In this document: positions 1-64,000 of the stretch, in pieces | Layout: every line of letters begins with the position of its first letter | Numbering within the stretch: the first letter of the stretch is position 1 | Assembly: GCA_900315935.1 (NCBI GenBank) | Contig: ONBB01000006.1 | Coordinates: 27,980-91,979 of the forward strand | Reading direction: 5' to 3' | Length of the DNA stretch: 64,000 nucleotides | DNA from: an uncultured Bacteroidales bacterium | GTDB taxonomy: Bacteria > Bacteroidota > Bacteroidia > Bacteroidales > P3 | The notes under the pieces: model-generated | Database searches by the model: none | What the model saw: the letters and a program-made list of their open reading frames with translations, nothing else | Told to the model about the DNA's origin: nothing | Translations under genes and position numbers: made by a program

Positions 1-48
1 TTTTTCCGTTTGGCAAAATATTTTTTTCAACACCCACTGCCGGGGTTC

Positions 49-115
49 GGTAGGGGAATGGTAGGGGAACGGTAGGGGAATACAAAGGCATTGGAAGGAT
101 ATGGAAGCTTATGGA
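49..115 (+). repeat. Dispersed two-part array, copy 1
   Basis: Three 11-bp units of the form GGTAGGGGAAY at 49-81 are followed by ACAAAG and 10-bp units related to GGATATGGAA up to about 115. The minus strand, which a transcript leaving the leftward gene ending at 200 would carry, is C-rich and G-poor. Copies recur near 9.56, 27.66, 32.65, 38.77, 46.12 and 57.46 kb. Bases 1-48 and 116-199 hold no gene that I can see. The leftmost AT-rich stretch may be a promoter for a leftward gene outside the window. Confidence 0.85.
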
Positions 116-199
116 GCGTTGGATGTGTCGAAAAAGAGAGGTATGGATGCAAGTTTCTTATTTCCAACAAGGTACGGAAACAAACCTTCGTAGGATTGC

Positions 200-577
200 C
201 TATTGTTCCCGGTTGCGTTTCTCGCGGCGTATGTGGAGCACCAGGGCAGTGGTCTCGAAGACGAGGTAGACGGGGAAGATGCAGGCGAAGGCCAGCGTGA
301 AGGTGCGCGCCTGCTCGGGAAGGGAGAGGAGGCAGACGACCAGGAGCAGCGTGTGGAGGAAGAGCGAGGCGACGGTTACGGCGAGGAATATCTGCACGAA
401 GCGGCGGGCGTCCTTCAGCATGCTGCGGGTTACTATCCAGTGTTGCAGCGCGGTAACGATGCAGAAATAGCCCGCCAGCAGCAGGGTGGCGCCGACGGGC
501 AGCGAGGGCAGCAGCAACAGGGTTGCCACCGCCACCGCTGCCGTCAGGGCGACGAGGGACAGGAGGTAGCGGCGCAT
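200..577 (-). CDS. Small four-helix membrane protein
   Basis: This is a 125-residue protein with four predicted membrane segments at about residues 4-26, 29-49, 60-86 and 91-114. The C-terminal tail is strongly basic and so is probably cytoplasmic. The start was chosen because its ATG shares one base with the TGA stop of pyrI (TGATG), which indicates translational coupling. No catalytic motif is visible and I do not recognise a named family. It is the last gene of the leftward pyr operon and is followed by array copy 1. Its link to pyrimidine synthesis is positional only. Confidence 0.7.
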   Translation of the reverse strand: MRRYLLSLVALTAAVAVATLLLLPSLPVGATLLLAGYFCIVTALQHWIVTRSMLKDARRFVQIFLAVTVASLFLHTLLLVVCLLSLPEQARTFTLAFACIFPVYLVFETTALVLHIRREKRNREQ

Positions 578-1038
578 CACTCGGCGAATTTCATGGTCTC
601 TTTGGTGGTGAACTTTTCGCAGTAGTGGCAGCGCAGCTTGATGTTTTCCTTGTCGACCACCTCGAACCGCGTGGGCACCACCTCGGCGTTGGTGATGCAT
701 TTGGGGTTGGCGCAGCGGACGATGTTTTCGACGTGGTCGGGGATTTCGGCGGTGAACTTGGAGGCCACCTTGTAGTCCTCGATGTCGATGATGGAGGCGA
801 AGGGAGCCACGAGGGCTATTTTGCTGATTTCCTCCTTGGTGAAGTGCTTGTTCTTGATTTTCACGATGCCTTTGCGACCCAGCTTGCCGCTGGCGAGGTG
901 GTTGCCGATGAGAACCTCGTCCTGGTAGTTTTCAAGGCCGAGGATGCGGATGACCTGGTATACGCTTTCGGTGGGCAGGTGGTCTATGACGGTGCCGTTC
1001 TCGATGGCCGAGACGACCATTTCTTTCTTGGTTTCCAT
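577..1038 (-). CDS. pyrI: Aspartate carbamoyltransferase regulatory subunit
   Basis: PyrI binds nucleotide effectors (ATP/CTP in the well-studied enzymes) and holds PyrB in the allosteric holoenzyme of pyrimidine synthesis. The protein has 153 residues, the normal length. The N-terminal effector domain is followed by a C-terminal zinc domain whose four cysteines are visible at 109, 114, 137 and 140 (C-x4-C and C-x2-C). The start at METKK was chosen over an upstream in-frame codon because the upstream part is read from intergenic repeat DNA. It lies 101 bases downstream of pyrB on the same strand and overlaps the following membrane-protein gene by one base. Confidence 0.95.
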   Translation of the reverse strand: METKKEMVVSAIENGTVIDHLPTESVYQVIRILGLENYQDEVLIGNHLASGKLGRKGIVKIKNKHFTKEEISKIALVAPFASIIDIEDYKVASKFTAEIPDHVENIVRCANPKCITNAEVVPTRFEVVDKENIKLRCHYCEKFTTKETMKFAE

Positions 1039-1066
1039 ATTGTGATTGTTGATGTGTTGATATGAT

Positions 1067-1127
1067 GATAGGTTGATATGTTGAGGCGTTGATGGGTTGA
1101 ACTGTTTTATCAACATATCAACCTATC
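1067..1127. repeat. Perfect 18-bp inverted repeat between pyrB and pyrI
   Basis: Bases 1067-1084 are the exact reverse complement of 1110-1127, with a 25-base loop. The arms are built from the same GTTGATAY-type units seen upstream of pyrB and of prfB. In the leftward transcript this would form a stem of 18 pairs in the pyrB-pyrI spacer. No T-run follows the stem, so it is not a classical terminator. It could tune pyrI expression or RNA stability (inference). Confidence 0.7.
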
Positions 1128-1139
1128 AACGTATCAACG

Positions 1140-2057
1140 TTATTTTGCTCCGAGGATGGCGGCCATGAGGGCCTGGCGGACGTAGACGCCGTTCTGGGCC
1201 TGCTGGAAGTAGTAGGCGTAGGGCGTGGTGTCGACGTCGGTGGTGATTTCGTTCACGCGGGGCAGCGGGTGCAGGATGCGCATGTTGGGCTTGCAGCCTT
1301 CGAGCATCGAGGCGGTGAGGATGCAGCTGTCCTTGACGCGCTCGTACTCCATCGGGTCGGGGAAGCGCTCGCGCTGCACGCGGGTCATGTAGATGATGTC
1401 GGCTGTGGGGATGACGTCGCGCAGGTCGGTGTACTGGTAGTACTTCAGGCCGGCATTCTTGATGCTCATCTTGACCGACGAGGGGAGTTTGAGCTCGGTG
1501 GGCGAGACGAGGTGGAAGGTGGCGTTGAAGTTGCACATGGCCTGAGTGAGGCTGTGCACGGTACGGCCGTACTTGAGGTCGCCGACCAGGGCGATGTTGA
1601 GGTTTTCAAGCGTGCCCTGCGTCTTGCGGATGCTGTAGAGGTCGAGCATGCACTGGGTGGGGTGCTGGTTGGCGCCGTCGCCGGCGTTGATGAGGGGCAC
1701 CGACGAGACCTCGGAGGCGTAGCGCGCCGAGCCCTCTTTGGGGTTGCGCATGACGATGAGATCGCTGTAGGAGGCCACCATGACGATGGTGTCGTGCAGC
1801 GTCTCGCCTTTCTGGACGCTGGTGCCGCCCGGGTCGGAGAAGCCGATGATGCGGGCGCCAAGCTGGTTGGCGGCGCTCTCGAAGCTGAGGCGCGTGCGTG
1901 TGGAAGGCTCGAAGAAGAGTGTGGCCACCACTTTGTCGCTCAGGATTTTCTGTTTCGGATTCTGCTCGAATCCTTCGGCAATGTCCAGCACCTCGATGTA
2001 CTCCTGCTTGGAGAAGTCGGTGATGGAGATGAGGTTGCGTCCTTTAAGTGTGCTCAT
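1140..2057 (-). CDS. pyrB: Aspartate carbamoyltransferase catalytic subunit
   Basis: PyrB joins carbamoyl phosphate and aspartate to give N-carbamoylaspartate, the committed step of de novo pyrimidine synthesis. It has 305 residues, the family length. The carbamoyl-phosphate motif PSTRT is at 51-55, the mobile-loop S80 and K83 lie in GGTSVQKGE, HPTQ is at 132-135 and HPLP at 263-266, so all the active-site elements I looked for are present. It is followed on the same strand by pyrI, as usual in Bacteroidota. Its 5' side is a tandem 8-bp repeat ending about 17 bases before the ATG. Confidence 0.97.
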   Translation of the reverse strand: MSTLKGRNLISITDFSKQEYIEVLDIAEGFEQNPKQKILSDKVVATLFFEPSTRTRLSFESAANQLGARIIGFSDPGGTSVQKGETLHDTIVMVASYSDLIVMRNPKEGSARYASEVSSVPLINAGDGANQHPTQCMLDLYSIRKTQGTLENLNIALVGDLKYGRTVHSLTQAMCNFNATFHLVSPTELKLPSSVKMSIKNAGLKYYQYTDLRDVIPTADIIYMTRVQRERFPDPMEYERVKDSCILTASMLEGCKPNMRILHPLPRVNEITTDVDTTPYAYYFQQAQNGVYVRQALMAAILGAK

Positions 2058-2074
2058 AATATTATTGTTTATAT

Positions 2075-2162
2075 GTTGATACGTTGATATGTTGATACGT
2101 TGATATGTTGATACGTTGATTTGTTGATACGTTGATTTGTTGATACGTTGATATGTTGATAC
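2075..2162. repeat. Eleven tandem 8-bp units upstream of pyrB
   Basis: The sequence is eleven uninterrupted units of GTTGATAC, GTTGATAT or GTTGATTT, mostly alternating and with strict 8-bp period. It fills almost the whole gap between the stop of the TPR lipoprotein gene (2164) and the pyrB leader. On the transcribed (minus) strand it reads as repeats of ATCAACRT, which are G-poor and unstructured. Related units occur at 1041-1140 and 12245-12320. Confidence 0.9.
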
Positions 2163-2163
2163 G

Positions 2164-3090
2164 CTATTTTTGTGCTTCCAGTGCCACCTGGCGGTTGACC
2201 CGTGCCTCGGCGTGGGTGGGGTCGATGGCGAGTGCGCGGTCGAAGTACTCGATGGCGCGCTGGTAGTCGGAGTAGTGGGTGAGCTCTATCCAGCCGAGGT
2301 TGTGCCACGCGTCGGCACTGTTGGCGTTGATGTCGAGCAGCTGGCGGTAGAGGCTCTCGGCGGCATCGTAGTTGCCCAGGTCCTGATGGTACATGGCCAG
2401 GGCGTAGAGGGCGTTGGTGTTGTTGGGGTCGAGCTGTATGGCGGTGCCGAGGTATTCGGCGGCCAGGGGGTTCTGGCGGATGGAGTAGAGGATGCCCAGC
2501 TCCTCGAAGGCGGGCGCATAGTCGGGGAATTTGTCGGTTACGCGCCGCAGCAGGGTTACGGCCTGGGCCGTGTCGCCCTTCTCTTTGTAGATGTAGCCCT
2601 TCATGAAGAGGGCGGTACGGTTGTTGGGCTCGCGCTCGGTAACGTTGGTGAGGTATTTGAGCGAGCGGTCGTAGTCGCGGCTGTAGAAGGTGATTTCGCC
2701 CAGCTTGAGCTGCACGTCGATATTCTGCGGGTCGAGGCGCTCGGCCGCCTCGAGGGTGCGGTAGGAGTCTTCTATCGAGCCGTTGGCGAAGGCGATGTCG
2801 CTCTTGAGCATGAGGTACTCGAGGTTCTCGGGGTCGAGCTCCACGGCGCGGTTGATGTCGTAGGCGGCCTCCTTGATGCGTTGCAGGTCGAACAGCACCC
2901 GTGCGCGGGCGGCCAGCAGGCGGTGGTCGTTGGGGGTGCGCTCGAGGCCGAGGTCGTAGTATTCGAGCTTCACGCTGTCGGCCATGTCGGGTTCCACCTG
3001 CTTCTGGCGGCAACCGGCACCCAGCAGGCAGCCGGCGGCGGCCAGGGCGACAAGGAGCGTGCGGTATGTGGCTTTTATATTCATCATCAT
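2164..3090 (-). CDS. TPR-repeat lipoprotein
   Basis: This is a 308-residue exported lipoprotein. The signal peptide ends in a lipobox (LGAGC, Cys27) and the rest is almost entirely tetratricopeptide repeats, about eight helical pairs with recurring LDP(E/Q/N)N turns. TPR lipoproteins scaffold protein complexes in the envelope, and no enzyme motif is present. Three consecutive ATG codons (MMM) make the exact start uncertain by two residues. It lies 22 bases downstream of dus and upstream of pyrB on the same strand, so it may share the cvpA-dus transcript. Confidence 0.88.
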   Translation of the reverse strand: MMMNIKATYRTLLVALAAAGCLLGAGCRQKQVEPDMADSVKLEYYDLGLERTPNDHRLLAARARVLFDLQRIKEAAYDINRAVELDPENLEYLMLKSDIAFANGSIEDSYRTLEAAERLDPQNIDVQLKLGEITFYSRDYDRSLKYLTNVTEREPNNRTALFMKGYIYKEKGDTAQAVTLLRRVTDKFPDYAPAFEELGILYSIRQNPLAAEYLGTAIQLDPNNTNALYALAMYHQDLGNYDAAESLYRQLLDINANSADAWHNLGWIELTHYSDYQRAIEYFDRALAIDPTHAEARVNRQVALEAQK

Positions 3091-3112
3091 AGGTTACGCG
3101 AAAAAGGCGATT

Positions 3113-4057
3113 TTATTGCAGCAATGAGGCAATCAAGTTATCAACATCTGTTAGTTTCTCCTGCCGTAGCACCTGGCGTGCCTGCAATTCGGTGATTGGC
3201 AGTGATTTCCACAGCAGGCACCAGTACTCTTTTGTCTTGCGTATCTGTGCCTGTTCGGTGGGGAATACGGTGCGTATCTCGGCGATGAGCGAACGGATGA
3301 AGTGGCGTACGCGTGCGGGGTCGTCCGCGCGGTCGCGGCCGGGCTGCAGGATGTCGAGGGGCAGAAGGGGATTGTACAGCACGCCGCGCCCAAGCATGAT
3401 GTCGGCCACCTCGGGGAACCGCTCGCGGATGCGGTGGGCGAAGTCGGCGGTGGTAATGTCGCCATTGTAGATGACGGGGTGCTTGATCAGGGGCAGCGCC
3501 TGCCCGAATGTGTCGAGGTCCACCTGCCCGCTGTACTGCTGCCGGCCCAGGCGCGGATGGATGGTAACCGAGGCCAGGGGGTAGTCGTTCAGCACGGGGA
3601 TGAGGTCGAAGAGCTCGTGCGTCTCCTTCAGGCCGAGGCGCACCTTGACGCTCATCGGCATGCCGATGGCGGGCACCACGGCGTCGAGCACCGACCGCAC
3701 CAGGTCGGGGTGGGGGAGGAGGCCACTGCCGCGGCGCTTGCCGACCACCTTCCTTACCGGGCAGCCCATGTTCCAGTTCACCTCCTTGTAGCCCAGGTCG
3801 GCAAGCGCGGCGCAGAGGGCGACGAATTCGCCGGGCTCCTTGCCCAGTATCTGCGGCACCACGGGCATCGACCCCACGTTGGCCTCGGGCAGCACGTCCT
3901 CCAATATCTCGCGGCTGATGCCGCCGCGGGCGCTGGATATGTTGTGGGTGAGCGAGAGGAACGGGCTGACCGCCAGCGCGATGGCACCGGGGAAGCAGCG
4001 CTCGTACACGCGGCGGAACATGGCTTCGGTCAAGCCTTGCATCGGGGCCAGTATCAT
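3113..4057 (-). CDS. dus: tRNA-dihydrouridine synthase
   Basis: This flavoenzyme reduces uridines in the tRNA D-loop to dihydrouridine. It has 314 residues in a TIM-barrel order: APMQG at the FMN-binding N-terminus, the NMGCP motif with catalytic Cys99, KVRLG near 138-142, the conserved His of TIHPR, NGDI and GRG toward the end. The ATG overlaps the cvpA stop by four bases (ATGA). The Dus subfamily (A/B/C) cannot be fixed by eye, so no subfamily letter is given. Confidence 0.92.
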   Translation of the reverse strand: MILAPMQGLTEAMFRRVYERCFPGAIALAVSPFLSLTHNISSARGGISREILEDVLPEANVGSMPVVPQILGKEPGEFVALCAALADLGYKEVNWNMGCPVRKVVGKRRGSGLLPHPDLVRSVLDAVVPAIGMPMSVKVRLGLKETHELFDLIPVLNDYPLASVTIHPRLGRQQYSGQVDLDTFGQALPLIKHPVIYNGDITTADFAHRIRERFPEVADIMLGRGVLYNPLLPLDILQPGRDRADDPARVRHFIRSLIAEIRTVFPTEQAQIRKTKEYWCLLWKSLPITELQARQVLRQEKLTDVDNLIASLLQ

Positions 4058-4581
4058 TGGGCGTCGGGTTTGGTGGTGATTACTTCACGCGCCTCGTCGG
4101 CATGGTCGGCGATGAACCGCTTGAGCGACTCGGTCAGGCGGTTGCCGGTGGCGTAGACGGGGCGGTAGAGGACGGAGCGCGCCTTGGTGTCGGGTGTGAT
4201 GAGGGTCTCGCCCTTGTCTATCAGCACGATGCCGTTCAGTATCACCGCCAGGATGCACAGCGCCTTGCACATGCCGAGCAGGGCACCGGCCACGTGGTTC
4301 ACCAGGCTCAGCTTGGCGGCTTTCATCAGCCCCTCGATGCTGCGCCCCAGCAGGTAGGCAAGCACCATGGCGCCAACGAAGGTGATGAAGAAGGCCAGCA
4401 AGATGGCGCTTTCGCCCTCGAGGCCAAGCAGTTCGGCCACCCACTGCGAGAGGTGCACCGAGGCCCAGATGCCGGCCACCACGCCGGCCAGCGTGGCCGC
4501 CTCGCGCACCAGGCCGCGCTTCCAGCCTTTGAAAATGAGCCAACCCAGCGGGATGGCCAGCAATATGTCAAGTATTGTCAT
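4054..4581 (-). CDS. cvpA: CvpA family membrane protein
   Basis: This 175-residue protein has four hydrophobic helices (about 4-18, 31-50, 58-80 and 98-121) and the CvpA signature F-K-G-x-x-R-G near residues 17-23. CvpA is an inner-membrane protein linked to colicin V export and to envelope stress. Its biochemical role is not settled. The start was taken at MTILDIL because the upstream in-frame stretch reads through a terminator-like hairpin. It is translationally coupled to dus. Confidence 0.88.
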   Translation of the reverse strand: MTILDILLAIPLGWLIFKGWKRGLVREAATLAGVVAGIWASVHLSQWVAELLGLEGESAILLAFFITFVGAMVLAYLLGRSIEGLMKAAKLSLVNHVAGALLGMCKALCILAVILNGIVLIDKGETLITPDTKARSVLYRPVYATGNRLTESLKRFIADHADEAREVITTKPDAQ

Positions 4582-4630
4582 GTCTATAAAAACTAAAACA
4601 AGCGCCCGACCTCGCAAGGACAGGCGCTCC
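4582..4630 (-). terminator. Terminator-like hairpin directly upstream of cvpA
   Basis: On the minus strand AGCGCC (4628-4623) pairs with GGCGCT (4606-4601). The stem is followed by a U-rich run (TGTTTTAGTTTTTATA) that ends at the cvpA ATG. It can end transcripts of the upstream PAP2 gene. Because it sits in the leader of cvpA it could also act as an attenuator (inference). Confidence 0.6.
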
Positions 4631-4647
4631 AATAACACATTTTCTAC

Positions 4648-4664
4648 TTCTATCAGTGATAGAA
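4648..4664. promoter_or_regulatory. 17-bp palindrome resembling a TetR operator
   Basis: TTCTATCAGTGATAGAA is a perfect palindrome around one central base. Its 13-base core CTATCAGTGATAG is, from memory, the same as the core of the Tn10 tetO2 operator. It lies between the PAP2 gene and the cvpA leader hairpin. No TetR-family regulator is encoded in the window, so the binder is unknown. Confidence 0.4.
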
Positions 4665-4698
4665 ATAAGCAAGCACGTCATATATAACGAAAGATTCC

Positions 4699-5271
4699 TC
4701 ATTTTGTTACACTTTTTTGAAACTTTTTTTCTACTGCGTTGACCGCCAGTGAAATAAGCCATCCGGCCAAAACGCCGAACAAAGCGCCGCAGATGAGGTC
4801 GCCCGGGTAGTGCTTGCCGAGGTAGGCGCGGCTGTAGCTGGTGGCCAGGGCCCAGAGCAGCAGCAGTACCGCTGCCCAGCGGCGCTCGCGGTAGCGCAGC
4901 AGCAGGTATGTGGCCACGGCGAAGGCGTTGGCGGCATGCGAGGATACGAAGCCGTACTGTCCGCCGCAGCCGGTGCGGAACATGCGCACCTCCTCCAGCG
5001 CGTGGCAGGGGCGCAGGCGCGCCACCGTCTCCTTGAACAGGTGCACCGACCCTTGGTCGGCCACAAGGAAACAGAGCACAATGCCAATGGCGGGAATCCA
5101 CCACTTCCGCGGCTCGACCCGAAAGGTCAACAGGCCGAACGCCAGCACAATCACCACCGCCCAGGCCCAATGCTGGCTCAAGGTCCACATCACCCAGTCG
5201 AGCGGTGTATTGTGGTGCTGGTTGACCCAGAGGAACCACTGCGTATCTAGTTCATTCAGTGCTTCAAACAT
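4699..5271 (-). CDS. PAP2-family membrane phosphatase
   Basis: This 190-residue polytopic membrane protein carries the complete phosphatidic-acid phosphatase type 2 signature: KETVARLRP (K80-P88), SSH (110-112, in place of the usual PSGH) and [12 protein letters not shown] (S147, R148, H154, D158). Such enzymes dephosphorylate undecaprenyl pyrophosphate, lipid A or phosphatidyl phosphates on the periplasmic face. The substrate cannot be told from sequence. The ATG overlaps the end of obgE by eight bases, so it is probably co-transcribed with it. Confidence 0.9.
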
Positions 5272-6259
5272 CAGCAGTCAGTTTCTTGTATATAAGGTCT
5301 TTGAGTTCTTGTATTCCCTGTCCGCTCACGGCACTGATGAATACCGAGTCGATGCCCTTGGGCAGGTGGCGGCGCAGCTGGCGCTGCATCTCCTCGTCCA
5401 TCATGTCGCACTTGGTAACGGCCAGGATGCGCTGCTTGTCCAGCAACTCGGGGTTGTACTTGCGCAGCTCCTCTTCCAGTATGTGGTACTCGCGGGCTAT
5501 CTCCAGCTGCTCGCAACTCACCATGAAGAGCAGTATAGAGTTGCGCTCTATATGGCGCAGGAACCTCAACCCCAGTCCCTTGCCCTCGGCGGCGCCCTCT
5601 ATTATGCCTGGAATGTCGGCGATGCAGAACGAGCGGTCGTCGCGGTAGGCCACGATGCCCAGGTTGGGCACCAGCGTGGTGAAGGGGTAGTCGGCTATCT
5701 CGGGACGTGCGGCGCTGACGGTGCTCAGCAGGGTGCTCTTGCCGGCATTCGGGAAACCCACAAGGCCCACATCTGCAAGCACTTTCAGCTCGATGATGAC
5801 CCACCGCTCCACGGCCGGCTCGCCGGGTTGGGCGTAGCGCGGCGTCTGGTTGGTGGCGCTCTTGAAGTGGTCGTTGCCCAGGCCGCCGCGGCCGCCCTTG
5901 GCGATGATGAGCTCCTGCCCCTCCTCGGTTACCTCGCCGAGGAACTCGCCTGTCTCGGCGTCGCGGCACACGCAGCCCAGCGGCACCTCCAGCACCTGGT
6001 CCTGTCCGGTGCGGCCGGTGCGCAGGTTGTCGCCGCCGTTCTGTCCGTTCTCGGCGAAGACGTGCTTGGTATACTTCAGGTGCAGCAGGGTCCAGCGCTG
6101 GGTGGTGCCGCGCAGGATGACATGCCCGCCGCGCCCGCCGTCGCCGCCGTCGGGTCCCGCCTTGGCATTGTACTTCACCCGCAGCAGGTGCGCACTCCCC
6201 GCGCCCCCCTTGCCCGAACGCACAAATATCTTAACGTAATCTACAAAATTCGAGGTCAT
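5264..6259 (-). CDS. obgE: Obg family GTPase
   Basis: This ribosome-assembly and stress GTPase has 331 residues. The glycine-rich Obg fold (about 1-158) shows the KGGxGG and DGGDGGRGG stretches. The G domain follows, with GFPNAGKS (168-175), DIPG (215-218) and TKCD (282-285, where NKxD is usual). The optional C-terminal OCT domain of longer homologues is absent, as in many Bacteroidota. It is followed downstream by the overlapping PAP2 gene and preceded by adk. Confidence 0.96.
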
Positions 6260-6321
6260 GATTTCTTATCAGTCTTATGTGGAACTGCCGTCGCTGTCTC
6301 CGGCGGCGGCAGTTGTGGGTG

Positions 6322-6879
6322 TCAGCCGATGGACTGGCGGACGCGGGTGGCGATTTCTTCCACGGTGCCGAGGCCGTCGATGACGATCTTCTTGCCTTGG
6401 GCGGCGTAGTAGTCGGCCACGGGGAGGGTCTTGGTGCGGTACTCCTCGAGGCGGTGGGCGATGGTGGTCTCGTTGTCGTCGGAGCGGCCCTGTATCTTGG
6501 CGCGCTCCAGCAGGCGGCGCATCAGCTCCTCCTGCGGCACTTCGAGGTCGACCATGCAGGTGAGCTCGCGGCCGTATTTGGCCAGCAGGCGGTCGAGTGT
6601 CTCGGCCTGGGTCACGGTGCGGGGGAAGCCGTCGAAGAGGATGCCGCGGGTGTCGGCGGCGATGGCCTTGTCGATCATCTCGATGACGATGTCGTCGCTG
6701 ACCAGCTGCCCGTTGTCCATAAGGCTTTTGATGCGCAGGCCGAGTTCGGTCTGGTCGGCGATTTCCTTGCGGAGGAGGTCGCCGGTGGAGACGTGCGTGA
6801 GGCCGTAGTGCTGTACGATATAGTCGCTCTGGGTACCTTTTCCGGCGCCGGGGGCTCCAAATATGACTATGTCTTTCAT
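6322..6879 (-). CDS. adk: Adenylate kinase
   Basis: It interconverts ATP + AMP and 2 ADP. The P-loop GAPGAGKGT lies at 8-16 and is followed by the AMP-binding STGDLLR. The conserved DGFPRT and the catalytic arginines are present. With 185 residues it is the short-LID form lacking the zinc finger. It is transcribed ahead of obgE. Its 5' side carries a heptanucleotide array, and the ATG is the only reasonable start. Confidence 0.96.
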   Translation of the reverse strand: MKDIVIFGAPGAGKGTQSDYIVQHYGLTHVSTGDLLRKEIADQTELGLRIKSLMDNGQLVSDDIVIEMIDKAIAADTRGILFDGFPRTVTQAETLDRLLAKYGRELTCMVDLEVPQEELMRRLLERAKIQGRSDDNETTIAHRLEEYRTKTLPVADYYAAQGKKIVIDGLGTVEEIATRVRQSIG

Positions 6880-6965
6880 TGGGTTTAGGGTTTAAGGTTT
6901 AGGGTTTAATGGTTTAAGGTTTAGGGGGTTAATGTGTTGTGCACGTTCCTTAAACCTTAAACCTT
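6880..6965. repeat. Heptanucleotide array (TTTAGGG/TTTAAGG) with inverted arm
   Basis: Starting two bases upstream of the adk ATG, the plus strand reads TTTAGGG, TTTAAGG, TTTAGGG, TTTAATGG, TTTAAGG, TTTAGGG. After a short GTGCAC-containing spacer come CCTTAAA units in opposite orientation (about 6942-6960). The two halves can pair to form a hairpin. It fills the gap between the FKBP gene (stop at 6974) and adk. Confidence 0.85.
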
Positions 6966-6973
6966 CAACAAGG

Positions 6974-7882
6974 TTATTTTACGCTTACGATTTCAATGTC
7001 GAACACCAGGGGCGAGAAGGGGGGGATGAGCTGGCCGGCGCCACGGGGACCGTAGCCGAGGGCGGAGGGGATGATGAGCTGCAGCTGGCTGCCTTCGGGC
7101 TGACCTTCGACACCCTGCTCCCAGCCGGGGATGAGCTGGCCGCGGCCCTGGGTGTAGGTGAGGGGTTCGTAGGTGCGCTGGGGGTTGTGGATGTCGCCTT
7201 CCTTGGCGTCGCTCTCCACGCTGGAGTCGAACATCGTCCCGTCGAGCAGGCGGCCGGTGTAGTTGACCGCCACTTCCTTGCCGGTGGCCACCTTGGGACC
7301 GTTGCCGCGCTTCTTGACGATGACGTAGAGGCCGTCGGCGTTGGGCTTGGCGGCGATGCCGTTGTCGCGCACGTAGTCGGCAATCATCTGGGGCTCGTTC
7401 TCCTGGCGCTGCTGGGCTTCGGCCATGAAGGCTTCGCGCTCCTCTTCAAGCTCCTCTTTGGTTACGATGTCCTGGAGGTTGATTTCGTAGTAGAACTTCT
7501 GGCCAGTGCCGCGCTGGTAGGTGGGGGGCATCTGGTCGGGCTGCATGAATTTGGCCAAGGTGTCGGCCTCGATGGCGAAGGTGGCCTGGTCGCCGACATG
7601 CATCAGGAGGAGACCCTCGTGCAGGTTGCCGGGGAAGTTGGGCGATGCCTGCATGATGCGGTCGGCCTTGCCCACGTTGGTGAAGAGGGTCATGGTGTCG
7701 AACTTGAAGGTCATCTCGCCGACGAGCACGTCGCCTTCCTGCACCTGCTGGCCGTCCTTGTTCACCTTGTCGAAGCGGTAGTGGAGGCCGCCGTCGGTGG
7801 TCTTGAAGCCGTCATTGCTGCAGGCAGCCAAGAGTGTCATTCCCGCCACCAGAAGGGTGGCAATTTTTACTTGTCTTTTCAT
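6974..7882 (-). CDS. FKBP-type peptidyl-prolyl isomerase lipoprotein
   Basis: This envelope prolyl isomerase/chaperone has 302 residues. The lipobox LLAAC puts the lipidated cysteine at 21. A degenerate FKBP-like half (about 30-165) precedes a typical FKBP domain (about 195-302) with VNYTGRLLDG, FDSS, LIPGWEQ and the ALGYG loop. A charged helical linker (EELEEEREAF) joins the halves. The start was set at MKRQVK because it opens a clear signal peptide. It lies downstream of the nrnA-FKBP fusion gene, so two isomerases are made side by side. Bacteroidota often keep such lipoproteins near gliding/secretion functions. Confidence 0.9.
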   Translation of the reverse strand: MKRQVKIATLLVAGMTLLAACSNDGFKTTDGGLHYRFDKVNKDGQQVQEGDVLVGEMTFKFDTMTLFTNVGKADRIMQASPNFPGNLHEGLLLMHVGDQATFAIEADTLAKFMQPDQMPPTYQRGTGQKFYYEINLQDIVTKEELEEEREAFMAEAQQRQENEPQMIADYVRDNGIAAKPNADGLYVIVKKRGNGPKVATGKEVAVNYTGRLLDGTMFDSSVESDAKEGDIHNPQRTYEPLTYTQGRGQLIPGWEQGVEGQPEGSQLQLIIPSALGYGPRGAGQLIPPFSPLVFDIEIVSVK

Positions 7883-7902
7883 TTTGTGTTTTTTATTGTT
7901 TG

Positions 7903-9441
7903 TTATTGTTGATTTATTATGATGTCGTAGATGAGCACCATGCGGGTGGTGATGCGGTGGCCGTCGCCGAGCACGCCGTAAGCCTGTTCGGAGGGCAGGA
8001 TGAGCCGGGCGCGGTCGCCGCGGCGCAGAGTGCGCAGGGCGGCGTCGACGCCTCGCGTAGGCTGGAGGCGGCCGACGACGACGGTGTCGCACACGTTACT
8101 GTACACCGTGGCGCCGTTCAGGGCTTCGACGCTGTAGGTGATGGCAACCGTGTCTTCATATTCGACGGGTGTGCCATGTCCGCGATGGGTTACCATGACA
8201 CGCGTGCCGGAGGGCAGGCGCGACATCTTCCAGCCACGGCGCGAGGCGTAGGCGTCAATCTGGGTCTCCTCGCTGTGGGCTATGTGGCGGTTGGCGTCGA
8301 TGAGGCTCTCTTTCAAGGTGTTGTCCTTGGCGGGCTGGAGGTCGACCGCAGGCACTTCGCGGCAGGCTGTGGCCAGCAGCAGGCAGCAAAGGGTGGCCAG
8401 CAGGCCGAGGTGGCGCTTCACTTTGGCCACGGTATCCGCCAGCGGGAGGCGGCTGGTGGCGCCGGCGGCACGTTGGTGGCCGCCGCCGTCGAAGAGGTCG
8501 TGGGCCATTTGGTTCACGTCATACTGTGTCTTCGAGCGCAGCGAGAGGCGCACCTTGTCGCCCTCCTCGCGCAGGAGGATGGCGCAGTCGGTGTCCTTGA
8601 GCTTCATCACCTCATTTACCAGACCCGTCAGGTCGGGGCTCGCCACGCCGAAGCGGCGCATCTCCTCCTCGCGGATGGTCATGAGGGCGAGGCTCTTCTC
8701 GGGGTAGAGTTCCAGCAGCTGGCTCATGGCGTGGCCGAAGAAGCGGAGGCGCTCGGGGGTGAAGGTGTTCTTGATGCGGCGGTTGATGTCCATGGGGTCG
8801 ATGCCGCACTGCGAGAGGTGGGCGGCGGCCAGGTAGAGGCTGGCGTCGCGGTTGGAGTAGGAGAAGCCGCCGGTGTCGGTGTTGATGCCGGTGTAGAGGC
8901 TGGTGGCGGCGTCGGGGCTGAAGGCATCCGCGCCGTAGAGGTCGCGGAAGAGCCAGTAGACCAACTCGCAGGCCGACGAGATATCGGGGTCCACCACCTC
9001 GAGGTGGAACTCCGAATGCTGGATTTTGAGTTGGGAGTGCTCGTGGTGGTCGATGAGGAGTTTTTGGCAGGTGGCGGCGCGCAGGCTGTCGGCCAGGCGG
9101 CCGGTGCGGCCGAGGTCGGCCAGGTCGACGCAGACGATGAGGTCGGCGCCGTCGATGGCCTGTTGGCATTCCGTGGGTTGGTCCTTTCCGCTGAGGATGA
9201 GGTCGGTATGGGGCAGCCAGCGGTAGTCCTCGGGGCATCCGTCGGGCAGCAGCATGGTGAGGTGGGCGGAGGTGTGGCGGCCGAGCAGGCTGTAGAGGCC
9301 GGTGAGCGACCCCACGGCGTCGCCGTCGGCGTTCATGTGGGCCACCAAAACGGCCTTCCGCACCCGCGCCAGCAGGGTGCGCAGGGCTGGGGCATCCCAA
9401 TCGGAGCCGATTTCGGCAGTGTATTTGCAGTCAATCATCAT
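7903..9441 (-). CDS. NrnA-like DHH phosphoesterase fused in frame to an FKBP lipoprotein
   Basis: Residues 1 to about 340 are a DHH/DHHA1 phosphoesterase of the NrnA type (nanoRNA and 3'-phosphoadenosine-5'-phosphate hydrolysis). HxNxDxD starts near 35, DHH is at 131-133 and GGGHQRAAGA near 319. Without a stop the frame continues into a hydrophobic signal-like segment ending ATAC and then an FKBP fold (VTHRGH, VAITYSVE, DAALRTLRRGDRARLILP, YGVLGDG). A GTG at 8421-8419 begins VKRHLGLL, a good lipoprotein signal start, so the isomerase may also be made separately. ATG 9441 (or 9438) was preferred over TTG 9477, which falls at the predicted transcription start. A heptad-like insert lies at residues 135-145. 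Confidence 0.82.
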   Translation of the reverse strand: MMIDCKYTAEIGSDWDAPALRTLLARVRKAVLVAHMNADGDAVGSLTGLYSLLGRHTSAHLTMLLPDGCPEDYRWLPHTDLILSGKDQPTECQQAIDGADLIVCVDLADLGRTGRLADSLRAATCQKLLIDHHEHSQLKIQHSEFHLEVVDPDISSACELVYWLFRDLYGADAFSPDAATSLYTGINTDTGGFSYSNRDASLYLAAAHLSQCGIDPMDINRRIKNTFTPERLRFFGHAMSQLLELYPEKSLALMTIREEEMRRFGVASPDLTGLVNEVMKLKDTDCAILLREEGDKVRLSLRSKTQYDVNQMAHDLFDGGGHQRAAGATSRLPLADTVAKVKRHLGLLATLCCLLLATACREVPAVDLQPAKDNTLKESLIDANRHIAHSEETQIDAYASRRGWKMSRLPSGTRVMVTHRGHGTPVEYEDTVAITYSVEALNGATVYSNVCDTVVVGRLQPTRGVDAALRTLRRGDRARLILPSEQAYGVLGDGHRITTRMVLIYDIIINQQ

Positions 9442-9485
9442 GTAGTTCAGCAGGTTGCAGCGTTCCTGCGGCTGCAATCCGACTG

Positions 9486-9493
9486 CAAATATA
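9486..9493 (-). promoter_or_regulatory. -7 box of the nrnA-FKBP gene
   Basis: On the minus strand TATATTTG matches the Bacteroidota -7 consensus TAnnTTTG. Transcription would begin near 9479, giving a leader of about 38 bases to ATG 9441. A clear -33 TTTG at the right distance is not seen. Confidence 0.5.
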
Positions 9494-9556
9494 CGACTTT
9501 TCCGCCGATTTTTATATTAAATCATAAAAATATTTTGGCAGGAATGCCAAAGGTTC

Positions 9557-9622
9557 GGTAGGGGGATGGTAGGGGATCTCTAGGGGAATACAAAGGCACT
9601 GGAAGTATATGGAAGCATTTGG
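9557..9622 (+). repeat. Dispersed two-part array, copy 2
   Basis: It consists of GGTAGGGGGAT, GGTAGGGGATC and TCTAGGGGAAT followed by ACAAAG and two to three GGATATGGAA-like 10-bp units. It lies 20 bases past the stop of the leftward GT-C gene. The transcribed strand is C-rich. Confidence 0.85.
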
Positions 9623-9641
9623 TACCAATCGGGATACTTTT

Positions 9642-11123
9642 CTAGCGTCGACGGTAGAGGGCGATGCGGGAGACCTCGGGGTCGATGGTTCCAACCAGCT
9701 GGTAATGAGCCAGTGTGGCGCTGTCGATAGAGGTCTCGGGGCTCTCGCCGCCGTAGCCGGCCACCATCCAAGGCGGCAGCGTGGGGGCGGCGAGGGGGCT
9801 GTGCACATCTTTCCACTCGGGAGGGAAGATGATGCGGTTCATCTGCACGATGCCGTTGCTGGGCAGGACATGGTAGTCGGCGTAGTGATTGAGGATGAGG
9901 TTGTAGTTCCAGATGCTGTCGCGCTCGACTTCGGGCACGTGGGTGAAGAGTTCGGCGGTCTGCTCAAGTCGCTGTCGGTCAGCCTCCTGGCGGCTGGGCA
10001 TGGTTGCATCCTTGCACCTCATGTAGATGCGCGACACAGCCCGCGGAGCCTCCAGATGCATGCCCTTGCCCACTGGCATCAGCATAACCAGCACAAAACC
10101 AACCACAAAGGTGCGCTTGGTGCCGACAGCCAGCAGCAACACCAGGAACGGCATCAGGACGATATAGTAATGCTCGAAGTAATTTGGTCCAAACAATATG
10201 GTTTCCAGCAATATGGCGGGTAGGACAACCCACATGGCGACACGCTGTTTCGTGCGCCAAAGCATGATGGCCAGCGCAATGGCCAGCACGAGGAGTGTGG
10301 CGCGGGGAATCTCGGTGAATACGCTGGCAACGAGCGACATGACGCTGCCGGTGTACTCGGCGTTGACCTGGAAGTTGGCATGCCAGAAATCGGCGAGAAC
10401 ATGGTTGTTTGCCAGCCAAAAGAGCACAGGCACCGCCGCGACGGTGGCCGAAAGAAACATCCAAGTGGCGGTAAACATCTGAATCAAATCCCTCTTGGAA
10501 ATCAACCATATACAATATCCCGCCATGAGACCTCCAACGATGGCCACGGCATCGTTCAGGCGGATGAGCGCCACGGCGGCAAAGAGCATGCCGAGAATGA
10601 ACGGAAATATGGGCACACGCGAGCTCTCTTTCGGTGCATGGTGCAGTACGCCCCTGACTGTCAGGAAAATGGCCAATGTGAGGAACGGCAGCATCCATTC
10701 TTCGCACATGTTGCCTTCGCATAGGAACATCGAGTAGGGGAGCAGTGCAACGAGTACCGCCACCATCGAGCGCAATCCCGAGGCAAACAGGCGGGCGGTA
10801 TTATACAACAACCAGAGTGATAGCGAGTTGAATAGCCATTGCAGCAGGAAGATGCCCATGCGGCCACCGATGAGCATGCCGAGGGCGTTGATGAGATATA
10901 GTAGGGGGCCTTTGTTGTCGAAGAGGTCGCGGTAGGGCATGCGGCCATGGAGGATGCCGAGGCCGATTTCCTGGAAGATGGCGCTGTCGTAGCCACCGTG
11001 GTAGTAGAGCGGCGACGTGGAGGTCGACATCAGGAGTAGAAGTGGCAGTGCCAATAGTGGAAATACCACTGGACACCAGCGACTTTCGCAAAACTTGTTA
11101 ATTCTTTGCTTTAAGTTGTTCAT
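9642..11123 (-). CDS. GT-C type membrane glycosyltransferase
   Basis: This 493-residue polytopic protein has about ten to twelve membrane helices. The first periplasmic loop has the GT39/ArnT-like pattern: YDSAIFQE near 45-52, then GRMPYRDLFDNKGPLLYL near 60-77. In the family an acidic residue of this loop is catalytic. Such enzymes move a sugar from a polyprenyl-phosphate donor to a lipid, glycan or protein in the periplasm. The acceptor is unknown. The ATG overlaps the prfB stop by four bases. The soluble C-terminal third has no motif I recognise. Confidence 0.78.
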   Translation of the reverse strand: MNNLKQRINKFCESRWCPVVFPLLALPLLLLMSTSTSPLYYHGGYDSAIFQEIGLGILHGRMPYRDLFDNKGPLLYLINALGMLIGGRMGIFLLQWLFNSLSLWLLYNTARLFASGLRSMVAVLVALLPYSMFLCEGNMCEEWMLPFLTLAIFLTVRGVLHHAPKESSRVPIFPFILGMLFAAVALIRLNDAVAIVGGLMAGYCIWLISKRDLIQMFTATWMFLSATVAAVPVLFWLANNHVLADFWHANFQVNAEYTGSVMSLVASVFTEIPRATLLVLAIALAIMLWRTKQRVAMWVVLPAILLETILFGPNYFEHYYIVLMPFLVLLLAVGTKRTFVVGFVLVMLMPVGKGMHLEAPRAVSRIYMRCKDATMPSRQEADRQRLEQTAELFTHVPEVERDSIWNYNLILNHYADYHVLPSNGIVQMNRIIFPPEWKDVHSPLAAPTLPPWMVAGYGGESPETSIDSATLAHYQLVGTIDPEVSRIALYRRR

Positions 11124-12229
11124 TGCCCTCCGAATTCCATGAGGTACGCCTTGATGAAGTCGTCGAGCTTGCCGTCGAGCACGCCGCCCACATCCGAGGT
11201 CTGACAGCCGGTGCGATGGTCTTTCACGCGGCGGTCGTCCATCACGTAACTCCTTATCTGTGAGCCCCATTCAATTTTTTTCTGCGAGGCTTTGATTTTG
11301 TCTTTCTCCTCCATGCGGTGCTTCAGCTCGCGGTCGTAGAGTTGCGAGCGCAGCAGGCGCATGGCGTTCTCTTTGTTCTTGGGCTGGTCGCGCGTCTCGG
11401 TGTTCTCGATGAGGATTTCCTCCTCGACACCGGTGTAGGGGTCCTTGTACTGGTAACGCAGGCGCACGCCGCTCTCCACTTTGTTGACGTTCTGGCCGCC
11501 GGCGCCGCCACTGCGGAAGGTGTCCCATGAGAGTTTCGACATGTCAACCACCACTTCAATTGAATCGTCTACAAGTGGTGTAACACTGACACTTGTAAAG
11601 CTGGTCATACGCTTGCCCTGGGCGTTGAACGGGCTGACGCGCACCAGGCGGTGGACGCCCGTCTCGCTCTTGAGGTAGCCGTATGCGAAATCGCCCTCGA
11701 TTTGCAGGGTGCAGCTCTTGATGCCGGCGCCTTCGCCGTCGAGCGAGTTGGAGATAACCACCTTGTAGCCATGCGTTTCAGCGTAGCGTATGTACATGCG
11801 CATGAGCATCTCGGCCCAGTCCTGCGCCTCCACGCCGCCGGCACCGGCATTGATGGAGAGCACGGCATCGAGTCGGTCGCTGTCGCTGCGCAGCATGTTC
11901 TTGAATTCCAGTTCCTCCACCTTCTGCAGCGTGAGGGCTATCTGTGCGAGGAGCTCCTCCTCGGTGGCGTCGCCGGCGTCGAAGAACTCGCCCATCACTT
12001 CGAGGTCGCCACAGGCGGCGTCCACCTCCTTGTAGGCTGTCAGCCAGCTCTTTCTGCCGTTGATGCCCTTCACCACCTTCTGCGCCTCCTTGGGGTCGTT
12101 CCAGAAGTCGGGCGCCTCGGTCTTCTTCTCCTCCTCGGCCACCCAGGCGGCGAGGGAGTCAATGTCGAGGAATTTCTTCAGCGCGTCCTTGCGCTGCACG
12201 AGGTCTTTTATCTGTTCCTGGTTGGTCAT
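11120..12229 (-). CDS. prfB: Peptide chain release factor 2
   Basis: RF2 ends translation at UGA and UAA. The stop-recognition tripeptide SPF (199-201) and the catalytic GGQ (244-246) are present, and the length of 369 residues is normal. The programmed +1 frameshift found near codon 26 in many bacteria is absent: the region reads straight through as KFLDID (19-24). The start at MTNQEQ was preferred because the upstream in-frame stretch comes from intergenic repeats. It lies downstream of the SRP RNA on the same strand and is coupled to the GT-C gene. Confidence 0.95.
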   Translation of the reverse strand: MTNQEQIKDLVQRKDALKKFLDIDSLAAWVAEEEKKTEAPDFWNDPKEAQKVVKGINGRKSWLTAYKEVDAACGDLEVMGEFFDAGDATEEELLAQIALTLQKVEELEFKNMLRSDSDRLDAVLSINAGAGGVEAQDWAEMLMRMYIRYAETHGYKVVISNSLDGEGAGIKSCTLQIEGDFAYGYLKSETGVHRLVRVSPFNAQGKRMTSFTSVSVTPLVDDSIEVVVDMSKLSWDTFRSGGAGGQNVNKVESGVRLRYQYKDPYTGVEEEILIENTETRDQPKNKENAMRLLRSQLYDRELKHRMEEKDKIKASQKKIEWGSQIRSYVMDDRRVKDHRTGCQTSDVGGVLDGKLDDFIKAYLMEFGGQ

Positions 12230-12244
12230 TCTGAAGTTGTTGTT

Positions 12245-12320
12245 TATAAGTTGATATGTTGATAAGTTGATGTGGGGCAGGTTCACGCGACAGTTCATAT
12301 CACCTTATCAACCTATCAAC
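12245..12320. repeat. GTTGATAA-type repeat with inverted arm before prfB
   Basis: Units related to GTTGATAT/GTTGATAA lie at 12249-12272. Near-matching reverse-oriented units (CACCTTATCAACCTATCAAC) lie at 12301-12320, so imperfect arms flank a unique core. It occupies the prfB leader between the SRP RNA 3' end and the prfB start and matches the repeats around pyrB and pyrI. Confidence 0.7.
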
Positions 12321-12327
12321 AAAAAAA

Positions 12328-12423
12328 GGGCAAGCTGATTATATCGCACCGCTACAACCAAACACCCTTGCTGTATTCCTACCCTGGGGGATTCAATGGG
12401 AGCTGGTCGTATAAGACTTGCCC
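12328..12423 (-). ncRNA. ffs: Signal recognition particle RNA (4.5S type)
   Basis: Read on the minus strand, a closing stem GGGCAAG (12423-12417) / CTTGCCC (12334-12328) encloses the SRP domain IV signature. It includes GAATCCCCCAGGGTAGGAAT and ACAGCAAGGG, with a GGAA tetraloop and the AGCA internal-loop strand. A T7 run directly follows the stem, so its 3' half serves as terminator. SRP RNA guides membrane proteins to the translocon with Ffh. The predicted promoter lies 62-69 bases further upstream, so the primary transcript probably carries a 5' extension. The identification is from memory of the family signature. Confidence 0.85.
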
Positions 12424-12491
12424 AAATCTCTGTTTCCTCTGGCAAAGTTCACTCGCATGCGCTTCGCGCCCTTTAGCCTTAAAACGGATTG

Positions 12492-12523
12492 CAAAAGTAC
12501 TACAATTTTATAATATGGCCAAA
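12492..12523 (-). promoter_or_regulatory. Promoter of the SRP RNA
   Basis: The minus strand has TTTG (12523-12520), 20 bases, then TACTTTTG (12499-12492), a full match to the Bacteroidota TTTG/TAnnTTTG promoter. The start should lie near 12485, about 60 bases upstream of the SRP closing stem. Confidence 0.75.
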
Positions 12524-12599
12524 TTTATTTTGCAATATGTTGACAATCAACTGTCCACGTTTGCTATTGGATGATAATCAGCATAATTTGGATACTTTT

Positions 12600-12631
12600 T
12601 TTGGCCATTTGCGGGATTGTTAGTATCTTTG
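12600..12631 (+). promoter_or_regulatory. Promoter of the 12.8 kb orphan gene
   Basis: TTTG (12600-12603), 20 bases, then TATCTTTG (12624-12631) match the Bacteroidota consensus. It diverges from the SRP promoter about 80 bases away. The leader to the next ATG is about 150 bases. Confidence 0.72.
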
Positions 12632-12635
12632 CCGT

Positions 12636-12724
12636 ATGCAACCGCAGAGCAGGTTGCATGTTAAAGTACTGTAAGTTACAGATTTATGTATTAAAGACGA
12701 CGTTGCGCGGCATTGCGAAATGCC
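12636..12724 (+). promoter_or_regulatory. Structured 5' leader with three hairpins
   Basis: Three perfect short hairpins follow the promoter: ATGCAACC/GGTTGCAT (12636-12659), CTGTAA-G-TTACAG (12669-12681) and GGCATT-GCGA-AATGCC (12709-12724), the last with a GNRA tetraloop. No known riboswitch class is recognised. Regulation of the downstream gene is an inference. The rest of 12424-12791 shows no convincing gene. Confidence 0.45.
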
Positions 12725-12791
12725 AGTTGCAAGGGATGTTTTACTCTTCTGCGCAGCGTGTTGCAGTATATAAATTTAATACATAAAATCT

Positions 12792-13271
12792 ATGACCCAA
12801 TCACATGAATCCCACCCCATCAGCAGTCAGCCGGTAGCCTGGAGCAACGGCGAGTACATCAGTGTGGCTCCTGAATTGAGGGACGAGATGGAAGTCGCCA
12901 TGAACGACGACTGTTTCGAAGAAGAGCCGTACTGCTATTACCGCGCATACTCCGAGCTGCATTACGATTGCTGCGACCTGGAGGCTTGTTCCGACGACGC
13001 ATGGAAGCATGGCGACCGCAAGAGTGCCCTCTACTTCATGCTCGCGGCCACCGAGCGTGCCCTGCCCGACTTCGAGGATATTCTGTGGCTCGACCCCGAG
13101 GAGGTGCCCTGCTGGGACACCAACGTGCGCCGTTTTCTCCGTTTCATGCATCGCAGCATTGACATCTGCTGCCATGCGCCCCACCTCTGGCAACGCCTCG
13201 AGGCCACTTCCGAATACCGGGACTACAAGGACTACCTCGCCGCCGTGGACCGTTGGGTGCGCGGGAGGTAA
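12792..13271 (+). CDS. Acidic cysteine-rich protein of unknown function
   Basis: This 159-residue soluble protein has no signal peptide or membrane segment. It is strongly acidic in the N-terminal two thirds and has eight cysteines (41, 48, 60, 61, 66, 107, 126, 127), two of them CC pairs. Residues 50-95 look like a helical pair, similar in feel to a Sel1/TPR unit, but no repeat can be shown. I do not recognise a family. It is a single gene with its own promoter, a structured leader and an intrinsic terminator, so it is expressed alone. Metal binding by the cysteines is possible but unproved. Confidence 0.75.
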   Translation: MTQSHESHPISSQPVAWSNGEYISVAPELRDEMEVAMNDDCFEEEPYCYYRAYSELHYDCCDLEACSDDAWKHGDRKSALYFMLAATERALPDFEDILWLDPEEVPCWDTNVRRFLRFMHRSIDICCHAPHLWQRLEATSEYRDYKDYLAAVDRWVRGR

Positions 13272-13279
13272 AGGAAGAA

Positions 13280-13305
13280 GAGCCCGGCAGGCAACTGTCG
13301 GGCTC
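13280..13305. terminator. Bidirectional intrinsic terminator
   Basis: GAGCCCGGCAG (13280-13290), GCAA tetraloop, CTGTCGGGCTC (13295-13305) form a stem of 11 positions with one G-T pair. A T-rich stretch (TCTCTCTTTG) follows on the plus side. It lies between converging genes: the orphan gene ends at 13271 and hbd at 13325. Confidence 0.85.
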
Positions 13306-13324
13306 TCTCTCTTTGCGAGGGACA

Positions 13325-14161
13325 TCAATATTTGTAGAAGCCTTCGCCGGTCTTGCGGCCGAGGAGGCCGGCGCGCACCATCTTGCGCAGCAGGGGGTGG
13401 GGACGGTACTTGGGGTCGCCGAACTCGTTGTAGAGCACCTCCATGATGGCCAGGTTGACGTCGTTGCCGATGAGGTCGGCCAAGGCCAGCGGGCCCATGG
13501 GGTGGTTGGCGCCGAGCTGCATGCACTTGTCGATGTCCTCGGCGGTGGCGATGCCGTCGGCCAGGATGCCGCAGGCCTCGTTAATCATGGGGATAAGGAT
13601 GCGGTTCACCACGAAGCCGGGGGCTTCCTTCACCTCGACGGGCTCCTTGCCGATTTGCTTGCTGAGGTCGATGACGCACTTCACCACCTCGTCGCTGGTC
13701 AGTTGACCACGGATGACCTCCACCAGCGCCATGCGGTCGGCGGGGTTGAAGAAGTGCATGCCGATGAACTGGCTGGGGCGCTTGGTGCAGGCGGCTATCT
13801 CGGTGATGGACAGCGAGCTGCTGTTGGTGGCGAAGATGGTCTCGGGCTTGCAGATGCCGTCCAGCTCGGTGAAGACGTCCTTCTTGAGCTGCATCTCCTC
13901 CACGGCGGCCTCGATGACGAGGTCGGCGTCGGCGAACGAGGCGTAGTCGGTGGTGGTGGTGATGTTCTTCATCAGGGCGTCGACGGCCTCCTGGCTCATC
14001 TTGCCTTTCTCCACGAGCTTGGCGTAGCCCTTTTCAATGCTGGCCATGGCCTTGTCGAGGCTGGCCTGGGTGCGGCTTTTCATGACGACGGGCATCTGTG
14101 CGGCAAAGGCTTTCACTATGCCCTTGGCCATGGTGCCGGTTCCGATAATGCAGATTTTCAT
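13325..14161 (-). CDS. hbd: 3-hydroxybutyryl-CoA dehydrogenase
   Basis: It reduces acetoacetyl-CoA to 3-hydroxybutyryl-CoA in butyrate formation, or runs the reverse in beta-oxidation. It has 278 residues with an N-terminal Rossmann fold ([10 protein letters not shown], 5-14), [11 protein letters not shown], the catalytic-His motif HFFNP and a C-terminal dimerisation domain ending in GEGFYKY. Family members are usually about 282 residues long. Its usual partner crt lies 1.9 kb upstream on the same strand, separated by a restriction-modification pair. Confidence 0.93.
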
Positions 14162-14215
14162 AATGTTTGTTGTTTTTATGTTTAAATATGGGATATTTGT
14201 AGGAATTCTGCTCTT

Positions 14216-15232
14216 TTACAATTCAATGTAATCGTAGCCTGTTGAAAAAAGTGTTTGTTGAGAATCAAGTTTTTTGCGGGTGGACTGAATGGCAACGTCG
14301 GAGCGGTCGATGCCTATCCATGTGCGTCCGTTGTCTGAAGCAGACTTCAGGGTTGTGCCGCTTCCACAATAACAGTCAAGCACTATACTGTTGGTATTGG
14401 ATGATGTTTGTATAATCATATCAATGAAATCTTGGTTCTTTTCAGTGGGATACAATGGATATTGAGGGTCTTTGTAGTCTAACCAGATATCTTGTACCCG
14501 TTTCCCGTTTTTCTCATCGGCATAATTTATCTTTCGGGGATTCCCATTGGAAGACCATTCTATTAAACCTTGTTTGTCAAGTTTTTCCAATTCAGACACG
14601 TCAGTACGCCAATGTCTGCCTTTTGGGGGCATCATCCCTTTGAATGGTTGGGGGTTGGCGCTTTCGCCAGGGGCATGAATCGGCACTGTCGTATATCGCC
14701 GGCCCTGACTGTCCACTTTGGGAAATAGTTTTTCTAGGTCTCTTTCAGAGTATTCCCATCTGGGTTCGTTCCAAATTGGACGGGCTGTCTTTGAGTAGAA
14801 GAGAATCATGTCTTTTATGTTTCCATAACCTATCCTGTCAAAGTTCTTGGGATTGCACTTAATGCGCGTAATGTCGTTTCTGAAATTCTCTATGCCGAAA
14901 ACCTCATCCATCATAACTTTCAGATAATGGCCTATCTTATAGTCAGTGTGCAGATAGATTGACCCCTTTTCAGAAAGGAGTTCCTTTATTAACAGGCAAC
15001 GTTTGCGTATTTCCTCGACAAATTCTTTGCCTGTAACCTTGTCTGTGTAGGCTATTTGGCCTGTACGGGAACTGCTGACGGTCGAGAACCTGTTGTCGCT
15101 TACGGTGAAGTTAGTCCCCGTGGCAAATGGAGGGTCAATGTATACCAGGTCGATTTTTCCCTTTAATCCCTTCTCGTGAAGAAGAAAAGACAACCCAGTC
15201 ATGTTTTCCCCGTATATCAACAGATTGTCCAT
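14216..15232 (-). CDS. Type II DNA methyltransferase (N6-adenine/N4-cytosine, beta class)
   Basis: This 338-residue SAM-dependent methyltransferase has catalytic DPPF at 33-36, a central variable target-recognition region and the SAM-binding motif DCYCGSG at 286-292. This order (IV, recognition region, I) is that of the beta class. It should protect the site cut by the adjacent nuclease. The target sequence cannot be inferred. The codons are visibly more AT-rich than those of the flanking hbd and crt genes, which points to horizontal acquisition. It starts one base after the endonuclease stop. Confidence 0.9.
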   Translation of the reverse strand: MDNLLIYGENMTGLSFLLHEKGLKGKIDLVYIDPPFATGTNFTVSDNRFSTVSSSRTGQIAYTDKVTGKEFVEEIRKRCLLIKELLSEKGSIYLHTDYKIGHYLKVMMDEVFGIENFRNDITRIKCNPKNFDRIGYGNIKDMILFYSKTARPIWNEPRWEYSERDLEKLFPKVDSQGRRYTTVPIHAPGESANPQPFKGMMPPKGRHWRTDVSELEKLDKQGLIEWSSNGNPRKINYADEKNGKRVQDIWLDYKDPQYPLYPTEKNQDFIDMIIQTSSNTNSIVLDCYCGSGTTLKSASDNGRTWIGIDRSDVAIQSTRKKLDSQQTLFSTGYDYIEL

Positions 15233-15233
15233 C

Positions 15234-16013
15234 TCAAAGGGTATATAGGTAATCTCGAAGCAACAATGCGCTCATCACGGGAATGTCGTCTTCTGTAATA
15301 CTACGAAACATCTTTTTCTTGGAACGGATGTATAACACACCATCCAGTATGGCTATGCAATGTACGTTTGGGGCTACTGTAGTTTTTACTGTAGTAATTG
15401 CATCTAAAAATTGGTCGTTTTGATGCCCACCCTCATCGGAGATAAACTTGGCTTCACCAATCACATATTGATGGTTCCGATAGGCGATGAAGTCAATGCC
15501 TTTGTTGCGCGTATAGCCAAGATGCTCTTGCGCAAAATGCTTCAATTCGTTGTCGCTCCCGTCAATGACAACATCGGTCGTCCCCGCCGAGAAGTCGCTG
15601 ACGCTGACCATCTCCATACCAAGCACCCCTCGCTGAAGCCATCGCCGGAACAAAGGACCCATTTGACGGTTGGTCTCTTTGGGTTGGGTGCACTTGTCGT
15701 ATAACTGGTCAATCGACATCTCCCTTATTCTCCCGCATATCCGGTTCACTGTGGAGGGGTTTCTCTCTATGGCGCTCCTGTCCCGGCGAAAATAGGGCAC
15801 GTAGCCGTCCTTCACAGGAAACAGTTTCATGTCAAGCAAAGCATTGAGTAACTCATTGTTGTCTCTGCCAGTGTATGACCGCTCAACCCTGCTCCACACA
15901 TCCTCGTCAATATGGCGTATAGTATCAGGGCACAGGGGGTAGACATTGAATAACAGGTCTAGGTAATTCCTCTGATTGGCTAGTTCAATGGATAACTCTG
16001 TAAAGTAATTCAT
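15234..16013 (-). CDS. Type II restriction endonuclease (PD-(D/E)xK type)
   Basis: This 259-residue protein carries a PD-(D/E)xK-like core: Asp174 in GIDFIAY, then Glu187-Ala-Lys189 in VIGEAKF, followed by a conserved-looking GGHQNDQF. Coupling to a methyltransferase (one-base gap) makes a restriction endonuclease the likely role. I do not recognise the recognition family. It is AT-rich like its partner. A 14-bp palindrome lies 20 bases upstream of the start and might control expression. No separate controller (C) protein gene is seen. Confidence 0.8.
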   Translation of the reverse strand: MNYFTELSIELANQRNYLDLLFNVYPLCPDTIRHIDEDVWSRVERSYTGRDNNELLNALLDMKLFPVKDGYVPYFRRDRSAIERNPSTVNRICGRIREMSIDQLYDKCTQPKETNRQMGPLFRRWLQRGVLGMEMVSVSDFSAGTTDVVIDGSDNELKHFAQEHLGYTRNKGIDFIAYRNHQYVIGEAKFISDEGGHQNDQFLDAITTVKTTVAPNVHCIAILDGVLYIRSKKKMFRSITEDDIPVMSALLLRDYLYTL

Positions 16014-16032
16014 AAACAGTACATCATAATTT

Positions 16033-16046
16033 GTTAAGTGCTTAAC
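16033..16046. promoter_or_regulatory. 14-bp palindrome upstream of the restriction gene
   Basis: GTTAAG-TG-CTTAAC lies between the crt stop and the endonuclease start. It is a candidate operator for restriction-gene control or a weak hairpin ending crt transcripts. There is no T-run. Confidence 0.35.
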
Positions 16047-16061
16047 ATGGAAGATGTTTTC

Positions 16062-16838
16062 CTATCTCCCCACAAACTCGCACTTGCCCTTCTCCAGGAA
16101 GGCTTTCATGCCGGCTTTCTGGTCCTCGGTGCTGAAGCACTGGCCGAAGGCGCGGTTCTCGTAGGCGATGGCCTCGTCGGCGGGCAGGTCGAAGGTGTCG
16201 TTGATGCAGCGCTTGGCGGCCTGCACGGCCAGCGGGGCCTGGGCGGCGATGCTGTCGGCGATCTCTATGGCGCGGCCCATCAGGTCGGCCTGCGGCACCA
16301 CCTCGTTCACCAGCCCGATGCGGAGGGCCTCGTCGGCCTTGACGGCGCGGCCGGTGTAGATGAGCTGCTTGGCCATGCCCATGCCCACCAGGCGGGTCAG
16401 GCGCACCGTGCCGCTGAAGCCGGGGATGATGCCGAGCCCCACCTCGGGCTGGCCGAAGCGGGCGTTGTCGGAGCAGAGGCGGATGTCGCAGGCCATGGCC
16501 AGCTCGCAGCCGCCCCCGAGGGCGAAGCCGTTCACCGCCGCGATGACGGGCACCGGCAGGGTCTCCAGGCGGCGGAAGACCTCGGCGCCGCGCTTGCCGA
16601 AGGCTTCGCCCTGCGCCGCGTCGAGGCTGGCCATCTCACTGATGTCGGCTCCCGCCACGAATGACTTCTCGCCGTCGCCCGTGATGACCAGGCAGCGGAA
16701 CCTGCGGCTGTCGAAGCGGTCGAGGTATTCGCCTATCTCGTTCAGTATCGTGCTGTTGAGCGCATTGAGGCTCTTCGGGGCGCTGATGGTTAGGAGGGCC
16801 ACCGCGCCGCGTTCTTCTATTTTCAGGTGTTGGTACAT
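16062..16838 (-). CDS. crt: Enoyl-CoA hydratase/crotonase
   Basis: It hydrates crotonyl-CoA to 3-hydroxybutyryl-CoA (or the reverse), the step next to hbd. It has 258 residues. The oxyanion-hole stretches FVAGADI and GFALGGGCELA are present, as are the two catalytic glutamates in GGGCELA and GQPEVGLG. The start MYQHLK follows a strong promoter. Assignment as crotonase rather than another enoyl-CoA hydratase rests on the nearby hbd. Confidence 0.9.
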   Translation of the reverse strand: MYQHLKIEERGAVALLTISAPKSLNALNSTILNEIGEYLDRFDSRRFRCLVITGDGEKSFVAGADISEMASLDAAQGEAFGKRGAEVFRRLETLPVPVIAAVNGFALGGGCELAMACDIRLCSDNARFGQPEVGLGIIPGFSGTVRLTRLVGMGMAKQLIYTGRAVKADEALRIGLVNEVVPQADLMGRAIEIADSIAAQAPLAVQAAKRCINDTFDLPADEAIAYENRAFGQCFSTEDQKAGMKAFLEKGKCEFVGR

Positions 16839-16863
16839 AGCTATTGTAAATATTTTGAGGGTG

Positions 16864-16895
16864 CAAAATTACAAAAAAATAATCATATAACCAAA
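16864..16895 (-). promoter_or_regulatory. Promoter of crt
   Basis: The minus strand carries TTTG (16895-16892), 20 bases, then TAATTTTG (16871-16864), a full consensus Bacteroidota promoter. Transcription starts near 16857, giving a short leader. Confidence 0.75.
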
Positions 16896-16921
16896 AAAAG
16901 TTATGCTTCTTGTTGGATAAC

Positions 16922-17848
16922 CTATTGAATATTTTTTGCCACCTGTTTGAACTTTAGCGACATTTCCATCAACCAACCAATAGCCTCATCCCATTTTGCA
17001 CGGTCTTTCACATCAATTGATTTATAGGTAAGAATACGGCTTGCCTTACTGGCATTGCGCAATTCTACGCCACCGCCACATATCGCATCAAACTCGGCCT
17101 TATGCTCCTGGAACAGACGAAACACATCTTTATCGCTCGGAATATATATACCCGCGTCAATCTTCTTTTTCTGGGTGTTCAGATTCAAACTGATATGGTA
17201 GACCGAGGTACCGAGGCTAAGGTCGTACCAGTTTTGTGTCTGTGGTTTGCGCAACCTAAACTCTTTCATGAAAACAGGGGTGGCGGCCGCCTGATCGTTA
17301 AACGTCTGCCAAAACTCAAGTTCGAGGCGTTCAGTATCGCTCAAACCATTGATATTCTTCATCGTCTTTGCCCAGTCGTTGGGTCTCTCCACTACATTGA
17401 ATTTGGGTGCAGGAAGCGAATCTTCAATTTGCCAAAGTTCTATCTCCACAAGGAAGAAGCCCAGGTTTGAATCGGTGTGCTGATTAAGCCATTCTATTGC
17501 CTGGCGGTGCTCATCACGCGCACGCTTCACAATCCAAATAACCACTTCCGCCCCTTTCCCCGAAGCATAGGTGATAAGCTTGCCCAGATGGTCATGATTG
17601 GTATCTTCCAACTGGTTCTCAATGATTATCTTTCTGCCGGTACCGCTTTCGGTAGCAAACAAGTCTACGCTGAAGCTCCCAACAGACGACTCACGTTCCT
17701 CATAATCTATATCAATGCCCACTGCATTGCCCAGTTCCTCCAAATTGGCTTCCTCGGCAAGCCATTTTGTAAAATCGTTGGCCTCATGAGGCCAGACTGT
17801 GCGCAAGTCGGTGATGCGTTTCATTTTACCCAACACCATATTCTTCAT
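16922..17848 (-). CDS. DUF4268 protein with nuclease-like N-terminal domain
   Basis: This 308-residue protein has an N-terminal half resembling a PD-(D/E)xK fold: Asp62 in FSVDLFA, then Glu77-Asn-Gln79 in IIIENQLE, followed by DHLGKLITYASG. The C-terminal half matches my memory of DUF4268. Gln in place of the usual Lys is common in this group. The function is not established, and such genes often travel with restriction or other defence genes. It is AT-rich and lies five bases after the CCA-adding enzyme gene. MKNM is used as start, with M4 and M9 as alternatives. Confidence 0.75.
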   Translation of the reverse strand: MKNMVLGKMKRITDLRTVWPHEANDFTKWLAEEANLEELGNAVGIDIDYEERESSVGSFSVDLFATESGTGRKIIIENQLEDTNHDHLGKLITYASGKGAEVVIWIVKRARDEHRQAIEWLNQHTDSNLGFFLVEIELWQIEDSLPAPKFNVVERPNDWAKTMKNINGLSDTERLELEFWQTFNDQAAATPVFMKEFRLRKPQTQNWYDLSLGTSVYHISLNLNTQKKKIDAGIYIPSDKDVFRLFQEHKAEFDAICGGGVELRNASKASRILTYKSIDVKDRAKWDEAIGWLMEMSLKFKQVAKNIQ

Positions 17849-17852
17849 CTTG

Positions 17853-19391
17853 TTACGGGTTTTGAATTACAACATTCAGGCCAAGGTCGGCGCCGAGGCG
17901 GAGCATCATCTGCCAGGCGGCGTCACGGTCGTTGGGGATCTGGCCGTCGAGGATGGCATCCTTGATGGCGTCCTTGATGGTGCCTATTTCGCGGCAGGGG
18001 CCGATGCCGAAGGTCTCCATGATGTCCTGGCCGGAGACGGGCGGCTGGAAGTTGCGTATGCGGTCGCGCTCCTCGAGTTCGACCAGCTTGCGCTTCACCA
18101 GCTCGAAATTGGCGCGGTGGCGGCGCACCTTGTCGGGGTTCTTGCTGGTGATGTCGGCGTTGCAGAGGCGCATGAGGTCGTCGATGTCGTCGCCCGCCTC
18201 GAAGAGGAGGCGGCGCACGGCGGAGTCGGTTACCTCGTCCTCGCTGAGCACGATGGGGCGCATGTGGAGCATGACCAGCTTCTCGACATATTTCATCTCG
18301 GGGCCCATGGGGAGTCGCAGGCGGCGGAAGATTTTCCTGACCATGCGGGCGCCGCGGGCCTCGTGGCCGTGGAAGGTCCAGCCCTGGCCGGCGATATAGC
18401 GTTTGACGCCGGGCTTGCCGATGTCGTGCAGCAGGGCGGCCCAGCGCAAGTAAAGCTGAAGGTTGAAAGTTGAAGGTTGAAGGTTGGCTGCCGCGGTCTG
18501 CGTAGTATCACAATTCACGACATTGTCCAGCACCTGCATGGTGTGGTAGAAGATGTCCTTGTGGCCGCGGCCGTCGACGGTCTCCACGCCGGCCAGGGCG
18601 CTGATTTCGGGCAGCACGAAGGGCATGAGGCCGCATTTGTGCATCAGCTTGAGCCCCACCGAGGGGCCGCAGACTCCTCCACCCCCCTGCGGGCGGTCCC
18701 CCTCCCCTTGGCAAGGGGTGGAGCCGGAGAGCATGATTTTGTTCAGTTCGGCGGTGATGCGCTCGGCGGAGACAATCTCGAGGCGATGGGCGTTGCGTGT
18801 GATGGCCTCGAGGGTCTCGTCGGCGATGCGGAAGCCCAATTGGCTGGCGAAGCGGACGGCGCGCATCATACGGAGGGGGTCGTCGCTGAAGGTAATGTCG
18901 GGGTCGAGCGGCGTGCGGAGGATGCCGGCGTCGAGGTCACAGATGCCGCCGAAGGGGTCAACCAGCTCGCCGTAGCGGTCGGCGTTGATGCAGACAGCCA
19001 GGGCGTTGACAGTGAAGTCGCGCCGCCGCTGGTCGTCCTCGAGGGTGCCGTTCTCGACGACGGGCTTGCGGCTGTCGCGGGAGTAGCTTTCGCGGCGGGC
19101 ACCAACGAATTCGAGTTCCATGTCGCGCAGGCGAAAATTGGCGGTGCCGAAGTTCTTGAAGACGGAGACCTTGCTGCCGCCGAGGACGGCGGAGGCTGCC
19201 TTGGCCAGCTCAATGCCGATATGCACCTCGCCGCCCTGCTCGCGGCCCACGCAGACGATGTCGATGTCGGAGCAGGGGCGCTGCAGGAAGTAGTCGCGCA
19301 CCACGCCGCCGACGATGTAGGCGTCGATGCCGAGGCGGTCGGCCTCAAGGCCGATGGCGCGGGTAACGTGCGGGGCTATCTCAATCGCCAT
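17853..19391 (-). CDS. cca: CCA-adding tRNA nucleotidyltransferase with HD domain
   Basis: It adds or repairs the CCA end of tRNA (or could be a poly(A) polymerase relative). It has 512 residues. The nucleotidyltransferase head has VGGVVRD (27-33) and DID (42-44), then RRRDFTVNA (122-130). An HD phosphohydrolase domain follows with LLHDIGKP (320-327). Two inserts look foreign: residues 223-245, from a palindromic element, and about 295-313, from a 7-bp array encoding NLQPSTFNLQL. Both keep the frame. It overlaps the preceding MORN-variant gene by 11 bases. Confidence 0.92.
   Translation of the reverse strand: MAIEIAPHVTRAIGLEADRLGIDAYIVGGVVRDYFLQRPCSDIDIVCVGREQGGEVHIGIELAKAASAVLGGSKVSVFKNFGTANFRLRDMELEFVGARRESYSRDSRKPVVENGTLEDDQRRRDFTVNALAVCINADRYGELVDPFGGICDLDAGILRTPLDPDITFSDDPLRMMRAVRFASQLGFRIADETLEAITRNAHRLEIVSAERITAELNKIMLSGSTPCQGEGDRPQGGGGVCGPSVGLKLMHKCGLMPFVLPEISALAGVETVDGRGHKDIFYHTMQVLDNVVNCDTTQTAAANLQPSTFNLQLYLRWAALLHDIGKPGVKRYIAGQGWTFHGHEARGARMVRKIFRRLRLPMGPEMKYVEKLVMLHMRPIVLSEDEVTDSAVRRLLFEAGDDIDDLMRLCNADITSKNPDKVRRHRANFELVKRKLVELEERDRIRNFQPPVSGQDIMETFGIGPCREIGTIKDAIKDAILDGQIPNDRDAAWQMMLRLGADLGLNVVIQNP
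18454..18488. repeat. Heptanucleotide array inside the cca gene
   Basis: Five plus-strand 7-bp units: AGCTGAA, GGTTGAA, AGTTGAA, GGTTGAA, GGTTGGC. Since 3 x 7 bp equals 7 codons, the coding strand gives a peptide of 7-residue period (NLQPSTF, NLQ...). Confidence 0.85.
18677..18723. repeat. Palindromic element inserted in the cca gene
   Basis: Terminal inverted 9-mers CTCCACCCC (18677-18685) and GGGGTGGAG (18715-18723) enclose a second palindrome CCCCTTG-G-CAAGGGG (18704-18718). It is read in frame as the Gly/Pro-rich segment at residues 223-245. It resembles the intergenic REP-like elements of other bacteria, here inside a coding region. Confidence 0.7.
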
Positions 19392-19917
19392 AGTCCTGGG
19401 TGGTGGCTAGGTTGCCGTTGGCGTCGTATACTTCCCAGGTGCCCACACGGCGGCCCTGGCGGCACTGGCCCACGTAGTAGGGCACGCCGTTCTCGCGGAA
19501 GACGCGGTAGGGACCCTCCTCCTTGCCGCCCACGAAGGCGTATTCGGTCTGCTTGTTGCCGTTGGGGTAGTAGAAGGTCCAGAGACCTTCGCGCAAGTTG
19601 TTGACAATCATGCCGTCGCTGCGGACCGACATGTCGGAGTAGAACTGCAGCCAGCGCTCCTGGCTGCCAATGTGGAAGCATACGGTCATGGGGTGTCCGT
19701 CGGGGCCGCGCTCCACGACGCGGAGCGAGTCGGCCTCGGGCACCAGCGGGCTGCCGTCGGGGTTGGTGAACTGCCACTGGGCGTGGGTCGAGTCGGAGCC
19801 GCTGTAGGAGCAGGTGGCCTGCACGGCGGCGCCGTCGGTGCCATAGTGGCGGGTCTTATGGGTGCAACCGGCCGTAAAGGCGAGGGCTGCAAGGGTGATT
19901 ATCAGGTACTTTCTCAT
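19381..19917 (-). CDS. MORN-variant repeat lipoprotein
   Basis: This 178-residue lipoprotein has a signal peptide ending FTAGC (Cys18). The C-terminal half has MORN-variant/YwqK-type repeats (LREGLWTFYYPNGN, GKEEGPYRVFRENG, QGRRVGTWEVYDANG). Homologues of this repeat type are surface or antitoxin-like proteins of uncertain function. It ends 11 bases inside the cca gene and has its own -7 box upstream. Confidence 0.82.
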   Translation of the reverse strand: MRKYLIITLAALAFTAGCTHKTRHYGTDGAAVQATCSYSGSDSTHAQWQFTNPDGSPLVPEADSLRVVERGPDGHPMTVCFHIGSQERWLQFYSDMSVRSDGMIVNNLREGLWTFYYPNGNKQTEYAFVGGKEEGPYRVFRENGVPYYVGQCRQGRRVGTWEVYDANGNLATTQDYGD

Positions 19918-19941
19918 TTTCTAGTGCTTATTTTATGCCTG

Positions 19942-19949
19942 CAAATATA
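19942..19949 (-). promoter_or_regulatory. -7 box of the MORN-variant lipoprotein gene
   Basis: TATATTTG on the minus strand matches TAnnTTTG. A TTTTTG lies 22 bases upstream, slightly beyond the usual spacing. It probably drives the lipoprotein, cca and DUF4268 genes. Confidence 0.5.
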
Positions 19950-20174
19950 CGAAAAATTGCCGAACTCGCCGCAAAAAGCCTTAAAATTACGGTAAGGTAT
20001 TGTGATACAGCGTGTTGTATAATAGGCTAATTTTCCGCACAAAAATAAAAATAACACCCGAAAATGCAAGATTACAACAGGGTGATTTCCAATGAGTAAA
20101 GGGGATCCTCTTCTTCCTCTCTTCGTCCTTGGTAGGGGGGAGGCTGGGGAGCTAGTATGAAATGTTGTAGAGTT

Positions 20175-20585
20175 TTACCTGCTGGCGGCTATAAATTCGG
20201 CAGGAGTCATGACCACGATGTCGGCGGAGGAGAAACCTTTCTTGTCGCGCGTTATGACGACATCAGGATGGAAGTACGTGGCAGAGAAGTATTGCACGGA
20301 ATCTTCGAAGTCGTTTGTGTGTTTGTGAGCGGCATGAAGAATAGTGTTCTTGTCGATGGCTGTTATTTCCAATTCATCGCATAGCCATTTCACAGTGTCC
20401 ATGACGGCCTTTGGGGGAAATGCTTTTCGCAGGACATAGGCGCAGTTGACGATTGTGAGTGCGGACATGGCTCCCTTGATTTTCCTTTGTTTGAGCATTT
20501 CGAAAATAAGGGTGGCGTCGTAACAGAAAGGTTCTCGTTTTGCGAGGTAGTCAATCAGGACATTGGTGTCGATGAAAACTTTCAT
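20175..20585 (-). CDS. PIN-domain toxin
   Basis: This 136-residue PIN nuclease has acidic active-site residues in FIDTNVLIDYL at the N-terminus, in DFEDSVQ and in VITRDKKGF. PIN toxins of VapC-like systems cut RNA. The ATG overlaps the stop of the upstream small gene by four bases (ATGA), the typical antitoxin-toxin arrangement. MKVFID was chosen as start because it opens directly on the first beta-strand of the fold. Confidence 0.88.
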   Translation of the reverse strand: MKVFIDTNVLIDYLAKREPFCYDATLIFEMLKQRKIKGAMSALTIVNCAYVLRKAFPPKAVMDTVKWLCDELEITAIDKNTILHAAHKHTNDFEDSVQYFSATYFHPDVVITRDKKGFSSADIVVMTPAEFIAASR

Positions 20586-20860
20586 TTTGCGAGTTCCTCC
20601 CACATTGTATCAAATTCTTTGTCTATGTCAAATTCCTCAGGGAGTGGACCCAATGAATGGGACAATATCTCCGCTGATGGTTTGAAGTCTTTTCCTATTT
20701 TGGGGAATACCAGTTTGTCTATGGATTTGGAGGGAACGGATTCCGATGCAGCAATGAGTCTTGCCCCGAGCCACTTCTGGTCGCTGGAGGAGAGAGAGAG
20801 CCCTTGGATGTAGTTCCAAAGGTTGTTCATGGCGGCACTGTTGGAGGTGGTAGTGTTCAT
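20582..20860 (-). CDS. Probable antitoxin of the PIN toxin
   Basis: This small 92-residue protein, rich in Ser and acidic residues, lies immediately upstream of and coupled to the PIN toxin gene. The middle (SSSDQKWLGARLIAAS) resembles the helical antitoxin pattern in which a DNA-binding N-terminal part precedes a toxin-binding acidic tail (EEFDIDKEFDTMWEEL). Assignment rests mainly on context. Confidence 0.75.
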   Translation of the reverse strand: MNTTTSNSAAMNNLWNYIQGLSLSSSDQKWLGARLIAASESVPSKSIDKLVFPKIGKDFKPSAEILSHSLGPLPEEFDIDKEFDTMWEELAK

Positions 20861-20907
20861 AATAAGGAGGTTTAGAAGAGATAACGTTGTCTTTAGCAAA
20901 TTATTGC

Positions 20908-21621
20908 CTAGTTCTGCTTGAATTTGGTAATCATGTCGATGTCGTTGGGGCGGTCGTCGTCGGGGCGGTAGGAGACCTTGAGGTAGGCGGTGTCTTTGAG
21001 GAAGTCGATGGAGCCCACCTGCACATCGGTGATTTCCAGTCCGGTGCGCTGGCGGAGGTCGGCCAGGAGCTCCTGCCGGCGGTCGGGGCGGATGAGGTCG
21101 ATCTTCTCGTAGAGAATGATTTTGGTGGCGTCGCGGCGGGTGAGGCCGATGCTTTCGAGCAGCCAGCATACGAGGATGACCAGCATGTTGGCGGCGGCGA
21201 GGGTGGCGTAGCTGGTGGCCATGCTGAAGCCGTTGATGATGCTGACTCCGATGATGACGAAGAGGTAGGTCATCTCGCGCACGGGTATGGTGGTGGTGCG
21301 GTAGCGTATCATGCCGAAGATGGCGAAGAGGCCGAGGGCGAAGCCAATCTCGATGCTGAGGTTCTGTAGCGAGAAGAGCAGCAGGTAGATGACCACGGAG
21401 AAGAGCATGAAGGTGAAGTAGTAGTCGCGCCGGCGGGCTTTCTTATAGTAGAAGAAGTGGGTTATCACCCAGCATACCAGCAGGTTGAAAGCGAAACGCA
21501 GCAGGAGGTTCCAGAGGCTGGGGCCGTCGAAGAGGGGGATGCCGAGGAAGTCGTAGCTGGCAATCTGTTCGCCGAATTCTTGGGCGATGTCAGGGTCGTA
21601 GGCTGCTTGCAGGAGTTTCAT
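20908..21621 (-). CDS. DUF4956 membrane protein
   Basis: This 237-residue protein has about four to five membrane helices (residues about 36-160) and a soluble C-terminal domain of about 70 residues, the layout of DUF4956. It overlaps the VTC-domain gene by four bases. DUF4956 genes are known to accompany VTC polyphosphate polymerases, so it may help polymer synthesis or transfer at the membrane. The biochemical role is unknown. Confidence 0.85.
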   Translation of the reverse strand: MKLLQAAYDPDIAQEFGEQIASYDFLGIPLFDGPSLWNLLLRFAFNLLVCWVITHFFYYKKARRRDYYFTFMLFSVVIYLLLFSLQNLSIEIGFALGLFAIFGMIRYRTTTIPVREMTYLFVIIGVSIINGFSMATSYATLAAANMLVILVCWLLESIGLTRRDATKIILYEKIDLIRPDRRQELLADLRQRTGLEITDVQVGSIDFLKDTAYLKVSYRPDDDRPNDIDMITKFKQN

Positions 21622-22394
21622 GATGTGATTTTGTTTATGTACAACAATTTGGGTTTAAATCTATTGTGTTTGGCGGTGGGGTTGGTGAGGGCGGTGCCGA
21701 TGCAGTACTTGCTCATGCGGCGCGGCAGGACGTGGAGGTCGTGCAGGGCGCGCTCGATGGCCGAGGTGGGGGCGCCGACTTCGTGCTTGACCTCGATGAC
21801 GAGGGCGCGGGCGATGTCGGCGTCGAGGCCGGTGGCGCGATTGTGGAAACGGATGCCGAGGTCGATGGTTACGCGCTCGCTCATTCCGCGGTCCACCAAG
21901 GTGATACGGTCGAAACGGTTCTCGAGGCAGGGGGTTAGGGTGTTAGGAGTGAGGAGTGTGGAGTGAGGAGTGTGGTAGGGGGTGTTCTTTTCGATGAAGT
22001 CGCGCACCTCGGGCACCTCGAGGGCGGTATCGAAGAGGCTGACGTCAAGTGGGATGCGCACCTTGCGGGTTTTCTTCTTGTTGTCTTTGTTCTTGATTTC
22101 GAAGAAGGTGGTGTCGGTGGAGCGGTAGGTACGGATGCGCAGTTTCTGGCGGTTGAGCTTGCGGTTGTGGTGCATGAGGTACATGGCCAGGCCGGCAGTG
22201 TCGAAGTAGAGGGTGCGATACGGTGCCAGGGGTTCGTTATCAATATGTTGCACGTAGTATTGGCCGGCCACGCGTTCCAGCAGGGGCTCCAGCAGCGAAG
22301 CCGGGGCTATGTACTTCTGGTCCACGCGGTTCATCAGGCGGACGGCCTTCATGTCGTCCAGCCCGATGGGTGCCATCTGTGCAAGGATGCTCAT
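21618..22394 (-). CDS. VTC-domain polyphosphate polymerase-like protein
   Basis: VTC domains of the triphosphate tunnel fold polymerise polyphosphate from ATP in yeast, and bacterial versions are thought to act on polyphosphate or related polymers. The 258-residue protein shows the basic tunnel motifs RVDQKY (Lys27), RIRTY (87-91), the FFEIKNK strand and EVKHE near the end. An insert at about 138-155 (HTPHSTLLTPNTLTP) is encoded by a 7-bp array. It lies between the exported-protein gene and the DUF4956 gene with 4-base overlaps on both sides. Confidence 0.85.
   Translation of the reverse strand: MSILAQMAPIGLDDMKAVRLMNRVDQKYIAPASLLEPLLERVAGQYYVQHIDNEPLAPYRTLYFDTAGLAMYLMHHNRKLNRQKLRIRTYRSTDTTFFEIKNKDNKKKTRKVRIPLDVSLFDTALEVPEVRDFIEKNTPYHTPHSTLLTPNTLTPCLENRFDRITLVDRGMSERVTIDLGIRFHNRATGLDADIARALVIEVKHEVGAPTSAIERALHDLHVLPRRMSKYCIGTALTNPTAKHNRFKPKLLYINKITS
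21932..21980. repeat. Heptanucleotide array inside the VTC gene
   Basis: Seven plus-strand units of 7 bp: GGGTTAG, GGTGTTA, GGAGTGA, GGAGTGT, GGAGTGA, GGAGTGT, GGTAGGG. They lie in frame within the gene and encode the Thr/Pro/Leu/His-rich insert. Confidence 0.85.
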
Positions 22395-22801
22395 TTGTAG
22401 CTGTATTCGAAGTCTTTGGTGGACTCGAGCTTGCCGTTGGGGTAGTAGTTGTACTGTTTCTTTCGGGTGCCGTCGTCGTTGTATTCGAACACCTTGATGC
22501 GGGCCACGCGGTCCTTGTCGTCGCGCTCAATCTGGCGTTTGCACTTGGTGCTCTGACCCTCGTATTCGTAGATTACGCGCTTCTTTTGGCCATAGGATGC
22601 GTATTCTATTTCCTCGATTTTGCGGCCCTGCTCGTCGTAGGTAACCACATTGTCGAGGTAGGGAGTGCGGCTGCCGGCGCGGAGGTTCCACTCCTTGACC
22701 ACGAGGTTTTTCTTGCGTTCGCGTTTGTTGGGTTGGTCTTGTGCCCACAGGCTGCCGCCGAGGAGGCAGAGGGCCAGGATGGTGATAATGTGCTTGTTCA
22801 T
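22391..22801 (-). CDS. Exported protein of unknown function
   Basis: This 136-residue protein has an N-terminal signal peptide (about 1-21, ending SLWAQ). The mature part is charged and rich in Tyr, with loose repeats of the form YDEQGRKIEEIEY, YEYEGQ, FEYNDDG and YYPNGK. These resemble RHS/YD or MORN-variant strands. No family is named with confidence. It is the first gene of the three-gene VTC/DUF4956 unit (4-base overlap). Confidence 0.75.
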   Translation of the reverse strand: MNKHIITILALCLLGGSLWAQDQPNKRERKKNLVVKEWNLRAGSRTPYLDNVVTYDEQGRKIEEIEYASYGQKKRVIYEYEGQSTKCKRQIERDDKDRVARIKVFEYNDDGTRKKQYNYYPNGKLESTKDFEYSYK

Positions 22802-22868
22802 TGCAGTGGTTGATTTTTATATTTAGTGTTGTAAGGTTTGCGTTTCTTTTTGGGTAGGCTTTTTTTTT

Positions 22869-23972
22869 TCAGCGCGAAGCCTGGTAGAGGTGGCCGGGCA
22901 GGGTGTGGACGAGGCCGCGCATTTCGAGGTTGAACATCAGCCCGGCGGCTTTGGGCAACGAGGCGGCGAGGCGGGCGGCCACCTCGTCGAGGGTCATGCG
23001 GTCGTACTCCTGCAGCAGGTCGATTACCTTTTGCTCAGTGGGCGAGAGCGCGGCGGCCTCCTCGGCTTCGGCGATGGCCATCTGTTTGCCAATCAGCGGC
23101 CAGCCCAGCTGGAAGGCGATGTCGTCGGCTGTGCGCAGCAGTTGGGCGCGGTTGGTGGCGATGAGGTTGTTGCATCCGCGCGAGTAGGTGTCGGTGAGGC
23201 GGCCGGGCAGGGCGAAGACGTCGCGCTGGTAGCTGGCGGCGATGGCGGCGGTGATGAGGGCGCCGCCTTTCTCCGATGCCTCCACCACCACGGTGGCGTC
23301 GCCCATGGCGGCGATGATGCGGTTGCGGGCTGGGAAGTATTTGGGATGGATAGCGGTGCCGTTGGGATATTCGGTAACGAGAGCGCCGCCGGCATCGAGG
23401 ATGCGCTTGGCCAAGGGGCGGTTCTCGGGCGGATAGATGCGGTCCAGGCCGTGGCCCAGCACTGCCACGGTGGGCAGGCTGTGGTCGAGGGCAGCGGTGT
23501 GGGCGGCGGTGTCGATTCCGTAGGCCAGGCCGCTGACAATCGGTGTGTTGTATGCCTTGAGGTCGCGCACCAGGCGGTCGGTGTTGTCGCGCCCCTGGGC
23601 GGTGGCGCGGCGTGTGCCGACGACCGACACGGTGCGCTCGGCATTGAGGTCGGCCCGCCCCATGACGTAGAGCAGCACGGGGCTGTCGCCGCATTCGGGT
23701 CGGTTCAGCCGCTCGGGGAAGTCGCTGTCGGTGAAGAATAGGGGGCGTATGCCGTTCTTTTCGCAGAAGGCCATTTCCTGTTCGGCACGGGCGTGGCCGC
23801 TCTTGGAGGATATGCTTTCAATGATGCCGATATGGCTGCCGAAAGCGGCCTTGAGTTCCTGCCTGGGGAGGCTGAAAATATCCTCGCCCGGGTAGGCTTC
23901 CATGAGGCGGCGGATGGCGGTGGGACCCAGCCGTGGGATGAAGGTGAGGGCTATTTGCGAGAGTGTTGCCAT
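22869..23972 (-). CDS. dprA: DNA-processing protein DprA
   Basis: DprA loads RecA on incoming single-stranded DNA during natural transformation. The 367 residues show an N-terminal helical domain, the Rossmann-like core with SVVGTRRAT, SGLAYGIDTAAH, VLGHGLDRIYPPEN and FPARNRIIAAMG, and a C-terminal winged-helix-like domain. The ATG lies 22 bases inside the end of the Nudix gene. Few other competence genes are visible in the window. Confidence 0.94.
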   Translation of the reverse strand: MATLSQIALTFIPRLGPTAIRRLMEAYPGEDIFSLPRQELKAAFGSHIGIIESISSKSGHARAEQEMAFCEKNGIRPLFFTDSDFPERLNRPECGDSPVLLYVMGRADLNAERTVSVVGTRRATAQGRDNTDRLVRDLKAYNTPIVSGLAYGIDTAAHTAALDHSLPTVAVLGHGLDRIYPPENRPLAKRILDAGGALVTEYPNGTAIHPKYFPARNRIIAAMGDATVVVEASEKGGALITAAIAASYQRDVFALPGRLTDTYSRGCNNLIATNRAQLLRTADDIAFQLGWPLIGKQMAIAEAEEAAALSPTEQKVIDLLQEYDRMTLDEVAARLAASLPKAAGLMFNLEMRGLVHTLPGHLYQASR

Positions 23973-24475
23973 GGGGAGGTTGTAAGGTTATAGGTTATAG
24001 TTTTTGACAGGGTTTTGAGGGTGCCGTAGGAACGTTGCAAGCGACTGTGCCATAGGTCGTAACTGACCCATTCGCCGCCCGTGATGCCTTCCTCTTGCTG
24101 GGGGGTAACCGGCTGTTTATCGGCACTCATGGCGAACCACGATGTCTGTTTCAGATGCCAGCCGCCGTAGAGGTTGTAAATGTGGTAGGTTTTCAGTATC
24201 ATCCCCGCACCTTTTTTAAGCGGGGAGTGGATGGAGATGCCTTTTAAGCCGGTCTCTTCCTCCACTTCGCGCAGGGCGGCCTGGCGGAGGGTTTCGCCCG
24301 ATTCCACCTTGCCTTTGGGCAGGTCCCAGCGACCGTTGCGCTCAATAAGCAGCAGGGTGCCGTCGGGTGCGGCAACGATGCCGCCGGCGGCACGCACCCA
24401 GCGCATGCGGCGTTTGAGCCACAGCAGCACACATACGGGTACGTTGAAAGTGAGGCGTTTATAGGAGAGTTTCAT
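23951..24475 (-). CDS. Nudix hydrolase
   Basis: This 174-residue Nudix pyrophosphohydrolase has a complete box G-x5-E-x7-REVEEETGL (starting GKVESGE). A short basic N-terminal segment precedes the domain. The substrate is unknown. The C-terminal tail (TITYNLTTSPW) is encoded by a 7-bp array (CTATAAC-type) that runs into the dprA start. The ATG overlaps the preceding lipoprotein stop by four bases. Confidence 0.9.
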   Translation of the reverse strand: MKLSYKRLTFNVPVCVLLWLKRRMRWVRAAGGIVAAPDGTLLLIERNGRWDLPKGKVESGETLRQAALREVEEETGLKGISIHSPLKKGAGMILKTYHIYNLYGGWHLKQTSWFAMSADKQPVTPQQEEGITGGEWVSYDLWHSRLQRSYGTLKTLSKTITYNLTTSPWQHSRK

Positions 24476-24927
24476 TGCAGTTCAAAGTGCATCAGTTCGC
24501 GGTTCTTCTGGTAGAGGGTGAGGGTGGTGGCGGTGAGCGAGAGCGAGGTGGCCTTGCCCAGCATGCCCAGGTAGCGCCGCTCGGCATTCATGTTGCCTTC
24601 GGGGCATTCGGTGGTGCCGCTGCCCCAGAAGGTGAACTGCACCTCGTAGCGGTCGCCCTCGGGCAGTTGCAGCGGATGGGCGAGGGTGTAGTGGAAGGTG
24701 TATTCGTTGCAGTAGGCGGTGCCCGAGGCGGTGCGCGTGTCGGGATTGAACGAGAGGGTGGGGGATTGCTTGTTGCGGTCGAGTGTGCGCCCCTGCAATG
24801 CCACCAGCTGCCACACCTGGCCGCGTTCCGGCGCCAGCGGCGGGTCGACAGCCACGGGTGCCTGTTTGCGACTGCATGAGATATTAATCGCTAGCGGCAA
24901 GAGCAAGAGTATGAGTTTGATACGCAT
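24472..24927 (-). CDS. META-like (HslJ-type) lipoprotein
   Basis: This 151-residue lipoprotein has a signal peptide ending INISC (Cys18). The mature part starts WQLVALQGRTLD and continues with LSFNPDTRTASGTAYCNEY, the pattern of META/DUF306 domains such as HslJ. The function is uncertain, though some members are heat-shock or antibiotic-response proteins. MRIKL was chosen as start because it opens the signal peptide. It is first in the lipoprotein-nudix-dprA unit. Confidence 0.75.
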   Translation of the reverse strand: MRIKLILLLLPLAINISCSRKQAPVAVDPPLAPERGQVWQLVALQGRTLDRNKQSPTLSFNPDTRTASGTAYCNEYTFHYTLAHPLQLPEGDRYEVQFTFWGSGTTECPEGNMNAERRYLGMLGKATSLSLTATTLTLYQKNRELMHFELQ

Positions 24928-24960
24928 TTTTCGACAGCTTTGTTGATAAAATTTCAAATG

Positions 24961-24968
24961 CAAAAATA
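24961..24968 (-). promoter_or_regulatory. -7 box of the META-like lipoprotein operon
   Basis: TATTTTTG on the minus strand matches TAnnTTTG about 34 bases before the ATG. The -33 element is weak. It lies in the short divergent gap with the GT4 gene. Confidence 0.45.
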
Positions 24969-24983
24969 CGAAATAAAATTGAA

Positions 24984-26078
24984 TTGCGTTACTTAAAAGT
25001 TTTGAATAATAAAAAACAGCCCCGGATTGTGATGGCGGTAACCAATGATTTGGTAACCGACCGCCGTGTGCTGCGCCATGCTGCTGCGCTGCGCGAGGCG
25101 GGCTATGCCGTCGACCTCGTCGGCAGGAACGACCTCCGTGTCCGGGCCAAGAAGACTTGGCGTTTCTATGCCGAGTACAATCTCCGCCTTTTCTTCCGTC
25201 TGCTGCGCATGCCGTGCGACCTGGTGTGGGCCAACGACACCGACACGCTCCTGGCCTCCTGGCTGGCGGCGCGTCTGCGGCGCAAAGCCCTGGTGATGGA
25301 CAGCCACGAGATTTTCCCCGAGGTGCCGGAGCTGGTGGGACGCAAAGGTGTGAAGCGTGTGTGGCAATGCATAGAGCGCTGGCTGATGCCGCGCTGCGAT
25401 GCCAACCTCACGGTCTGCCAGTCCGTGGCCGACCACTATAAGCGGACGCTAGGGGTGGATATGGCTGTGGTGCGGAATATGAGCGCGGAACGCGGAAGGT
25501 GGGATGTGGAGCACTCGACACCCAGCACCCAGCACTCACCACTGAAGACTCTCCTCTACCAGGGGGCTGTCAACCTGGGACGTGGCATTGACTGGGCCAT
25601 CGACGCGATGGAGCGCTTGCCGCAGTGCCGCCTGGTCATCGCCGGCGTGGGCGACCTCTACGACGAGATGCGGTCCTATGCCGCCTCGAAGCCGTGGGCC
25701 GGCCGCATCGAGTTCCTCGGCCGCGTGGAGCCTGATGCCCTTGCGCGCCTCACGCCGCAGGCCGATGTGGGTTTGTTGATGCTCGAAGACTTGGGGCTCA
25801 ACTACCGCTGTGCGCTGCCCAACCGCGTGGGCGACTTCATCGCCGCCGGCGTGCCGATGGTGGTGAGCGACATGCCGGAGATGGCTTCGGTGGTCGACAA
25901 GTACCACATCGGGGCCGTCATCGCCGCCCCGGGTGCCGAAGCCATGGCCGAGGCCATAGAGAAGGTACTCGCCCGCCCCAAGTCCTCCTACGATTTCGCC
26001 GCCGCGCGCGCCGACTTCGATTGGAACCAAGAGAAACGAATACTAATCAATATCCCCAATAACCTGTTAAACTCGTAA
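24984..26078 (+). CDS. Glycosyltransferase family 4
   Basis: This GT-B fold glycosyltransferase of about 364 residues has N-terminal VTNDLVTDRRV, typical of these enzymes, then LVWANDTDTL and MDSHEIFPE. The donor-binding C-terminal half has GRIEFLGRV, ALPNRVGDFIAAGVPMVVSD and the EX7E-like region near 300. An insert at residues about 169-187 (DVEHSTPSTQHSPL) derives from a 7-bp array. The start is uncertain: TTG 24984 is used, with TTG 25002 or ATG 25032 possible, the last leaving a short first strand. It lies three bases upstream of lepB. Confidence 0.85.
   Translation: MRYLKVLNNKKQPRIVMAVTNDLVTDRRVLRHAAALREAGYAVDLVGRNDLRVRAKKTWRFYAEYNLRLFFRLLRMPCDLVWANDTDTLLASWLAARLRRKALVMDSHEIFPEVPELVGRKGVKRVWQCIERWLMPRCDANLTVCQSVADHYKRTLGVDMAVVRNMSAERGRWDVEHSTPSTQHSPLKTLLYQGAVNLGRGIDWAIDAMERLPQCRLVIAGVGDLYDEMRSYAASKPWAGRIEFLGRVEPDALARLTPQADVGLLMLEDLGLNYRCALPNRVGDFIAAGVPMVVSDMPEMASVVDKYHIGAVIAAPGAEAMAEAIEKVLARPKSSYDFAAARADFDWNQEKRILINIPNNLLNS
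25483..25545. repeat. Heptanucleotide array inside the GT4 gene
   Basis: Nine 7-bp units: GCGCGGA, ACGCGGA, AGGTGGG, ATGTGGA, GCACTCG, ACACCCA, GCACCCA, GCACTCA, CCACTGA. They are read in frame and give a peptide of 7-residue period (HSTPSTQ, HSP...). Confidence 0.8.
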
Positions 26079-26081
26079 CCT

Positions 26082-27632
26082 ATGATTTTCAACATCCTGC
26101 TCGTCATCGTCATTGTTGCCATCCTCTGGGGCCTCTGGCTTGTCTTTGCCAAGGCCGGCCAGGCGCCGTGGAAGGCGCTGGTGCCCGTGTGGAACGTTAT
26201 CGTGTGGACTCGCCTCTGCGGCAAGAACTGGACCTGGGTGGCCGGCATGCTCATCCCCGGTCTCAACATCTTCCTTTTCTACCTACTGGTGCAGGAGACG
26301 GCGCGTGTGTTCCGCCGCAACTCGTTCTGGGAGCAGCTGGGCGCCATTGTCTGCCCGCCGGTTTACCTGCCGTGGTTGGGTTTGAGCGACAACCAGTACC
26401 ACGACCCCAAGGTGGAAAAACCGGAGGAGATCTCCACCGCCCGCGACTGGGCCGAGGCCATAGTCTTCGCCCTCATCGCAGTCATCCCCATCCGAGGCTT
26501 TGTCTTCGAGCTCTACGAAATCCCCTCCTCTTCGATGGAGAAGAGTCTGCTGGTGGGCGACCACCTGATGGTCAGCAAGATGGCCTATGGCCCGCGCATC
26601 ATCCAGACCCCGCTGTCGCTGCCGCTGATGCACAACTCGCTGGTCGGCACCGACGGCAGGGTGCCCTCCTACATCGGCTGGCCGCATTTTGGCTACCACC
26701 GTTTCCCGGGCTATACAAGCGTCAAGCGCTATGATGCCGTGGTCTTCAACTTCCCCGCCGGCGACACCATCCTGGAAGCCTTCCCCGGCGGACAGTACAC
26801 CTATTACCAGGCCCTGCAGGACTTCGGCCGCGAGGCCGTCCTGAACGGCACCGCCCGCTACAGGGGGCAGTCGCTCGGCGGCATCAAGACGCGCCCCGTC
26901 GACAAGCGCGAGAACTACATCAAGCGCTGCATCGGCCTCCCGGGCGAGGACCTTCAGATTATCGACCAGCAGGTGTATATCAACGGCCACCCCATCGAGC
27001 AACCCGCCGAGGCCGAGGTGGTCTACACTGTGGGTTTCGCCGCGGGCATCCATCCCAGGCGCGCCCTTGACGAGGCCAACGTGCGCTTCGAGGACATCGA
27101 CGGCGCTCTCCGCAACGCCGAACGCGACTATGCGGGCAACACCATCCTCCAGGTGCCGCTCACCCGGGAGGCCGCCCAGCGTCTCTCGCTCAAGAGCTCC
27201 GTCATCGGGGTCGAGAAGGTGGAGATTCCCGCCGACTCCTCACAGAGCCTCTTTCCCAACGCCGAGGGCTACTACTGGAGTGTGGACAACTTCGGCCCCG
27301 TGCATATCCCCGCCGCCGGCGAGCCGATTGAGCTGACCCTGGAGAACCTGCCCATCTACCGCCGCGTCATCACCGCCTATGAGGGCAACACCCTCGAGGT
27401 GCAGGACGGCGGGATCCTCATCAACGGGCAGCCCGCCACCTCCTACACCCCGCGCATGAACTACTACTGGATGATGGGCGACAACCGCCACATGAGCCAG
27501 GACAGCCGCTTCTGGGGCTTCGTGCCCGAGGACCACGTGGTCGGCAAGGCTCGCGTCGTCCTGTGGTCAAGCGACAAAGACCACGGCGGAATACGCTGGA
27601 ACAGAACATTTTGCAATGCAAACCGAAAATAG
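26082..27632 (+). CDS. lepB: Signal peptidase I
   Basis: It cleaves signal peptides of exported proteins at the periplasmic face. It has 516 residues. An N-terminal membrane domain (helices near 3-22, 52-70 and 84-100) is followed by a transmembrane anchor near 125-145. The catalytic box IPSSSM holds Ser151, and the general base Lys281 lies in NYIKRCIGLPGE. MGDNRHMSQDSRFWGFVP closes the fold. A long segment (about 315-440) between the Lys box and the last box is larger than in E. coli, as is common in Bacteroidota. Array copy 3 follows 29 bases after the stop. Confidence 0.95.
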   Translation: MIFNILLVIVIVAILWGLWLVFAKAGQAPWKALVPVWNVIVWTRLCGKNWTWVAGMLIPGLNIFLFYLLVQETARVFRRNSFWEQLGAIVCPPVYLPWLGLSDNQYHDPKVEKPEEISTARDWAEAIVFALIAVIPIRGFVFELYEIPSSSMEKSLLVGDHLMVSKMAYGPRIIQTPLSLPLMHNSLVGTDGRVPSYIGWPHFGYHRFPGYTSVKRYDAVVFNFPAGDTILEAFPGGQYTYYQALQDFGREAVLNGTARYRGQSLGGIKTRPVDKRENYIKRCIGLPGEDLQIIDQQVYINGHPIEQPAEAEVVYTVGFAAGIHPRRALDEANVRFEDIDGALRNAERDYAGNTILQVPLTREAAQRLSLKSSVIGVEKVEIPADSSQSLFPNAEGYYWSVDNFGPVHIPAAGEPIELTLENLPIYRRVITAYEGNTLEVQDGGILINGQPATSYTPRMNYYWMMGDNRHMSQDSRFWGFVPEDHVVGKARVVLWSSDKDHGGIRWNRTFCNANRK

Positions 27633-27660
27633 TTTTCATACTTAACAGGGATCTAACCTA

Positions 27661-27726
27661 CCATATCCTTCCATATCCTACCAGTGCCTTTGTATTCCCC
27701 TAGAGATCCCCTACCATTCCCTTACC
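27661..27726 (-). repeat. Dispersed two-part array, copy 3
   Basis: This copy is inverted. The plus strand reads CCATATCCTT units, then CCAGTGCCTTTGT and ATTCCCCTAGA/TCCCCTACC-type 11-mers. It lies 29 bases downstream of lepB and immediately upstream of the parC start. The transcript from lepB would be C-rich with very few G. Confidence 0.85.
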
Positions 27727-27746
27727 GAACCCGACAAAAACATCAC

Positions 27747-30362
27747 ATGGAAGAGAATATAAACACCCCCACCCCCGAAGAGCAGGGTACGACCCTGTCG
27801 CTCGACGGCATGTTCCGCGACTATTGGATTGACTATGCCTCCGATGTCATCCTGGACCGCTCGGTGCCCGACATCGACGACGGCCTGAAGCCTGTGCAGC
27901 GGCGTATCCTGCACGCGATGGATGAGACGGACGACGGCCGCTTCACGAAGGTGGCCAATATTGTGGGTAACACGATGCAGTACCACCCGCATGGGGACGC
28001 GTCGATCAAGGATGCGCTGGTGAACCTGGGGCAGAAGGAGCTGCTGATCGACTGCCAGGGTAACTGGGGCAATATATTGACGGGCGACGATGCGGCTGCG
28101 GGCCGCTATATCGAGGCGCGCCTCTCGAAGTTCGCGAAGGAGGTGGTGTTCAATCCGAAGACGACGGAGTGGAAGCCTTCGTATGACGGCCGCAAGGAGG
28201 AGCCGGTGTCGCTGCCGATCAAGTTTCCGCTGCTGCTGGCGCAGGGTACGAAGGGTATCGCTGTAACGCTGACTTCGGTCATCCTGCCCTACAATTTCTG
28301 CGAGCTGCTGGAGGCGAGTATGAAGATACTGAAGGAGGAGGGGTTCGAGATTTATCCCGACTTTCCCACGGGCGGCCTTATCGACGTGTCGAGATACAAC
28401 GACGCGGCGCTGGGCGGGCGCCTGCGCATCCGTGCGCGCATGCACTATGACGAGAGGCGCAAGGCTATCGTGATCACGGAGCTGCCCTATACGGTTACTA
28501 CGGATGTGCTTATCGACAGTATACTGAAGGCGAACGAGAAGGGCAAGATTAAGGTGAAGAAGGTGGACGACAATACGGCGGCGGAGGTGGAGATAGTGGT
28601 CTACCTGCCGGCGGGCGTGAGCCCCGACCAGACCATCGACGCGCTGTATGCCTTCACTTCCTGCCAGATATCGTTTTCGCCGCAGACGTGTGTGATTGTG
28701 GACGACAAGCCGGTCTTCATGACGGCGAGCGACATTCTGCGCCACAATACTTTCCGCACGAAGGAGCTGCTGCGGCGGGAGCTGGAGATACAGCTGGAGG
28801 AGCTGGAGGAGCGCTGGCACTGGGTGAGCCTGGAGAGGATTTTTTTCGAGAAAGGCATCTATAAGAAGATGGAGCGGAGGGAGAGCCTCTCGTGGGAGGA
28901 GCAGGTGGACGATATGCACAGCGCCTTCGGTCCATACAAGAAGAGGTTCAAGCGCGATATCACGCGCGAGGATGTGCTGAAACTGACCGAGAAGCCTGTC
29001 CGCAAGATTTCGAAGTTCGACATCAAGAGGGCGGAGGAGGAGATTGAGTCGATTGAGATGACCATCGACGAGGTGAAGAACCACCTGGCGCACCTGACGG
29101 ACTACGCCATCCGCTACTTCGAGGGCATCCTCAAGAAATTCGGCAAGGGGCGCGAGCGCAGGACGGAGATACGTTCCTTCGAGGATATCGAGTCGACCCA
29201 GGTGGCTCTGGCGAACGAGAAGCTGTACGTCAACTACACCACCGGCTTCGCCGGCTGGGGCCTGAAGCGCGAGGAGGGTGTGGAGGTGGCATGCGAGTGT
29301 TCTCGCATGGACGACATCATTGTTTTCCGCAAGGACGGTACATTTATGGTAACCAAGGTGCAGGAGAAGGGTTTCGTCGGCAGCCAGGAATGCCCCGAGA
29401 TACTGTTCATCTCTGTATTCCGCAAGCGCGACGAGCGCACTGTATATAATATGATATACCGCGACGGGATGCAGGGTTATGTCTTTGTCAAGCGGTTCAA
29501 TGTTACCTCCATCACCCGCGACCGCGACTACCCCCTCACCAAAGGCACCAAGAATTCGAAGGTGCTCTACTTCACGGCCAATCCCAACGGGGAGGCGGAG
29601 GTGGTTACGGTGCACCACGTGTCGAAGCCCAAGCTCAAGAAGACCTCCTTCGATTTCGACTTCAAGACCCTCGCCATCAAAGGGCGCCAGTCGATGGGCA
29701 ACATACTGACCCGCAACGCCGTCCGTTCCATCAACCTCAAGGACGAGGGAGTCTCCACGCTCTCGGCCCGCAAGATATGGTTCGACGAGAGCGTAAAGCG
29801 CCTCAATGTCAACGAGGCTGGGCGCTACCTCGGCGAGTTCAAGGGTACGGACAAGATACTGGCCGTTACCCAGTCCGCCGTCTATCGCACCACCACCTTC
29901 GACCTGGCCAACCACTATGACGACGACCTCATCGAGCTGCGCAAGTACAATCCCGAGGCCATCCTCACCGCCCTTTACCGCTCGCCCGACGGGCATCCCT
30001 ACCTAAAGCGATTCATTCCCGAAGCCACCGACCGCAAGGTGCCCTTCCTTGACGAAGACGGCTCGCAGCTGCTCTCGATCAGTATGGACTACTATCCCCG
30101 CCTGGAGGTAGTATACACCCCCGACAGTGGCAAGAAGATAGCTTCCGAAATCATCGACGTGGAGGATTTCATCGGAGTGAAGAGCCACAAGGCCAAAGGC
30201 AAGCGCATCACCACCTTCGCCGTGGACAGCTTCAACTGGCTTGAGCCAGTCAAGCCCGACCCGGAGCCCCAGCCCCGGAACGACGAACCCGACACCCCGA
30301 TGGCCGAAGCTGCCGACGAGAGGTTAGGCTATGCCGAAGGCACCCAAACGCAATTGTTCTAG
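27747..30362 (+). CDS. parC: DNA topoisomerase IV subunit A (GyrA/ParC family)
   Basis: This DNA-cleavage subunit of a type IIA topoisomerase has 871 residues. The winged-helix region DGLKPVQRRIL (45-55), the helix YHPHGDASIKDAL (79-91) and catalytic Tyr121 in GRYIEARL are present. A coiled-coil region (about 360-480) and beta-propeller C-terminal blades follow. The GRYIEARL wording is that of Bacteroidota ParC rather than GyrA. parE is not adjacent. ATG 27747 was chosen because the upstream in-frame stretch reads through array copy 3. Confidence 0.88.
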   Translation: MEENINTPTPEEQGTTLSLDGMFRDYWIDYASDVILDRSVPDIDDGLKPVQRRILHAMDETDDGRFTKVANIVGNTMQYHPHGDASIKDALVNLGQKELLIDCQGNWGNILTGDDAAAGRYIEARLSKFAKEVVFNPKTTEWKPSYDGRKEEPVSLPIKFPLLLAQGTKGIAVTLTSVILPYNFCELLEASMKILKEEGFEIYPDFPTGGLIDVSRYNDAALGGRLRIRARMHYDERRKAIVITELPYTVTTDVLIDSILKANEKGKIKVKKVDDNTAAEVEIVVYLPAGVSPDQTIDALYAFTSCQISFSPQTCVIVDDKPVFMTASDILRHNTFRTKELLRRELEIQLEELEERWHWVSLERIFFEKGIYKKMERRESLSWEEQVDDMHSAFGPYKKRFKRDITREDVLKLTEKPVRKISKFDIKRAEEEIESIEMTIDEVKNHLAHLTDYAIRYFEGILKKFGKGRERRTEIRSFEDIESTQVALANEKLYVNYTTGFAGWGLKREEGVEVACECSRMDDIIVFRKDGTFMVTKVQEKGFVGSQECPEILFISVFRKRDERTVYNMIYRDGMQGYVFVKRFNVTSITRDRDYPLTKGTKNSKVLYFTANPNGEAEVVTVHHVSKPKLKKTSFDFDFKTLAIKGRQSMGNILTRNAVRSINLKDEGVSTLSARKIWFDESVKRLNVNEAGRYLGEFKGTDKILAVTQSAVYRTTTFDLANHYDDDLIELRKYNPEAILTALYRSPDGHPYLKRFIPEATDRKVPFLDEDGSQLLSISMDYYPRLEVVYTPDSGKKIASEIIDVEDFIGVKSHKAKGKRITTFAVDSFNWLEPVKPDPEPQPRNDEPDTPMAEAADERLGYAEGTQTQLF

Positions 30363-30365
30363 ATT

Positions 30366-31544
30366 ATGAAGATATTAGTAGTACTCCCACGGTTCCCGTA
30401 CCCTTTGGAGAAAGGCGACAAGTTGCGCGCCTACCATCAGATAGTGCAGCTCGCCAAGCGCCACGAGGTCTACCTATTTGCCATAAGCCACTCGAGCGTA
30501 AGCCCCGAGCAGCGCGCCGCCCTTGAGCCCTATTGCAAGGAGATATACATCGTCAACCCGCCCCGATGGGTAAGCTATAAGAATGTGCTGCGCAACTATT
30601 TCAGCACCAAGAGCCTCCAACTCGGCTACTGGGATTCCAAGCGAGCCCGCCGCGCCTGCAAGGCATTCATTGCGCAGGTCGACCCCGATGTCATCTACAA
30701 CCAGATGGTGCGCACGATGCCCCTGGTGGCACGGGTGGACTGTCCCAAGGTGATGGACTTCCAGGATGCCCTCTCGCTCAACACCGAGCGGCGCATGGAG
30801 CAGAGCAAGGGCCTCTGGCGCCATATACTGCACTTTGAGTTCAAGATGCTGCGTTCCGCCGAATACAAGGCGATGCGCATCTTCGACCGCCTGACCATCA
30901 TCTCGGAGGCCGACCGCGATGCCATACCGCACAGCATGAGCGACAGCATACGTGTGGTGCCGAACGGTGTGGACCTCGACTACTTCAGCCGAGCCACCAC
31001 GGAGGGAAACGTTGACCTCGTCTTCTGCGGCAACATGCAGTACGAGCCCAACATCGACGCAGCGGAGTATCTTGTCAAGGAGGTGATGCCCCTGGTGTGG
31101 GAGCATCGCCCCGAGACCACCCTCACCTTGGCCGGAGCCACGCCCAAGAAGTCGGTGCTGGCATTGGCCTCCGACCGCGTCAACGTAACCGGCACCGTCG
31201 ACGACATACGCCCCTACTACGCCGCCGCCAAGGTTTTTGTCGCCCCCATGCGCATCGGTTCGGGGCTGCAAAACAAGCTGCTCGAGGCTATGGCCATGGG
31301 TACCCCCTGCGTAACCACCCCCCTGGCCGGCGACACCCTCGGCGCCATCGATGGGCGGCAGCTCCTCCTCGGCAGCACCGCCCAGGAACTGGCCGACAGC
31401 ATCCTCCACCTGCTGGCCGACAGGACCCGCCGCGTTCTGATGGCCGACGAGGCCCACCGTTTCGTCCAGCACAACTACACCTGGGACAAGATAGGAGACC
31501 AACTGGAAACCATTCTCAATGAAGCAGCCAACCGACATCTATGA
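30366..31544 (+). CDS. Glycosyltransferase family 4 (PEP-CTERM/sugar transferase-like)
   Basis: This 392-residue GT-B enzyme starts with LPRFPYPLEKGDKLRAYH, as in sugar transferases of the TIGR03087-like group. It continues with VDCPKVMDFQDALS, a nucleotide-sugar domain beginning VVPNGVDLDYF, then VNVTGTVDDIRPYYAAA, APMRIGSGLQNKLLEAMAMGTPCVTT. It probably builds cell-surface polysaccharide. Donor and acceptor are unknown. It lies three bases after parC, and its end overlaps hflX by 26 bases. Confidence 0.88.
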   Translation: MKILVVLPRFPYPLEKGDKLRAYHQIVQLAKRHEVYLFAISHSSVSPEQRAALEPYCKEIYIVNPPRWVSYKNVLRNYFSTKSLQLGYWDSKRARRACKAFIAQVDPDVIYNQMVRTMPLVARVDCPKVMDFQDALSLNTERRMEQSKGLWRHILHFEFKMLRSAEYKAMRIFDRLTIISEADRDAIPHSMSDSIRVVPNGVDLDYFSRATTEGNVDLVFCGNMQYEPNIDAAEYLVKEVMPLVWEHRPETTLTLAGATPKKSVLALASDRVNVTGTVDDIRPYYAAAKVFVAPMRIGSGLQNKLLEAMAMGTPCVTTPLAGDTLGAIDGRQLLLGSTAQELADSILHLLADRTRRVLMADEAHRFVQHNYTWDKIGDQLETILNEAANRHL

Positions 31545-32634
31545 ACGCGCCATCCTTGTGGCTGTATGCCCGGGGATGCAGACCATGGAGCGCACCGAGG
31601 AGTACCTGGCCGAGCTGGAGTTTCTGCTCGAGACCGCCGGCGGACGCTGCATGAAGAAAGTCATACAACGCCTCGACCGCCCCGACACCCGCACCTATGT
31701 GGGCAGCGGAAAGCTCGAGGAAATCAAGGAATACAAGCAGGCACTCGAGGCCGACTTCGTCATTTTCGACGATGAGCTCTCGCCTGCACAGCTGCGCAAC
31801 CTGGAGAAAGAGCTCGAGTGCCGCATCCTGGACCGCACCACACTCATCCTCGATATCTTCGCCAAGCGCGCACGCACCTCCATCGCCAAGACGCAGGTCG
31901 AGCTGGCGCAGCTGCAGTATATGCTGCCGCGCCTCACCCGTATGTGGACACACCTCGAGCGCCAGCGCGGCGGCATCGGCATGCGTGGCCCGGGCGAGAC
32001 ACAGATTGAGACCGACCGGCGACTGATTAAGGAGAAGATTTCCCTCCTCAAACAGCAGCTGGCCTCCATCGACAAGCAGAAGACCCTCCAGCGCAAGAAC
32101 CGCGAGAGCCTCGTGCGTGTGGCGCTGGTGGGCTACACCAACGTGGGCAAGTCGACCCTGATGAACGTGCTTTCCAAGAGCGACGTCTTCGCCGAGAACA
32201 AGCTCTTCGCCACCCTCGACACCACGGTGCGCAAGGTGGTCATCGGCAACCTGCCCTTCCTCCTCACCGACACCGTCGGATTTATCCGCAAGCTGCCCAC
32301 GCAGTTGGTGGAGAGTTTCAAGAGCACGCTGGACGAGGTGGTCGAGGCCGACCTGCTGCTGCATGTCGTCGACACCTCGCATCCCGACTACGAGGAGCAG
32401 ATGGCCTCCGTGCGGCTGACGCTGGACGAAATCGGCGCCGCCGACAAACCCACCGTGGTGGTGTACAACAAGATAGACCGCCTGGAGACCCTCCCCACCC
32501 ACAGCGGCGAGGAGGACCACATTTTCATCTCCGCTACCGAACGCACCCACCTCGAAGCCTTTAGAGACCTGATTTACAATCACGTAAGCACCATCCACGC
32601 CATCCGCTACCCTTACAACAACTTCCTCTACTGA
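31519..32634 (+). CDS. hflX: Ribosome-associated GTPase HflX
   Basis: HflX splits stalled or stressed ribosomes. It has 371 residues. The N-terminal HflX domain includes the VGSGK stretch (61-65) and the GMRGPGETQIETDRRLI motif (154-170). The G domain has GYTNVGKST (205-213), DTVGFIRKLP and NKID. The C-terminal tail is short. The ATG lies 26 bases inside the preceding glycosyltransferase gene. Confidence 0.95.
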   Translation: MKQPTDIYERAILVAVCPGMQTMERTEEYLAELEFLLETAGGRCMKKVIQRLDRPDTRTYVGSGKLEEIKEYKQALEADFVIFDDELSPAQLRNLEKELECRILDRTTLILDIFAKRARTSIAKTQVELAQLQYMLPRLTRMWTHLERQRGGIGMRGPGETQIETDRRLIKEKISLLKQQLASIDKQKTLQRKNRESLVRVALVGYTNVGKSTLMNVLSKSDVFAENKLFATLDTTVRKVVIGNLPFLLTDTVGFIRKLPTQLVESFKSTLDEVVEADLLLHVVDTSHPDYEEQMASVRLTLDEIGAADKPTVVVYNKIDRLETLPTHSGEEDHIFISATERTHLEAFRDLIYNHVSTIHAIRYPYNNFLY

Positions 32635-32647
32635 CCGCTTGGGGTTC

Positions 32648-32713
32648 TCTAGGGGAATGGTAGGGGATCTCTAGGGGAATAGAAGGGCACTGGAAGGATA
32701 TGGAAGCTTATGG
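32648..32713 (+). repeat. Dispersed two-part array, copy 4
   Basis: It consists of TCTAGGGGAAT, GGTAGGGGATC and TCTAGGGGAAT followed by GGCACTGGAA, GGATATGGAA, GCTTATGG. It lies between converging hflX and uvrC, 28 bases past the uvrC stop. The uvrC transcript would read the C-rich strand. Confidence 0.85.
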
Positions 32714-32740
32714 TACAGTACTCTCGTAATCTATTCATTT

Positions 32741-34609
32741 CTAGGGATGGAAATGGTTGTAGACGGCCTGTGCCTTGGTGGGGCCGATGGCCTCGGCGAG
32801 GTCGGCCTCGGCGAGGCGCGAAATCTGCTTGACGCTGCCGAAGCGTAACAGCAGGTCGCGTGCGGTTTGGGGGCCGATGCCGGGGATGTCGGTCAGCGCG
32901 GTACGGAAGGTCCCTTTGGAACGTTTGTCCTTGTGGAAGGTGATGGCGAACCGGTGCACCTCGTTCTGTATCTGCTCCAGCAGGTGGAAGAGCGCGTCGG
33001 TGGGCTTGAGCTGGACTACCTTGATTTCTGGAGTGGATTTTTCCACATAGCAGAGTAGCTGCGAGGTGCGGTGGCGGTCGTTCTTGGCGAGGCCGGCGAT
33101 GGGGATGTCGAGGTGGAGGGTGTCTCGCAGCACGCGGTGCGCCATCTGCATCTGCCCCTCGCCGCCGTCGACGATGAGGAGGTCGGGCAGCGGCTTCTGC
33201 TCCTCGCGGAGGCGGCGGTAGCGGCGCTCGATGACCTCGGCCATGGAGGCGTAGTCGTCGGGACCCTCGACATTTTTAATGTTGAACTTGCGGTATTCCT
33301 TGCGGTTGGGCTTGCCGGCGGAGAAGCGCACCATGCCGGCCACGGGGTAGGCTCCTTGGATGTTGCTGTTGTCGAAGCACTCGATTTCCATCGGCAGGCG
33401 CGGCAGTGCGAGGGCCTGCTGGAGGCGTTCGAGCAGTTTGAGTGCCTGGGGCGCGGCGTCGCCGTCGGTGAGGGCGCGCTGGTGGTTGCACTGCTTGCGG
33501 TAGGCTTCCACGTTGCGTAGCGAGAGCTCGAGCAACTTGCGGCGGTCGCCGCGGGGCGCGGTGTTCTGCTGCAGGTAGTCGGCCGGCAGGTCGGGGAGGG
33601 GGAAGGGCAGCACGGCCTCGGCGGCGGTGCTCTGGGTCTGCTGGCGCAGCTGGGGCAGCAGGGTGGCTAGGAGTTCGGCGTCGGTCTCGTCGAGCTGCTT
33701 CTTCACCTCGTTGTTGAAGCTGTAGATGATGGCGCCGTTGCGTATGCGCATGTAGTTGAGCCAGGCGTGTCGCTCGTCGCTGAGGATGGAGCAGACGTCG
33801 AGGTCGCGCACGTTGGTGCCCACCACCGTGGAGCGGCTCTGATATTCCTCCAGCAGGCGTATGCGGCGCTTGACGGCCTCGGCCTCCTCGAAGCGCAACT
33901 CCTTGGCCAGGGCGGTCATCTGCCGCTTGAGGTCGGAGAGGATGTGGTCGAAGTCGCCACGCAGGATGCGCCGTATGTTTTCAAAGATTTGTAGGTATTC
34001 CTCGCGGCTCTGCAATCCCGCGCAGGGGGCGGCGCAGAGACCGATCTGGTGCTTCATGCAGGGGCGGTTCGAATTTTGAATTCTGAATTTTGAATTTTGA
34101 GTGCCGAAATCCAAAGTCCGGTTGCAGGTGCGGTACTGGAACAGCTGGCGTATGATGTCCTGCAGCTGGCGCAGGACGACGCCGTTGGGGTAGGGGCCGA
34201 AGAACTGGCCCTTGGGCAGCCCTGGATGCTTGCGCACGTAGAGCAGGCGCGGGTAGGGTTCGTCGGTGATGAGGAGGTAGGGGTAGGACTTGTCGTCCTT
34301 GAGCATCGAGTTGTAGCGCGGCTGGTACTGCTTGATGAGCGAGTTCTCGAGCAGCAGGGCGTCCACCTCGGTGGCCACCACGGTAACGCGCGTGTCGGCG
34401 ATGTGGCGCACCAGCATCTTGATTTTGGCGCTCTTGTCGTCGTAGTGGGAAAAATAGCTGCTGACGCGTGAACGGAGGTTGCGGGCCTTGCCGACATAAA
34501 TGACCTTGCCGTCGGCGTCCAGGTGCTGGTACACACCGGGGCTCTCGGGCAGTGTCTTCAGCCGCAGGGCTATCTGCTCGATGTGGGGATTGATGGAGGC
34601 GTCAATCAA
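32741..34609 (-). CDS. uvrC: Excinuclease ABC subunit C
   Basis: UvrC makes the two incisions of nucleotide excision repair with UvrAB. The 622 residues contain the GIY-YIG domain (SPGVYQHLD, VIYVGKARNLRSRVSSYF), a UvrB-binding UVR region (about 200-240), the RNase H-like nuclease domain (IECFDNSNIQG, DLLIVDGGEGQ) and C-terminal helix-hairpin-helix motifs (DIPGIGPQTARDLL). A heptad-encoded insert GTQNSKFRIQNSN lies at about 169-181, just before the Cys-rich turn. TTG 34609 was chosen because it overlaps the gldH stop by eight bases. GTG 34645 is an alternative. Confidence 0.93.
   Translation of the reverse strand: MIDASINPHIEQIALRLKTLPESPGVYQHLDADGKVIYVGKARNLRSRVSSYFSHYDDKSAKIKMLVRHIADTRVTVVATEVDALLLENSLIKQYQPRYNSMLKDDKSYPYLLITDEPYPRLLYVRKHPGLPKGQFFGPYPNGVVLRQLQDIIRQLFQYRTCNRTLDFGTQNSKFRIQNSNRPCMKHQIGLCAAPCAGLQSREEYLQIFENIRRILRGDFDHILSDLKRQMTALAKELRFEEAEAVKRRIRLLEEYQSRSTVVGTNVRDLDVCSILSDERHAWLNYMRIRNGAIIYSFNNEVKKQLDETDAELLATLLPQLRQQTQSTAAEAVLPFPLPDLPADYLQQNTAPRGDRRKLLELSLRNVEAYRKQCNHQRALTDGDAAPQALKLLERLQQALALPRLPMEIECFDNSNIQGAYPVAGMVRFSAGKPNRKEYRKFNIKNVEGPDDYASMAEVIERRYRRLREEQKPLPDLLIVDGGEGQMQMAHRVLRDTLHLDIPIAGLAKNDRHRTSQLLCYVEKSTPEIKVVQLKPTDALFHLLEQIQNEVHRFAITFHKDKRSKGTFRTALTDIPGIGPQTARDLLLRFGSVKQISRLAEADLAEAIGPTKAQAVYNHFHP
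34071..34105. repeat. Heptanucleotide array inside uvrC
   Basis: Plus-strand units GAATTTT, GAATTCT, GAATTTT, GAATTTT, GAGTGCC have exact 7-bp period. On the coding strand they give the peptide QNSKFRI-QNS with 7-residue period. Confidence 0.9.
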
Positions 34610-35090
34610 GGTTGTATTCCAGCTTGGCCTCCTCGATGTGTACACTGAAGGCGCGCACGCCCTCGAGGTCGTACTGCGAGGTGGCCTGTTTGACCTCGTA
34701 GCGGTAGGTGCCAGATTTGTTGAAGGTGAAGTAGTTGTGGACGCGGGCGGTTACTCTGCGGTTGGTACCCTCCTGCTGGCCCTTCCAGCGGCCGTTCTCC
34801 TTGAGGGGGATGACGGGGCTGATGTGGCGCTGGGTGCCGTCGGCACCGTAGATGTCGACAATCAGCGGCAGGCGGTCGTAGCGGAAGACTGCGGTGTCGA
34901 CCACCACGGTGTAGTCGATATGGAAAAAGAGGTCGCTGCTGGGTATCGCTATCTCATACTGCTGCGGAGTGAAGCGGTTCCAAGTGGAGCTGAATGTGCG
35001 CTCCTCGTCGAGAATCACCTTGTTGCCGCAGGCCGTAAGGGAAAGGGCGAAGATGAAAAATGAAATGCGAAAAATGAAATGGCGAAGCAT
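34602..35090 (-). CDS. gldH: Gliding motility/type IX secretion lipoprotein GldH
   Basis: This 162-residue lipoprotein has lipobox SLTAC (Cys21). The mature part follows the GldH layout: DEERTFSSTW at the start, a beta-rich centre (DYTVVVDTAVF, PLIVDIYGADG, VIPLKENGRWKG) and the end FNKSGTYRYEVKQ, YDLEGV. GldH is needed for gliding or type IX secretion in Bacteroidota, although not every secretion system uses it. It supports the type IX signals found on the two large surface proteins in the window. A heptad array (AGTTAAG) directly precedes its ATG. Confidence 0.85.
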   Translation of the reverse strand: MLRHFIFRISFFIFALSLTACGNKVILDEERTFSSTWNRFTPQQYEIAIPSSDLFFHIDYTVVVDTAVFRYDRLPLIVDIYGADGTQRHISPVIPLKENGRWKGQQEGTNRRVTARVHNYFTFNKSGTYRYEVKQATSQYDLEGVRAFSVHIEEAKLEYNLD

Positions 35091-35125
35091 AACTCTTAAC
35101 TCTTAACTTTTAACTCTTAACTGCA
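35086..35125. repeat. Heptanucleotide array at the asd/gldH junction
   Basis: Plus-strand AACTCTT/AACTTTT units at 7-bp period span the asd stop, the 12-base gap and the gldH ATG. On the coding strand they read AGTTAAGAGTTAA..., giving asd its C-terminal LRVKS and TAA stop. The same repeat ends the ATP-grasp-like gene near 43.0 kb. Confidence 0.85.
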
Positions 35126-36098
35126 AAAGTTGCTGCATAATCTGGATGGCGTTGGTGGCGGCACCCTTGCGGATGTTGTCGGCCACCACCCATAGATTGA
35201 GGCTGTTGGGCTGCGAAGGGTCGCGCCGCAGGCGGCCGACGAAGACCTCGTTGCGGTGGTGGGCGGTGATGGGCATGGGGTAGAGGTTGGCCGCGGGGTC
35301 GTCCTGCACCACCACGCCGGGCGTCTGCTCCAGCAGGTGGCGCACCTCGGCGAGGTCGTAGTCGCGACGGAGCTCCACATTGACCGCCTCGCTGTGTCCG
35401 CCAACCACGGGCACACGCACCACTGTGGGCGACACCTCGATGGCGGGGTCGGCGAATATCTTGCGCGTCTCGTCGATGAGCTTCTGCTCCTCGGTGGTGT
35501 AGCCGTCGGGCAGGAAGTCGCCTCCGTGGGGGAAAAGGTTGCGGTGGATGGGGTGGGGGTAGGCGCTTTCCACATTCCACTCGCCACGCTCCTCGGCCTC
35601 CAGTTGTCGGATGGCGTTGAGGCCGGTGCCGGTGATGCTCTGGTAGGTGGCGACGACGATGCGGCGGATGCCGTATTCGCGCTGCAGGGGGCTGAGGGCC
35701 AGCACCATCTGGATGGTGGAGCAGTTGGGGTTGGCGATAATGCGGTCGGAGGGGCGCACGGCGCCGATGTTGATCTCAGGCACCACCAGCGGCACCTCGG
35801 GGTCTTTGCGCCAGGCCGACGAGTTGTCGATTACCGTGGTGCCCTGCGCGGCAAAGAGGGGCGCATACTGGCGCGAGGCGGCGGCACCGGCCGAGAAGAT
35901 GGCATAGTCGGGCCGCTGGGCGATGGCCTCGTCGACGGAGACGACGGTCAGCTCGCGGCCGGCGAAAGGGAGGATGGTGCCTGCGGAGCGGGGCGAGGCG
36001 GCAGCGATAATGGTGTGGTCGGCAAAGCCGAATTCTTCGAGTACGGTGAGCATTTCGCGGCCCACGAGGCCGGTGGCTCCTATGACGGCTATTTTCAT
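35103..36098 (-). CDS. asd: Aspartate-semialdehyde dehydrogenase
   Basis: It makes aspartate semialdehyde for lysine/diaminopimelate, threonine and methionine. The 331 residues begin with the NADP motif GATGLVGREM (9-18 region). The catalytic cysteine is in NPNCSTIQMV, and substrate residues lie in VVPEINIGAV and RVPVVGGHSE. The start is MKIAVIGATG. The C-terminal LRVKS and stop come from a heptad array. It lies 10 bases downstream of the large secreted-protein gene. Confidence 0.95.
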   Translation of the reverse strand: MKIAVIGATGLVGREMLTVLEEFGFADHTIIAAASPRSAGTILPFAGRELTVVSVDEAIAQRPDYAIFSAGAAASRQYAPLFAAQGTTVIDNSSAWRKDPEVPLVVPEINIGAVRPSDRIIANPNCSTIQMVLALSPLQREYGIRRIVVATYQSITGTGLNAIRQLEAEERGEWNVESAYPHPIHRNLFPHGGDFLPDGYTTEEQKLIDETRKIFADPAIEVSPTVVRVPVVGGHSEAVNVELRRDYDLAEVRHLLEQTPGVVVQDDPAANLYPMPITAHHRNEVFVGRLRRDPSQPNSLNLWVVADNIRKGAATNAIQIMQQLLQLRVKS

Positions 36099-36108
36099 TG
36101 CGAGGTGA

Positions 36109-38640
36109 TTATCTGAGGAGGGTAACGGTGCCCTGTCTGATATGGGTCTTGTTGGGGAAGAAGGCGTTGGTGTAGCGGATGATGTAGACGTAGGAGCCCT
36201 GTACGCAGGGGTTGCCGTTGAGGTCGCGGCCGTCCCACGCGCAGTCGGCACCCTCGCAGCGGAACACCATCTCGCCCATGCGGTTGTAGATAATCATCTC
36301 CTGGCGCAGGGTCTGGGTGCTGACCGAGTGGAAGAGGTTGTTGCCGGCGGGATTGTCGGGCGTGAAGATGTTGGGCACCCAGAAGCTCTCCTTGTTGAAG
36401 GGCAGGGTGATGGTGGCGGTGTCGATACAGCCGTAGGGGCTGACCTCGACCAGCATGATGACGGCGGAGTCGAGCTCGACGGGGATGGTGTAGTAGGCTA
36501 CGGGAGTGGTCTGGTCCGGTGCGTTGGGGATAATCCAAGTGCGCTCGCCGCCGCCGGTGGAGAGGTCGGTCAGCTCCACGTCGAGGTGGTCATAGTCGAA
36601 GTAGTCGAGCGATGCCTGGAGGCGTGCGGTGAGGGGGTGGAGGGTGAAGTCGAGCTGGACGATGGAGTCGCAGCCGTAGCGGTTGTGGAGCACCAGGGTG
36701 TCCTGGTCGAAGGTGGCGGTGTTGGACTGGGTGTAGGTCTTGCCGTTTTGCCAGGTGATGGGTTTGCAGTCGACGATGGGGTCGAGGGTGTGCGACACGT
36801 CGTAGACGGTGAGGTTGAGGCGGACGACGGAGTCGCACCCGGGTTCCGACTGGAGCCGTACCGAGGGGTAGGGGGGAGTGGTCGTCTCGCGGTATTCATT
36901 TCCGTCGACATTCCATTTGTACACCTCGCCGCGGCAGATGCCGGCGTAGACGGTGGTGTCGAAGTTGGGGAAGACGCGCACGATGGTGGAGGCGCTGTTT
37001 TGGCATCCGCTGACGAAGTCGATGGAGGACTGTATCCGTATGGTGTCTATCTTGTTGGCCACCAGGCCGTCCGCCGGCAGGGTGTTGCTGTTGAGGGTGA
37101 TGGAGATGCTCTTGTCGGTGCCGTTGTCGACGATGTTGCCCACGTCGATGGCAGAGGTGGGCAGGGGGATTTCCTGTCCGTTGGCGACACGGCTGACGTA
37201 CCAGTTGACCAGATCGGTGTCCTGAATGGAGCGGAACTCGAGGGCGGGGGCGACGGAGTTGCCGAGGCAGACATCCTGCTGGGCAATGTTGAAGGAGAGG
37301 TCGTTGAGGGTGTCGATACCGATGGTGACGGTGTCGTAGAGGTGGTACCAGTCGCCGTTGGCGTTGCGGAAGCGCATGTGGTAATAGTAGCGCGAGACGC
37401 ACTTGGGGCTCACGTAGGCGAGGGTGAGGTTGGGGCATGCGGATGCACTGGAGGCGCGGGCAGTGCAGTAGCCGTTGGTGTCGCCGGGTATATTCCCGAG
37501 CTGCACGGCCGAGTCGGCGCCGTTCTGGTCGGGCAGGATGCGGTACCAGCCGTCGACCACCTCGGTGGTGCCGTAGGGGGTGAAGCGGAATGCCTTGCGG
37601 GTGATATTGGAAGTGCTTGTGTTGTAGCCCGTGGGGAAGAAAGCGGCAGGGGCGCCGGGGGAAATCCAATAGAGGGGGTTGTCGGGGTCGTTCGACTTGG
37701 TCTGCGGCAGGCCCGTGGCGTTCTGTATGCCGATGACACCGTTGCCACCGTTCCAGCTAGAGCACACCTGCCGTTGCTTGACATGTACCTCTATGATGTT
37801 GGAGCCTTCGTAGCAGACTATCTGGTAGGTGCATCGGAGGTTAGTGCAACTGAACTGCGGCACGTCGTTCCACGAGCAGATAATCTTGCGGCAGGGGTAT
37901 TCGTCCAGCACGCCATAGTAGATGCCCCAGTTCGGGTCGCCCGTGGTGCCGTGTACGGAGGGACTGGGATAGGTGTCCTCATAGACACCGTAGATGGCGT
38001 CGTGCATGCGGTTGAACGTCTCGGTCGAACCGGGGGCACCCGAGGTGGTCGGTGTCCACGGCAGAGGAGCTGAATATGACCAGGGGTTGCTCGTGCCGGA
38101 GCCGAAGTCGGTGGTGAATGTTACCAGACCATTGGCTCCCAGCCGGAAAGCGTTCTTGCGGATGCCGAAGAAGTAGAATGGATAGGGGATGTTGGTAGAA
38201 GCAGAGGCAAAGTCATCGTCGGTGGAGATGGGCATCTTCTTCTTGTAGGGGTTGTTGGCGTCGATGGTGGCGTTGTATCCGAGGTAGAACGTGGTGTCTG
38301 GCGGGTTGAAGGGAATCTCGTCGACATAGTAGTAGCCGTTGGTGTACTGCACGGGGATGTAGGGCATGCAGGAGAGGGTGATTTGACGGTCGCGGCAGGT
38401 AATCACCGTGTCCCACCCCATCGCCCGATACTGCGGCAGGGACACGTGGTCGTGCTTCTGCTTGATTTGCACCTCGGGGCAGGGGTTCTGCACCTCGGGC
38501 CACTGGTAGATGCCGCATTCGACGGCGGGGCTGGGCTGCGAGGTGCCGGTCGGGCCGCCACCGGGTTGGGCGCTTGCGAGGGCGGGCATAACCATTGCCA
38601 ACAATATTAACAGGCTGGTTCTATTGAATTTACGTGTCAT
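36109..38640 (-). CDS. Large secreted protein with gliding-motility type C-terminal domain
   Basis: This 843-residue exported protein has a signal peptide (about 1-25, ending ALASAQ). The body is rich in Thr, Asn, Asp and aromatic residues, with Ig-like or beta-sandwich spacing. The end has FWVPNIFTPDNPAGNN, IIYNRMGEMVFRCEG and WDGRDLNGNPCVQGSYVYIIRY, the CHU_C/type B sorting domain recognised by type IX secretion. It is probably an adhesin anchored on or released from the cell surface. ATG 38640 was chosen over an upstream TTG because it sits 22 bases downstream of a strong promoter. Confidence 0.88.
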   Translation of the reverse strand: MTRKFNRTSLLILLAMVMPALASAQPGGGPTGTSQPSPAVECGIYQWPEVQNPCPEVQIKQKHDHVSLPQYRAMGWDTVITCRDRQITLSCMPYIPVQYTNGYYYVDEIPFNPPDTTFYLGYNATIDANNPYKKKMPISTDDDFASASTNIPYPFYFFGIRKNAFRLGANGLVTFTTDFGSGTSNPWSYSAPLPWTPTTSGAPGSTETFNRMHDAIYGVYEDTYPSPSVHGTTGDPNWGIYYGVLDEYPCRKIICSWNDVPQFSCTNLRCTYQIVCYEGSNIIEVHVKQRQVCSSWNGGNGVIGIQNATGLPQTKSNDPDNPLYWISPGAPAAFFPTGYNTSTSNITRKAFRFTPYGTTEVVDGWYRILPDQNGADSAVQLGNIPGDTNGYCTARASSASACPNLTLAYVSPKCVSRYYYHMRFRNANGDWYHLYDTVTIGIDTLNDLSFNIAQQDVCLGNSVAPALEFRSIQDTDLVNWYVSRVANGQEIPLPTSAIDVGNIVDNGTDKSISITLNSNTLPADGLVANKIDTIRIQSSIDFVSGCQNSASTIVRVFPNFDTTVYAGICRGEVYKWNVDGNEYRETTTPPYPSVRLQSEPGCDSVVRLNLTVYDVSHTLDPIVDCKPITWQNGKTYTQSNTATFDQDTLVLHNRYGCDSIVQLDFTLHPLTARLQASLDYFDYDHLDVELTDLSTGGGERTWIIPNAPDQTTPVAYYTIPVELDSAVIMLVEVSPYGCIDTATITLPFNKESFWVPNIFTPDNPAGNNLFHSVSTQTLRQEMIIYNRMGEMVFRCEGADCAWDGRDLNGNPCVQGSYVYIIRYTNAFFPNKTHIRQGTVTLLR

Positions 38641-38661
38641 GTGATGATGTATTTTCAATTG

Positions 38662-38692
38662 CAAAGATAGTGTTTTTTGCCGACATAGACAA
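38662..38692 (-). promoter_or_regulatory. Promoter of the large secreted protein gene
   Basis: Minus strand: TTG (38692-38690), 20 bases, TATCTTTG (38669-38662). It fits the Bacteroidota consensus and gives a leader of about 15 bases. Confidence 0.7.
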
Positions 38693-38772
38693 TATTATAC
38701 GCGAATATGTTGTCAGCCAGGATGGGTTTTAAGGAAATTTAACAAAAACAACCCTACCATCCATCGGGGGAC

Positions 38773-38850
38773 GGTAGGGGAATGGTAGGGGAACGGTAGG
38801 GGAATACAAAGGCACTGGAAGGATATGGACGCTTATGGAAGGTTATGGGC
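38773..38850 (+). repeat. Dispersed two-part array, copy 5
   Basis: Three GGTAGGGGAAY units are followed by ACAAAG and GGCACTGGAA, GGATATGGAC, GCTTATGGAA, GGTTATGGGC. This is the clearest view of the 10-bp second part. It starts about 50 bases past the stop of the leftward beta-barrel gene (38900). The rest of 38693-38899 holds no gene. Confidence 0.88.
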
Positions 38851-38899
38851 CTTTGGAGGGTATACGCCCTCTATTATGAGATGTGTATCGCGTTGAAAA

Positions 38900-40225
38900 T
38901 CAATCTTGTGTGAGTATTATGCCGAACTTGACCGGGTAAAGCGGCTCGCATCCGTCCCTCATGGTGGAGAGGGTGGCGGCCTGGAAGTAGAGGCCGATGC
39001 CTTCGTAGTTGAGGGTGGCGCGGAGGTCGAGCTTGTAGGGGTTGATGTGTTTGTTGACGGACTGGTCTTTGACGAGCCCTTCCATCTGGTCGTTCTCGAA
39101 TTCGCGGCGGAGGCCGGTGTGGCTGCCGCTCCAGTGGATGCCGGGCAGGGCGGAGAGGGTGAGGCGCCAGCCGTGCCAGAGGTCGACGCGGAGGGTGAGC
39201 GGCACGACGACGTAGCGCGTCAGCAGGCGCGACTCGACGGCGCCGTCCGTGCCGTTGCGGAAGGCCAGGTTGTCGAATACGACGTCGGGCGTGGAGAATT
39301 TGTACTTGTCCCAGTCGAGGCCGAGGCCGATGTAGAGGCCGGTGTGGCGGGTGCCGATGAGGGGGTAGTCGACGGAGAGGTGCACGTGGTTGAACGAGGT
39401 GCGCGCGTCGGCCGGGCCGTCCACGCCGGCGAAGCCCTTCAGCGGCTCGGAGCCCCAGTTGTGGAAGCCCCAGGCGAAGTTGAGGGCCACGTCGCGGTGG
39501 CGCCAGAAGGACGGTTTCTTGTTGTCTTCGGACACACGCCTGGCGGCGCGGGCCTCGACCATTTGTTTCTTGGTTACCAAGGCGCGCATCTTGTCTTCGT
39601 GGTTGACATTCTGGATGCTGTCGTCGTAGCAGTAGTTCCAGTTGGCGTAAGCGTTTTCATCCTGAGAGATGCTCTGAATGCGGGACTCGAATCCTGGCTC
39701 GTATTTTTCTTTTTGGCAGGCGAGGTCGAGGCGGGCATAGTCGTGGGCAAGGAAGTAGAAGTGGTAGCAGGCGAGGACTATGTCGGAACGGATTATCGAA
39801 TAGTCGTTGGCGCTAAGGCGCAGTTCGACAGCCCACATCGAATCGGCCAGCGAGCCGGCGAAGATGGCCGACGAGTAGTCGTTGGTGCTGACGGCGAGTT
39901 TCGGCCGCTTGCCGAAGCTGCCGTTGAAGATGATTTGCGAGCGGTCGTCGGCCACAAAGGTCATTGAGCGGCCGGTGGGCAGGGTGATGGTGGCGTTGGT
40001 GTTGTCGCCTATAAGGAGGCGATTGCCTTTTACGAAGGCCACCTGGGTGTTGGTGCTAGAGGTGATGGAGGCACTCTCGCCCTCGGTTACCATGAGGCGG
40101 GCGTAGTCTTCCACGCGTATCTCGTTGATGTGGTCGGGGATGGCCTGTGAGAACTGCTGTGCCTGGAGGGTCAGCGGAACCATGGGGGCGAGGATAGCCA
40201 GGAGGCTGTGGAATATCTTTTTCAT
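38900..40225 (-). CDS. Outer-membrane beta-barrel protein with adhesin-head-like N-terminal domain
   Basis: This 441-residue protein has a signal peptide to about residue 22. Residues about 30-165 contain repeated short beta strands (VEDYARLMVTEGES, GNRLLIGDN, SANDYSIIRSD) resembling the GIN/DUF2807 head domain. The C-terminal half is a probable outer-membrane barrel (LNFAWGFHNWG, GLGLDWDKYKF, IHWSGSHTGL, ending VKFGIILTQD). That half is clearly paralogous to the next gene's product. It is third in the sigma/anti-sigma cluster. The function is unknown. Confidence 0.8.
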   Translation of the reverse strand: MKKIFHSLLAILAPMVPLTLQAQQFSQAIPDHINEIRVEDYARLMVTEGESASITSSTNTQVAFVKGNRLLIGDNTNATITLPTGRSMTFVADDRSQIIFNGSFGKRPKLAVSTNDYSSAIFAGSLADSMWAVELRLSANDYSIIRSDIVLACYHFYFLAHDYARLDLACQKEKYEPGFESRIQSISQDENAYANWNYCYDDSIQNVNHEDKMRALVTKKQMVEARAARRVSEDNKKPSFWRHRDVALNFAWGFHNWGSEPLKGFAGVDGPADARTSFNHVHLSVDYPLIGTRHTGLYIGLGLDWDKYKFSTPDVVFDNLAFRNGTDGAVESRLLTRYVVVPLTLRVDLWHGWRLTLSALPGIHWSGSHTGLRREFENDQMEGLVKDQSVNKHINPYKLDLRATLNYEGIGLYFQAATLSTMRDGCEPLYPVKFGIILTQD

Positions 40226-40240
40226 AAGGCTGGTGTTTTT

Positions 40241-41047
40241 TTAGAGGATGATACCGAATTTGACAGGGTAGAGCTCGTCGGCGGTGTTGCGGAAGGCGTT
40301 CAGCATGGCGGCCTGGAGGTAGAGGCCGAGGGAGCGGTAGCGGACCACCACGCGGGTGTCGAGCTTGAAGGGGTTGATATGGCGGTTGATGTGGTAGTCC
40401 TTGATGTGGAACTCCTCCTGCTCGTAGCTGTAATCTTGGCGCATGCCGGTGTGGCTGCCGCTCCAGTGGAGGCCGGGGATGGCGGCCAGCTCGAGCTTCC
40501 AGTGGCGGCCCAGGTCGAAGCAGACCGAGACGGGCAGGACGACGTAGCGCGTCAGCAGGCGGCTCTCCGGCGAGTTGACGGGGGTGAGGTGGCGGCTTTG
40601 CAGCGCGGGGTTGGCTTGCGAGTGGGCGAACACCACCGTGCCGTCGTGGAACTTGTATTTGTCCCAATCCAATCCCAGGCCGGCGTAGAGGGCCACGCGG
40701 CGCGAGATGAGGACGGGGAAGTTGAGCGTGAGCAGGATGTGGTTGAACGAGGTGCGCACGGCCGCATCGCCGTCGCTGCCCGCCAGGCCGGACAGGGGGG
40801 ACGTGCCCCAGTTGTGGAAGCCCCAGGCGAAGTCCAGGTGGGTGCTCCACCGGCCGCGGCTCACCTTCTGCTTCACGCACTGGTAGAAGCAGGGGAACTC
40901 TTCGGGATCGAGCCAATCCCAGTCGTCCCAGGAGGAGTTGGCGCAATCGCAGTCGACGGCGGCGGTGTCGGCCGCTTCCGTGGTGTCCGTTTGGGCCGCC
41001 GCCAGCAGGGGCAGCAGCAGGAGGAGGGATAGGGTGAACTTTTTCAT
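40241..41047 (-). CDS. Outer-membrane beta-barrel protein, paralogue
   Basis: This 268-residue protein has a signal peptide (1-19) and a short acidic Cys-containing mature N-terminus (DCDCANSSWDDWDWLDPEE). The barrel shares LDFAWGFHNWG, AGLGLDWDKYKFHDG, LLTRYVVLP, GLHWSGSHTGMRQ and final VKFGIIL with the downstream neighbour, which suggests tandem duplication. It lies 10 bases downstream of the anti-sigma gene. It is a likely target or sensor partner of the sigma system (inference). Confidence 0.8.
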   Translation of the reverse strand: MKKFTLSLLLLLPLLAAAQTDTTEAADTAAVDCDCANSSWDDWDWLDPEEFPCFYQCVKQKVSRGRWSTHLDFAWGFHNWGTSPLSGLAGSDGDAAVRTSFNHILLTLNFPVLISRRVALYAGLGLDWDKYKFHDGTVVFAHSQANPALQSRHLTPVNSPESRLLTRYVVLPVSVCFDLGRHWKLELAAIPGLHWSGSHTGMRQDYSYEQEEFHIKDYHINRHINPFKLDTRVVVRYRSLGLYLQAAMLNAFRNTADELYPVKFGIIL

Positions 41048-41057
41048 AATGTGGGTA

Positions 41058-41861
41058 TTATTGTTTGCGTTTGTTCTTCAGGTTGTCCATGCGCTCGCGC
41101 AGAGGCTCCACCACATGCTGCTCCAGCTGGCGGTTGTCGGGTAGCAGGCGGATGACCAGCCTGCCGCCGAAGGAATGGGAGAGGCTCTCGTGGGTGGCCT
41201 CGTTGAGGGCCAGCAGGCGGTCGCCCCAGTCGCCGGCCTCGTAGGCGATGAGGGAGAGCGAGAGGAGCGTGTCGGCGGGCTCTTCCACGGCCTCCTCCGC
41301 GAAGGCGATAAGGCTGGTAACCTCGATGATTTCCTGCACCGGCGCGGCGACGGAGTCCACGCATTCGCCGGAGGCAGAAACCGCCGCCACGGCAGGGCTG
41401 GAAAATCTAGAAAAACTAGAATTTCTAGAAGGACTAGAATCTCTAGATAATCTAGAATCTCTAGATAATCTAGAATCTCTAGAAAATCTAGAATTTCTAG
41501 AAAGACTAGTATCACTAGTATCCCCCTTTGCCTCGGCCACGAGCAGGGGTGCCTCCTGCCTGGGCAGCATCCCGCCCGTGCGCAGCGCCGGTACCATGAG
41601 GGCCGCTATGACGGCTGCCGCCGCGCTCCAGCGCAACAGGGCCGGCCAGAGGGGTTGCGGCTGCTGCGGCACGGCTGCGGCATACTTGACCGCCTCGTCG
41701 CACTCCAGGCGCGGCGCCTCGCGGTAGAGGGCCAGCTCCTCGGCAGCCTCGGGATGGCTTTCCAGCCATGCCTCGACGGCGGCGCTCTCCGCGGCGGAGA
41801 GGTCGCCCTCGGCGTAGCGCAGGAGCCAAAGCTCGTAGTTGTTATTATCTATTGTTGTCAT
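41058..41861 (-). CDS. Anti-sigma-factor-like membrane protein with Ser-Arg repeat
   Basis: This 267-residue protein has an N-terminal cytoplasmic domain (about 1-76) with an anti-sigma pattern (LLRYAEGDLSAAESAAVEAW), one membrane helix (about 77-96) and a periplasmic domain. Just after the helix, residues about 114-155 are a Ser-Arg-x tripeptide repeat encoded by a CTAG array of 9-bp period. ATG 41861 lies 17 bases inside the sigma gene end and was preferred to TTG 41867. It should bind and restrain the ECF factor. The C-terminal part is basic. Confidence 0.82.
   Translation of the reverse strand: MTTIDNNNYELWLLRYAEGDLSAAESAAVEAWLESHPEAAEELALYREAPRLECDEAVKYAAAVPQQPQPLWPALLRWSAAAAVIAALMVPALRTGGMLPRQEAPLLVAEAKGDTSDTSLSRNSRFSRDSRLSRDSRLSRDSSPSRNSSFSRFSSPAVAAVSASGECVDSVAAPVQEIIEVTSLIAFAEEAVEEPADTLLSLSLIAYEAGDWGDRLLALNEATHESLSHSFGGRLVIRLLPDNRQLEQHVVEPLRERMDNLKNKRKQ
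41407..41518. repeat. CTAG array: 13 CTAG sites at exact 9-bp spacing
   Basis: CTAG occurs at 41407, 41416, 41425, 41434, 41443, 41452, 41461, 41470, 41479, 41488, 41497, 41506 and 41515. Most units read CTAGAATCT or CTAGATAAT. The array lies in frame within the anti-sigma gene and encodes the Ser-Arg-x repeat. CTAG is normally among the rarest tetranucleotides in bacterial DNA. Confidence 0.95.
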
Positions 41862-42348
41862 ATCCAAGTTGTTTCAGTTGTTTGCGCATGCTGACACGGG
41901 CGCGGAAGAGGTAGACCTGCACCTGGGAGTCGGTGAGCTGGAGGGCGGAGGCGATTTCCTGGTAGGAGTAGCCCTCGACGTCGCGCAACTGGAGGATGGC
42001 GCGCTGCACCTCAGGCAGGGTTTGCAGGCTACGCTCGATGGCCTCGCGCAGGTCAAAGCCCTCGTCGGGCATCACGGTGCTCTCCATTGTGGCCTGCCCG
42101 GCGTGCCGCTGCACCACTTTGGCGTGCCGGAGGCTGTGCATCAGCGAGCGGTAGGTGGTGCTGAGCAGGTAGGGCTTGCCCTTGTCGAGACTGACCGAGG
42201 AATGGCACTTCCAGAGGGCGGCCAAAGCCTCCTGCACGGCATCCTCGCAGTCGGGGCGCGAGGGGCAGCAGCGCAGGGCGAAGCGGAGGGCGTCGTCGGC
42301 CCATCGGGGAGTGTGGCTGGTATATTCCTTGGCAGTCAAAATGCTCAA
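41845..42348 (-). CDS. ECF-type RNA polymerase sigma factor
   Basis: This sigma-70 factor of about 167 residues has region 2 (ALRCCPSRPDCEDAVQEALAALW) near 25-47. Region 4 has LPEVQRAILQLRDVEGYSYQEIASAL and a helix-turn-helix SQVQVYLFRAR near 115-155. It is followed by an overlapping anti-sigma gene and two beta-barrel genes. No ATG is near the start: TTG 42348 is used and TTG 42339 is equally possible. No TAnnTTTG box is obvious upstream, so it may autoregulate from its own promoter type. Confidence 0.9.
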   Translation of the reverse strand: MSILTAKEYTSHTPRWADDALRFALRCCPSRPDCEDAVQEALAALWKCHSSVSLDKGKPYLLSTTYRSLMHSLRHAKVVQRHAGQATMESTVMPDEGFDLREAIERSLQTLPEVQRAILQLRDVEGYSYQEIASALQLTDSQVQVYLFRARVSMRKQLKQLGYDNNR

Positions 42349-42418
42349 TCGTTCTGTTCCGTTTTCATACTATAGTTGCGCAAGTGGAGCAGAATATTAC
42401 AGCCGGCACAAACTTTTT

Positions 42419-42991
42419 TTACAGAAAAAGATGCTCGACGAGGATTTTCACCCCCAGGCCGACCAGCACCAGGCCGGCCACCAGGGTGGCGATGCGCTCG
42501 GGAACGGGGATGCGGCGGTTGCCGAGCCAGACGCCCAGCAGCGAGACGGCAAAGGTGATGGCCCCGATGAGGGCGACGACCCACAGCACGGTAGGCAGCG
42601 GGTGCTGCAAGCCCAGCCCGATGCCGACGGCGAAGGCGTCGATGCTGGTGGCCACGCCGAGAAGAACGAACTGCAGGGGCGAATTGCCATTCGCACCATG
42701 CTCGTCGGGCGAATCATGATTCGCCCCTACGGCATCCACTATCATCTTGCCGCCGATGAGGGCCAGCAGACCGAAGGCCACCCAGTGGTCGACGACCTCG
42801 ATGAAGGCGCGGGCCACGTCGCCGATGAGGGCGCCCAGCAGGGGGAACCCGCCCTGACAGAGGCCGAAGATGAGGGCCAGCAGCAGGCCGCGGCGGGCGG
42901 TGAGCCTGCTGCGGAAGGCGGTGGTGGCCGACACCACCAGGGAGTCGACACAGAGCGCCAGCGCCAAAAGAAATGCCTCAATAAAACCCAT
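42419..42991 (-). CDS. mntP: Manganese efflux pump MntP
   Basis: This 190-residue membrane protein exports Mn2+. Six helices are visible with the paired DxxxV/DAFAVG motifs: CVDSLVVSATTAF near 14-26 and ATSIDAFAVGIGLG in the second half. The loop between helices 3 and 4 (about 88-105) is encoded by a palindromic DNA element inserted in frame. The array AGTTAAG directly precedes its ATG. No manganese riboswitch (yybP-ykoY) is recognisable in the 18-base upstream gap. Confidence 0.92.
   Translation of the reverse strand: MGFIEAFLLALALCVDSLVVSATTAFRSRLTARRGLLLALIFGLCQGGFPLLGALIGDVARAFIEVVDHWVAFGLLALIGGKMIVDAVGANHDSPDEHGANGNSPLQFVLLGVATSIDAFAVGIGLGLQHPLPTVLWVVALIGAITFAVSLLGVWLGNRRIPVPERIATLVAGLVLVGLGVKILVEHLFL
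42676..42730. repeat. GGGGCGAAT-type palindromic element inside mntP
   Basis: A perfect 20-bp palindrome GGGCGAATCATGATTCGCCC (42707-42726) is preceded by an imperfect hairpin GGGGCGAATTGCCATTCGCACC (42676-42697) in two half-arms. The element ends with CCCCTAC. Similar GTAGGGGCGAAT repeats are, from memory, dispersed in several bacterial phyla. Here it is translated. Confidence 0.8.
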
Positions 42992-43030
42992 ACTCTTAAC
43001 TCTTAACTCTTAACTCATAACTCTTAACTT
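42990..43030. repeat. Heptanucleotide array at the ATP-grasp/mntP junction
   Basis: ACTCTTA-type 7-bp units run from the mntP ATG through the upstream gene's stop codon. On the coding strand they give the upstream protein its C-terminal LRVMS and a TAA. It is nearly the same as the asd/gldH junction. Confidence 0.85.
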
Positions 43031-43852
43031 CTCATGCGCCACCATCCCCATGGTATGGCGGAGGTTGAGTTCGGCCACGTGGATGCTGCCGTCGGCACAG
43101 ACCATGAGGTCGACGCCAAGCGGTCCGCGGTAGTGCGGAAAGATGGTGTCCGCCAGCCACTGCTCGATGCGCCCCCGAGTGTCGCCCAGGGGGTAGGCGG
43201 CGGCGATGCGGTCGTCGCTCCAGGGCAGGTTCTCCTTGTAGACACCGCTGCCGGTGCGGAAGAGGGAATAGCCGAGGAAGGTGCCGTCCATGTATTCCAA
43301 CGCCAGATCGGCCACTACCTCGCGTCGGGGCTCGGCGATGGCGCAGCGTTGGTTGCGGATGGTTTTGGCCAGCCAGTTGCGGTCGATGTCGGACAGCTTG
43401 CCGTGCAGCCAGCGCAGGCCGCGGCCGGCACCGCTCCACGGAGCCTTGAGCACCCAGTGGGGGCGCTCGGTGAAGAGTGCCTCGACCTCTTCTATATTAT
43501 ATATAGCACGGCAGTCGGGCTGCAGGGGCAGCACGGTGGTGCGGTGCTGCAGACGGCGGATGGTGGCTAGACAATCGTCGGAGGGTAGGAGCGAGGCGGG
43601 AACGCCTGCCCGGAGAAGCTGGTGCTTGAGGACGGCATTCCAACCCCAAGCCACCACGGAATTGAAAATTGAAAATTGAAAATTGAAAGTTGGCAGGTCG
43701 TAGACCGAGGTGCAGTGGGCATCGGGGTAGAGCACCTGCATGAGGTGCGCGTCGCGTTGCGCGAACTGCACGGCCGAGCGGGGCGGGATATAAAGAGCAC
43801 GACCGCTGGCCATGCAGAGGTCGTGCTCGGGGTTGAAGATGCAGAGTTGCAT
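43010..43852 (-). CDS. ATP-grasp-like protein of unknown function
   Basis: This 280-residue protein begins with LCIFNPEHDLCMASG. Its C-terminal part resembles an ATP-grasp fold (HWVLKAPWSGAGRGLRW, REVVADLALEYMDGTF, PLGVDLMVCADGSIHVAELNLRHTMGM). It may ligate or recognise a peptide-like substrate, but no specific member is recognised. A heptad-encoded insert TFNFQFSIFNS lies at residues 55-65, and the C-terminal LRVMS comes from the junction array. It lies seven bases downstream of serA. Confidence 0.75.
   Translation of the reverse strand: MQLCIFNPEHDLCMASGRALYIPPRSAVQFAQRDAHLMQVLYPDAHCTSVYDLPTFNFQFSIFNSVVAWGWNAVLKHQLLRAGVPASLLPSDDCLATIRRLQHRTTVLPLQPDCRAIYNIEEVEALFTERPHWVLKAPWSGAGRGLRWLHGKLSDIDRNWLAKTIRNQRCAIAEPRREVVADLALEYMDGTFLGYSLFRTGSGVYKENLPWSDDRIAAAYPLGDTRGRIEQWLADTIFPHYRGPLGVDLMVCADGSIHVAELNLRHTMGMVAHEKLRVMS
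43661..43694. repeat. Heptanucleotide array inside the ATP-grasp-like gene
   Basis: Four exact ATTGAAA units (43661, 43668, 43675, 43682) are followed by a degenerate one. On the coding strand they give the peptide FNFQFSI-FN with 7-residue period. Confidence 0.92.
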
Positions 43853-43859
43853 CGGAGGT

Positions 43860-44780
43860 TTATTTATTCACCTGGAACTTCTTGTTGCCGGTCTTGAAGA
43901 AGTCGGCAATCTGTTCAGCGGCGGCAATACCGGCGTTGATGTTGGCCTCTTCGGTCTGGGCACCCATCTTTTTGGGGGTGGCGAAGTAGCGACCCTCGAA
44001 AGCCTTGAAGTCGGCGTCGGCATCGGGCATGATGTCGGTGATGTACTTCAGGTCGGTGCGCTCGGCCATGAGCTTGCAGAGGCCGGCCTCGTCGATAACC
44101 TCCTTGCGGGCGCTGTTGACCAGAATACCACCCTTGGGCATCTTGCCCACGAGGTCGTAGTTGATGCTCTGCTTGGTCTCGGCGGTAGCGGGGATGTGGA
44201 GGGAGACGATGTCGCACTGCTCGAAGAGGGCCTGCTGGTTGGCGACGGCGGTGGCCATGCCGGAGGCGTTGATCTGGTCGGCGGTGAGGAAGGCGTCGTA
44301 GGCGAAGACCTCCATGCCGAAGCCCTTGGCGATGCGGGCCACGTTGCGACCCACGTTGCCGAAGGCGAGGATACCCAGTTTCTTGCCCATGAGCTCGGAG
44401 CCGGACTTGCCGTTGTAGAAGTTACGCACGGCGTAGACGAGCATGCCCATGACCAGCTCGGCCACGGCGTTGCTGTTTTGGCCGGGGGTGTTCATGGCGA
44501 CGATGCCGCGGGCGGTGCAAGCCTCGAGGTCGAGGTTGTCGAAGCCGGCGCCGGCACGGACGACGATTTTGAGGTTCTTGGCGTGGTCGATGACCTCCTT
44601 GGTAACCTTGTCGGAGCGGACGATGAGGGCGTCGGCGTCGGCCACGGCGGCGTAGAGTTCATTGACGTCGGTGTATTTCTCGAGGAGGGCCAGCTGGTAG
44701 CCGTTCTTCTCGACCACTTCGCGGATGCCGTCGACGGCCACTTTGGCGAAGGGTTTCTCGGTAGCAACTAAAACTTTCAT
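43860..44780 (-). CDS. serA: D-3-phosphoglycerate dehydrogenase
   Basis: It oxidises 3-phosphoglycerate to 3-phosphohydroxypyruvate, the first step of serine synthesis. The 306 residues lack the C-terminal ACT domain of long forms. The NAD-binding GILAFGNVGRNVAR and the active-site region VVRAGAGFDNLD are present, with the catalytic residues in the C-terminal half. ATG 44780 (MKVLVATEKPFAK) is preferred. An in-frame ATG at 44876 would add 32 residues and cannot be excluded. serC lies directly upstream. Confidence 0.92.
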   Translation of the reverse strand: MKVLVATEKPFAKVAVDGIREVVEKNGYQLALLEKYTDVNELYAAVADADALIVRSDKVTKEVIDHAKNLKIVVRAGAGFDNLDLEACTARGIVAMNTPGQNSNAVAELVMGMLVYAVRNFYNGKSGSELMGKKLGILAFGNVGRNVARIAKGFGMEVFAYDAFLTADQINASGMATAVANQQALFEQCDIVSLHIPATAETKQSINYDLVGKMPKGGILVNSARKEVIDEAGLCKLMAERTDLKYITDIMPDADADFKAFEGRYFATPKKMGAQTEEANINAGIAAAEQIADFFKTGNKKFQVNK

Positions 44781-44896
44781 TTTGCTGTAAATCTTTATTT
44801 CATCAGAGAAGACGCAGGTAGGCTCCTTGCGAAGCTTCTTCTCGAATCCCTCCCTGACGTCTACTCTGACTTCCATTGTTTAACTGGTTGAGTGGA

Positions 44897-45997
44897 CTAT
44901 TTGTTGGCTTTCTCGAAGTCCTGCATGCACTGGACGAGAGCCTCGACGGCCTCGATGGGGCAGGCGTTGTAGAGGCTGGCGCGGAAGCCGCCGACGGAGC
45001 GGTGGCCCTTGATGCCGACCATGCCGCGCTCCTTGGCGAAGGCCATGAAGGCGTCCTGCTTGTCCTCGTAGCCGGGGGCCATGACGAAGCAGTGGTTCAT
45101 GATGGAGCGGTCCTCCTTCTCGGCGGTGCCGATGAACATGGAGTTGCGGTCGATTTCCTCGTAGAGGAGGTTGGACTTCTTGACGTTGATCTTGTTCATC
45201 TCGGTGAGGCCACCCAGTTCCTTGACCCACTTCAGGGTCTCGTACATCATGAAGATGTTGATCACCGGGGGAGTGTTGAACATGGAGATGTTCTTGTCCT
45301 CTTCGGCGGCGTGGGTGCGGAAGTCGACCATGGTGGGCAGGGGGTTCATGTACTGGCGGTCGGTGATCTTGCCGAGGATATCCTTGCGGACGATGACGAA
45401 GGTAACACCGGCGGGGCCGACGTTCTTCTGTGCGCCACCGTAGATGAGGCCGTACTTCTTGACGTCGACGGGACGGCTCATGATGTCGGAGCTCATGTCA
45501 GCCACCAGCATGACGGGGCAGTCCATGTCGTGCTTGATTTCGGTGCCGTAGATGGTGTTGTTGGTGGTGATGTGGAAGTAGTCGGCATCGGTGGGGATGG
45601 TGTAGCCCTTGGGGATGTAGCTGTAGGTCTTGTCCTCGCTGTTGGCGACGATGTCGACCTGGCCGAACAGTTTGGCTTCCTTGGCGGCCTTCTTGGCCCA
45701 GACGCCGGTCTGGAGGTAGGCGGCCTTCTTGTTGAGCAGGTTGGCGGGCACGGCCATGAACTGGGTGCTGGCGCCGCCACCGAGGAAGAGCACCTCGTAC
45801 TCGGCGGGGATGCCGAGCAGGTCGCGCCACAGCTGACGGGTGTCGGCCATCAGCTTCTCCCAACCGGGGGTACGGTGGCTGATCTCGGCGATGCCGATGC
45901 CGGTGTTGTCAAAATCGTGGAGAGCCTTGATGGTGTTTTCGATGGCCTGCTTGGGCAGGACGCAGGGACCTGCGTTGAAATTATAGGCGGTTTTCAT
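44897..45997 (-). CDS. serC: Phosphoserine aminotransferase
   Basis: This PLP enzyme converts 3-phosphohydroxypyruvate to phosphoserine, the second step of serine synthesis. It has 366 residues with start YNFNAGPCVLP, EVLFLGGGASTQF and the PLP lysine in GLIYGGAQKNVGPAG. It forms an operon with serA downstream and has a recognisable promoter upstream. serB is not seen in the window. Confidence 0.96.
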   Translation of the reverse strand: MKTAYNFNAGPCVLPKQAIENTIKALHDFDNTGIGIAEISHRTPGWEKLMADTRQLWRDLLGIPAEYEVLFLGGGASTQFMAVPANLLNKKAAYLQTGVWAKKAAKEAKLFGQVDIVANSEDKTYSYIPKGYTIPTDADYFHITTNNTIYGTEIKHDMDCPVMLVADMSSDIMSRPVDVKKYGLIYGGAQKNVGPAGVTFVIVRKDILGKITDRQYMNPLPTMVDFRTHAAEEDKNISMFNTPPVINIFMMYETLKWVKELGGLTEMNKINVKKSNLLYEEIDRNSMFIGTAEKEDRSIMNHCFVMAPGYEDKQDAFMAFAKERGMVGIKGHRSVGGFRASLYNACPIEAVEALVQCMQDFEKANK

Positions 45998-46045
45998 TTG
46001 TGTTTGTTGTTTTAAGTGGTTTATTTTTAATTATTTATACTGTTT

Positions 46046-46064
46046 CTGTACGTTTTGTGTACAG
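46046..46064. promoter_or_regulatory. Hairpin/operator-like palindrome in the serC leader
   Basis: CTGTAC (46046-46051), seven bases, GTACAG (46059-46064) form a perfect inverted repeat just downstream of the predicted serC transcription start. It could be a repressor site or a leader hairpin. Confidence 0.45.
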
Positions 46065-46067
46065 CAG

Positions 46068-46097
46068 CAAAAATAGTAAAAAAAAACAATATGCAAA
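46068..46097 (-). promoter_or_regulatory. Promoter of serC-serA
   Basis: Minus strand: TTTG (46097-46094), 18 bases, TATTTTTG (46075-46068). It fits the Bacteroidota consensus. Confidence 0.6.
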
Positions 46098-46122
46098 AAA
46101 ATATTTCCAAACCGCCCCGAAA

Positions 46123-46204
46123 GGGTAGGGGGGCGGTAGGGGAACGGTAGGGGATCTCTAGGGGAATACAAAGGCACTGGTAGGATATGGAAGGATATGG
46201 AAGG
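46123..46204 (+). repeat. Dispersed two-part array, copy 6
   Basis: Four 11-bp units (two GGTAGGGG-type, then GGTAGGGGATC and TCTAGGGGAAT) are followed by ACAAAG and GGCACTGGTA, GGATATGGAA, GGATATGGAA. This is the only copy in a divergent gap (serC left, tpiA right), with no gene ending beside it. It lies upstream of the serC promoter. Confidence 0.85.
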
Positions 46205-46290
46205 GTAGATAAATTTCGGGGGGCGCAAAATATTTTCCGACCCTGTGCGTTATGGGGTAAAACGATTTAATTTTTAAAACATTACACATC

Positions 46291-47052
46291 ATGAGAAAAC
46301 ATATCGTAGCCGGCAACTGGAAGATGAACTGCACCTTCACGGAGGCCGATGAACTGGTGAACGGAATCATGGAGCAGCTCGAGGAGAAGGAACTCCCGCG
46401 CGAGACGCAGCTTATCGTCTGCCCGCCGTTCCCGTACCTGGAGATGACCACCGACTATGCCAACGACAGCTATTTCGCAGTGGGCGCGCAGAATGTGAGC
46501 GACCAGGAGCGCGGCGCCTACACCGGCGAGGTGAGTGCCGAGATGCTGGAGGGCATGGAGATTGACTACTGCATCGTGGGCCACTCGGAGCGCCGCGCCT
46601 ACTACGGCGAGACCGACCAGATGGTGGCCGCCAAGGTGGACCGCCTGCTGGCCCACGGCCTGAAGCCCATCGTTTGCGTGGGCGAGGTGCTCGAGGAGCG
46701 CGAGGCCGGCCGCCAGCTCGAGGTGGTCAAGACGCAGGTCGAGCAGGGCCTCTTCCACCTCACCGCCGAGCAGATGGCCGAGGTGGTCATCGCCTACGAG
46801 CCCGTCTGGGCCATCGGCACCGGCAAGACCGCCACGCCCGAGCAGGCACAGGAAATCCACGCCCACATACGCTCGCTGCTGGCCGCCAAGTACGGCCAGG
46901 CTCTGGCCGACGAGATCAGCATCCTCTACGGCGGCAGCTGCAAGCCCTCCAACGCCAAAGAACTCTTCGCCTGCCCCGACATCGACGGCGGCCTCATCGG
47001 CGGCGCCTCGCTCAAGGCCGAGGACTTCGTGGCCATCGCGATGAGCTTTTAA
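46291..47052 (+). CDS. tpiA: Triose-phosphate isomerase
   Basis: It interconverts dihydroxyacetone phosphate and glyceraldehyde 3-phosphate. The 253 residues include AGNWKMN (catalytic Lys), CIVGHSERR (catalytic His), YEPVWAIGTGKTA (catalytic Glu and loop 6) and YGGSCKPSNA. The stop TAA is directly followed by the GTG start of the permease gene. No clear promoter is seen in the 86 bases after array copy 6. Confidence 0.97.
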   Translation: MRKHIVAGNWKMNCTFTEADELVNGIMEQLEEKELPRETQLIVCPPFPYLEMTTDYANDSYFAVGAQNVSDQERGAYTGEVSAEMLEGMEIDYCIVGHSERRAYYGETDQMVAAKVDRLLAHGLKPIVCVGEVLEEREAGRQLEVVKTQVEQGLFHLTAEQMAEVVIAYEPVWAIGTGKTATPEQAQEIHAHIRSLLAAKYGQALADEISILYGGSCKPSNAKELFACPDIDGGLIGGASLKAEDFVAIAMSF

Positions 47053-48282
47053 GTGCAGTTCGAGCGGTTCATAGCCAGGCGGTTCATGCCGCGCAAAGCC
47101 GAGGGGGGCGGGTTCTCCGGCCCCCTTTCGACCATTGCCGTGGCCGGCATCGCCCTCGGCGTGCTGGTCATGGTGATGGCCGTGAGCATCCTGCGGGGCT
47201 TCCAGGGCGAGATAGCCGGCAAGGTGGCCGGCTTCGGCAGCCACATCACGGTGGCCTCCTACTCGTCGAACGCCGACTACCAGGAGCACCCCGTCGTGGT
47301 CGACAGCGCGCTCGCCGCACGCCTGCAGGCTGTGCCCGGTGTGCGCCACCTGCAGTACTACGCCACCAAGGGCGGCATGGTGAAGACCGGCGAGCAGATA
47401 CACGGCATCCTCCTGCGCGGCGTCAGCAGCGGCAGCGACACCGCCTTCCTCGCCTCATGCCTCACCGCGGGGCGCTTGCCCAGCCTGGCCGACAGCGCCG
47501 CCTCGACCGAGGTGGCCGTCTCCGCCACCCTGGCCGCCAAGCTCAAGCTGGCCGTGGGCGACAAGATGCGCACCTACTTCTGGCAGGACAAGAGCTACCG
47601 CGCCCGCGCCTTCACCGTCAGCGGCATCTACAACACCGACCTCACCGAGATGGACGACCTCTACGTCATCGGCGACCTTCGGCAGGTTCAGCGCCTCAAC
47701 GGGTGGCAGCCCGACCAGGTGGGCGGCTACGAGCTGCTGGTCGACGACCTGAACCGCCTCGACGCCACCGCCGCCGCAGTCTTCTCCGAACTGCCCTACG
47801 ACCTCACCCTCCGCACCGTTACCCAGGAGCATCCCGCACTCTTCTCTTGGCTCGACCTTCTAAACAGCAACATCACGCTGATACTCACCATCATGTGCAT
47901 CGTCAGCGCCATAGCCATCATCTCGGCCCTGCTCATCATGATATTCGAGAAGAGCCAGACCATTGGCATCCTCAAGACCCTCGGCGCCACCGGCTCCAGC
48001 ATCCGCAGGATATTCCTCCTCAAAGCCACCCGCCTCATCCTCTGGGGCATCGGCATCGGCCTGGCATCGGCACTGGCGCTGAGTGCGGTGCAGCGCCGCT
48101 GGCAGCCGCTGAAGCTCGACCCCGAGAGCTACTCGATGACCCACGTGCCCGTCGAACTCGACTGGCGCACCTACCTCTTCGTGGCGCTGGGCACGCTGGC
48201 CGTATGTCTGCTGGCGCTGCTGCTGCCTGCCTCCTACATCAGCCGCATCAACCCCGCCGAGACGGTCAGAAAGGAGAAGTAA
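47053..48282 (+). CDS. LolC/LolE-like ABC transporter permease
   Basis: This 409-residue FtsX-superfamily permease has an N-terminal helix (about 25-47), a large periplasmic domain (about 50-265) and three C-terminal helices (near 275-300, 320-345 and 373-395), ending NPAETVRKEK. Such permeases move lipoproteins from the inner membrane to a carrier with a LolD-type ATPase, which is not encoded nearby. The GTG start directly follows the tpiA stop. Confidence 0.88.
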   Translation: MQFERFIARRFMPRKAEGGGFSGPLSTIAVAGIALGVLVMVMAVSILRGFQGEIAGKVAGFGSHITVASYSSNADYQEHPVVVDSALAARLQAVPGVRHLQYYATKGGMVKTGEQIHGILLRGVSSGSDTAFLASCLTAGRLPSLADSAASTEVAVSATLAAKLKLAVGDKMRTYFWQDKSYRARAFTVSGIYNTDLTEMDDLYVIGDLRQVQRLNGWQPDQVGGYELLVDDLNRLDATAAAVFSELPYDLTLRTVTQEHPALFSWLDLLNSNITLILTIMCIVSAIAIISALLIMIFEKSQTIGILKTLGATGSSIRRIFLLKATRLILWGIGIGLASALALSAVQRRWQPLKLDPESYSMTHVPVELDWRTYLFVALGTLAVCLLALLLPASYISRINPAETVRKEK

Positions 48283-48286
48283 GACC

Positions 48287-49777
48287 ATGAAGCACCGGAT
48301 GAAACTGATACTGATGGCGTTGTCGCTCCTGCTGGCATTCTTCGCGCTGTGGCAGGTGCAGAAAGCCGCCGGCGAGGTGCAGCGCTCCGAGGAGGACAAG
48401 ATACGCCTCTGGGCCAACGCCATAGGCCAGCGCAACCAGCTGGCCGACGCCACACAGCAGTTCTTCCAGCAGGCCACCCTCGACGAACACCGCAAGATGC
48501 GTATGTACACCGACATCCTGCAGTCGTTCAACGACCCCGACCAGTCGACCGACCTCCGCTTCAGCCTCGCGTATATACATTATATAGTAGACTCGGCGCG
48601 CACACCCATCATCATCACCACCGCCGCCGACTCGCTCATATCCGTCCCCCAGGAGCTGGCCGGACAGAAACTCGAAGGCGCCCTGCTGGAGGAGTACTCG
48701 CAGAACCCGCCCTTCACCTACCGCATCTGGGGCATGCCGATGACACTCTACTACAAGGAGTCGCAGTACTACACCCAGCTGCGGCAGGTGCTGGACCAGC
48801 TGACGCAGTCCTTCCTGGCCGACATCACGGGCAACTCGGTCAAGGTGCCCGTCATCATTCTCGACAGCAGCCGCACCGACATTGTGGCCCTGGGCAACAT
48901 CGACAGCGCTGACGTGGACTCGCCGCGCAAGCTGGCCACCAGGGTCTCCTCCATGGCACGCGCCAACGACCCCGTGCAAATCAACTTGCCCGAAGGCGGC
49001 CTAGCCTACGTCTACTACGAGGACTCGCCCCTGCTGCGCTCCCTGCGCTGGGTGCCCCTGCTCTATGTCTTCATCGCGCTGGTGCTACTGGCGGCGGCCT
49101 ACCTCCTCTTCCGCACCACCCACACCATGGAGCAGAACCGCATCTGGGTGGGCCTGGCCAAGGAGACCGCCCACCAGCTGGGCACACCGCTCAGCTCGCT
49201 GGTGGCGTGGAACGAATACCTGCGCGGCAAGCAATTGACCGACCAGTACGCCGACGAAATCGGCAAGGATCTCCACCGCCTGGAGACCATCACCCACCGC
49301 TTCTCAAAGATAGGCTCCGTGCCCGAACTGAAGGAGGAAGACGTGCAGCAGGTGGTCGAACGTGCCATACAGTACCTGCGCGGCCGCACCTCCAAGAAGG
49401 TGCAGTTCAGCGTCTCCTTCCCCGAAGGCGAGCGCTTTATCGCTCCGCTCAACAGCCACCTCTTCGAGTGGGTAATCGAGAACCTCTGCCGCAACGCCGT
49501 CGACGCCATGGAGGGCGTGGGCAGCGTAACCATCGTAGGCTCCCAGGATGCACGCCGCATCTACCTCGACGTGAGCGACACCGGCCGCGGCATCGCCCCA
49601 TCTGCACAGAATAAAATCTTCGACAGCGGCTACACCACCAAGACTCGCGGCTGGGGTCTCGGCCTGCCGCTGGCCCGCCGCATCATGAACCAGTACCACC
49701 GCGGCGAGCTCTACCTCAAATACAGCGTCGTGGGTCAAGGCACCACCTTCCGTATCGTCCTCCGCAAGAAATCGTGA
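48287..49777 (+). CDS. Membrane-bound sensor histidine kinase
   Basis: This 496-residue kinase has helix 1 (5-24), a periplasmic sensor domain (about 25-255), helix 2 (about 256-276), then an H-box ETAHQLGTPLSSL with His296. The ATPase domain follows with ENLCRNAVDAM, DTGRGIAP and GWGLGLPLARRI. Few residues separate helix 2 and the H-box, so there is no HAMP. It lies four bases after the permease gene. A response regulator is not adjacent. The RprY-like regulator 1.6 kb downstream might be its partner (inference). Confidence 0.9.
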   Translation: MKHRMKLILMALSLLLAFFALWQVQKAAGEVQRSEEDKIRLWANAIGQRNQLADATQQFFQQATLDEHRKMRMYTDILQSFNDPDQSTDLRFSLAYIHYIVDSARTPIIITTAADSLISVPQELAGQKLEGALLEEYSQNPPFTYRIWGMPMTLYYKESQYYTQLRQVLDQLTQSFLADITGNSVKVPVIILDSSRTDIVALGNIDSADVDSPRKLATRVSSMARANDPVQINLPEGGLAYVYYEDSPLLRSLRWVPLLYVFIALVLLAAAYLLFRTTHTMEQNRIWVGLAKETAHQLGTPLSSLVAWNEYLRGKQLTDQYADEIGKDLHRLETITHRFSKIGSVPELKEEDVQQVVERAIQYLRGRTSKKVQFSVSFPEGERFIAPLNSHLFEWVIENLCRNAVDAMEGVGSVTIVGSQDARRIYLDVSDTGRGIAPSAQNKIFDSGYTTKTRGWGLGLPLARRIMNQYHRGELYLKYSVVGQGTTFRIVLRKKS

Positions 49778-49785
49778 ATGCGAAG

Positions 49786-50530
49786 GAGCCGCGTAGCGGC
49801 AATATAACGTATCCGTGGTTGAAAGGTGGGCGGTTGGGGAGCCGCGTAGCGGCGAGGGGATTGTGGCCGTGGTGGCAGTCCCACGGTGGAAACCATTCGC
49901 GGTTGGGGAGCCGCGTAGCGGCGACGGAATTTAGCCGTGGGCGCAGTCCATGAGGGAGGACCGTTCGCGGTTGGGGAGCCGCGTAGCGGCGACAGAATTT
50001 AGCCGTGGGCGCGAGCCTACGGTAGGTAACGACCACGAAACAAGGAGCCCTGAAAGGGCGACACGATAACAATCCGCCACGTGCCGCCCTTTCGGGGCTC
50101 CCGGGTTTGTTTGGGGCGTTCCTCCGTGGGCTTGCGCCCACGGCTACTATCCGCCATCCCCGCTGGGGACTTTGGGGAGCCGCGTAGCAGCGAGGGGAAT
50201 GTGGCCGTGGTTGCAGTCGCATGGAGGAAACCATTCGCGGTTGGGGAGCCGCGTGGCGGCGACGGAATTTAGCCGTGGGCGCGAGCCCACGGTAGGTAAC
50301 GAACACGAAACAAGGAGCCCTGAAAGGGCGACACGTGGCTGCCGGTTATCGTGCCGCCCCTTCGGGGCTCCCGGTTTGTTTGGGGCGTTCCTCCGTGGGC
50401 TTGCGCCCACGGCTACTATCCATCGTCCCCGCTGGGGACTGTGGGTACGCTCGTAGTCTCCGCAGGTGGGAGCGATTACTCTCCTCCTCGGCTACTATCC
50501 ATCGTCCCCCGCTGGGGACTCTCGTGCATT
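49786..50530. repeat. Hairpin-repeat cluster
   Basis: About 0.75 kb is built from recurring small palindromes. GGAGCCGCGTAGCGGC occurs six times, two of them variant (near 49786, 49838, 49916, 49976, 50177, 50249). GGAGCCCTGAAAGGGCGACACG occurs twice (50043, 50312), GTGCCGCCC-TTCGGGGCTCCC twice, and GTGGGCTTGCGCCCACGGCTAC twice. CCCCGCTGGGGACT occurs three times. A block of about 210 bp (about 49956-50163) is repeated at about 50227-50440. The translated frames are unlike any protein I know, and I see no gene here. Confidence 0.9.
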
Positions 50531-50580
50531 CGATGGAGGCTATAGCGTTCGGAATCGTTAAGCCTCCGTCAAACTGATGC

Positions 50581-50858
50581 AATTGTAAAAGGCATCCGAC
50601 GGGATTACCTTCACATTATTGCCAATGTTCAATGTTGCTATATTGATGCAGCCTTTGAACACGGGTCCCCATAGAACACCCCTGGCATCCCCCGTGGAAT
50701 GCGGTCGGGAATGGGGAAGGTGTCATTGCATTGTATTCCAGTTGTTTGCGGATATTCCGGTGAAATTAACATAAAAAAATTAACATTCTCCACAATAAAA
50801 TGCAAGAAACCTTGTTATAGGGGGTACTTAATAATGTTGATGTACAATAATATATAAC
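50581..50858. other. Gene-free spacer before the cyclophilin gene
   Basis: No ORF of note, RNA gene or repeat is recognised. A weak promoter is possible: TTG at 50812-50814 and TAATGTTG at 50832-50839, 17 bases apart, with one mismatch from the consensus and close spacing. The sequence becomes AT-rich toward the next ATG. Confidence 0.4.
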
Positions 50859-51314
50859 ATGAGAGCAGAGATTAAGACCGCCCGCGGCACGATGCACGCG
50901 ACGCTGTACGCCCAGGAGACTCCTGGCACTGTGGCCAATTTTGCCAAACTGGCAAAGGATGGATTCTACAACGGACTCCGCTTCCACCGAGTCATTCCCG
51001 ACTTCGTCATCCAAGGCGGCTGCCCCCACAGCCGCAACGTCGGCGACCCGCGCGTCGGCACCGGCGGCCCGGGCTGGACCATCAAGTGCGAGACCTCGGC
51101 AGAGCGCCAGCGACACGACCGTGGCGTGCTTTCCATGGCCCATGCCGGCAAGGACACCGGCGGCAGCCAGTTCTTCATCTGCCATAACCGCCAGAACACA
51201 CAGCACCTGGACGGACACCACACCTGCTTCGGTGTCGTCGACGAGGCCGACTGGGACATCATCGACCAGATTCGCCCCGGCGACCTCATAGAGGAGGTGA
51301 AGATTATTGATTAA
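50859..51314 (+). CDS. ppiB: Cyclophilin-type peptidyl-prolyl isomerase
   Basis: This 151-residue cytoplasmic cyclophilin has no signal peptide. It has the [13 protein letters not shown] motif (catalytic Arg in FHR), GGSQFFIC and [11 protein letters not shown]. It speeds cis-trans isomerisation of prolyl bonds. It is the first gene after the hairpin-repeat cluster and lies 25 bases upstream of the response regulator. Confidence 0.95.
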
Positions 51315-51339
51315 TGCAATCCTTTAAACACTGAATATT

Positions 51340-52032
51340 ATGAATTTGGGAATCAAACTGCTTGTGGCCGAAGACGACCCCAACCTGGGAACCATCCTGA
51401 AAGCTTACTTGACCCAAAAGGGCTACACCGTGGTGTGGGCCAAGGACGGTGAAGAGGCATTGGGCTCGTTCGACGACGAGGACGTGGATGCCTGCATCCT
51501 CGACGTGATGATGCCAATCAAGGATGGCTTCATGGTCGCCAAGGAAATCCGCAAGATGGACAAGAAAGTGCCCATCATTTTCCTCACTGCCAAGAACCTC
51601 GAAGAAGACAAACTTCGCGGCTTCGAGGTGGGTGCTGACGACTACATCACCAAGCCCTTCTCGATGGAGGAACTCCTGGCTCGCCTCAACGCCACCATGC
51701 GCCGCTCCTTCAACGAGGACCGGCCCGACAAGAATGTGTTCAAGATTGGCGCCTTCACCTTCGACTATGCCCACCAGACCCTCACCATCGGCGACGATGT
51801 GCAGCGCCTGACGGCCAAGGAGTGCGACCTGCTGCGCATCTTCGCTGTCAACTACAACCAGCTGGTGGACCGCAACACCACGCTGCAAAAGATATGGAAG
51901 GACGACTCCTATTTCGCCGCCCGCTCGATGGACGTATACATCACCAAGCTGCGCAAGTACCTCAAGCTCGACCCCAACGTCGAGATTGTCAATGTGCACG
52001 GCGTGGGCTTCAAACTGACACACAAGGAGTGA
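51340..52032 (+). CDS. rprY: OmpR/PhoB-family response regulator (RprY-like)
   Basis: This 230-residue regulator has acidic residues EDD (11-13), the phospho-acceptor Asp55 in ILDVMMP, Thr83 and Lys105 (TKPF). A linker and a C-terminal winged-helix DNA-binding domain (RLTAKECDLLRI, YFAARSMDVYITKLRKYL) follow. The wording resembles RprY, a conserved Bacteroidales regulator. No kinase gene is adjacent. Confidence 0.9.
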   Translation: MNLGIKLLVAEDDPNLGTILKAYLTQKGYTVVWAKDGEEALGSFDDEDVDACILDVMMPIKDGFMVAKEIRKMDKKVPIIFLTAKNLEEDKLRGFEVGADDYITKPFSMEELLARLNATMRRSFNEDRPDKNVFKIGAFTFDYAHQTLTIGDDVQRLTAKECDLLRIFAVNYNQLVDRNTTLQKIWKDDSYFAARSMDVYITKLRKYLKLDPNVEIVNVHGVGFKLTHKE

Positions 52033-52047
52033 ATTAATGACGATAGC

Positions 52048-52806
52048 ATGAGGTTGAAGTTCCTAGGCACCGGCACGTCGCAAGGCGTACCCGTCATAGC
52101 CTGCAAGTGCCCAGTGTGCGCATCGGCTGACCCGCGAGACAGCCGCTTGCGCACTTCGGCGTTACTGCAGGTTGGCGACACCAACATGCTCTTCGACATC
52201 GGCCCCGACTTCCGTCAGCAGATGCTGCGCAGCGGCACCACTCACCTCGATGCCATCCTCGTTACCCACGCCCACCGCGACCACGTGGCGGGCATCGACG
52301 ATGTGCGCCCCCTCAACTACTTCCAGCAGGGCCCCATCGACCTCTACCTCAACACCATCGCCGCCGACACACTCCGGCGCGACTACCGCTATATCTTCTC
52401 CCACCACGACTATCCGGGCCTGCCGGAAATCAACCTCCACGAGGTCAGCGCCCCCTTCACCGCTGCAGGCATCCCGGTCGTTCCCGTCCATGCCATGCAC
52501 AAGGACCTGCCCATCCTGGGCTACAGGGTGGGGGAGATGGCCTATATCACCGATGCCAACTATATCTCCGCCGAGGAATTAACGAAACTCCGTGGGTTGA
52601 AGGTGCTGGTCGTCAATGCCCTCCGCATCGAGAAGCACTGGTCGCACTACAGCCTCGCTGAGGCACTGGAGGTGGTGTCGCGGTTGCAGCCCGAACGTGC
52701 CTACCTGACCCATATCAGTCATGAGTTGGGCCTGCATGCCGAGGTGCAGGGAACCTTGCCGGACGGTGTCTTCCTGGCATACGATAACCTAGAAGTAAAG
52801 ATATGA
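52048..52806 (+). CDS. MBL-fold metallo-hydrolase (PhnP-like)
   Basis: This 252-residue metallo-beta-lactamase fold enzyme has the metal motif THAHRDHVAGID. Further metal residues lie in the region of VHAMHKDL and THISHELGLHAE. An N-terminal CxCxxC-like pair (CKCPVCASA) resembles PhnP/cyclic-phosphate hydrolases. The substrate is unknown. It starts 15 bases after rprY and overlaps the next gene by four bases. Confidence 0.88.
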   Translation: MRLKFLGTGTSQGVPVIACKCPVCASADPRDSRLRTSALLQVGDTNMLFDIGPDFRQQMLRSGTTHLDAILVTHAHRDHVAGIDDVRPLNYFQQGPIDLYLNTIAADTLRRDYRYIFSHHDYPGLPEINLHEVSAPFTAAGIPVVPVHAMHKDLPILGYRVGEMAYITDANYISAEELTKLRGLKVLVVNALRIEKHWSHYSLAEALEVVSRLQPERAYLTHISHELGLHAEVQGTLPDGVFLAYDNLEVKI

Positions 52807-53732
52807 TATCCATCTGCATACCCATATACAACTATTACGCCTACCCGTTGGTTCGCCGCCTTGTCAACCAGATAGAACAATACGGTGCACAGGAGCAGGT
52901 GGAGGTGATATGCATCGACGACCACTCGTCGGGCTACTACCTCAACCAGAACATGGGCATTTGCGACATCGCCACCTACCTGCGCCTGGCTGAAAACATC
53001 GGCCGTTCGCGCATACGCAACCTCTTCCTCAAATACGCCAAGGGAGACTGGTTGCTTTTCCTCGACAACGATGCACTGGTTGCGGACAAATATATCAAGG
53101 AATGCCTCAAGTACCAGAATGCCAGGGCCGATGTAGTCTTCGGTGGCACGAGCTACGACCGTCGTGGCGACGATGTGCAGTATCGCCTCCGCTACCTCTA
53201 CGGCACACGGGAGGAGGTCTGCGATGTGGAGCAGCGTACCCAATCACCCTACAGGCATCTGTGGGTCAACAACATGATGATACGCCGTTCGGTATTCGAG
53301 CGCATCAAATTTGATCCCCGCATCAGTACCTACGGATATGAGGACATGCTGTTTGTCTATCGCCTCGAAACCGGCAACGTGTCCGTACTTCATGTCGACA
53401 ACCCGATTGTGCACGGACACCTCGAGAGCAATGCCGAATACCTTCAAAAGGTGATACAGAGCAGCAAGACATTGGCCGCAATCTACAATATGATGTGGGA
53501 AGACCAGCGCTTCTGCCATTCGATTCCGCTGCTGGAGTCCTATTCCAAAATCCAGCGTTGGAAGCAGGTAGGTCTATTCTATTCTCTTTTCAAAATCCTC
53601 AAGACCCCCATCGAGTCGCATCTGACCAGCGGACGCTTTTCGTCGCTCAGGCAGCTGCATCTTTACAAGCTGGGCATCCTCATCCGCGAGCTACATTATA
53701 ATAATTCCACCGACAACACCGAAACAAAATGA
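52803..53732 (+). CDS. Glycosyltransferase family 2
   Basis: This 309-residue GT-A enzyme has the N-terminal nucleotide-sugar fold SICIPIYNY, ICIDDHSS, NIGRSRIRNLFL and the metal motif LFLDNDA, then a WVNNMMIRRSVF/GYEDMLFVYRL acceptor-side region. A basic helix near the C-terminus may touch the membrane. The polysaccharide made is not known. The ATG overlaps the MBL stop and the stop overlaps the MORN gene start, so the three are coupled. Confidence 0.88.
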   Translation: MISICIPIYNYYAYPLVRRLVNQIEQYGAQEQVEVICIDDHSSGYYLNQNMGICDIATYLRLAENIGRSRIRNLFLKYAKGDWLLFLDNDALVADKYIKECLKYQNARADVVFGGTSYDRRGDDVQYRLRYLYGTREEVCDVEQRTQSPYRHLWVNNMMIRRSVFERIKFDPRISTYGYEDMLFVYRLETGNVSVLHVDNPIVHGHLESNAEYLQKVIQSSKTLAAIYNMMWEDQRFCHSIPLLESYSKIQRWKQVGLFYSLFKILKTPIESHLTSGRFSSLRQLHLYKLGILIRELHYNNSTDNTETK

Positions 53733-54373
53733 AGACAATGAATCATACTCGACGACTTATATTCCTGTTCGCCCTATTGCTGGCCTTGCCGGCGTCTGCC
53801 CAATACCTTGAGACGACCACCTATGACGACGGCTCGGTCTATACCGGTCAGCGCAATGGTAAGGGCCAACGCCATGGGAAAGGTCAGATGACCTGGCCCA
53901 CTGGCGACCGCTACGACGGACAGTGGAAAAAGGGTGTCATCGACGGCGAGGGCACCTATGTATGGGCCAATGGCGGCTCCTATACCGGCTCGTGGAAGAA
54001 GGGTGAAATCAAAGGACACGGTATCTTCCGCTGGCCCAATGGCGACATGATGGAGGGCGACTGGGAGAACGGCTCGCGCACAGGCAAGGGCTATTTCCAG
54101 TGGGCCGACGGCACTCGCTATGAAGGTACTTTCGTTGCAGGGCAGGCCACGGGAAAGGGTGTCAAGATATGGCCCAACGGCGACCGCTACGAGGGCGACT
54201 TCCTGGGGTGGCACCTCACCGGCGAGGGGACTATACACTTCGCCGACGGTACCTCATATAGCGGCCAGTGGCTCAACGACCAGTATCACGGCCACGGCAC
54301 CCTCGTTACTCCTGAAGGCGAGACCATCAAAGCATTATTTCAATCCGGACAAATAGTTAAAGAAGATGAATAG
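53729..54373 (+). CDS. MORN-repeat exported protein
   Basis: This 214-residue protein has a signal peptide (about 1-26, ending PASAQ). The rest is seven to eight MORN repeats of the form YDGQWKKGVIDGEGTYVWANG. MORN repeats form beta-hairpin rods that can bind lipids or serve as scaffolds. No enzyme domain is attached. It overlaps both neighbours, so it is within the same operon. Confidence 0.88.
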   Translation: MKTMNHTRRLIFLFALLLALPASAQYLETTTYDDGSVYTGQRNGKGQRHGKGQMTWPTGDRYDGQWKKGVIDGEGTYVWANGGSYTGSWKKGEIKGHGIFRWPNGDMMEGDWENGSRTGKGYFQWADGTRYEGTFVAGQATGKGVKIWPNGDRYEGDFLGWHLTGEGTIHFADGTSYSGQWLNDQYHGHGTLVTPEGETIKALFQSGQIVKEDE

Positions 54374-55235
54374 AATACATCACCTAATGCTTGTTGCTGC
54401 ATGCAGCCTTATGGCCGCTTGCGGCGGTAGCCGATACATGTCGGCCGACCCCGAGTTGGAGTCCATCTACCTCGGCAAGACCTACTATGATGTTGTGGCC
54501 GAATTCGGCCGTCCCGATTTCACGGACAACGATGGCCGCAACGGCTCGAAGGCTGTCTACAACGCTGTAACCCTCAACCGTACCAGCGCCGCCAAGCTCT
54601 ACCGCCAGCACACCATCCGCAACCGTCGCACCAAGGAGCAGGGGCAGCCTGCGGCCGGCATCATCTTCCTCTTCGATGCCAACATGCGCTGCTACGCCCT
54701 CGAGTCCGACTTCCAGCGTGTGCGCACGCCCGAGGAGAAGCCTATGGTGGACAAGCCCGACAGCCCCTGGGAGTATTCGCAAATCAAGCCCCAGGTACCC
54801 CGCACGCTGGAGTTCCCCAAGGTGGAGCGTCGCAACCCCTTCGCCGAATACGTCAGCATTGAGCGTATCGAGGTGCTGCGCGACGAGACCCGTGTCTACT
54901 TCTCCTTCGTCGACCGCACCCCCAACCGCCGCCCCACCCACGACAAGGGCCTCACCATCCATGGCGATGTCTTCATCCGCGACTGTGCCACCGGCGAGCG
55001 TATGAAACTCATCAAGCCCGAGGGCATCACCCTCTATCCCGAGTACACGCCCTTCGCCCATAACCGCGGAGGCTACGACATGCTGGTCTACACCCTCGTC
55101 TTCGAGTCCCTGCCCAAGGAGGCCCAGTTCATCGACATCATTGAACCCGGTGCCGAAGGTTTCAGCTTCTACACCATCGACGTGCGCTCCTCCGGAAAGT
55201 TCCGCCAGACCCTGACGCCCATGCATCATCAATAA
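54366..55235 (+). CDS. Lipoprotein of unknown function
   Basis: This 289-residue lipoprotein has lipobox SLMAAC (Cys19). After a short linker comes YLGKTYYDVVAEFGRPDF, a SmpA/OmlA-like small-lipoprotein pattern. A larger beta-rich part (about 130-280) has alternating hydrophobic strands. No name can be given. The ATG overlaps the MORN gene stop by eight bases. Confidence 0.78.
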   Translation: MNRIHHLMLVAACSLMAACGGSRYMSADPELESIYLGKTYYDVVAEFGRPDFTDNDGRNGSKAVYNAVTLNRTSAAKLYRQHTIRNRRTKEQGQPAAGIIFLFDANMRCYALESDFQRVRTPEEKPMVDKPDSPWEYSQIKPQVPRTLEFPKVERRNPFAEYVSIERIEVLRDETRVYFSFVDRTPNRRPTHDKGLTIHGDVFIRDCATGERMKLIKPEGITLYPEYTPFAHNRGGYDMLVYTLVFESLPKEAQFIDIIEPGAEGFSFYTIDVRSSGKFRQTLTPMHHQ

Positions 55236-55248
55236 TATTAATGTATAT

Positions 55249-57396
55249 ATGAAGAAAACACTACTCACGGCAGCCGCCGCCACCCTGGCGCTGGCTGCCT
55301 GCCAATCCAATCAGTCCTCTGCCGACAAGGTGGTCGAGAAGCCACAGGTCGCCGTGCAGGATGGCCGCTTCACACCCGAGGTGATGTGGAGCCTCGGCGT
55401 GATGAGCGAGTACGCCGTCAGTCCCGACGGCAGCCAGGTGCTGCACACCCTCCGCTACACCGACCTCGAGGCCAACAAGAACAATGCCGAGCTCTACCTC
55501 ATGCCCATTGCCGGCGGCGAGGCGACACGCCTCACCACCACCGCCGCCTCCGAGTTCAGCCCGGTCTGGTTCGACGACAACACCGTCATGTATTGCCGTG
55601 GCAACCAGATTCTCTCCATGAACCTCAAGAGCAAGCGCGAGACCGTCGTCGCCGAGTGCGAACGCGGTTTCGAGGGCTTCAAGGTGGCTCCCGACGGCAA
55701 GTCGCTGGCCTACATCTCCACCATCCCCGTCGAGCGTCCCGAGCACATTGAGAGCCTCTTCAAGGGCCTCGACCAGACCACCGGCCGCATCAACGAGGAC
55801 CTCATGTACCGCCACTGGGACCAGTGGGTCGACGAAATCCCCCACATCTACCTTGTTCCCCTCCAGGACGGCAAGGCCCTCATGGACAAGGCCGTCGACG
55901 TGCTGAACGGCGAGCCCTACGAGGCCCCCATGCGTCCTTGGGGCGGCACCGAGCAGTACTGCTTCAGCCCCGACAGCAAGCTGCTGGCCTACACCTGCCG
56001 CAAGAAGACCGGCTACGACTACGCCCACTCCACCAACAGCGACATCTTCCTCTACGACATCGCTTCCGCCTCCACCCGCAACATCAGCGACGGCATCATG
56101 GGCTACGACCAGAACCCCGTCTTCAGCCACGACGGCAGCATGATTGCCTGGGAGAGCATGGAGCGCGACGGCTATGAGAGCGACAAGCTGCGCCTCATGG
56201 TCATGGACCTCGCCTCCGGCACCAAGACCGACCTCACCGCCGACTTCGACTACGGCGTCAGCAACATCCTCTGGTCCGCCGACGACCGCGAGCTTTTCGC
56301 CCTCGTCTCCTACCGCGGCATGAACGAAATCTTCGCCTTCAACCGCGAGTTTAACGCGCAGGGCGACCAAAGTGGAGCCAACCGCGTTAAAATCCGCCAA
56401 ATCAGCCACGGCTACCACGACGTCAACGCCATACAGATGGCCGGCAGCGACCGCTTCGTCGCCAACCAGGTCTCCATCTCCTATCCCGGCACCCTCTACG
56501 CCTACAACGTCGGCGACGACAAGGCCGAAGGCCAGAAGCTCTCCACCTTCAACGACGACCTCCTCTCGCAGGTACGCATGGGCAAGGTCGAGGAGCACTG
56601 GGTCAAGACCATCGACGGCAAGGATATGCTCACCTGGCTCATCTACCCCTACGACTACGACTCCACCAAGACCTATCCCGCACTCCTCTTCTGCGAAGGC
56701 GGCCCCCAGACCCCCGTCAGCCAGTTCTGGTCCACTCGCTGGAACTTCCAGGTGATGTCCGGCGCCGGCTACTTCGTCATCGCCCCCAACCGCCGCGGCG
56801 TCCCCGGCTTCGGCATGGAGTGGCTTGAGCAGATCTCCGGCGACTACGGCGGACTCTGCATGCAGGACTACATCTACGCCACCGACCACTTCGCCGACCG
56901 CTTCCCGCAGATCGACCGCGAGCGCATCGGTGCCTGTGGCGCCAGCTTCGGCGGCTACAGCGTCTACTGGCTCGCCGGCCACAACCAGAAAGTGCCCGGC
57001 TACAAGGACGGCATGCGCTTCAAAGCCCTCCTCGCCCACAACGGCATGTTCAACTTCGAGCAGCAGTACCTCGAGACCGAGGAGATGTGGTTCGACAACT
57101 GGGACATCGGCGGCCCCTACTGGGACTGGAACAACCCGCAGATCAAGAAGTCCTACTCCAACTCGCCCCACCTCTTCGTCGACAAGTGGAACGCCCCCAT
57201 CTGCGTCATCCACAGTGAGTTCGACTTCCGCATCGTCGCCTCCCAGGGCATGGCTGCCTACAATGCCGCCCAGATGCTGCACATCCCCAGCCGCTACCTC
57301 TACTTCCCCGACGAGACCCACTGGGTGCTCCGTCCGCAGAACAGCGTGCTCTGGCACCGCAACTTTATCGACTGGTTCGACCGCTGGCTCAAGTAG
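55249..57396 (+). CDS. S9 family (prolyl oligopeptidase/DPP type) lipoprotein peptidase
   Basis: This 715-residue serine peptidase has a lipoprotein signal ending ALAAC (Cys18). A seven-bladed beta-propeller (about 40-430) with WD-like strands (VSPDGSQVLH, FSPDSKLLAYT, FSHDGSMIAWES) precedes the alpha/beta-hydrolase domain. The nucleophile is Ser566 in GASFGG, with Asp659 in EFDFR and His691 in ETHWV. It probably trims dipeptides or oligopeptides in the periplasm. It is followed by an intrinsic terminator and array copy 7. Confidence 0.95.
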   Translation: MKKTLLTAAAATLALAACQSNQSSADKVVEKPQVAVQDGRFTPEVMWSLGVMSEYAVSPDGSQVLHTLRYTDLEANKNNAELYLMPIAGGEATRLTTTAASEFSPVWFDDNTVMYCRGNQILSMNLKSKRETVVAECERGFEGFKVAPDGKSLAYISTIPVERPEHIESLFKGLDQTTGRINEDLMYRHWDQWVDEIPHIYLVPLQDGKALMDKAVDVLNGEPYEAPMRPWGGTEQYCFSPDSKLLAYTCRKKTGYDYAHSTNSDIFLYDIASASTRNISDGIMGYDQNPVFSHDGSMIAWESMERDGYESDKLRLMVMDLASGTKTDLTADFDYGVSNILWSADDRELFALVSYRGMNEIFAFNREFNAQGDQSGANRVKIRQISHGYHDVNAIQMAGSDRFVANQVSISYPGTLYAYNVGDDKAEGQKLSTFNDDLLSQVRMGKVEEHWVKTIDGKDMLTWLIYPYDYDSTKTYPALLFCEGGPQTPVSQFWSTRWNFQVMSGAGYFVIAPNRRGVPGFGMEWLEQISGDYGGLCMQDYIYATDHFADRFPQIDRERIGACGASFGGYSVYWLAGHNQKVPGYKDGMRFKALLAHNGMFNFEQQYLETEEMWFDNWDIGGPYWDWNNPQIKKSYSNSPHLFVDKWNAPICVIHSEFDFRIVASQGMAAYNAAQMLHIPSRYLYFPDETHWVLRPQNSVLWHRNFIDWFDRWLK

Positions 57397-57416
57397 TTAG
57401 CACCCATCTTATGCAT

Positions 57417-57444
57417 GAGGCCCCGAGCATTCGCTCGGGGCCTC
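57417..57444 (+). terminator. Intrinsic terminator after the S9 peptidase
   Basis: GAGGCCCCGAGC (57417-57428), ATTC, GCTCGGGGCCTC (57433-57444) is a perfect 12-bp stem followed by CTTTCTT. Array copy 7 starts 14 bases further on, so two different terminator-like signals are adjacent. Confidence 0.9.
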
Positions 57445-57458
57445 CTTTCTTCAATGTA

Positions 57459-57525
57459 CCATAAGCTTCCATATCCTTCCAGTGCCTTTGTATTCCCCTA
57501 CCGTTCCCCTACCATTCCCCTAGAG
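57459..57525 (-). repeat. Dispersed two-part array, copy 7
   Basis: This copy is inverted: CCATAAGCTT and CCATATCCTT-type 10-mers, then ATTCCCCTACC and GTTCCCCTACC 11-mers. It lies 63 bases past the S9 peptidase stop with the C-rich strand as transcript. Confidence 0.88.
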
Positions 57526-57568
57526 AACCCCCTGCCGGAATAGTTAAAAAATATTAAATAAATAGTGA

Positions 57569-57601
57569 TTGCTGCCATATTCAAAAAAAAGTGTATATTT
57601 G
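57569..57601 (+). promoter_or_regulatory. Probable promoter of the giant surface protein gene
   Basis: TTG (57569-57571), 22 bases, TATATTTG (57594-57601). The -7 box fits the Bacteroidota consensus, while the spacing is a little long. The remaining 57602-57702 leader is gene-free. Confidence 0.5.
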
Positions 57602-57702
57602 CAATACATACTCTCCCCTCCGCTGCCCCCACTAACTCCGATGGAAACCAGCCCTTTGAAACATGCTATTCAAATTTTATATTAACAAAAAACACAAAAA
57701 AA

Positions 57703-60700
57703 ATGAAACAGAAACGACTAATTTGGGCACTGGCAGCCCTGCTGCTGCCCATGGTCCTGCAGGCGCAGGACACGGTCATCATGGCTACCACCGGGACTGA
57801 CACCTTGCAGTCCTGCAACGCCATGATCTTCGACAATGGCGGCCCAACCGGCAGCTACTCCGATGGCTGCAACGCCACCTTGCTCATCCTGCCCGACACC
57901 CCGGGGCAGTATGTTACCATCAGTGGCACCTCGCAGACCGAGGGCTCGTATGACTACCTGACCATCTATGAGGGCGTCGGCACCAGCGGCACCGTCCTCT
58001 TCAAGGACAACGTCAGTGGCGTCAGCGCCCAGCAAACCTTCGGACCCTTCTCCGCCGCAGCCTTCACCGTGAAGTTCTATTCCGACGGTTCTACCACCTA
58101 CGCAGGCTTTGCCATCAACGTTACCTGCGTGGATGCCCCCACCTGCCTGCCCGTGCAGAATCTCGCTGTCGACACCGTCGAAGCCGACAACGTAACCCTT
58201 TCCTGGTTCGACACGCTCAACGCCTCGGCCTCCTACACCCTGATGGTGGTCAACGGCACCAACACCTCGTACTATAACTCCATCACCTCGCCCTACACCG
58301 TTACCGGCCTCTCCCCCAACACCGGCTACTCCTTCAGCGTGATGGCCGACTGCGGCTTTGGCGACACCTCCACCTACGCCACCGTCAGTGCCCGCACCGC
58401 CTGCGGCACATCATCCATCCCCTGGTTCGAGGATTTCGAGAGCTTCAGCACCTCGGCTGCCCCCACCTGCTGGATTCCCGCGGGCGGCACCGTTAATGTG
58501 CTCAATAGTTCCAGCAATTCGCATAGCGGATCCCGCTATCTCCACTTCAGCGGCACCACCAGCAACGGCATCATCCTGCCCCCGATGGACCAGCCCACCA
58601 ACGAGCTGATGCTGCGCTTCTGGACCCGCCCGGAAAACTTTACCAACTCCAACTGCGGCACCTTCAGCGCAGGCTACATCACCGACACCTCCGACCTCAA
58701 CACTTTCGTCGCCCTGGCCACTTGGTCCTACAACGAGTTCTCCAGCTACGAGGAGAAAGATGTCTCCCTGGCCAGCGCCCCCGACACCGCCCGCATCATG
58801 TTGCGCCACAACGCCAACGCTACCAACTACTTCTGGTATGTCGACGATATCTCCGTGGTGCCCATCCCCGACTGCAGCCGTCCCACCATCGCCTCCATCG
58901 ACAGCGTGGGCCCCTACAGCGCCTACCTGACCTGGAACACCAGCGGTGCCGCTGCTACGGAATATGAAGTCTACTACGCCACCGTCAACGACATCGACTC
59001 GGCCAACACTGTTACTGTCAACGAAACCACCGACACCATCCACTTCGAACTGACGGGTCTCAATCCCGACACCGTTTATCATGTATGGGTGCGCACTGTA
59101 TGCGGCTCTGACATGTCCGATGTGAAATACATCGGCAGCCTCCGCACCGAAGTTACCTGCGCCGCCCTTGTCGGTGTCACTACCAGCATGGTCAACTACA
59201 CCGCCGCCACCATCGAGTGGAGCTACAACACCACCACCGGCTTCCCCAGCAGCGGTATTGAAATCACCCTCACCAACAACACCGACAGCACCATCGCTCC
59301 GGTGGTAGTCAACGCTACGGGAACCTCCTACACCTTCACCGGCCTCGAGTCGGGCCATAACTACACTGTCGTCCTGCACAACTACTGCGAGACCGAAATC
59401 AGCACCGACTCCGCCGCCGTCAACACCGTCAGATTCCTCACCCTCAGCTGCAGCGACGTATTTGCCACGGGAGGCACCTCCTCTTATGTCCCCACCTACT
59501 CGCTCTACAATTATAGCTACACCCAAAGCATCTATACCAGCGAGGAAATCGGTGCCGACCTCGACACTATCTACGGTCTCGCCTGGTCTTCCCAAAGCAC
59601 CAACACCAGAAGCATCGCTGTCTACATGGGCTACACCGACCTCACCTCCCTCAGCACCTCCAACTATGTGCCTGCCGACAGCCTCCACCTCGTGGCTACC
59701 CTCGGTCTCAACTACACTCCGGGCTGGAACACCATTACGTTCGACAGTGCTTTCTACTATGACCGTTCGCGCGGTAACCTTGTGATTGCCGTCCGCGACA
59801 ATAACGGCTCTTGGGCCAGCGGCAGCACCTGGGAACACCACGCCACCTCGGCTCCACAGTCCGTCTATTGGTATCAGGATGGTAGTGCCATCAGCATGAC
59901 CAGCCCCTCGGCCATGTACTCTGGCACTCTCAACAGCGTGCCCGCCGTGCACCTCATCGCCGACTGCGATGTGCCCACCTGCTTTGCTCCTGTCGTCAGC
60001 GTTGCCGGCACCGACAGCAATAGCATCTCCCTCACTTGGCAAAGCTTCGGCATAGAAGACAGCTGGGTGGTTGGCATCAAGACCGCCTCTGACTCCGTCT
60101 ACACCTATGCCCCTGCCGATGTTACCGACACCTTCTACACCTTCACCGGCCTCGACGCCAACACCGTCTACAACATCACCGTCGGCTCGCTCTGCGGCGA
60201 CGACACCCTGGTAGATAACCTCACCATTCGTTCCGGCTGCGGCCACATCACCACCCCCTACACTGAGGACTTCAACACCTACGTCACCGGCGAGATGCCT
60301 GGTTGCTGGGAGCGCATCCAGAGCGGCACCAGCGGCAGCGGCACCTTCCCCAGCGCCTACAGCCATTCCTACAATTCACACTCCGCACCCGTCTACTTCG
60401 AGTTTGAAAGCTCCACCGGTCAGACCGAGATCGCTGCCCTGCCCCTGATGCACAATGTCAGCGGCCACAGCCTCACCTTCTGGGCTTCGGTTACCAGCAT
60501 CGCCAACTACACTCTGGAAGTCGGTGTCATGGAAGAGAGCACCTTCGTCCCTGTCGACACCATCGCTCTCGTTGCGGGTTCCAATTACAACACTGCCTAC
60601 CGCGAGTACACCGCCTACTTCAACAACTACAACGGCGACGGCAACCGTATGGCTATGCGCGTTACCGGCAACGGTTCCAGCAGCTACACCATCTTGATCG

Positions 60701-63700
60701 ACGATGTCCGCATCGATCCCTTCGACGGATGCTTCCCCGTGGCCAACGTTGTCGTAACCGACATCGACAGCAGCGAGGTTACCCTCTCGTGGGTTGACTC
60801 CAGAAACAGTGGCGCCAGCTACGTCATCAACTACTGGACCGACACCGACACCGCTGCCACTCCCCTTACCACCAGCGACACCTCCATCACCGTTACCGGT
60901 CTGAATCCCAACACTGCCTATACCTTCGAGGTGGTGGCCGACTGCGGTGGCAACGTCCCCTCCACCCCCATGACTATCAGCGCCCACACCGACTGCGGCT
61001 CGCTCCGTATCCCCTACAGCGAGGGCTTCGAGACCTTCGCCACCAGTACCGTTCCCACCTGCTGGATTCCCATCAGCGGCGATGTATATGTGCGCGAAAG
61101 TTCCAGCAATTCGCATAGCGGATCCCTCTATATCGACTTCCGTGGCTCCAACAAAAATGCCATCGCTCTCCCGCGCTCCAGCCAGCCCACGGGCCAGCTG
61201 CAGGTGAGCTTCTGGACCCGTCCAGAAAGCTTTACCAGCTCCAACTGCGGCACCTTCAGCGTAGGCTACCAGACCGACCTCGCTGACGATTCCACCTTCG
61301 TCGAACTGGGCAACTGGGCCTACAACACCTTCTCGGCCTACGACCAGAAAGAGGTCCCCATGACAGGCGCTCCCGACTCTGCCTACATCGTCTTCCGCCA
61401 CAACGCAAACTATTCCTACTACTCCTCCTACTACTGGTATGTCGACGATCTGCTGGTCGAGCCCATCCCCGACTGCCCCCGTCCCACTTCGCTTGCATTT
61501 GTCGACGCTACCAACGATGAAATCACTGTCAGTTTCAGCGGCAGCGTCAGTGGCGACTACATCCTCACCATCTCCGACGGCACCGACACCAACACGGTGA
61601 ACGTCGCCGCCGACAGCACCTACACCTTCACCAGCCTTACCGCCCTCACCGAATACACCATCACCGTTGCCGCCGACTGCGGCTCCGGCGACATCTCGCC
61701 CGTGCGCACGATTACGGCTTTCACCACCATGGTACCCGACACCCTGCCCTACAGCACCGGTTTCGAGGTTGGCGAAGACACCGCCTGGATGCTGCTCAAC
61801 GGCACCAACGCTTGGTTCCTCGGCAGCGCCACCAACAACGGCGGCTCCCGCTCCCTCTACATCAGCAACGACAACGGTGCCACCAACAACTACTCCATCA
61901 CTACCGCTACATGTTCCTACGCCTACAAGACCCTTACCTTCGACAACGCCGGCGACTATGCCCTCAGCTTTGACTGGAAAGCCTATGGCGAGAGCACATG
62001 GGACTTCCTGCGTGTGTTCTTGGTTCCTGACTCTGTAACATTCGAAGCTGACCAAACCAGCGGCATCGGTACCACAGGCACCCCCACCGGCTGGATTGCC
62101 CTCGACGGCGGCAACAAACTCAACTCCACCTCCGCCTGGCAGACCCACTCCGAAGCGTTCTCCGTCGCCACGGCAGGCACCTACAATCTGGTCTTCTACT
62201 GGCGCAACGACGGCTCTGGTGGCACCCAGCCTCCTGCAGCCTTCGACAACGTCGCCTTGGCTATGCTCTCCTGCCCTGCACCCCAGCAGCTCGTCCTCGA
62301 CACCGCTACTACCAGTTCTCTCTCCTTCAACTGGATGCCCGTTGGTAACGAGACCAGCTGGGAGGTTACTGTTGGCGGCACATCCACTGTGGTTACCAGC
62401 CCCAGCTACACCGCCAGAGGCCTGTCCGCATCCACGACTTACAACGTGGAAATCCGCGCCATCTGCGGCGAAGGCGACACCAGCTTTGCCATCTCCAACT
62501 CCTTCAACACCGAGTGCGATCTCATTTCGCTCCCCTATGCCGAGGACTTCGAGGCGCACAGCACTTCAACCGCCCCCAACTGCTGGATTCCTATCAGCGG
62601 CAATGTCAACGTGCTCAGCAGTTCCTCCAACGCTCACAGCGGCAGCAAGTACCTCGACTTCCGCGGTAGCTACAGCAACGCTATCGCCATGCCCAGCAGC
62701 AACCAGTCCACGGGCCAGCTGCAGGTGAGCTTCTGGACCCGTCCTGAAAGCTTTACCAGCTCCAGCTGCGGCACCTTCAGCGTAGGCTACCAGACCGACC
62801 TCGCCGACACCTCCACCTTCGTCGAGCTGGCCAACTGGGCCTACAACTCCTTCTCGGACTACGACCAGAAAGTGGTGCCCATGACCGGTGCCCCCGACGC
62901 GGCCTACATCGTCTTCCGCCACAACGCCAACTCTACCTACTACTATTGGTATGTCGACGACATCGACATCACGGCCATCGGTGACATCGTTACCTGCGAC
63001 GATCCTGTCATTACCTCGCACTCCGTTACCGACAACTCGATGACCTTCAACTTCAGCGGCGCCGGCGCCTATGAGGTAGGTATCGTCGAAGGCAGCACCT
63101 GGAGTGTCCCCTCCAACGTTACTCCCGTCGACTCCGCCACCGCCACCCACACCTTCACCGGCCTCACCCCCGGCACCGTCTACACCCTGGGTGTGCGTGC
63201 CATCTGCGCCGAAGGCTTGACCAGTGGCTGGACCACCGTTACCGACACCACCGCCGAGCATCCCTGCTTCGTGCCGACCAATGTAACCTACAGCGACGTA
63301 ACCTTCGCCACCGCCACCATCGACTGGACACCCGGCGAGGACGAAACGAGCTGGGAGGTGAACGTAACCGGCCCGAGCTACGACCAGACCTTCGCCACCA
63401 CCACCAAGCCCTACACCGTGACCGGCCTTGCGGCAGGTGAGACCTTCACCGTCAAGGTGCGCGCCCTCTGCGGCGAGAACTACGCCAGCGACTGGAGCGC
63501 CACCGTGCAGTTCACCACCGACCGCTGCCAGCCTGTCAGCAATGTGGTCGTGAATGTCATCGATTCCAGCAGTGCCTCCGTTTCCTGGACTGCCAGCAGC
63601 AACGGCAACAACAGCTATGAGCTGGAGTACGGCATGCGCGGCTTCCGCCAGGGCAACGGCACCCGTGTAACCATCAACGGCACCAGCACCACACTCAACA

Positions 63701-64000
63701 ACCTCGATGCCGGCACCGGCTACGATGTGTATGTGCGCGCCCTCTGCACGGCCAACCTTACTTCGGAATGGAGTGATGTGGTTACCTTCGACACGCCCGA
63801 AGGCGTGGGTATCGACGATGTGGAGAGCAGCAACATAGCCCTCTACCCGAACCCTGCCCGCACCACCGTTACCATCAGTGGTCTTGAGAGCGGCTCCACC
63901 GTCACGGTGGTCGACCTCAACGGCCGCGTGGTGCTCACCTCCACCGACGCCACCCTCGACGTCAGCGACCTGGCCCAGGGCGCCTACTTCGTCCGCATCG
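57703..64000 (+). CDS. Giant type IX-secreted multidomain surface protein (3' end outside the window)
   Basis: An open frame of at least 2,099 codons starts at ATG 57703 with a signal peptide (MKQKRLIWAL..., ending LQAQ). A CUB-like domain (about 30-145) is followed by alternating fibronectin type III units (TVTGLSPNTGYSF, FTGLDANTVYNITV) and MAM/jelly-roll-like domains (FEDFESFS, CWIP, NSHSGSRYLHF, YFWYVDDI). The end shows the type A sorting domain (IALYPNPARTTVTISGL, VVDLNGRVVLT, QGAYFVRI), cut at residue 2,099 just before its expected stop. It is probably an adhesin exported by type IX secretion. Near-identical DNA repeats lie inside it. Confidence 0.92.
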   Translation, partial: MKQKRLIWALAALLLPMVLQAQDTVIMATTGTDTLQSCNAMIFDNGGPTGSYSDGCNATLLILPDTPGQYVTISGTSQTEGSYDYLTIYEGVGTSGTVLFKDNVSGVSAQQTFGPFSAAAFTVKFYSDGSTTYAGFAINVTCVDAPTCLPVQNLAVDTVEADNVTLSWFDTLNASASYTLMVVNGTNTSYYNSITSPYTVTGLSPNTGYSFSVMADCGFGDTSTYATVSARTACGTSSIPWFEDFESFSTSAAPTCWIPAGGTVNVLNSSSNSHSGSRYLHFSGTTSNGIILPPMDQPTNELMLRFWTRPENFTNSNCGTFSAGYITDTSDLNTFVALATWSYNEFSSYEEKDVSLASAPDTARIMLRHNANATNYFWYVDDISVVPIPDCSRPTIASIDSVGPYSAYLTWNTSGAAATEYEVYYATVNDIDSANTVTVNETTDTIHFELTGLNPDTVYHVWVRTVCGSDMSDVKYIGSLRTEVTCAALVGVTTSMVNYTAATIEWSYNTTTGFPSSGIEITLTNNTDSTIAPVVVNATGTSYTFTGLESGHNYTVVLHNYCETEISTDSAAVNTVRFLTLSCSDVFATGGTSSYVPTYSLYNYSYTQSIYTSEEIGADLDTIYGLAWSSQSTNTRSIAVYMGYTDLTSLSTSNYVPADSLHLVATLGLNYTPGWNTITFDSAFYYDRSRGNLVIAVRDNNGSWASGSTWEHHATSAPQSVYWYQDGSAISMTSPSAMYSGTLNSVPAVHLIADCDVPTCFAPVVSVAGTDSNSISLTWQSFGIEDSWVVGIKTASDSVYTYAPADVTDTFYTFTGLDANTVYNITVGSLCGDDTLVDNLTIRSGCGHITTPYTEDFNTYVTGEMPGCWERIQSGTSGSGTFPSAYSHSYNSHSAPVYFEFESSTGQTEIAALPLMHNVSGHSLTFWASVTSIANYTLEVGVMEESTFVPVDTIALVAGSNYNTAYREYTAYFNNYNGDGNRMAMRVTGNGSSSYTILIDDVRIDPFDGCFPVANVVVTDIDSSEVTLSWVDSRNSGASYVINYWTDTDTAATPLTTSDTSITVTGLNPNTAYTFEVVADCGGNVPSTPMTISAHTDCGSLRIPYSEGFETFATSTVPTCWIPISGDVYVRESSSNSHSGSLYIDFRGSNKNAIALPRSSQPTGQLQVSFWTRPESFTSSNCGTFSVGYQTDLADDSTFVELGNWAYNTFSAYDQKEVPMTGAPDSAYIVFRHNANYSYYSSYYWYVDDLLVEPIPDCPRPTSLAFVDATNDEITVSFSGSVSGDYILTISDGTDTNTVNVAADSTYTFTSLTALTEYTITVAADCGSGDISPVRTITAFTTMVPDTLPYSTGFEVGEDTAWMLLNGTNAWFLGSATNNGGSRSLYISNDNGATNNYSITTATCSYAYKTLTFDNAGDYALSFDWKAYGESTWDFLRVFLVPDSVTFEADQTSGIGTTGTPTGWIALDGGNKLNSTSAWQTHSEAFSVATAGTYNLVFYWRNDGSGGTQPPAAFDNVALAMLSCPAPQQLVLDTATTSSLSFNWMPVGNETSWEVTVGGTSTVVTSPSYTARGLSASTTYNVEIRAICGEGDTSFAISNSFNTECDLISLPYAEDFEAHSTSTAPNCWIPISGNVNVLSSSSNAHSGSKYLDFRGSYSNAIAMPSSNQSTGQLQVSFWTRPESFTSSSCGTFSVGYQTDLADTSTFVELANWAYNSFSDYDQKVVPMTGAPDAAYIVFRHNANSTYYYWYVDDIDITAIGDIVTCDDPVITSHSVTDNSMTFNFSGAGAYEVGIVEGSTWSVPSNVTPVDSATATHTFTGLTPGTVYTLGVRAICAEGLTSGWTTVTDTTAEHPCFVPTNVTYSDVTFATATIDWTPGEDETSWEVNVTGPSYDQTFATTTKPYTVTGLAAGETFTVKVRALCGENYASDWSATVQFTTDRCQPVSNVVVNVIDSSSASVSWTASSNGNNSYELEYGMRGFRQGNGTRVTINGTSTTLNNLDAGTGYDVYVRALCTANLTSEWSDVVTFDTPEGVGIDDVESSNIALYPNPARTTVTISGLESGSTVTVVDLNGRVVLTSTDATLDVSDLAQGAYFVRI
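61183..61286 (+). repeat. Direct repeat in the giant surface gene, first copy
   Basis: About 104 bases starting CAGCCCACGGGCCAGCTG recur at 62704-62807 with about five mismatches, offset 1,521 bp (507 codons), so the frame is kept. They encode the SFWTRPESFTSSxCGTFSVG part of the MAM-like domain. A more diverged relative lies near 58616. Recombination between copies would delete or add exactly 507 residues. Confidence 0.85.
62704..62807 (+). repeat. Direct repeat in the giant surface gene, second copy
   Basis: This is the partner of 61183-61286, with about 95% identity by eye and in the same frame. Confidence 0.85.

Follow-up and report, generated by a model that had tools for sequence, protein, structure and literature searches.

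Short tandemly repeated repetitive (STRR) sequences are known from heterocyst-forming cyanobacteria. The heptanucleotide STRR repeats of filamentous cyanobacteria were reportedly described by Mazel in 1990, and a report of STRR sequences in RNase P RNA is said to be by Vioque in 1997. Rickettsia palindromic elements (RPEs) are conserved palindromic sequences that lie in frame within conserved proteins. REP/RAYT palindromes are 20-40 bp long, have a GTAG or CGTC tag at one end, and are associated with a Y1 transposase gene. A survey of short repeats from 2007 is attributed to Mrazek. According to passages in two papers, the 2007 survey ranked heptamers first among the short repeats of many bacteria, with no settled reason (PMC4679880, PMC4692102). 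Here we analyse a window, a stretch of 64,000 nucleotides from an uncultured gut bacterium whose nearest relatives are Bacteroidales, including Candidatus Colimorpha, and compare it with related genomes.

The heptamer arrays of this genus resemble STRR sequences in that they consist of dispersed, degenerate 7-bp tandem units in many copies (35 arrays in 452 kb) and also occur within RNase P RNA genes, namely those of G036, G023, and G001. The host belongs to the Bacteroidales and not to the heterocyst-forming cyanobacteria, and the present arrays differ in their documented in-frame protein inserts, changes of unit at fixed positions, and hairpins built as array, core, and array. As in the RPEs, palindromic inserts are found in frame in conserved proteins, but the arms of these hairpins are variable heptamer arrays rather than a conserved palindromic sequence, and the short core is common to few of them. 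TAACTGA direct repeats, as the relevant passages describe them, occur in Beggiatoaceae, cyanobacteria, and five Bacteroidetes, and in the Maribeggiatoa genome most of them directly precede start codons, and they contain a stop in the forward reading (PMC4679880). They share with the present arrays the heptamer direct repeat and a patchy spread that includes some Bacteroidetes, but have one fixed unit (PMC4679880, in the same passages), whereas 44 units, many within genes, were found here; the canonical form of TAACTGA is not among these 44 genus units, and AACTCAT is one substitution away from it. In the excerpts of the respective papers, Geobacter metallireducens also has tandem hepta- and octanucleotide arrays between and within genes, some as opposite-strand pairs, but with one consensus per family and read as regulatory (PMC2700814); the GGGAATC-type repeats of Xanthomonas and Nostoc are likewise dispersed heptamer arrays, over-represented outside genes, but form G-quadruplexes and have one main unit per organism (PMC4692102); and the constant-size tandem repeats of Bacillus also hold their length while the sequence differs among families, but have units of 52 or 20-21 nt (PMC8161180).

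The arrays in the window were detected by a tandem-repeat search (TRF) and a period scan. Five of them lie inside genes:

18457-18486, minus strand: heptamer array, sense-strand unit CAACCTT, in the CCA-adding enzyme gene (17853-19391); peptide NLQPSTFNLQ
21945-21972, minus strand: heptamer array, sense-strand unit CACTCCT, in a VTC-domain gene (21618-22394); peptide TPHSTLLTPNT
25510-25545, plus strand: degenerate heptamer array AGCACTCGACACCCAGCACCCAGCACTCACCACTG in a GT4 glycosyltransferase gene (24984-26078); peptide HSTPSTQHSP
34071-34100, minus strand: heptamer array, sense-strand unit TCAAAAT, in uvrC (32741-34645); peptide QNSKFRIQNS
43658-43693, minus strand: heptamer array, sense-strand unit TCAATTT, in an ATP-grasp-like gene (43010-43852); peptide FNFQFSIFN

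The initial annotation had proposed exact in-frame heptamer arrays in these five genes and a degenerate case in nrnA. The period-7 score (best match over 14 positions) bears this out for the CCA, VTC, and UvrC arrays (13/14 each) and the ATP-grasp-like array (14/14), while the GT4 array is only degenerate (12/14; 2.4 units at 25519-25535 by TRF) and lies in a loop that varies strongly among 24 aligned congener rows. In nrnA (about 9010-9045) the period-7 score of 8/14 is below the period-9 score of 9, and this candidate was dropped. The ATP-grasp-like protein has no Pfam match and carries the name given to it by the earlier sequence reader. The seven-residue repeat peptides of the initial annotation (NLQPSTFNLQ, QNSKFRIQNS, FNFQFSIFN, and HSTPSTQHSP of GT4) are present in the translations, and the CCA, VTC, UvrC, and ATP-grasp-like arrays lie in frame, as it had also stated. 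Because 7 and 3 have no common factor, a heptamer array gives the identical seven codons in every frame, which is enough to explain the peptide signature. Recurring peptides such as QFSIFNF, QNSKFKI, HSSLLTP, and SGQWSVV are footprints of the repeats and not conserved motifs, which calls for caution among annotators.

Period 7 is strongly favored in the sample taken from this genome. Besides the window, this sample took in parts of contigs C14, C25, and C29 (the latter two are long and had already yielded hits) and amounts to about a fifth of 2.29 Mb. Its 451,979 bases contain 35 period-7 arrays, whereas periods 5, 6, 10, 12, and 13 have none, period 8 has 7, and period 9 has 2; period 11, with 16 arrays, represents another family. 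An enrichment of period 7 over its neighbors, on which the initial annotation had staked its reading, is thus present (35 vs 0, 7, and 2 for periods 6, 8, and 9), and five fourth-order Markov simulations gave no period-7 array. By place, 20 of the 35 are wholly within genes as predicted by a codon-usage script, 10 are at gene edges, and 5 are intergenic; any array disrupting a gene would have been counted in one of the last two groups. Chosen stretches of four congeners have a density similar to that of the own genome or higher (G001, 35 in 252 kb; G012, 28 in 400 kb; G023, 8 in 78 kb; G036, 7 in 40 kb), and stretches of 18 genomes from other families gave one array in 370 kb. The pattern AAAATTS x3 + AAAA occurs 13 times in the own genome and its reversed control not at all; across the order it is found in 13/198 genomes and the control in 8/198, so outside this genus such matches are not clearly above composition. 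A plasmid search with the array letters gave no match, in a BLAST search that masks low complexity.

Additional heptamer arrays of the window lie wholly or partly in the gaps between genes:

6881-6969, unstranded: inverted heptamer-array pair GGTTTAGGGTTTA / CCTTAAACCTTAAAC, intergenic; predicted hairpin, fold z -4.5
35088-35122, unstranded: AACTCTT array flanked by genes 34602-35090 and 35103-36251
42991-43029, minus strand: AACTCTT array across the 3' end of the ATP-grasp-like gene and the adjoining intergenic gap

Several congeners also have the AACTCTT unit at 42991-43029, and others have a different sequence there. Coding and intergenic arrays were said to be of one style, and common units are indeed found in both, so that one process, judging from the units themselves, probably writes arrays both within and between genes. 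The own sample holds 15 canonical units. Single substitutions join 42 of the 44 genus units (shuffled controls, mean 17, maximum 34), in a control that shuffles letters only, so that arrays born independently under a narrow sequence preference could give a similar picture. On one strand the unit is C-free in 91/113 arrays, compared with 21% of random 7-mers. In a check for an effect of the replication strand, the C-poor strand is the locally G-richer one in 57/90 arrays (p 0.015), a weak tendency.

Alignment with relatives, the check proposed for the reading of the arrays as insertions, supports it at three sites: the UvrC, CCA, and VTC arrays are insertions absent from most aligned rows. At the ATP-grasp site it is not supported, as the array stands in place of a segment of similar length. 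No insert of at least 5 residues is present in 25/30 rows at the CCA site, where 3/30 rows have heptamers (position 292); at VTC-142 an insert is present in 8/27 rows, 3 of them period-7; and in UvrC (110 loci reduced to 86 rows by removing near-identical ones) heptamers are present in 2/86. The UvrC array lies between Cys174 and Cys196, both invariant in a 24-row alignment. The initial annotation expected all arrays at surface loops; the UvrC insert is modelled as coil with pLDDT mostly <50, UvrC being the sole array protein modelled. The length of this UvrC loop varies anyway, a different, non-heptamer insert being present in 30/86 rows. Across four gene alignments, inserts of 5 aa or more number 95; period 7 (12/14 or better) is seen in 13 of these, period 8 in 3, period 10 in 3, period 11 in 1, and period 5, 6, 9, or 12 in none, while random segments gave 18/1900 in the control.

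These sites change between species. Heptamer arrays are present at the ATP-grasp site in 12/30 species with six units (AAAATTG, AAAATTC, ACTCTCC, AATGGAG, AATTATC, and ACACCTC), and G015 has a mixed form, CAATTCT-CCATTCT-CCATTCT. Array presence at this site has no phylogenetic signal (9 changes vs a shuffled mean of 9.6) and does not tell inheritance from fresh gain. At the CCA site a length difference of exactly 21 nt (3 units, 7 codons) separates the close congeners G001 and G004. In RNase P RNA, for which 54/59 genus genomes have a match and the own genome has none, arrays are present in G036 (1 of the 30 loci listed) and in G023 and G001, whose sequences were added for their long matches; the G023 insert has a fold z of -0.05, for a fold covering part of the insert only.

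A minority of arrays are inverted pairs, and these raise the possibility, doubtful in our view, of a specialized mobile hairpin, built from an array, a GGCTGACGC core, and an inverted array, which a trans-acting enzyme would insert into genes, RNA genes, and gaps and of which the single arrays would be decayed arms. Such an element would account for the hairpins inserted in frame in the UvrC of two congeners, and for the hairpin with a common loop that G001 carries at four places, uvrC and cca among them, with differing flanks. The core is also found in G012, G036, and the L071 genome, at the 3' end of a C-poor array in 8 listed cases, and GCTGACGC adjoins the 3' ends of C-poor arrays 6 times vs 0.08 expected. 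However, the core (GCTGACGC or GTTGACGC) adjoins just 8/156 distinct arrays, with no case in the sample from the own genome, so most arrays are not attributable to a core element; among 9-mers near arrays in five genomes nothing was prominent, GCTGACGC being limited to a subset. An inverted partner of at least 11 bp within 130 bp was found for just 5/35 own arrays, and three of the window's coding arrays do not fold as hairpins (fold z 0.2, -0.7, and 1.8). Y1 transposases were rejected as the driver, and the association that marks REP/RAYT systems is not seen: a period-7 array is near 2/20 Y1_Tnp loci (flanks of about 1.5 kb), which is not above the genome-wide density. No enzyme or target-site signature was found for array spread, in a search that covered target duplications unsystematically. 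We consider it unlikely that the arrays represent an uncatalogued class of hairpin mobile element, in which some factor places copies of two inverted C-poor heptamer arrays around a short core (GGCTGACGC, several species) in genes, in RNase P RNA, and in gaps, and the frame-indifferent arms drift in unit while period 7 is held; if true, a good part of the loop diversity in the conserved proteins of the genus would be written by an element.

It is improbable that the arrays are functional, as regulatory sites in gaps or useful flexible linkers in proteins that are selected or vary expression. Arrays are conserved at orthologous sites between L055 and L256 and between L054 and L348, as is, in several species, the one that closes the ATP-grasp-like gene, and heptamer arrays elsewhere are proposed to be regulatory in passages of two papers (PMC4679880, PMC2700814), but heptamers occupy a minority of rows at UvrC, CCA-292, and VTC-142, and the unit changes at one and the same ATP-grasp site. 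The likelihood of chance low-complexity sequence or an assembly artefact is negligible: the assembly is a 31-contig draft and the arrays are simple sequence, but this reading is contradicted by the counts, since the simulations produced no such array, the period is strictly 7, and arrays occur at orthologous sites in other assemblies.

The likely reading is that these are STRR-like heptamer repeats, neutral or selfish rather than serving the proteins, which are being propagated and reshaped throughout the genomes of this Bacteroidales genus. In its support, period and units are common to coding and intergenic arrays, the units form one cloud of single substitutions, individual sites vary among related species in whether an array is present, in its unit, and once by 3 units, and some copies are inverted pairs around a loop, one such hairpin being dispersed within the genome of a congener. 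Point mutations would pass from unit to unit of an array through slippage or unequal exchange, in steps of 7 nt, with the result that the unit would drift while the period stays. New sites may be seeded by dispersed copies of arrays or hairpins, for which template switching or a trans-acting enzyme are candidate routes. Selection would act as a filter only, removing copies that break genes, and the tolerated sites would be a permissive loop or an RNA helix able to lengthen. Each array encodes one fixed heptapeptide whatever its entry frame, and coding copies may be kept when they alter the gene's length by a multiple of 3 overall and the sense strand of the unit is stop-free, although the evidence for the latter is partly circular because an array wholly within an open frame must be stop-free there.

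Heptamer repeats are known in other bacteria, and their turnover at fixed protein sites is unusually visible in this gut Bacteroidales group, a genus with dozens of sequenced species that shows presence and absence, a 3-unit step, and unit change with period 7 at orthologous sites. Since the process is visible at such sites, what sets the number 7 and how arrays reach new sites are directly testable.

Beside the heptamers, octamer arrays form a minor period-8 class in the window:

1043-1140, unstranded: inverted octamer-array pair GTTGATAT / TATCAACG; predicted hairpin, fold z -9.0
2067-2163, unstranded: octamer array GTTGATAC/T, 12 copies, with no inverted partner found within 130 bp
12242-12320, unstranded: inverted octamer-array pair GTTGATAA / TATCAACC; fold z -2.7

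Arrays with a 7-bp period are the commonest tandem repeats among periods 5-13 in the sampled part of the genome of the window (G000:C14:27980-91979, assembly of 2.29 Mb in 31 contigs). A scan of 451,979 bases of this genome found 35 period-7 arrays vs 0, 7 and 2 arrays of periods 6, 8 and 9, a clear excess of period 7 in this sample. No arrays of period 5, 6, 10, 12 or 13 were found in the same bases, period 11 was second with 16 arrays that belong to another family, and five simulations of sequence gave no period-7 arrays. The congeners G001, G012, G023 and G036 have 35 arrays in 252 kb, 28 in 400 kb, 8 in 78 kb and 7 in 40 kb, respectively, densities that may be too high since the scanned stretches were partly picked around already known genes and matches. 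Outside the family, 18 genomes of the same order, sampled in 20 stretches that total 370 kb, yielded 1 period-7 and 2 period-8 arrays, a comparison qualified by their lower G+C (39%).

Tandem Repeats Finder (TRF) and the period scan located 7-bp arrays in the window's genes for the CCA-adding enzyme, the VTC-domain protein, UvrC and the ATP-grasp-like protein, where they had been annotated; the array assigned to the GT4 glycosyltransferase is present but degenerate, and nrnA yielded no case for being an array-bearing gene. Predicted genes fully enclose 20 of the 35 arrays sampled from the own genome, 16 of the 35 from G001 and 10 of the 28 from G012, which is less than expected from the coding fraction of 87-88%. 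The C-rich strand is the sense strand in 38 of these 46 arrays, and the unit is stop-free on the sense strand in 42 and on the antisense strand in 17, evidence that is partly circular because genes are predicted as open frames, and one that an array had disrupted would count as edge or intergenic. The arithmetic behind the seven-residue peptide signature is not circular: as 7 and 3 have no common factor, every frame of a heptamer array contains the same seven codons, and either all frames are open or none is.

Protein alignments were made for UvrC (86 rows), CCA (30), VTC (27) and the ATP-grasp-like protein (30). The UvrC relatives (80 kept of 117, 56-81% identity) are labelled Bacteroidales or Bacteroidetes, come mainly from rumen and gut samples, and include Candidatus Colimorpha. 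Colimorpha is named in two microbiome studies, one on the horse and one on the cow. Inserts of at least 5 residues numbered 95 (UvrC 54, CCA 12, VTC 16, ATP-grasp-like 13). When a match at 12 or more of 14 positions was required, 4, 4, 5 and 0 of these, respectively, had period 7; across all four proteins three had period 8, three period 10, one period 11 and none any other, and a control of random segments from the same proteins, possibly overlapping arrays, gave 18 of 1900. Period-7 inserts account for three of the five among 30 rows at CCA residue 292, three of the eight among 27 rows at VTC residue 142 and two of the three at VTC 52-55 (27 rows). The UvrC array lies between Cys174 and Cys196, in a loop that lacks an insert in 54 of 86 rows and holds heptamers in 2 and a different insert in 30; the structure model places it in coil with pLDDT mostly <50 (model mean pLDDT 72.6, pTM 0.36).

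At residue 56 of the ATP-grasp-like protein, heptamer arrays built from six different units are present in 12 of 30 species, and the remaining species have a non-repetitive segment that is often about as long as the array. The array of the congener G015, CAATTCT-CCATTCT-CCATTCT, bridges the CAATTTT and CCACTCT units via single substitutions. Presence and absence of the array require 9 changes on the tree, no better than shuffled labels, and none of the 12 array-bearing species belongs to the basal group of seven. In a single case, that of G001 and its congener G004, the CCA site differs by exactly 21 nt, or three units. Other arrays are conserved, with loci L055 and L256 almost identical.

The genus samples contain 44 distinct units (rotation and strand disregarded), and a network of single substitutions joins 42 of them in one cluster; for letter-shuffled units the largest cluster averages 17, with a maximum of 34 (200 trials). 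The consensus unit is C-free on one strand in 91 of 113 arrays vs 21% of the genome's random 7-mers. This clustering and bias are compatible with descent with modification, and a narrow sequence preference in independent array births could mimic such relatedness.

An inverted partner of at least 11 bp within 130 bp accompanies 5 of the 35 own arrays. Of the window's coding arrays three were folded, none forming a hairpin. Inverted heptamer pairs stand in frame in UvrC of G012, at the window's own loop, and of G001, at a different loop; strong hairpin folds are predicted for both (z -6.1 and -7.1). Searching G001 with the hairpin from its own uvrC produced 72 matches. Among the 30 listed as loci, inspection by eye found a loop of type TTGGCTGACGC..AAACAAAT.CACTG common to uvrC, cca and two other places, and a fifth place with GGCTGACGC and a different loop. 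GCTGACGC or GTTGACGC adjoins the C-poor array end in 8 of 156 distinct arrays (G001, G012, G036 and the genome of locus L071). For GCTGACGC, which occurs 138 times, this is the case 6 times (expected 0.08); neither core was seen near arrays of the own-genome sample. G012 has a different 11-bp hairpin family, in which TACGGTAGTAT arrays flank a 5-9 nt loop, nearly alike in 12 places (L264, L265, L267, L268, L296, L298, L301, L304, L305, L307, L308, L309). The GT4 orthologues L366, L367 and L377 (G001, G004, G012) have LTPGPSPxGEG...PLSxxRGAxGEA-like peptides at the window's degenerate-heptamer loop, which from their sequence look like another inserted palindrome.

RNase P RNA was matched in 54 of 59 genus genomes. 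Among the 30 loci listed, a single one, that of G036, has a GGTTATA-type array, with GGCTGACGC after it. GGTTATA-type arrays also occur in the RNase P sequences of G023 and G001, which were selected for length, and that of G023 is arranged as two complementary arms. The same search gave no match in the 97%-complete assembly of G000, which could be due to a long insert, a gap in the assembly or the filter used in the search.

Heptamer repeats are already known. Examples are cyanobacterial STRRs, also found in RNase P RNA (Vioque 1997, cited in PMC2858038), TAACTGA repeats (PMC4679880), and heptamer repeats of Xanthomonas and Nostoc (PMC4692102). Bacillus has longer repeats, of 52 and 20-21 nt, whose size is constant and whose sequence varies (PMC8161180). 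Geobacter is a further case, its 7- and 8-mer arrays lying inside genes as well and forming opposed pairs (PMC2700814). A search of a limited paper collection found no report of heptamer repeats for the present genus. The present arrays stand out by the unusually clear evidence of turnover inside proteins.

The window also holds other tandem repeats, among them five places with similar blocks in which 11-bp units (GGTAGGGGAAT type) precede units of 10 bp or related ones (TGGAAGGATA type).

Other tandem repeats in the window, located by TRF
49-115, GGTAGGGGAAT/TGGAAGGATA-type block
32641-32713, GGTAGGGGAAT/TGGAAGGATA-type block
38773-38848, GGTAGGGGAAT/TGGAAGGATA-type block
46124-46204, GGTAGGGGAAT/TGGAAGGATA-type block
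57492-57566, GGTAGGGGAAT/TGGAAGGATA-type block
49830-50012, 68-bp tandem repeat, 2.7 copies
41401-41522, 18/36-bp tandem repeat TCTAGAAAAACTAGAATC
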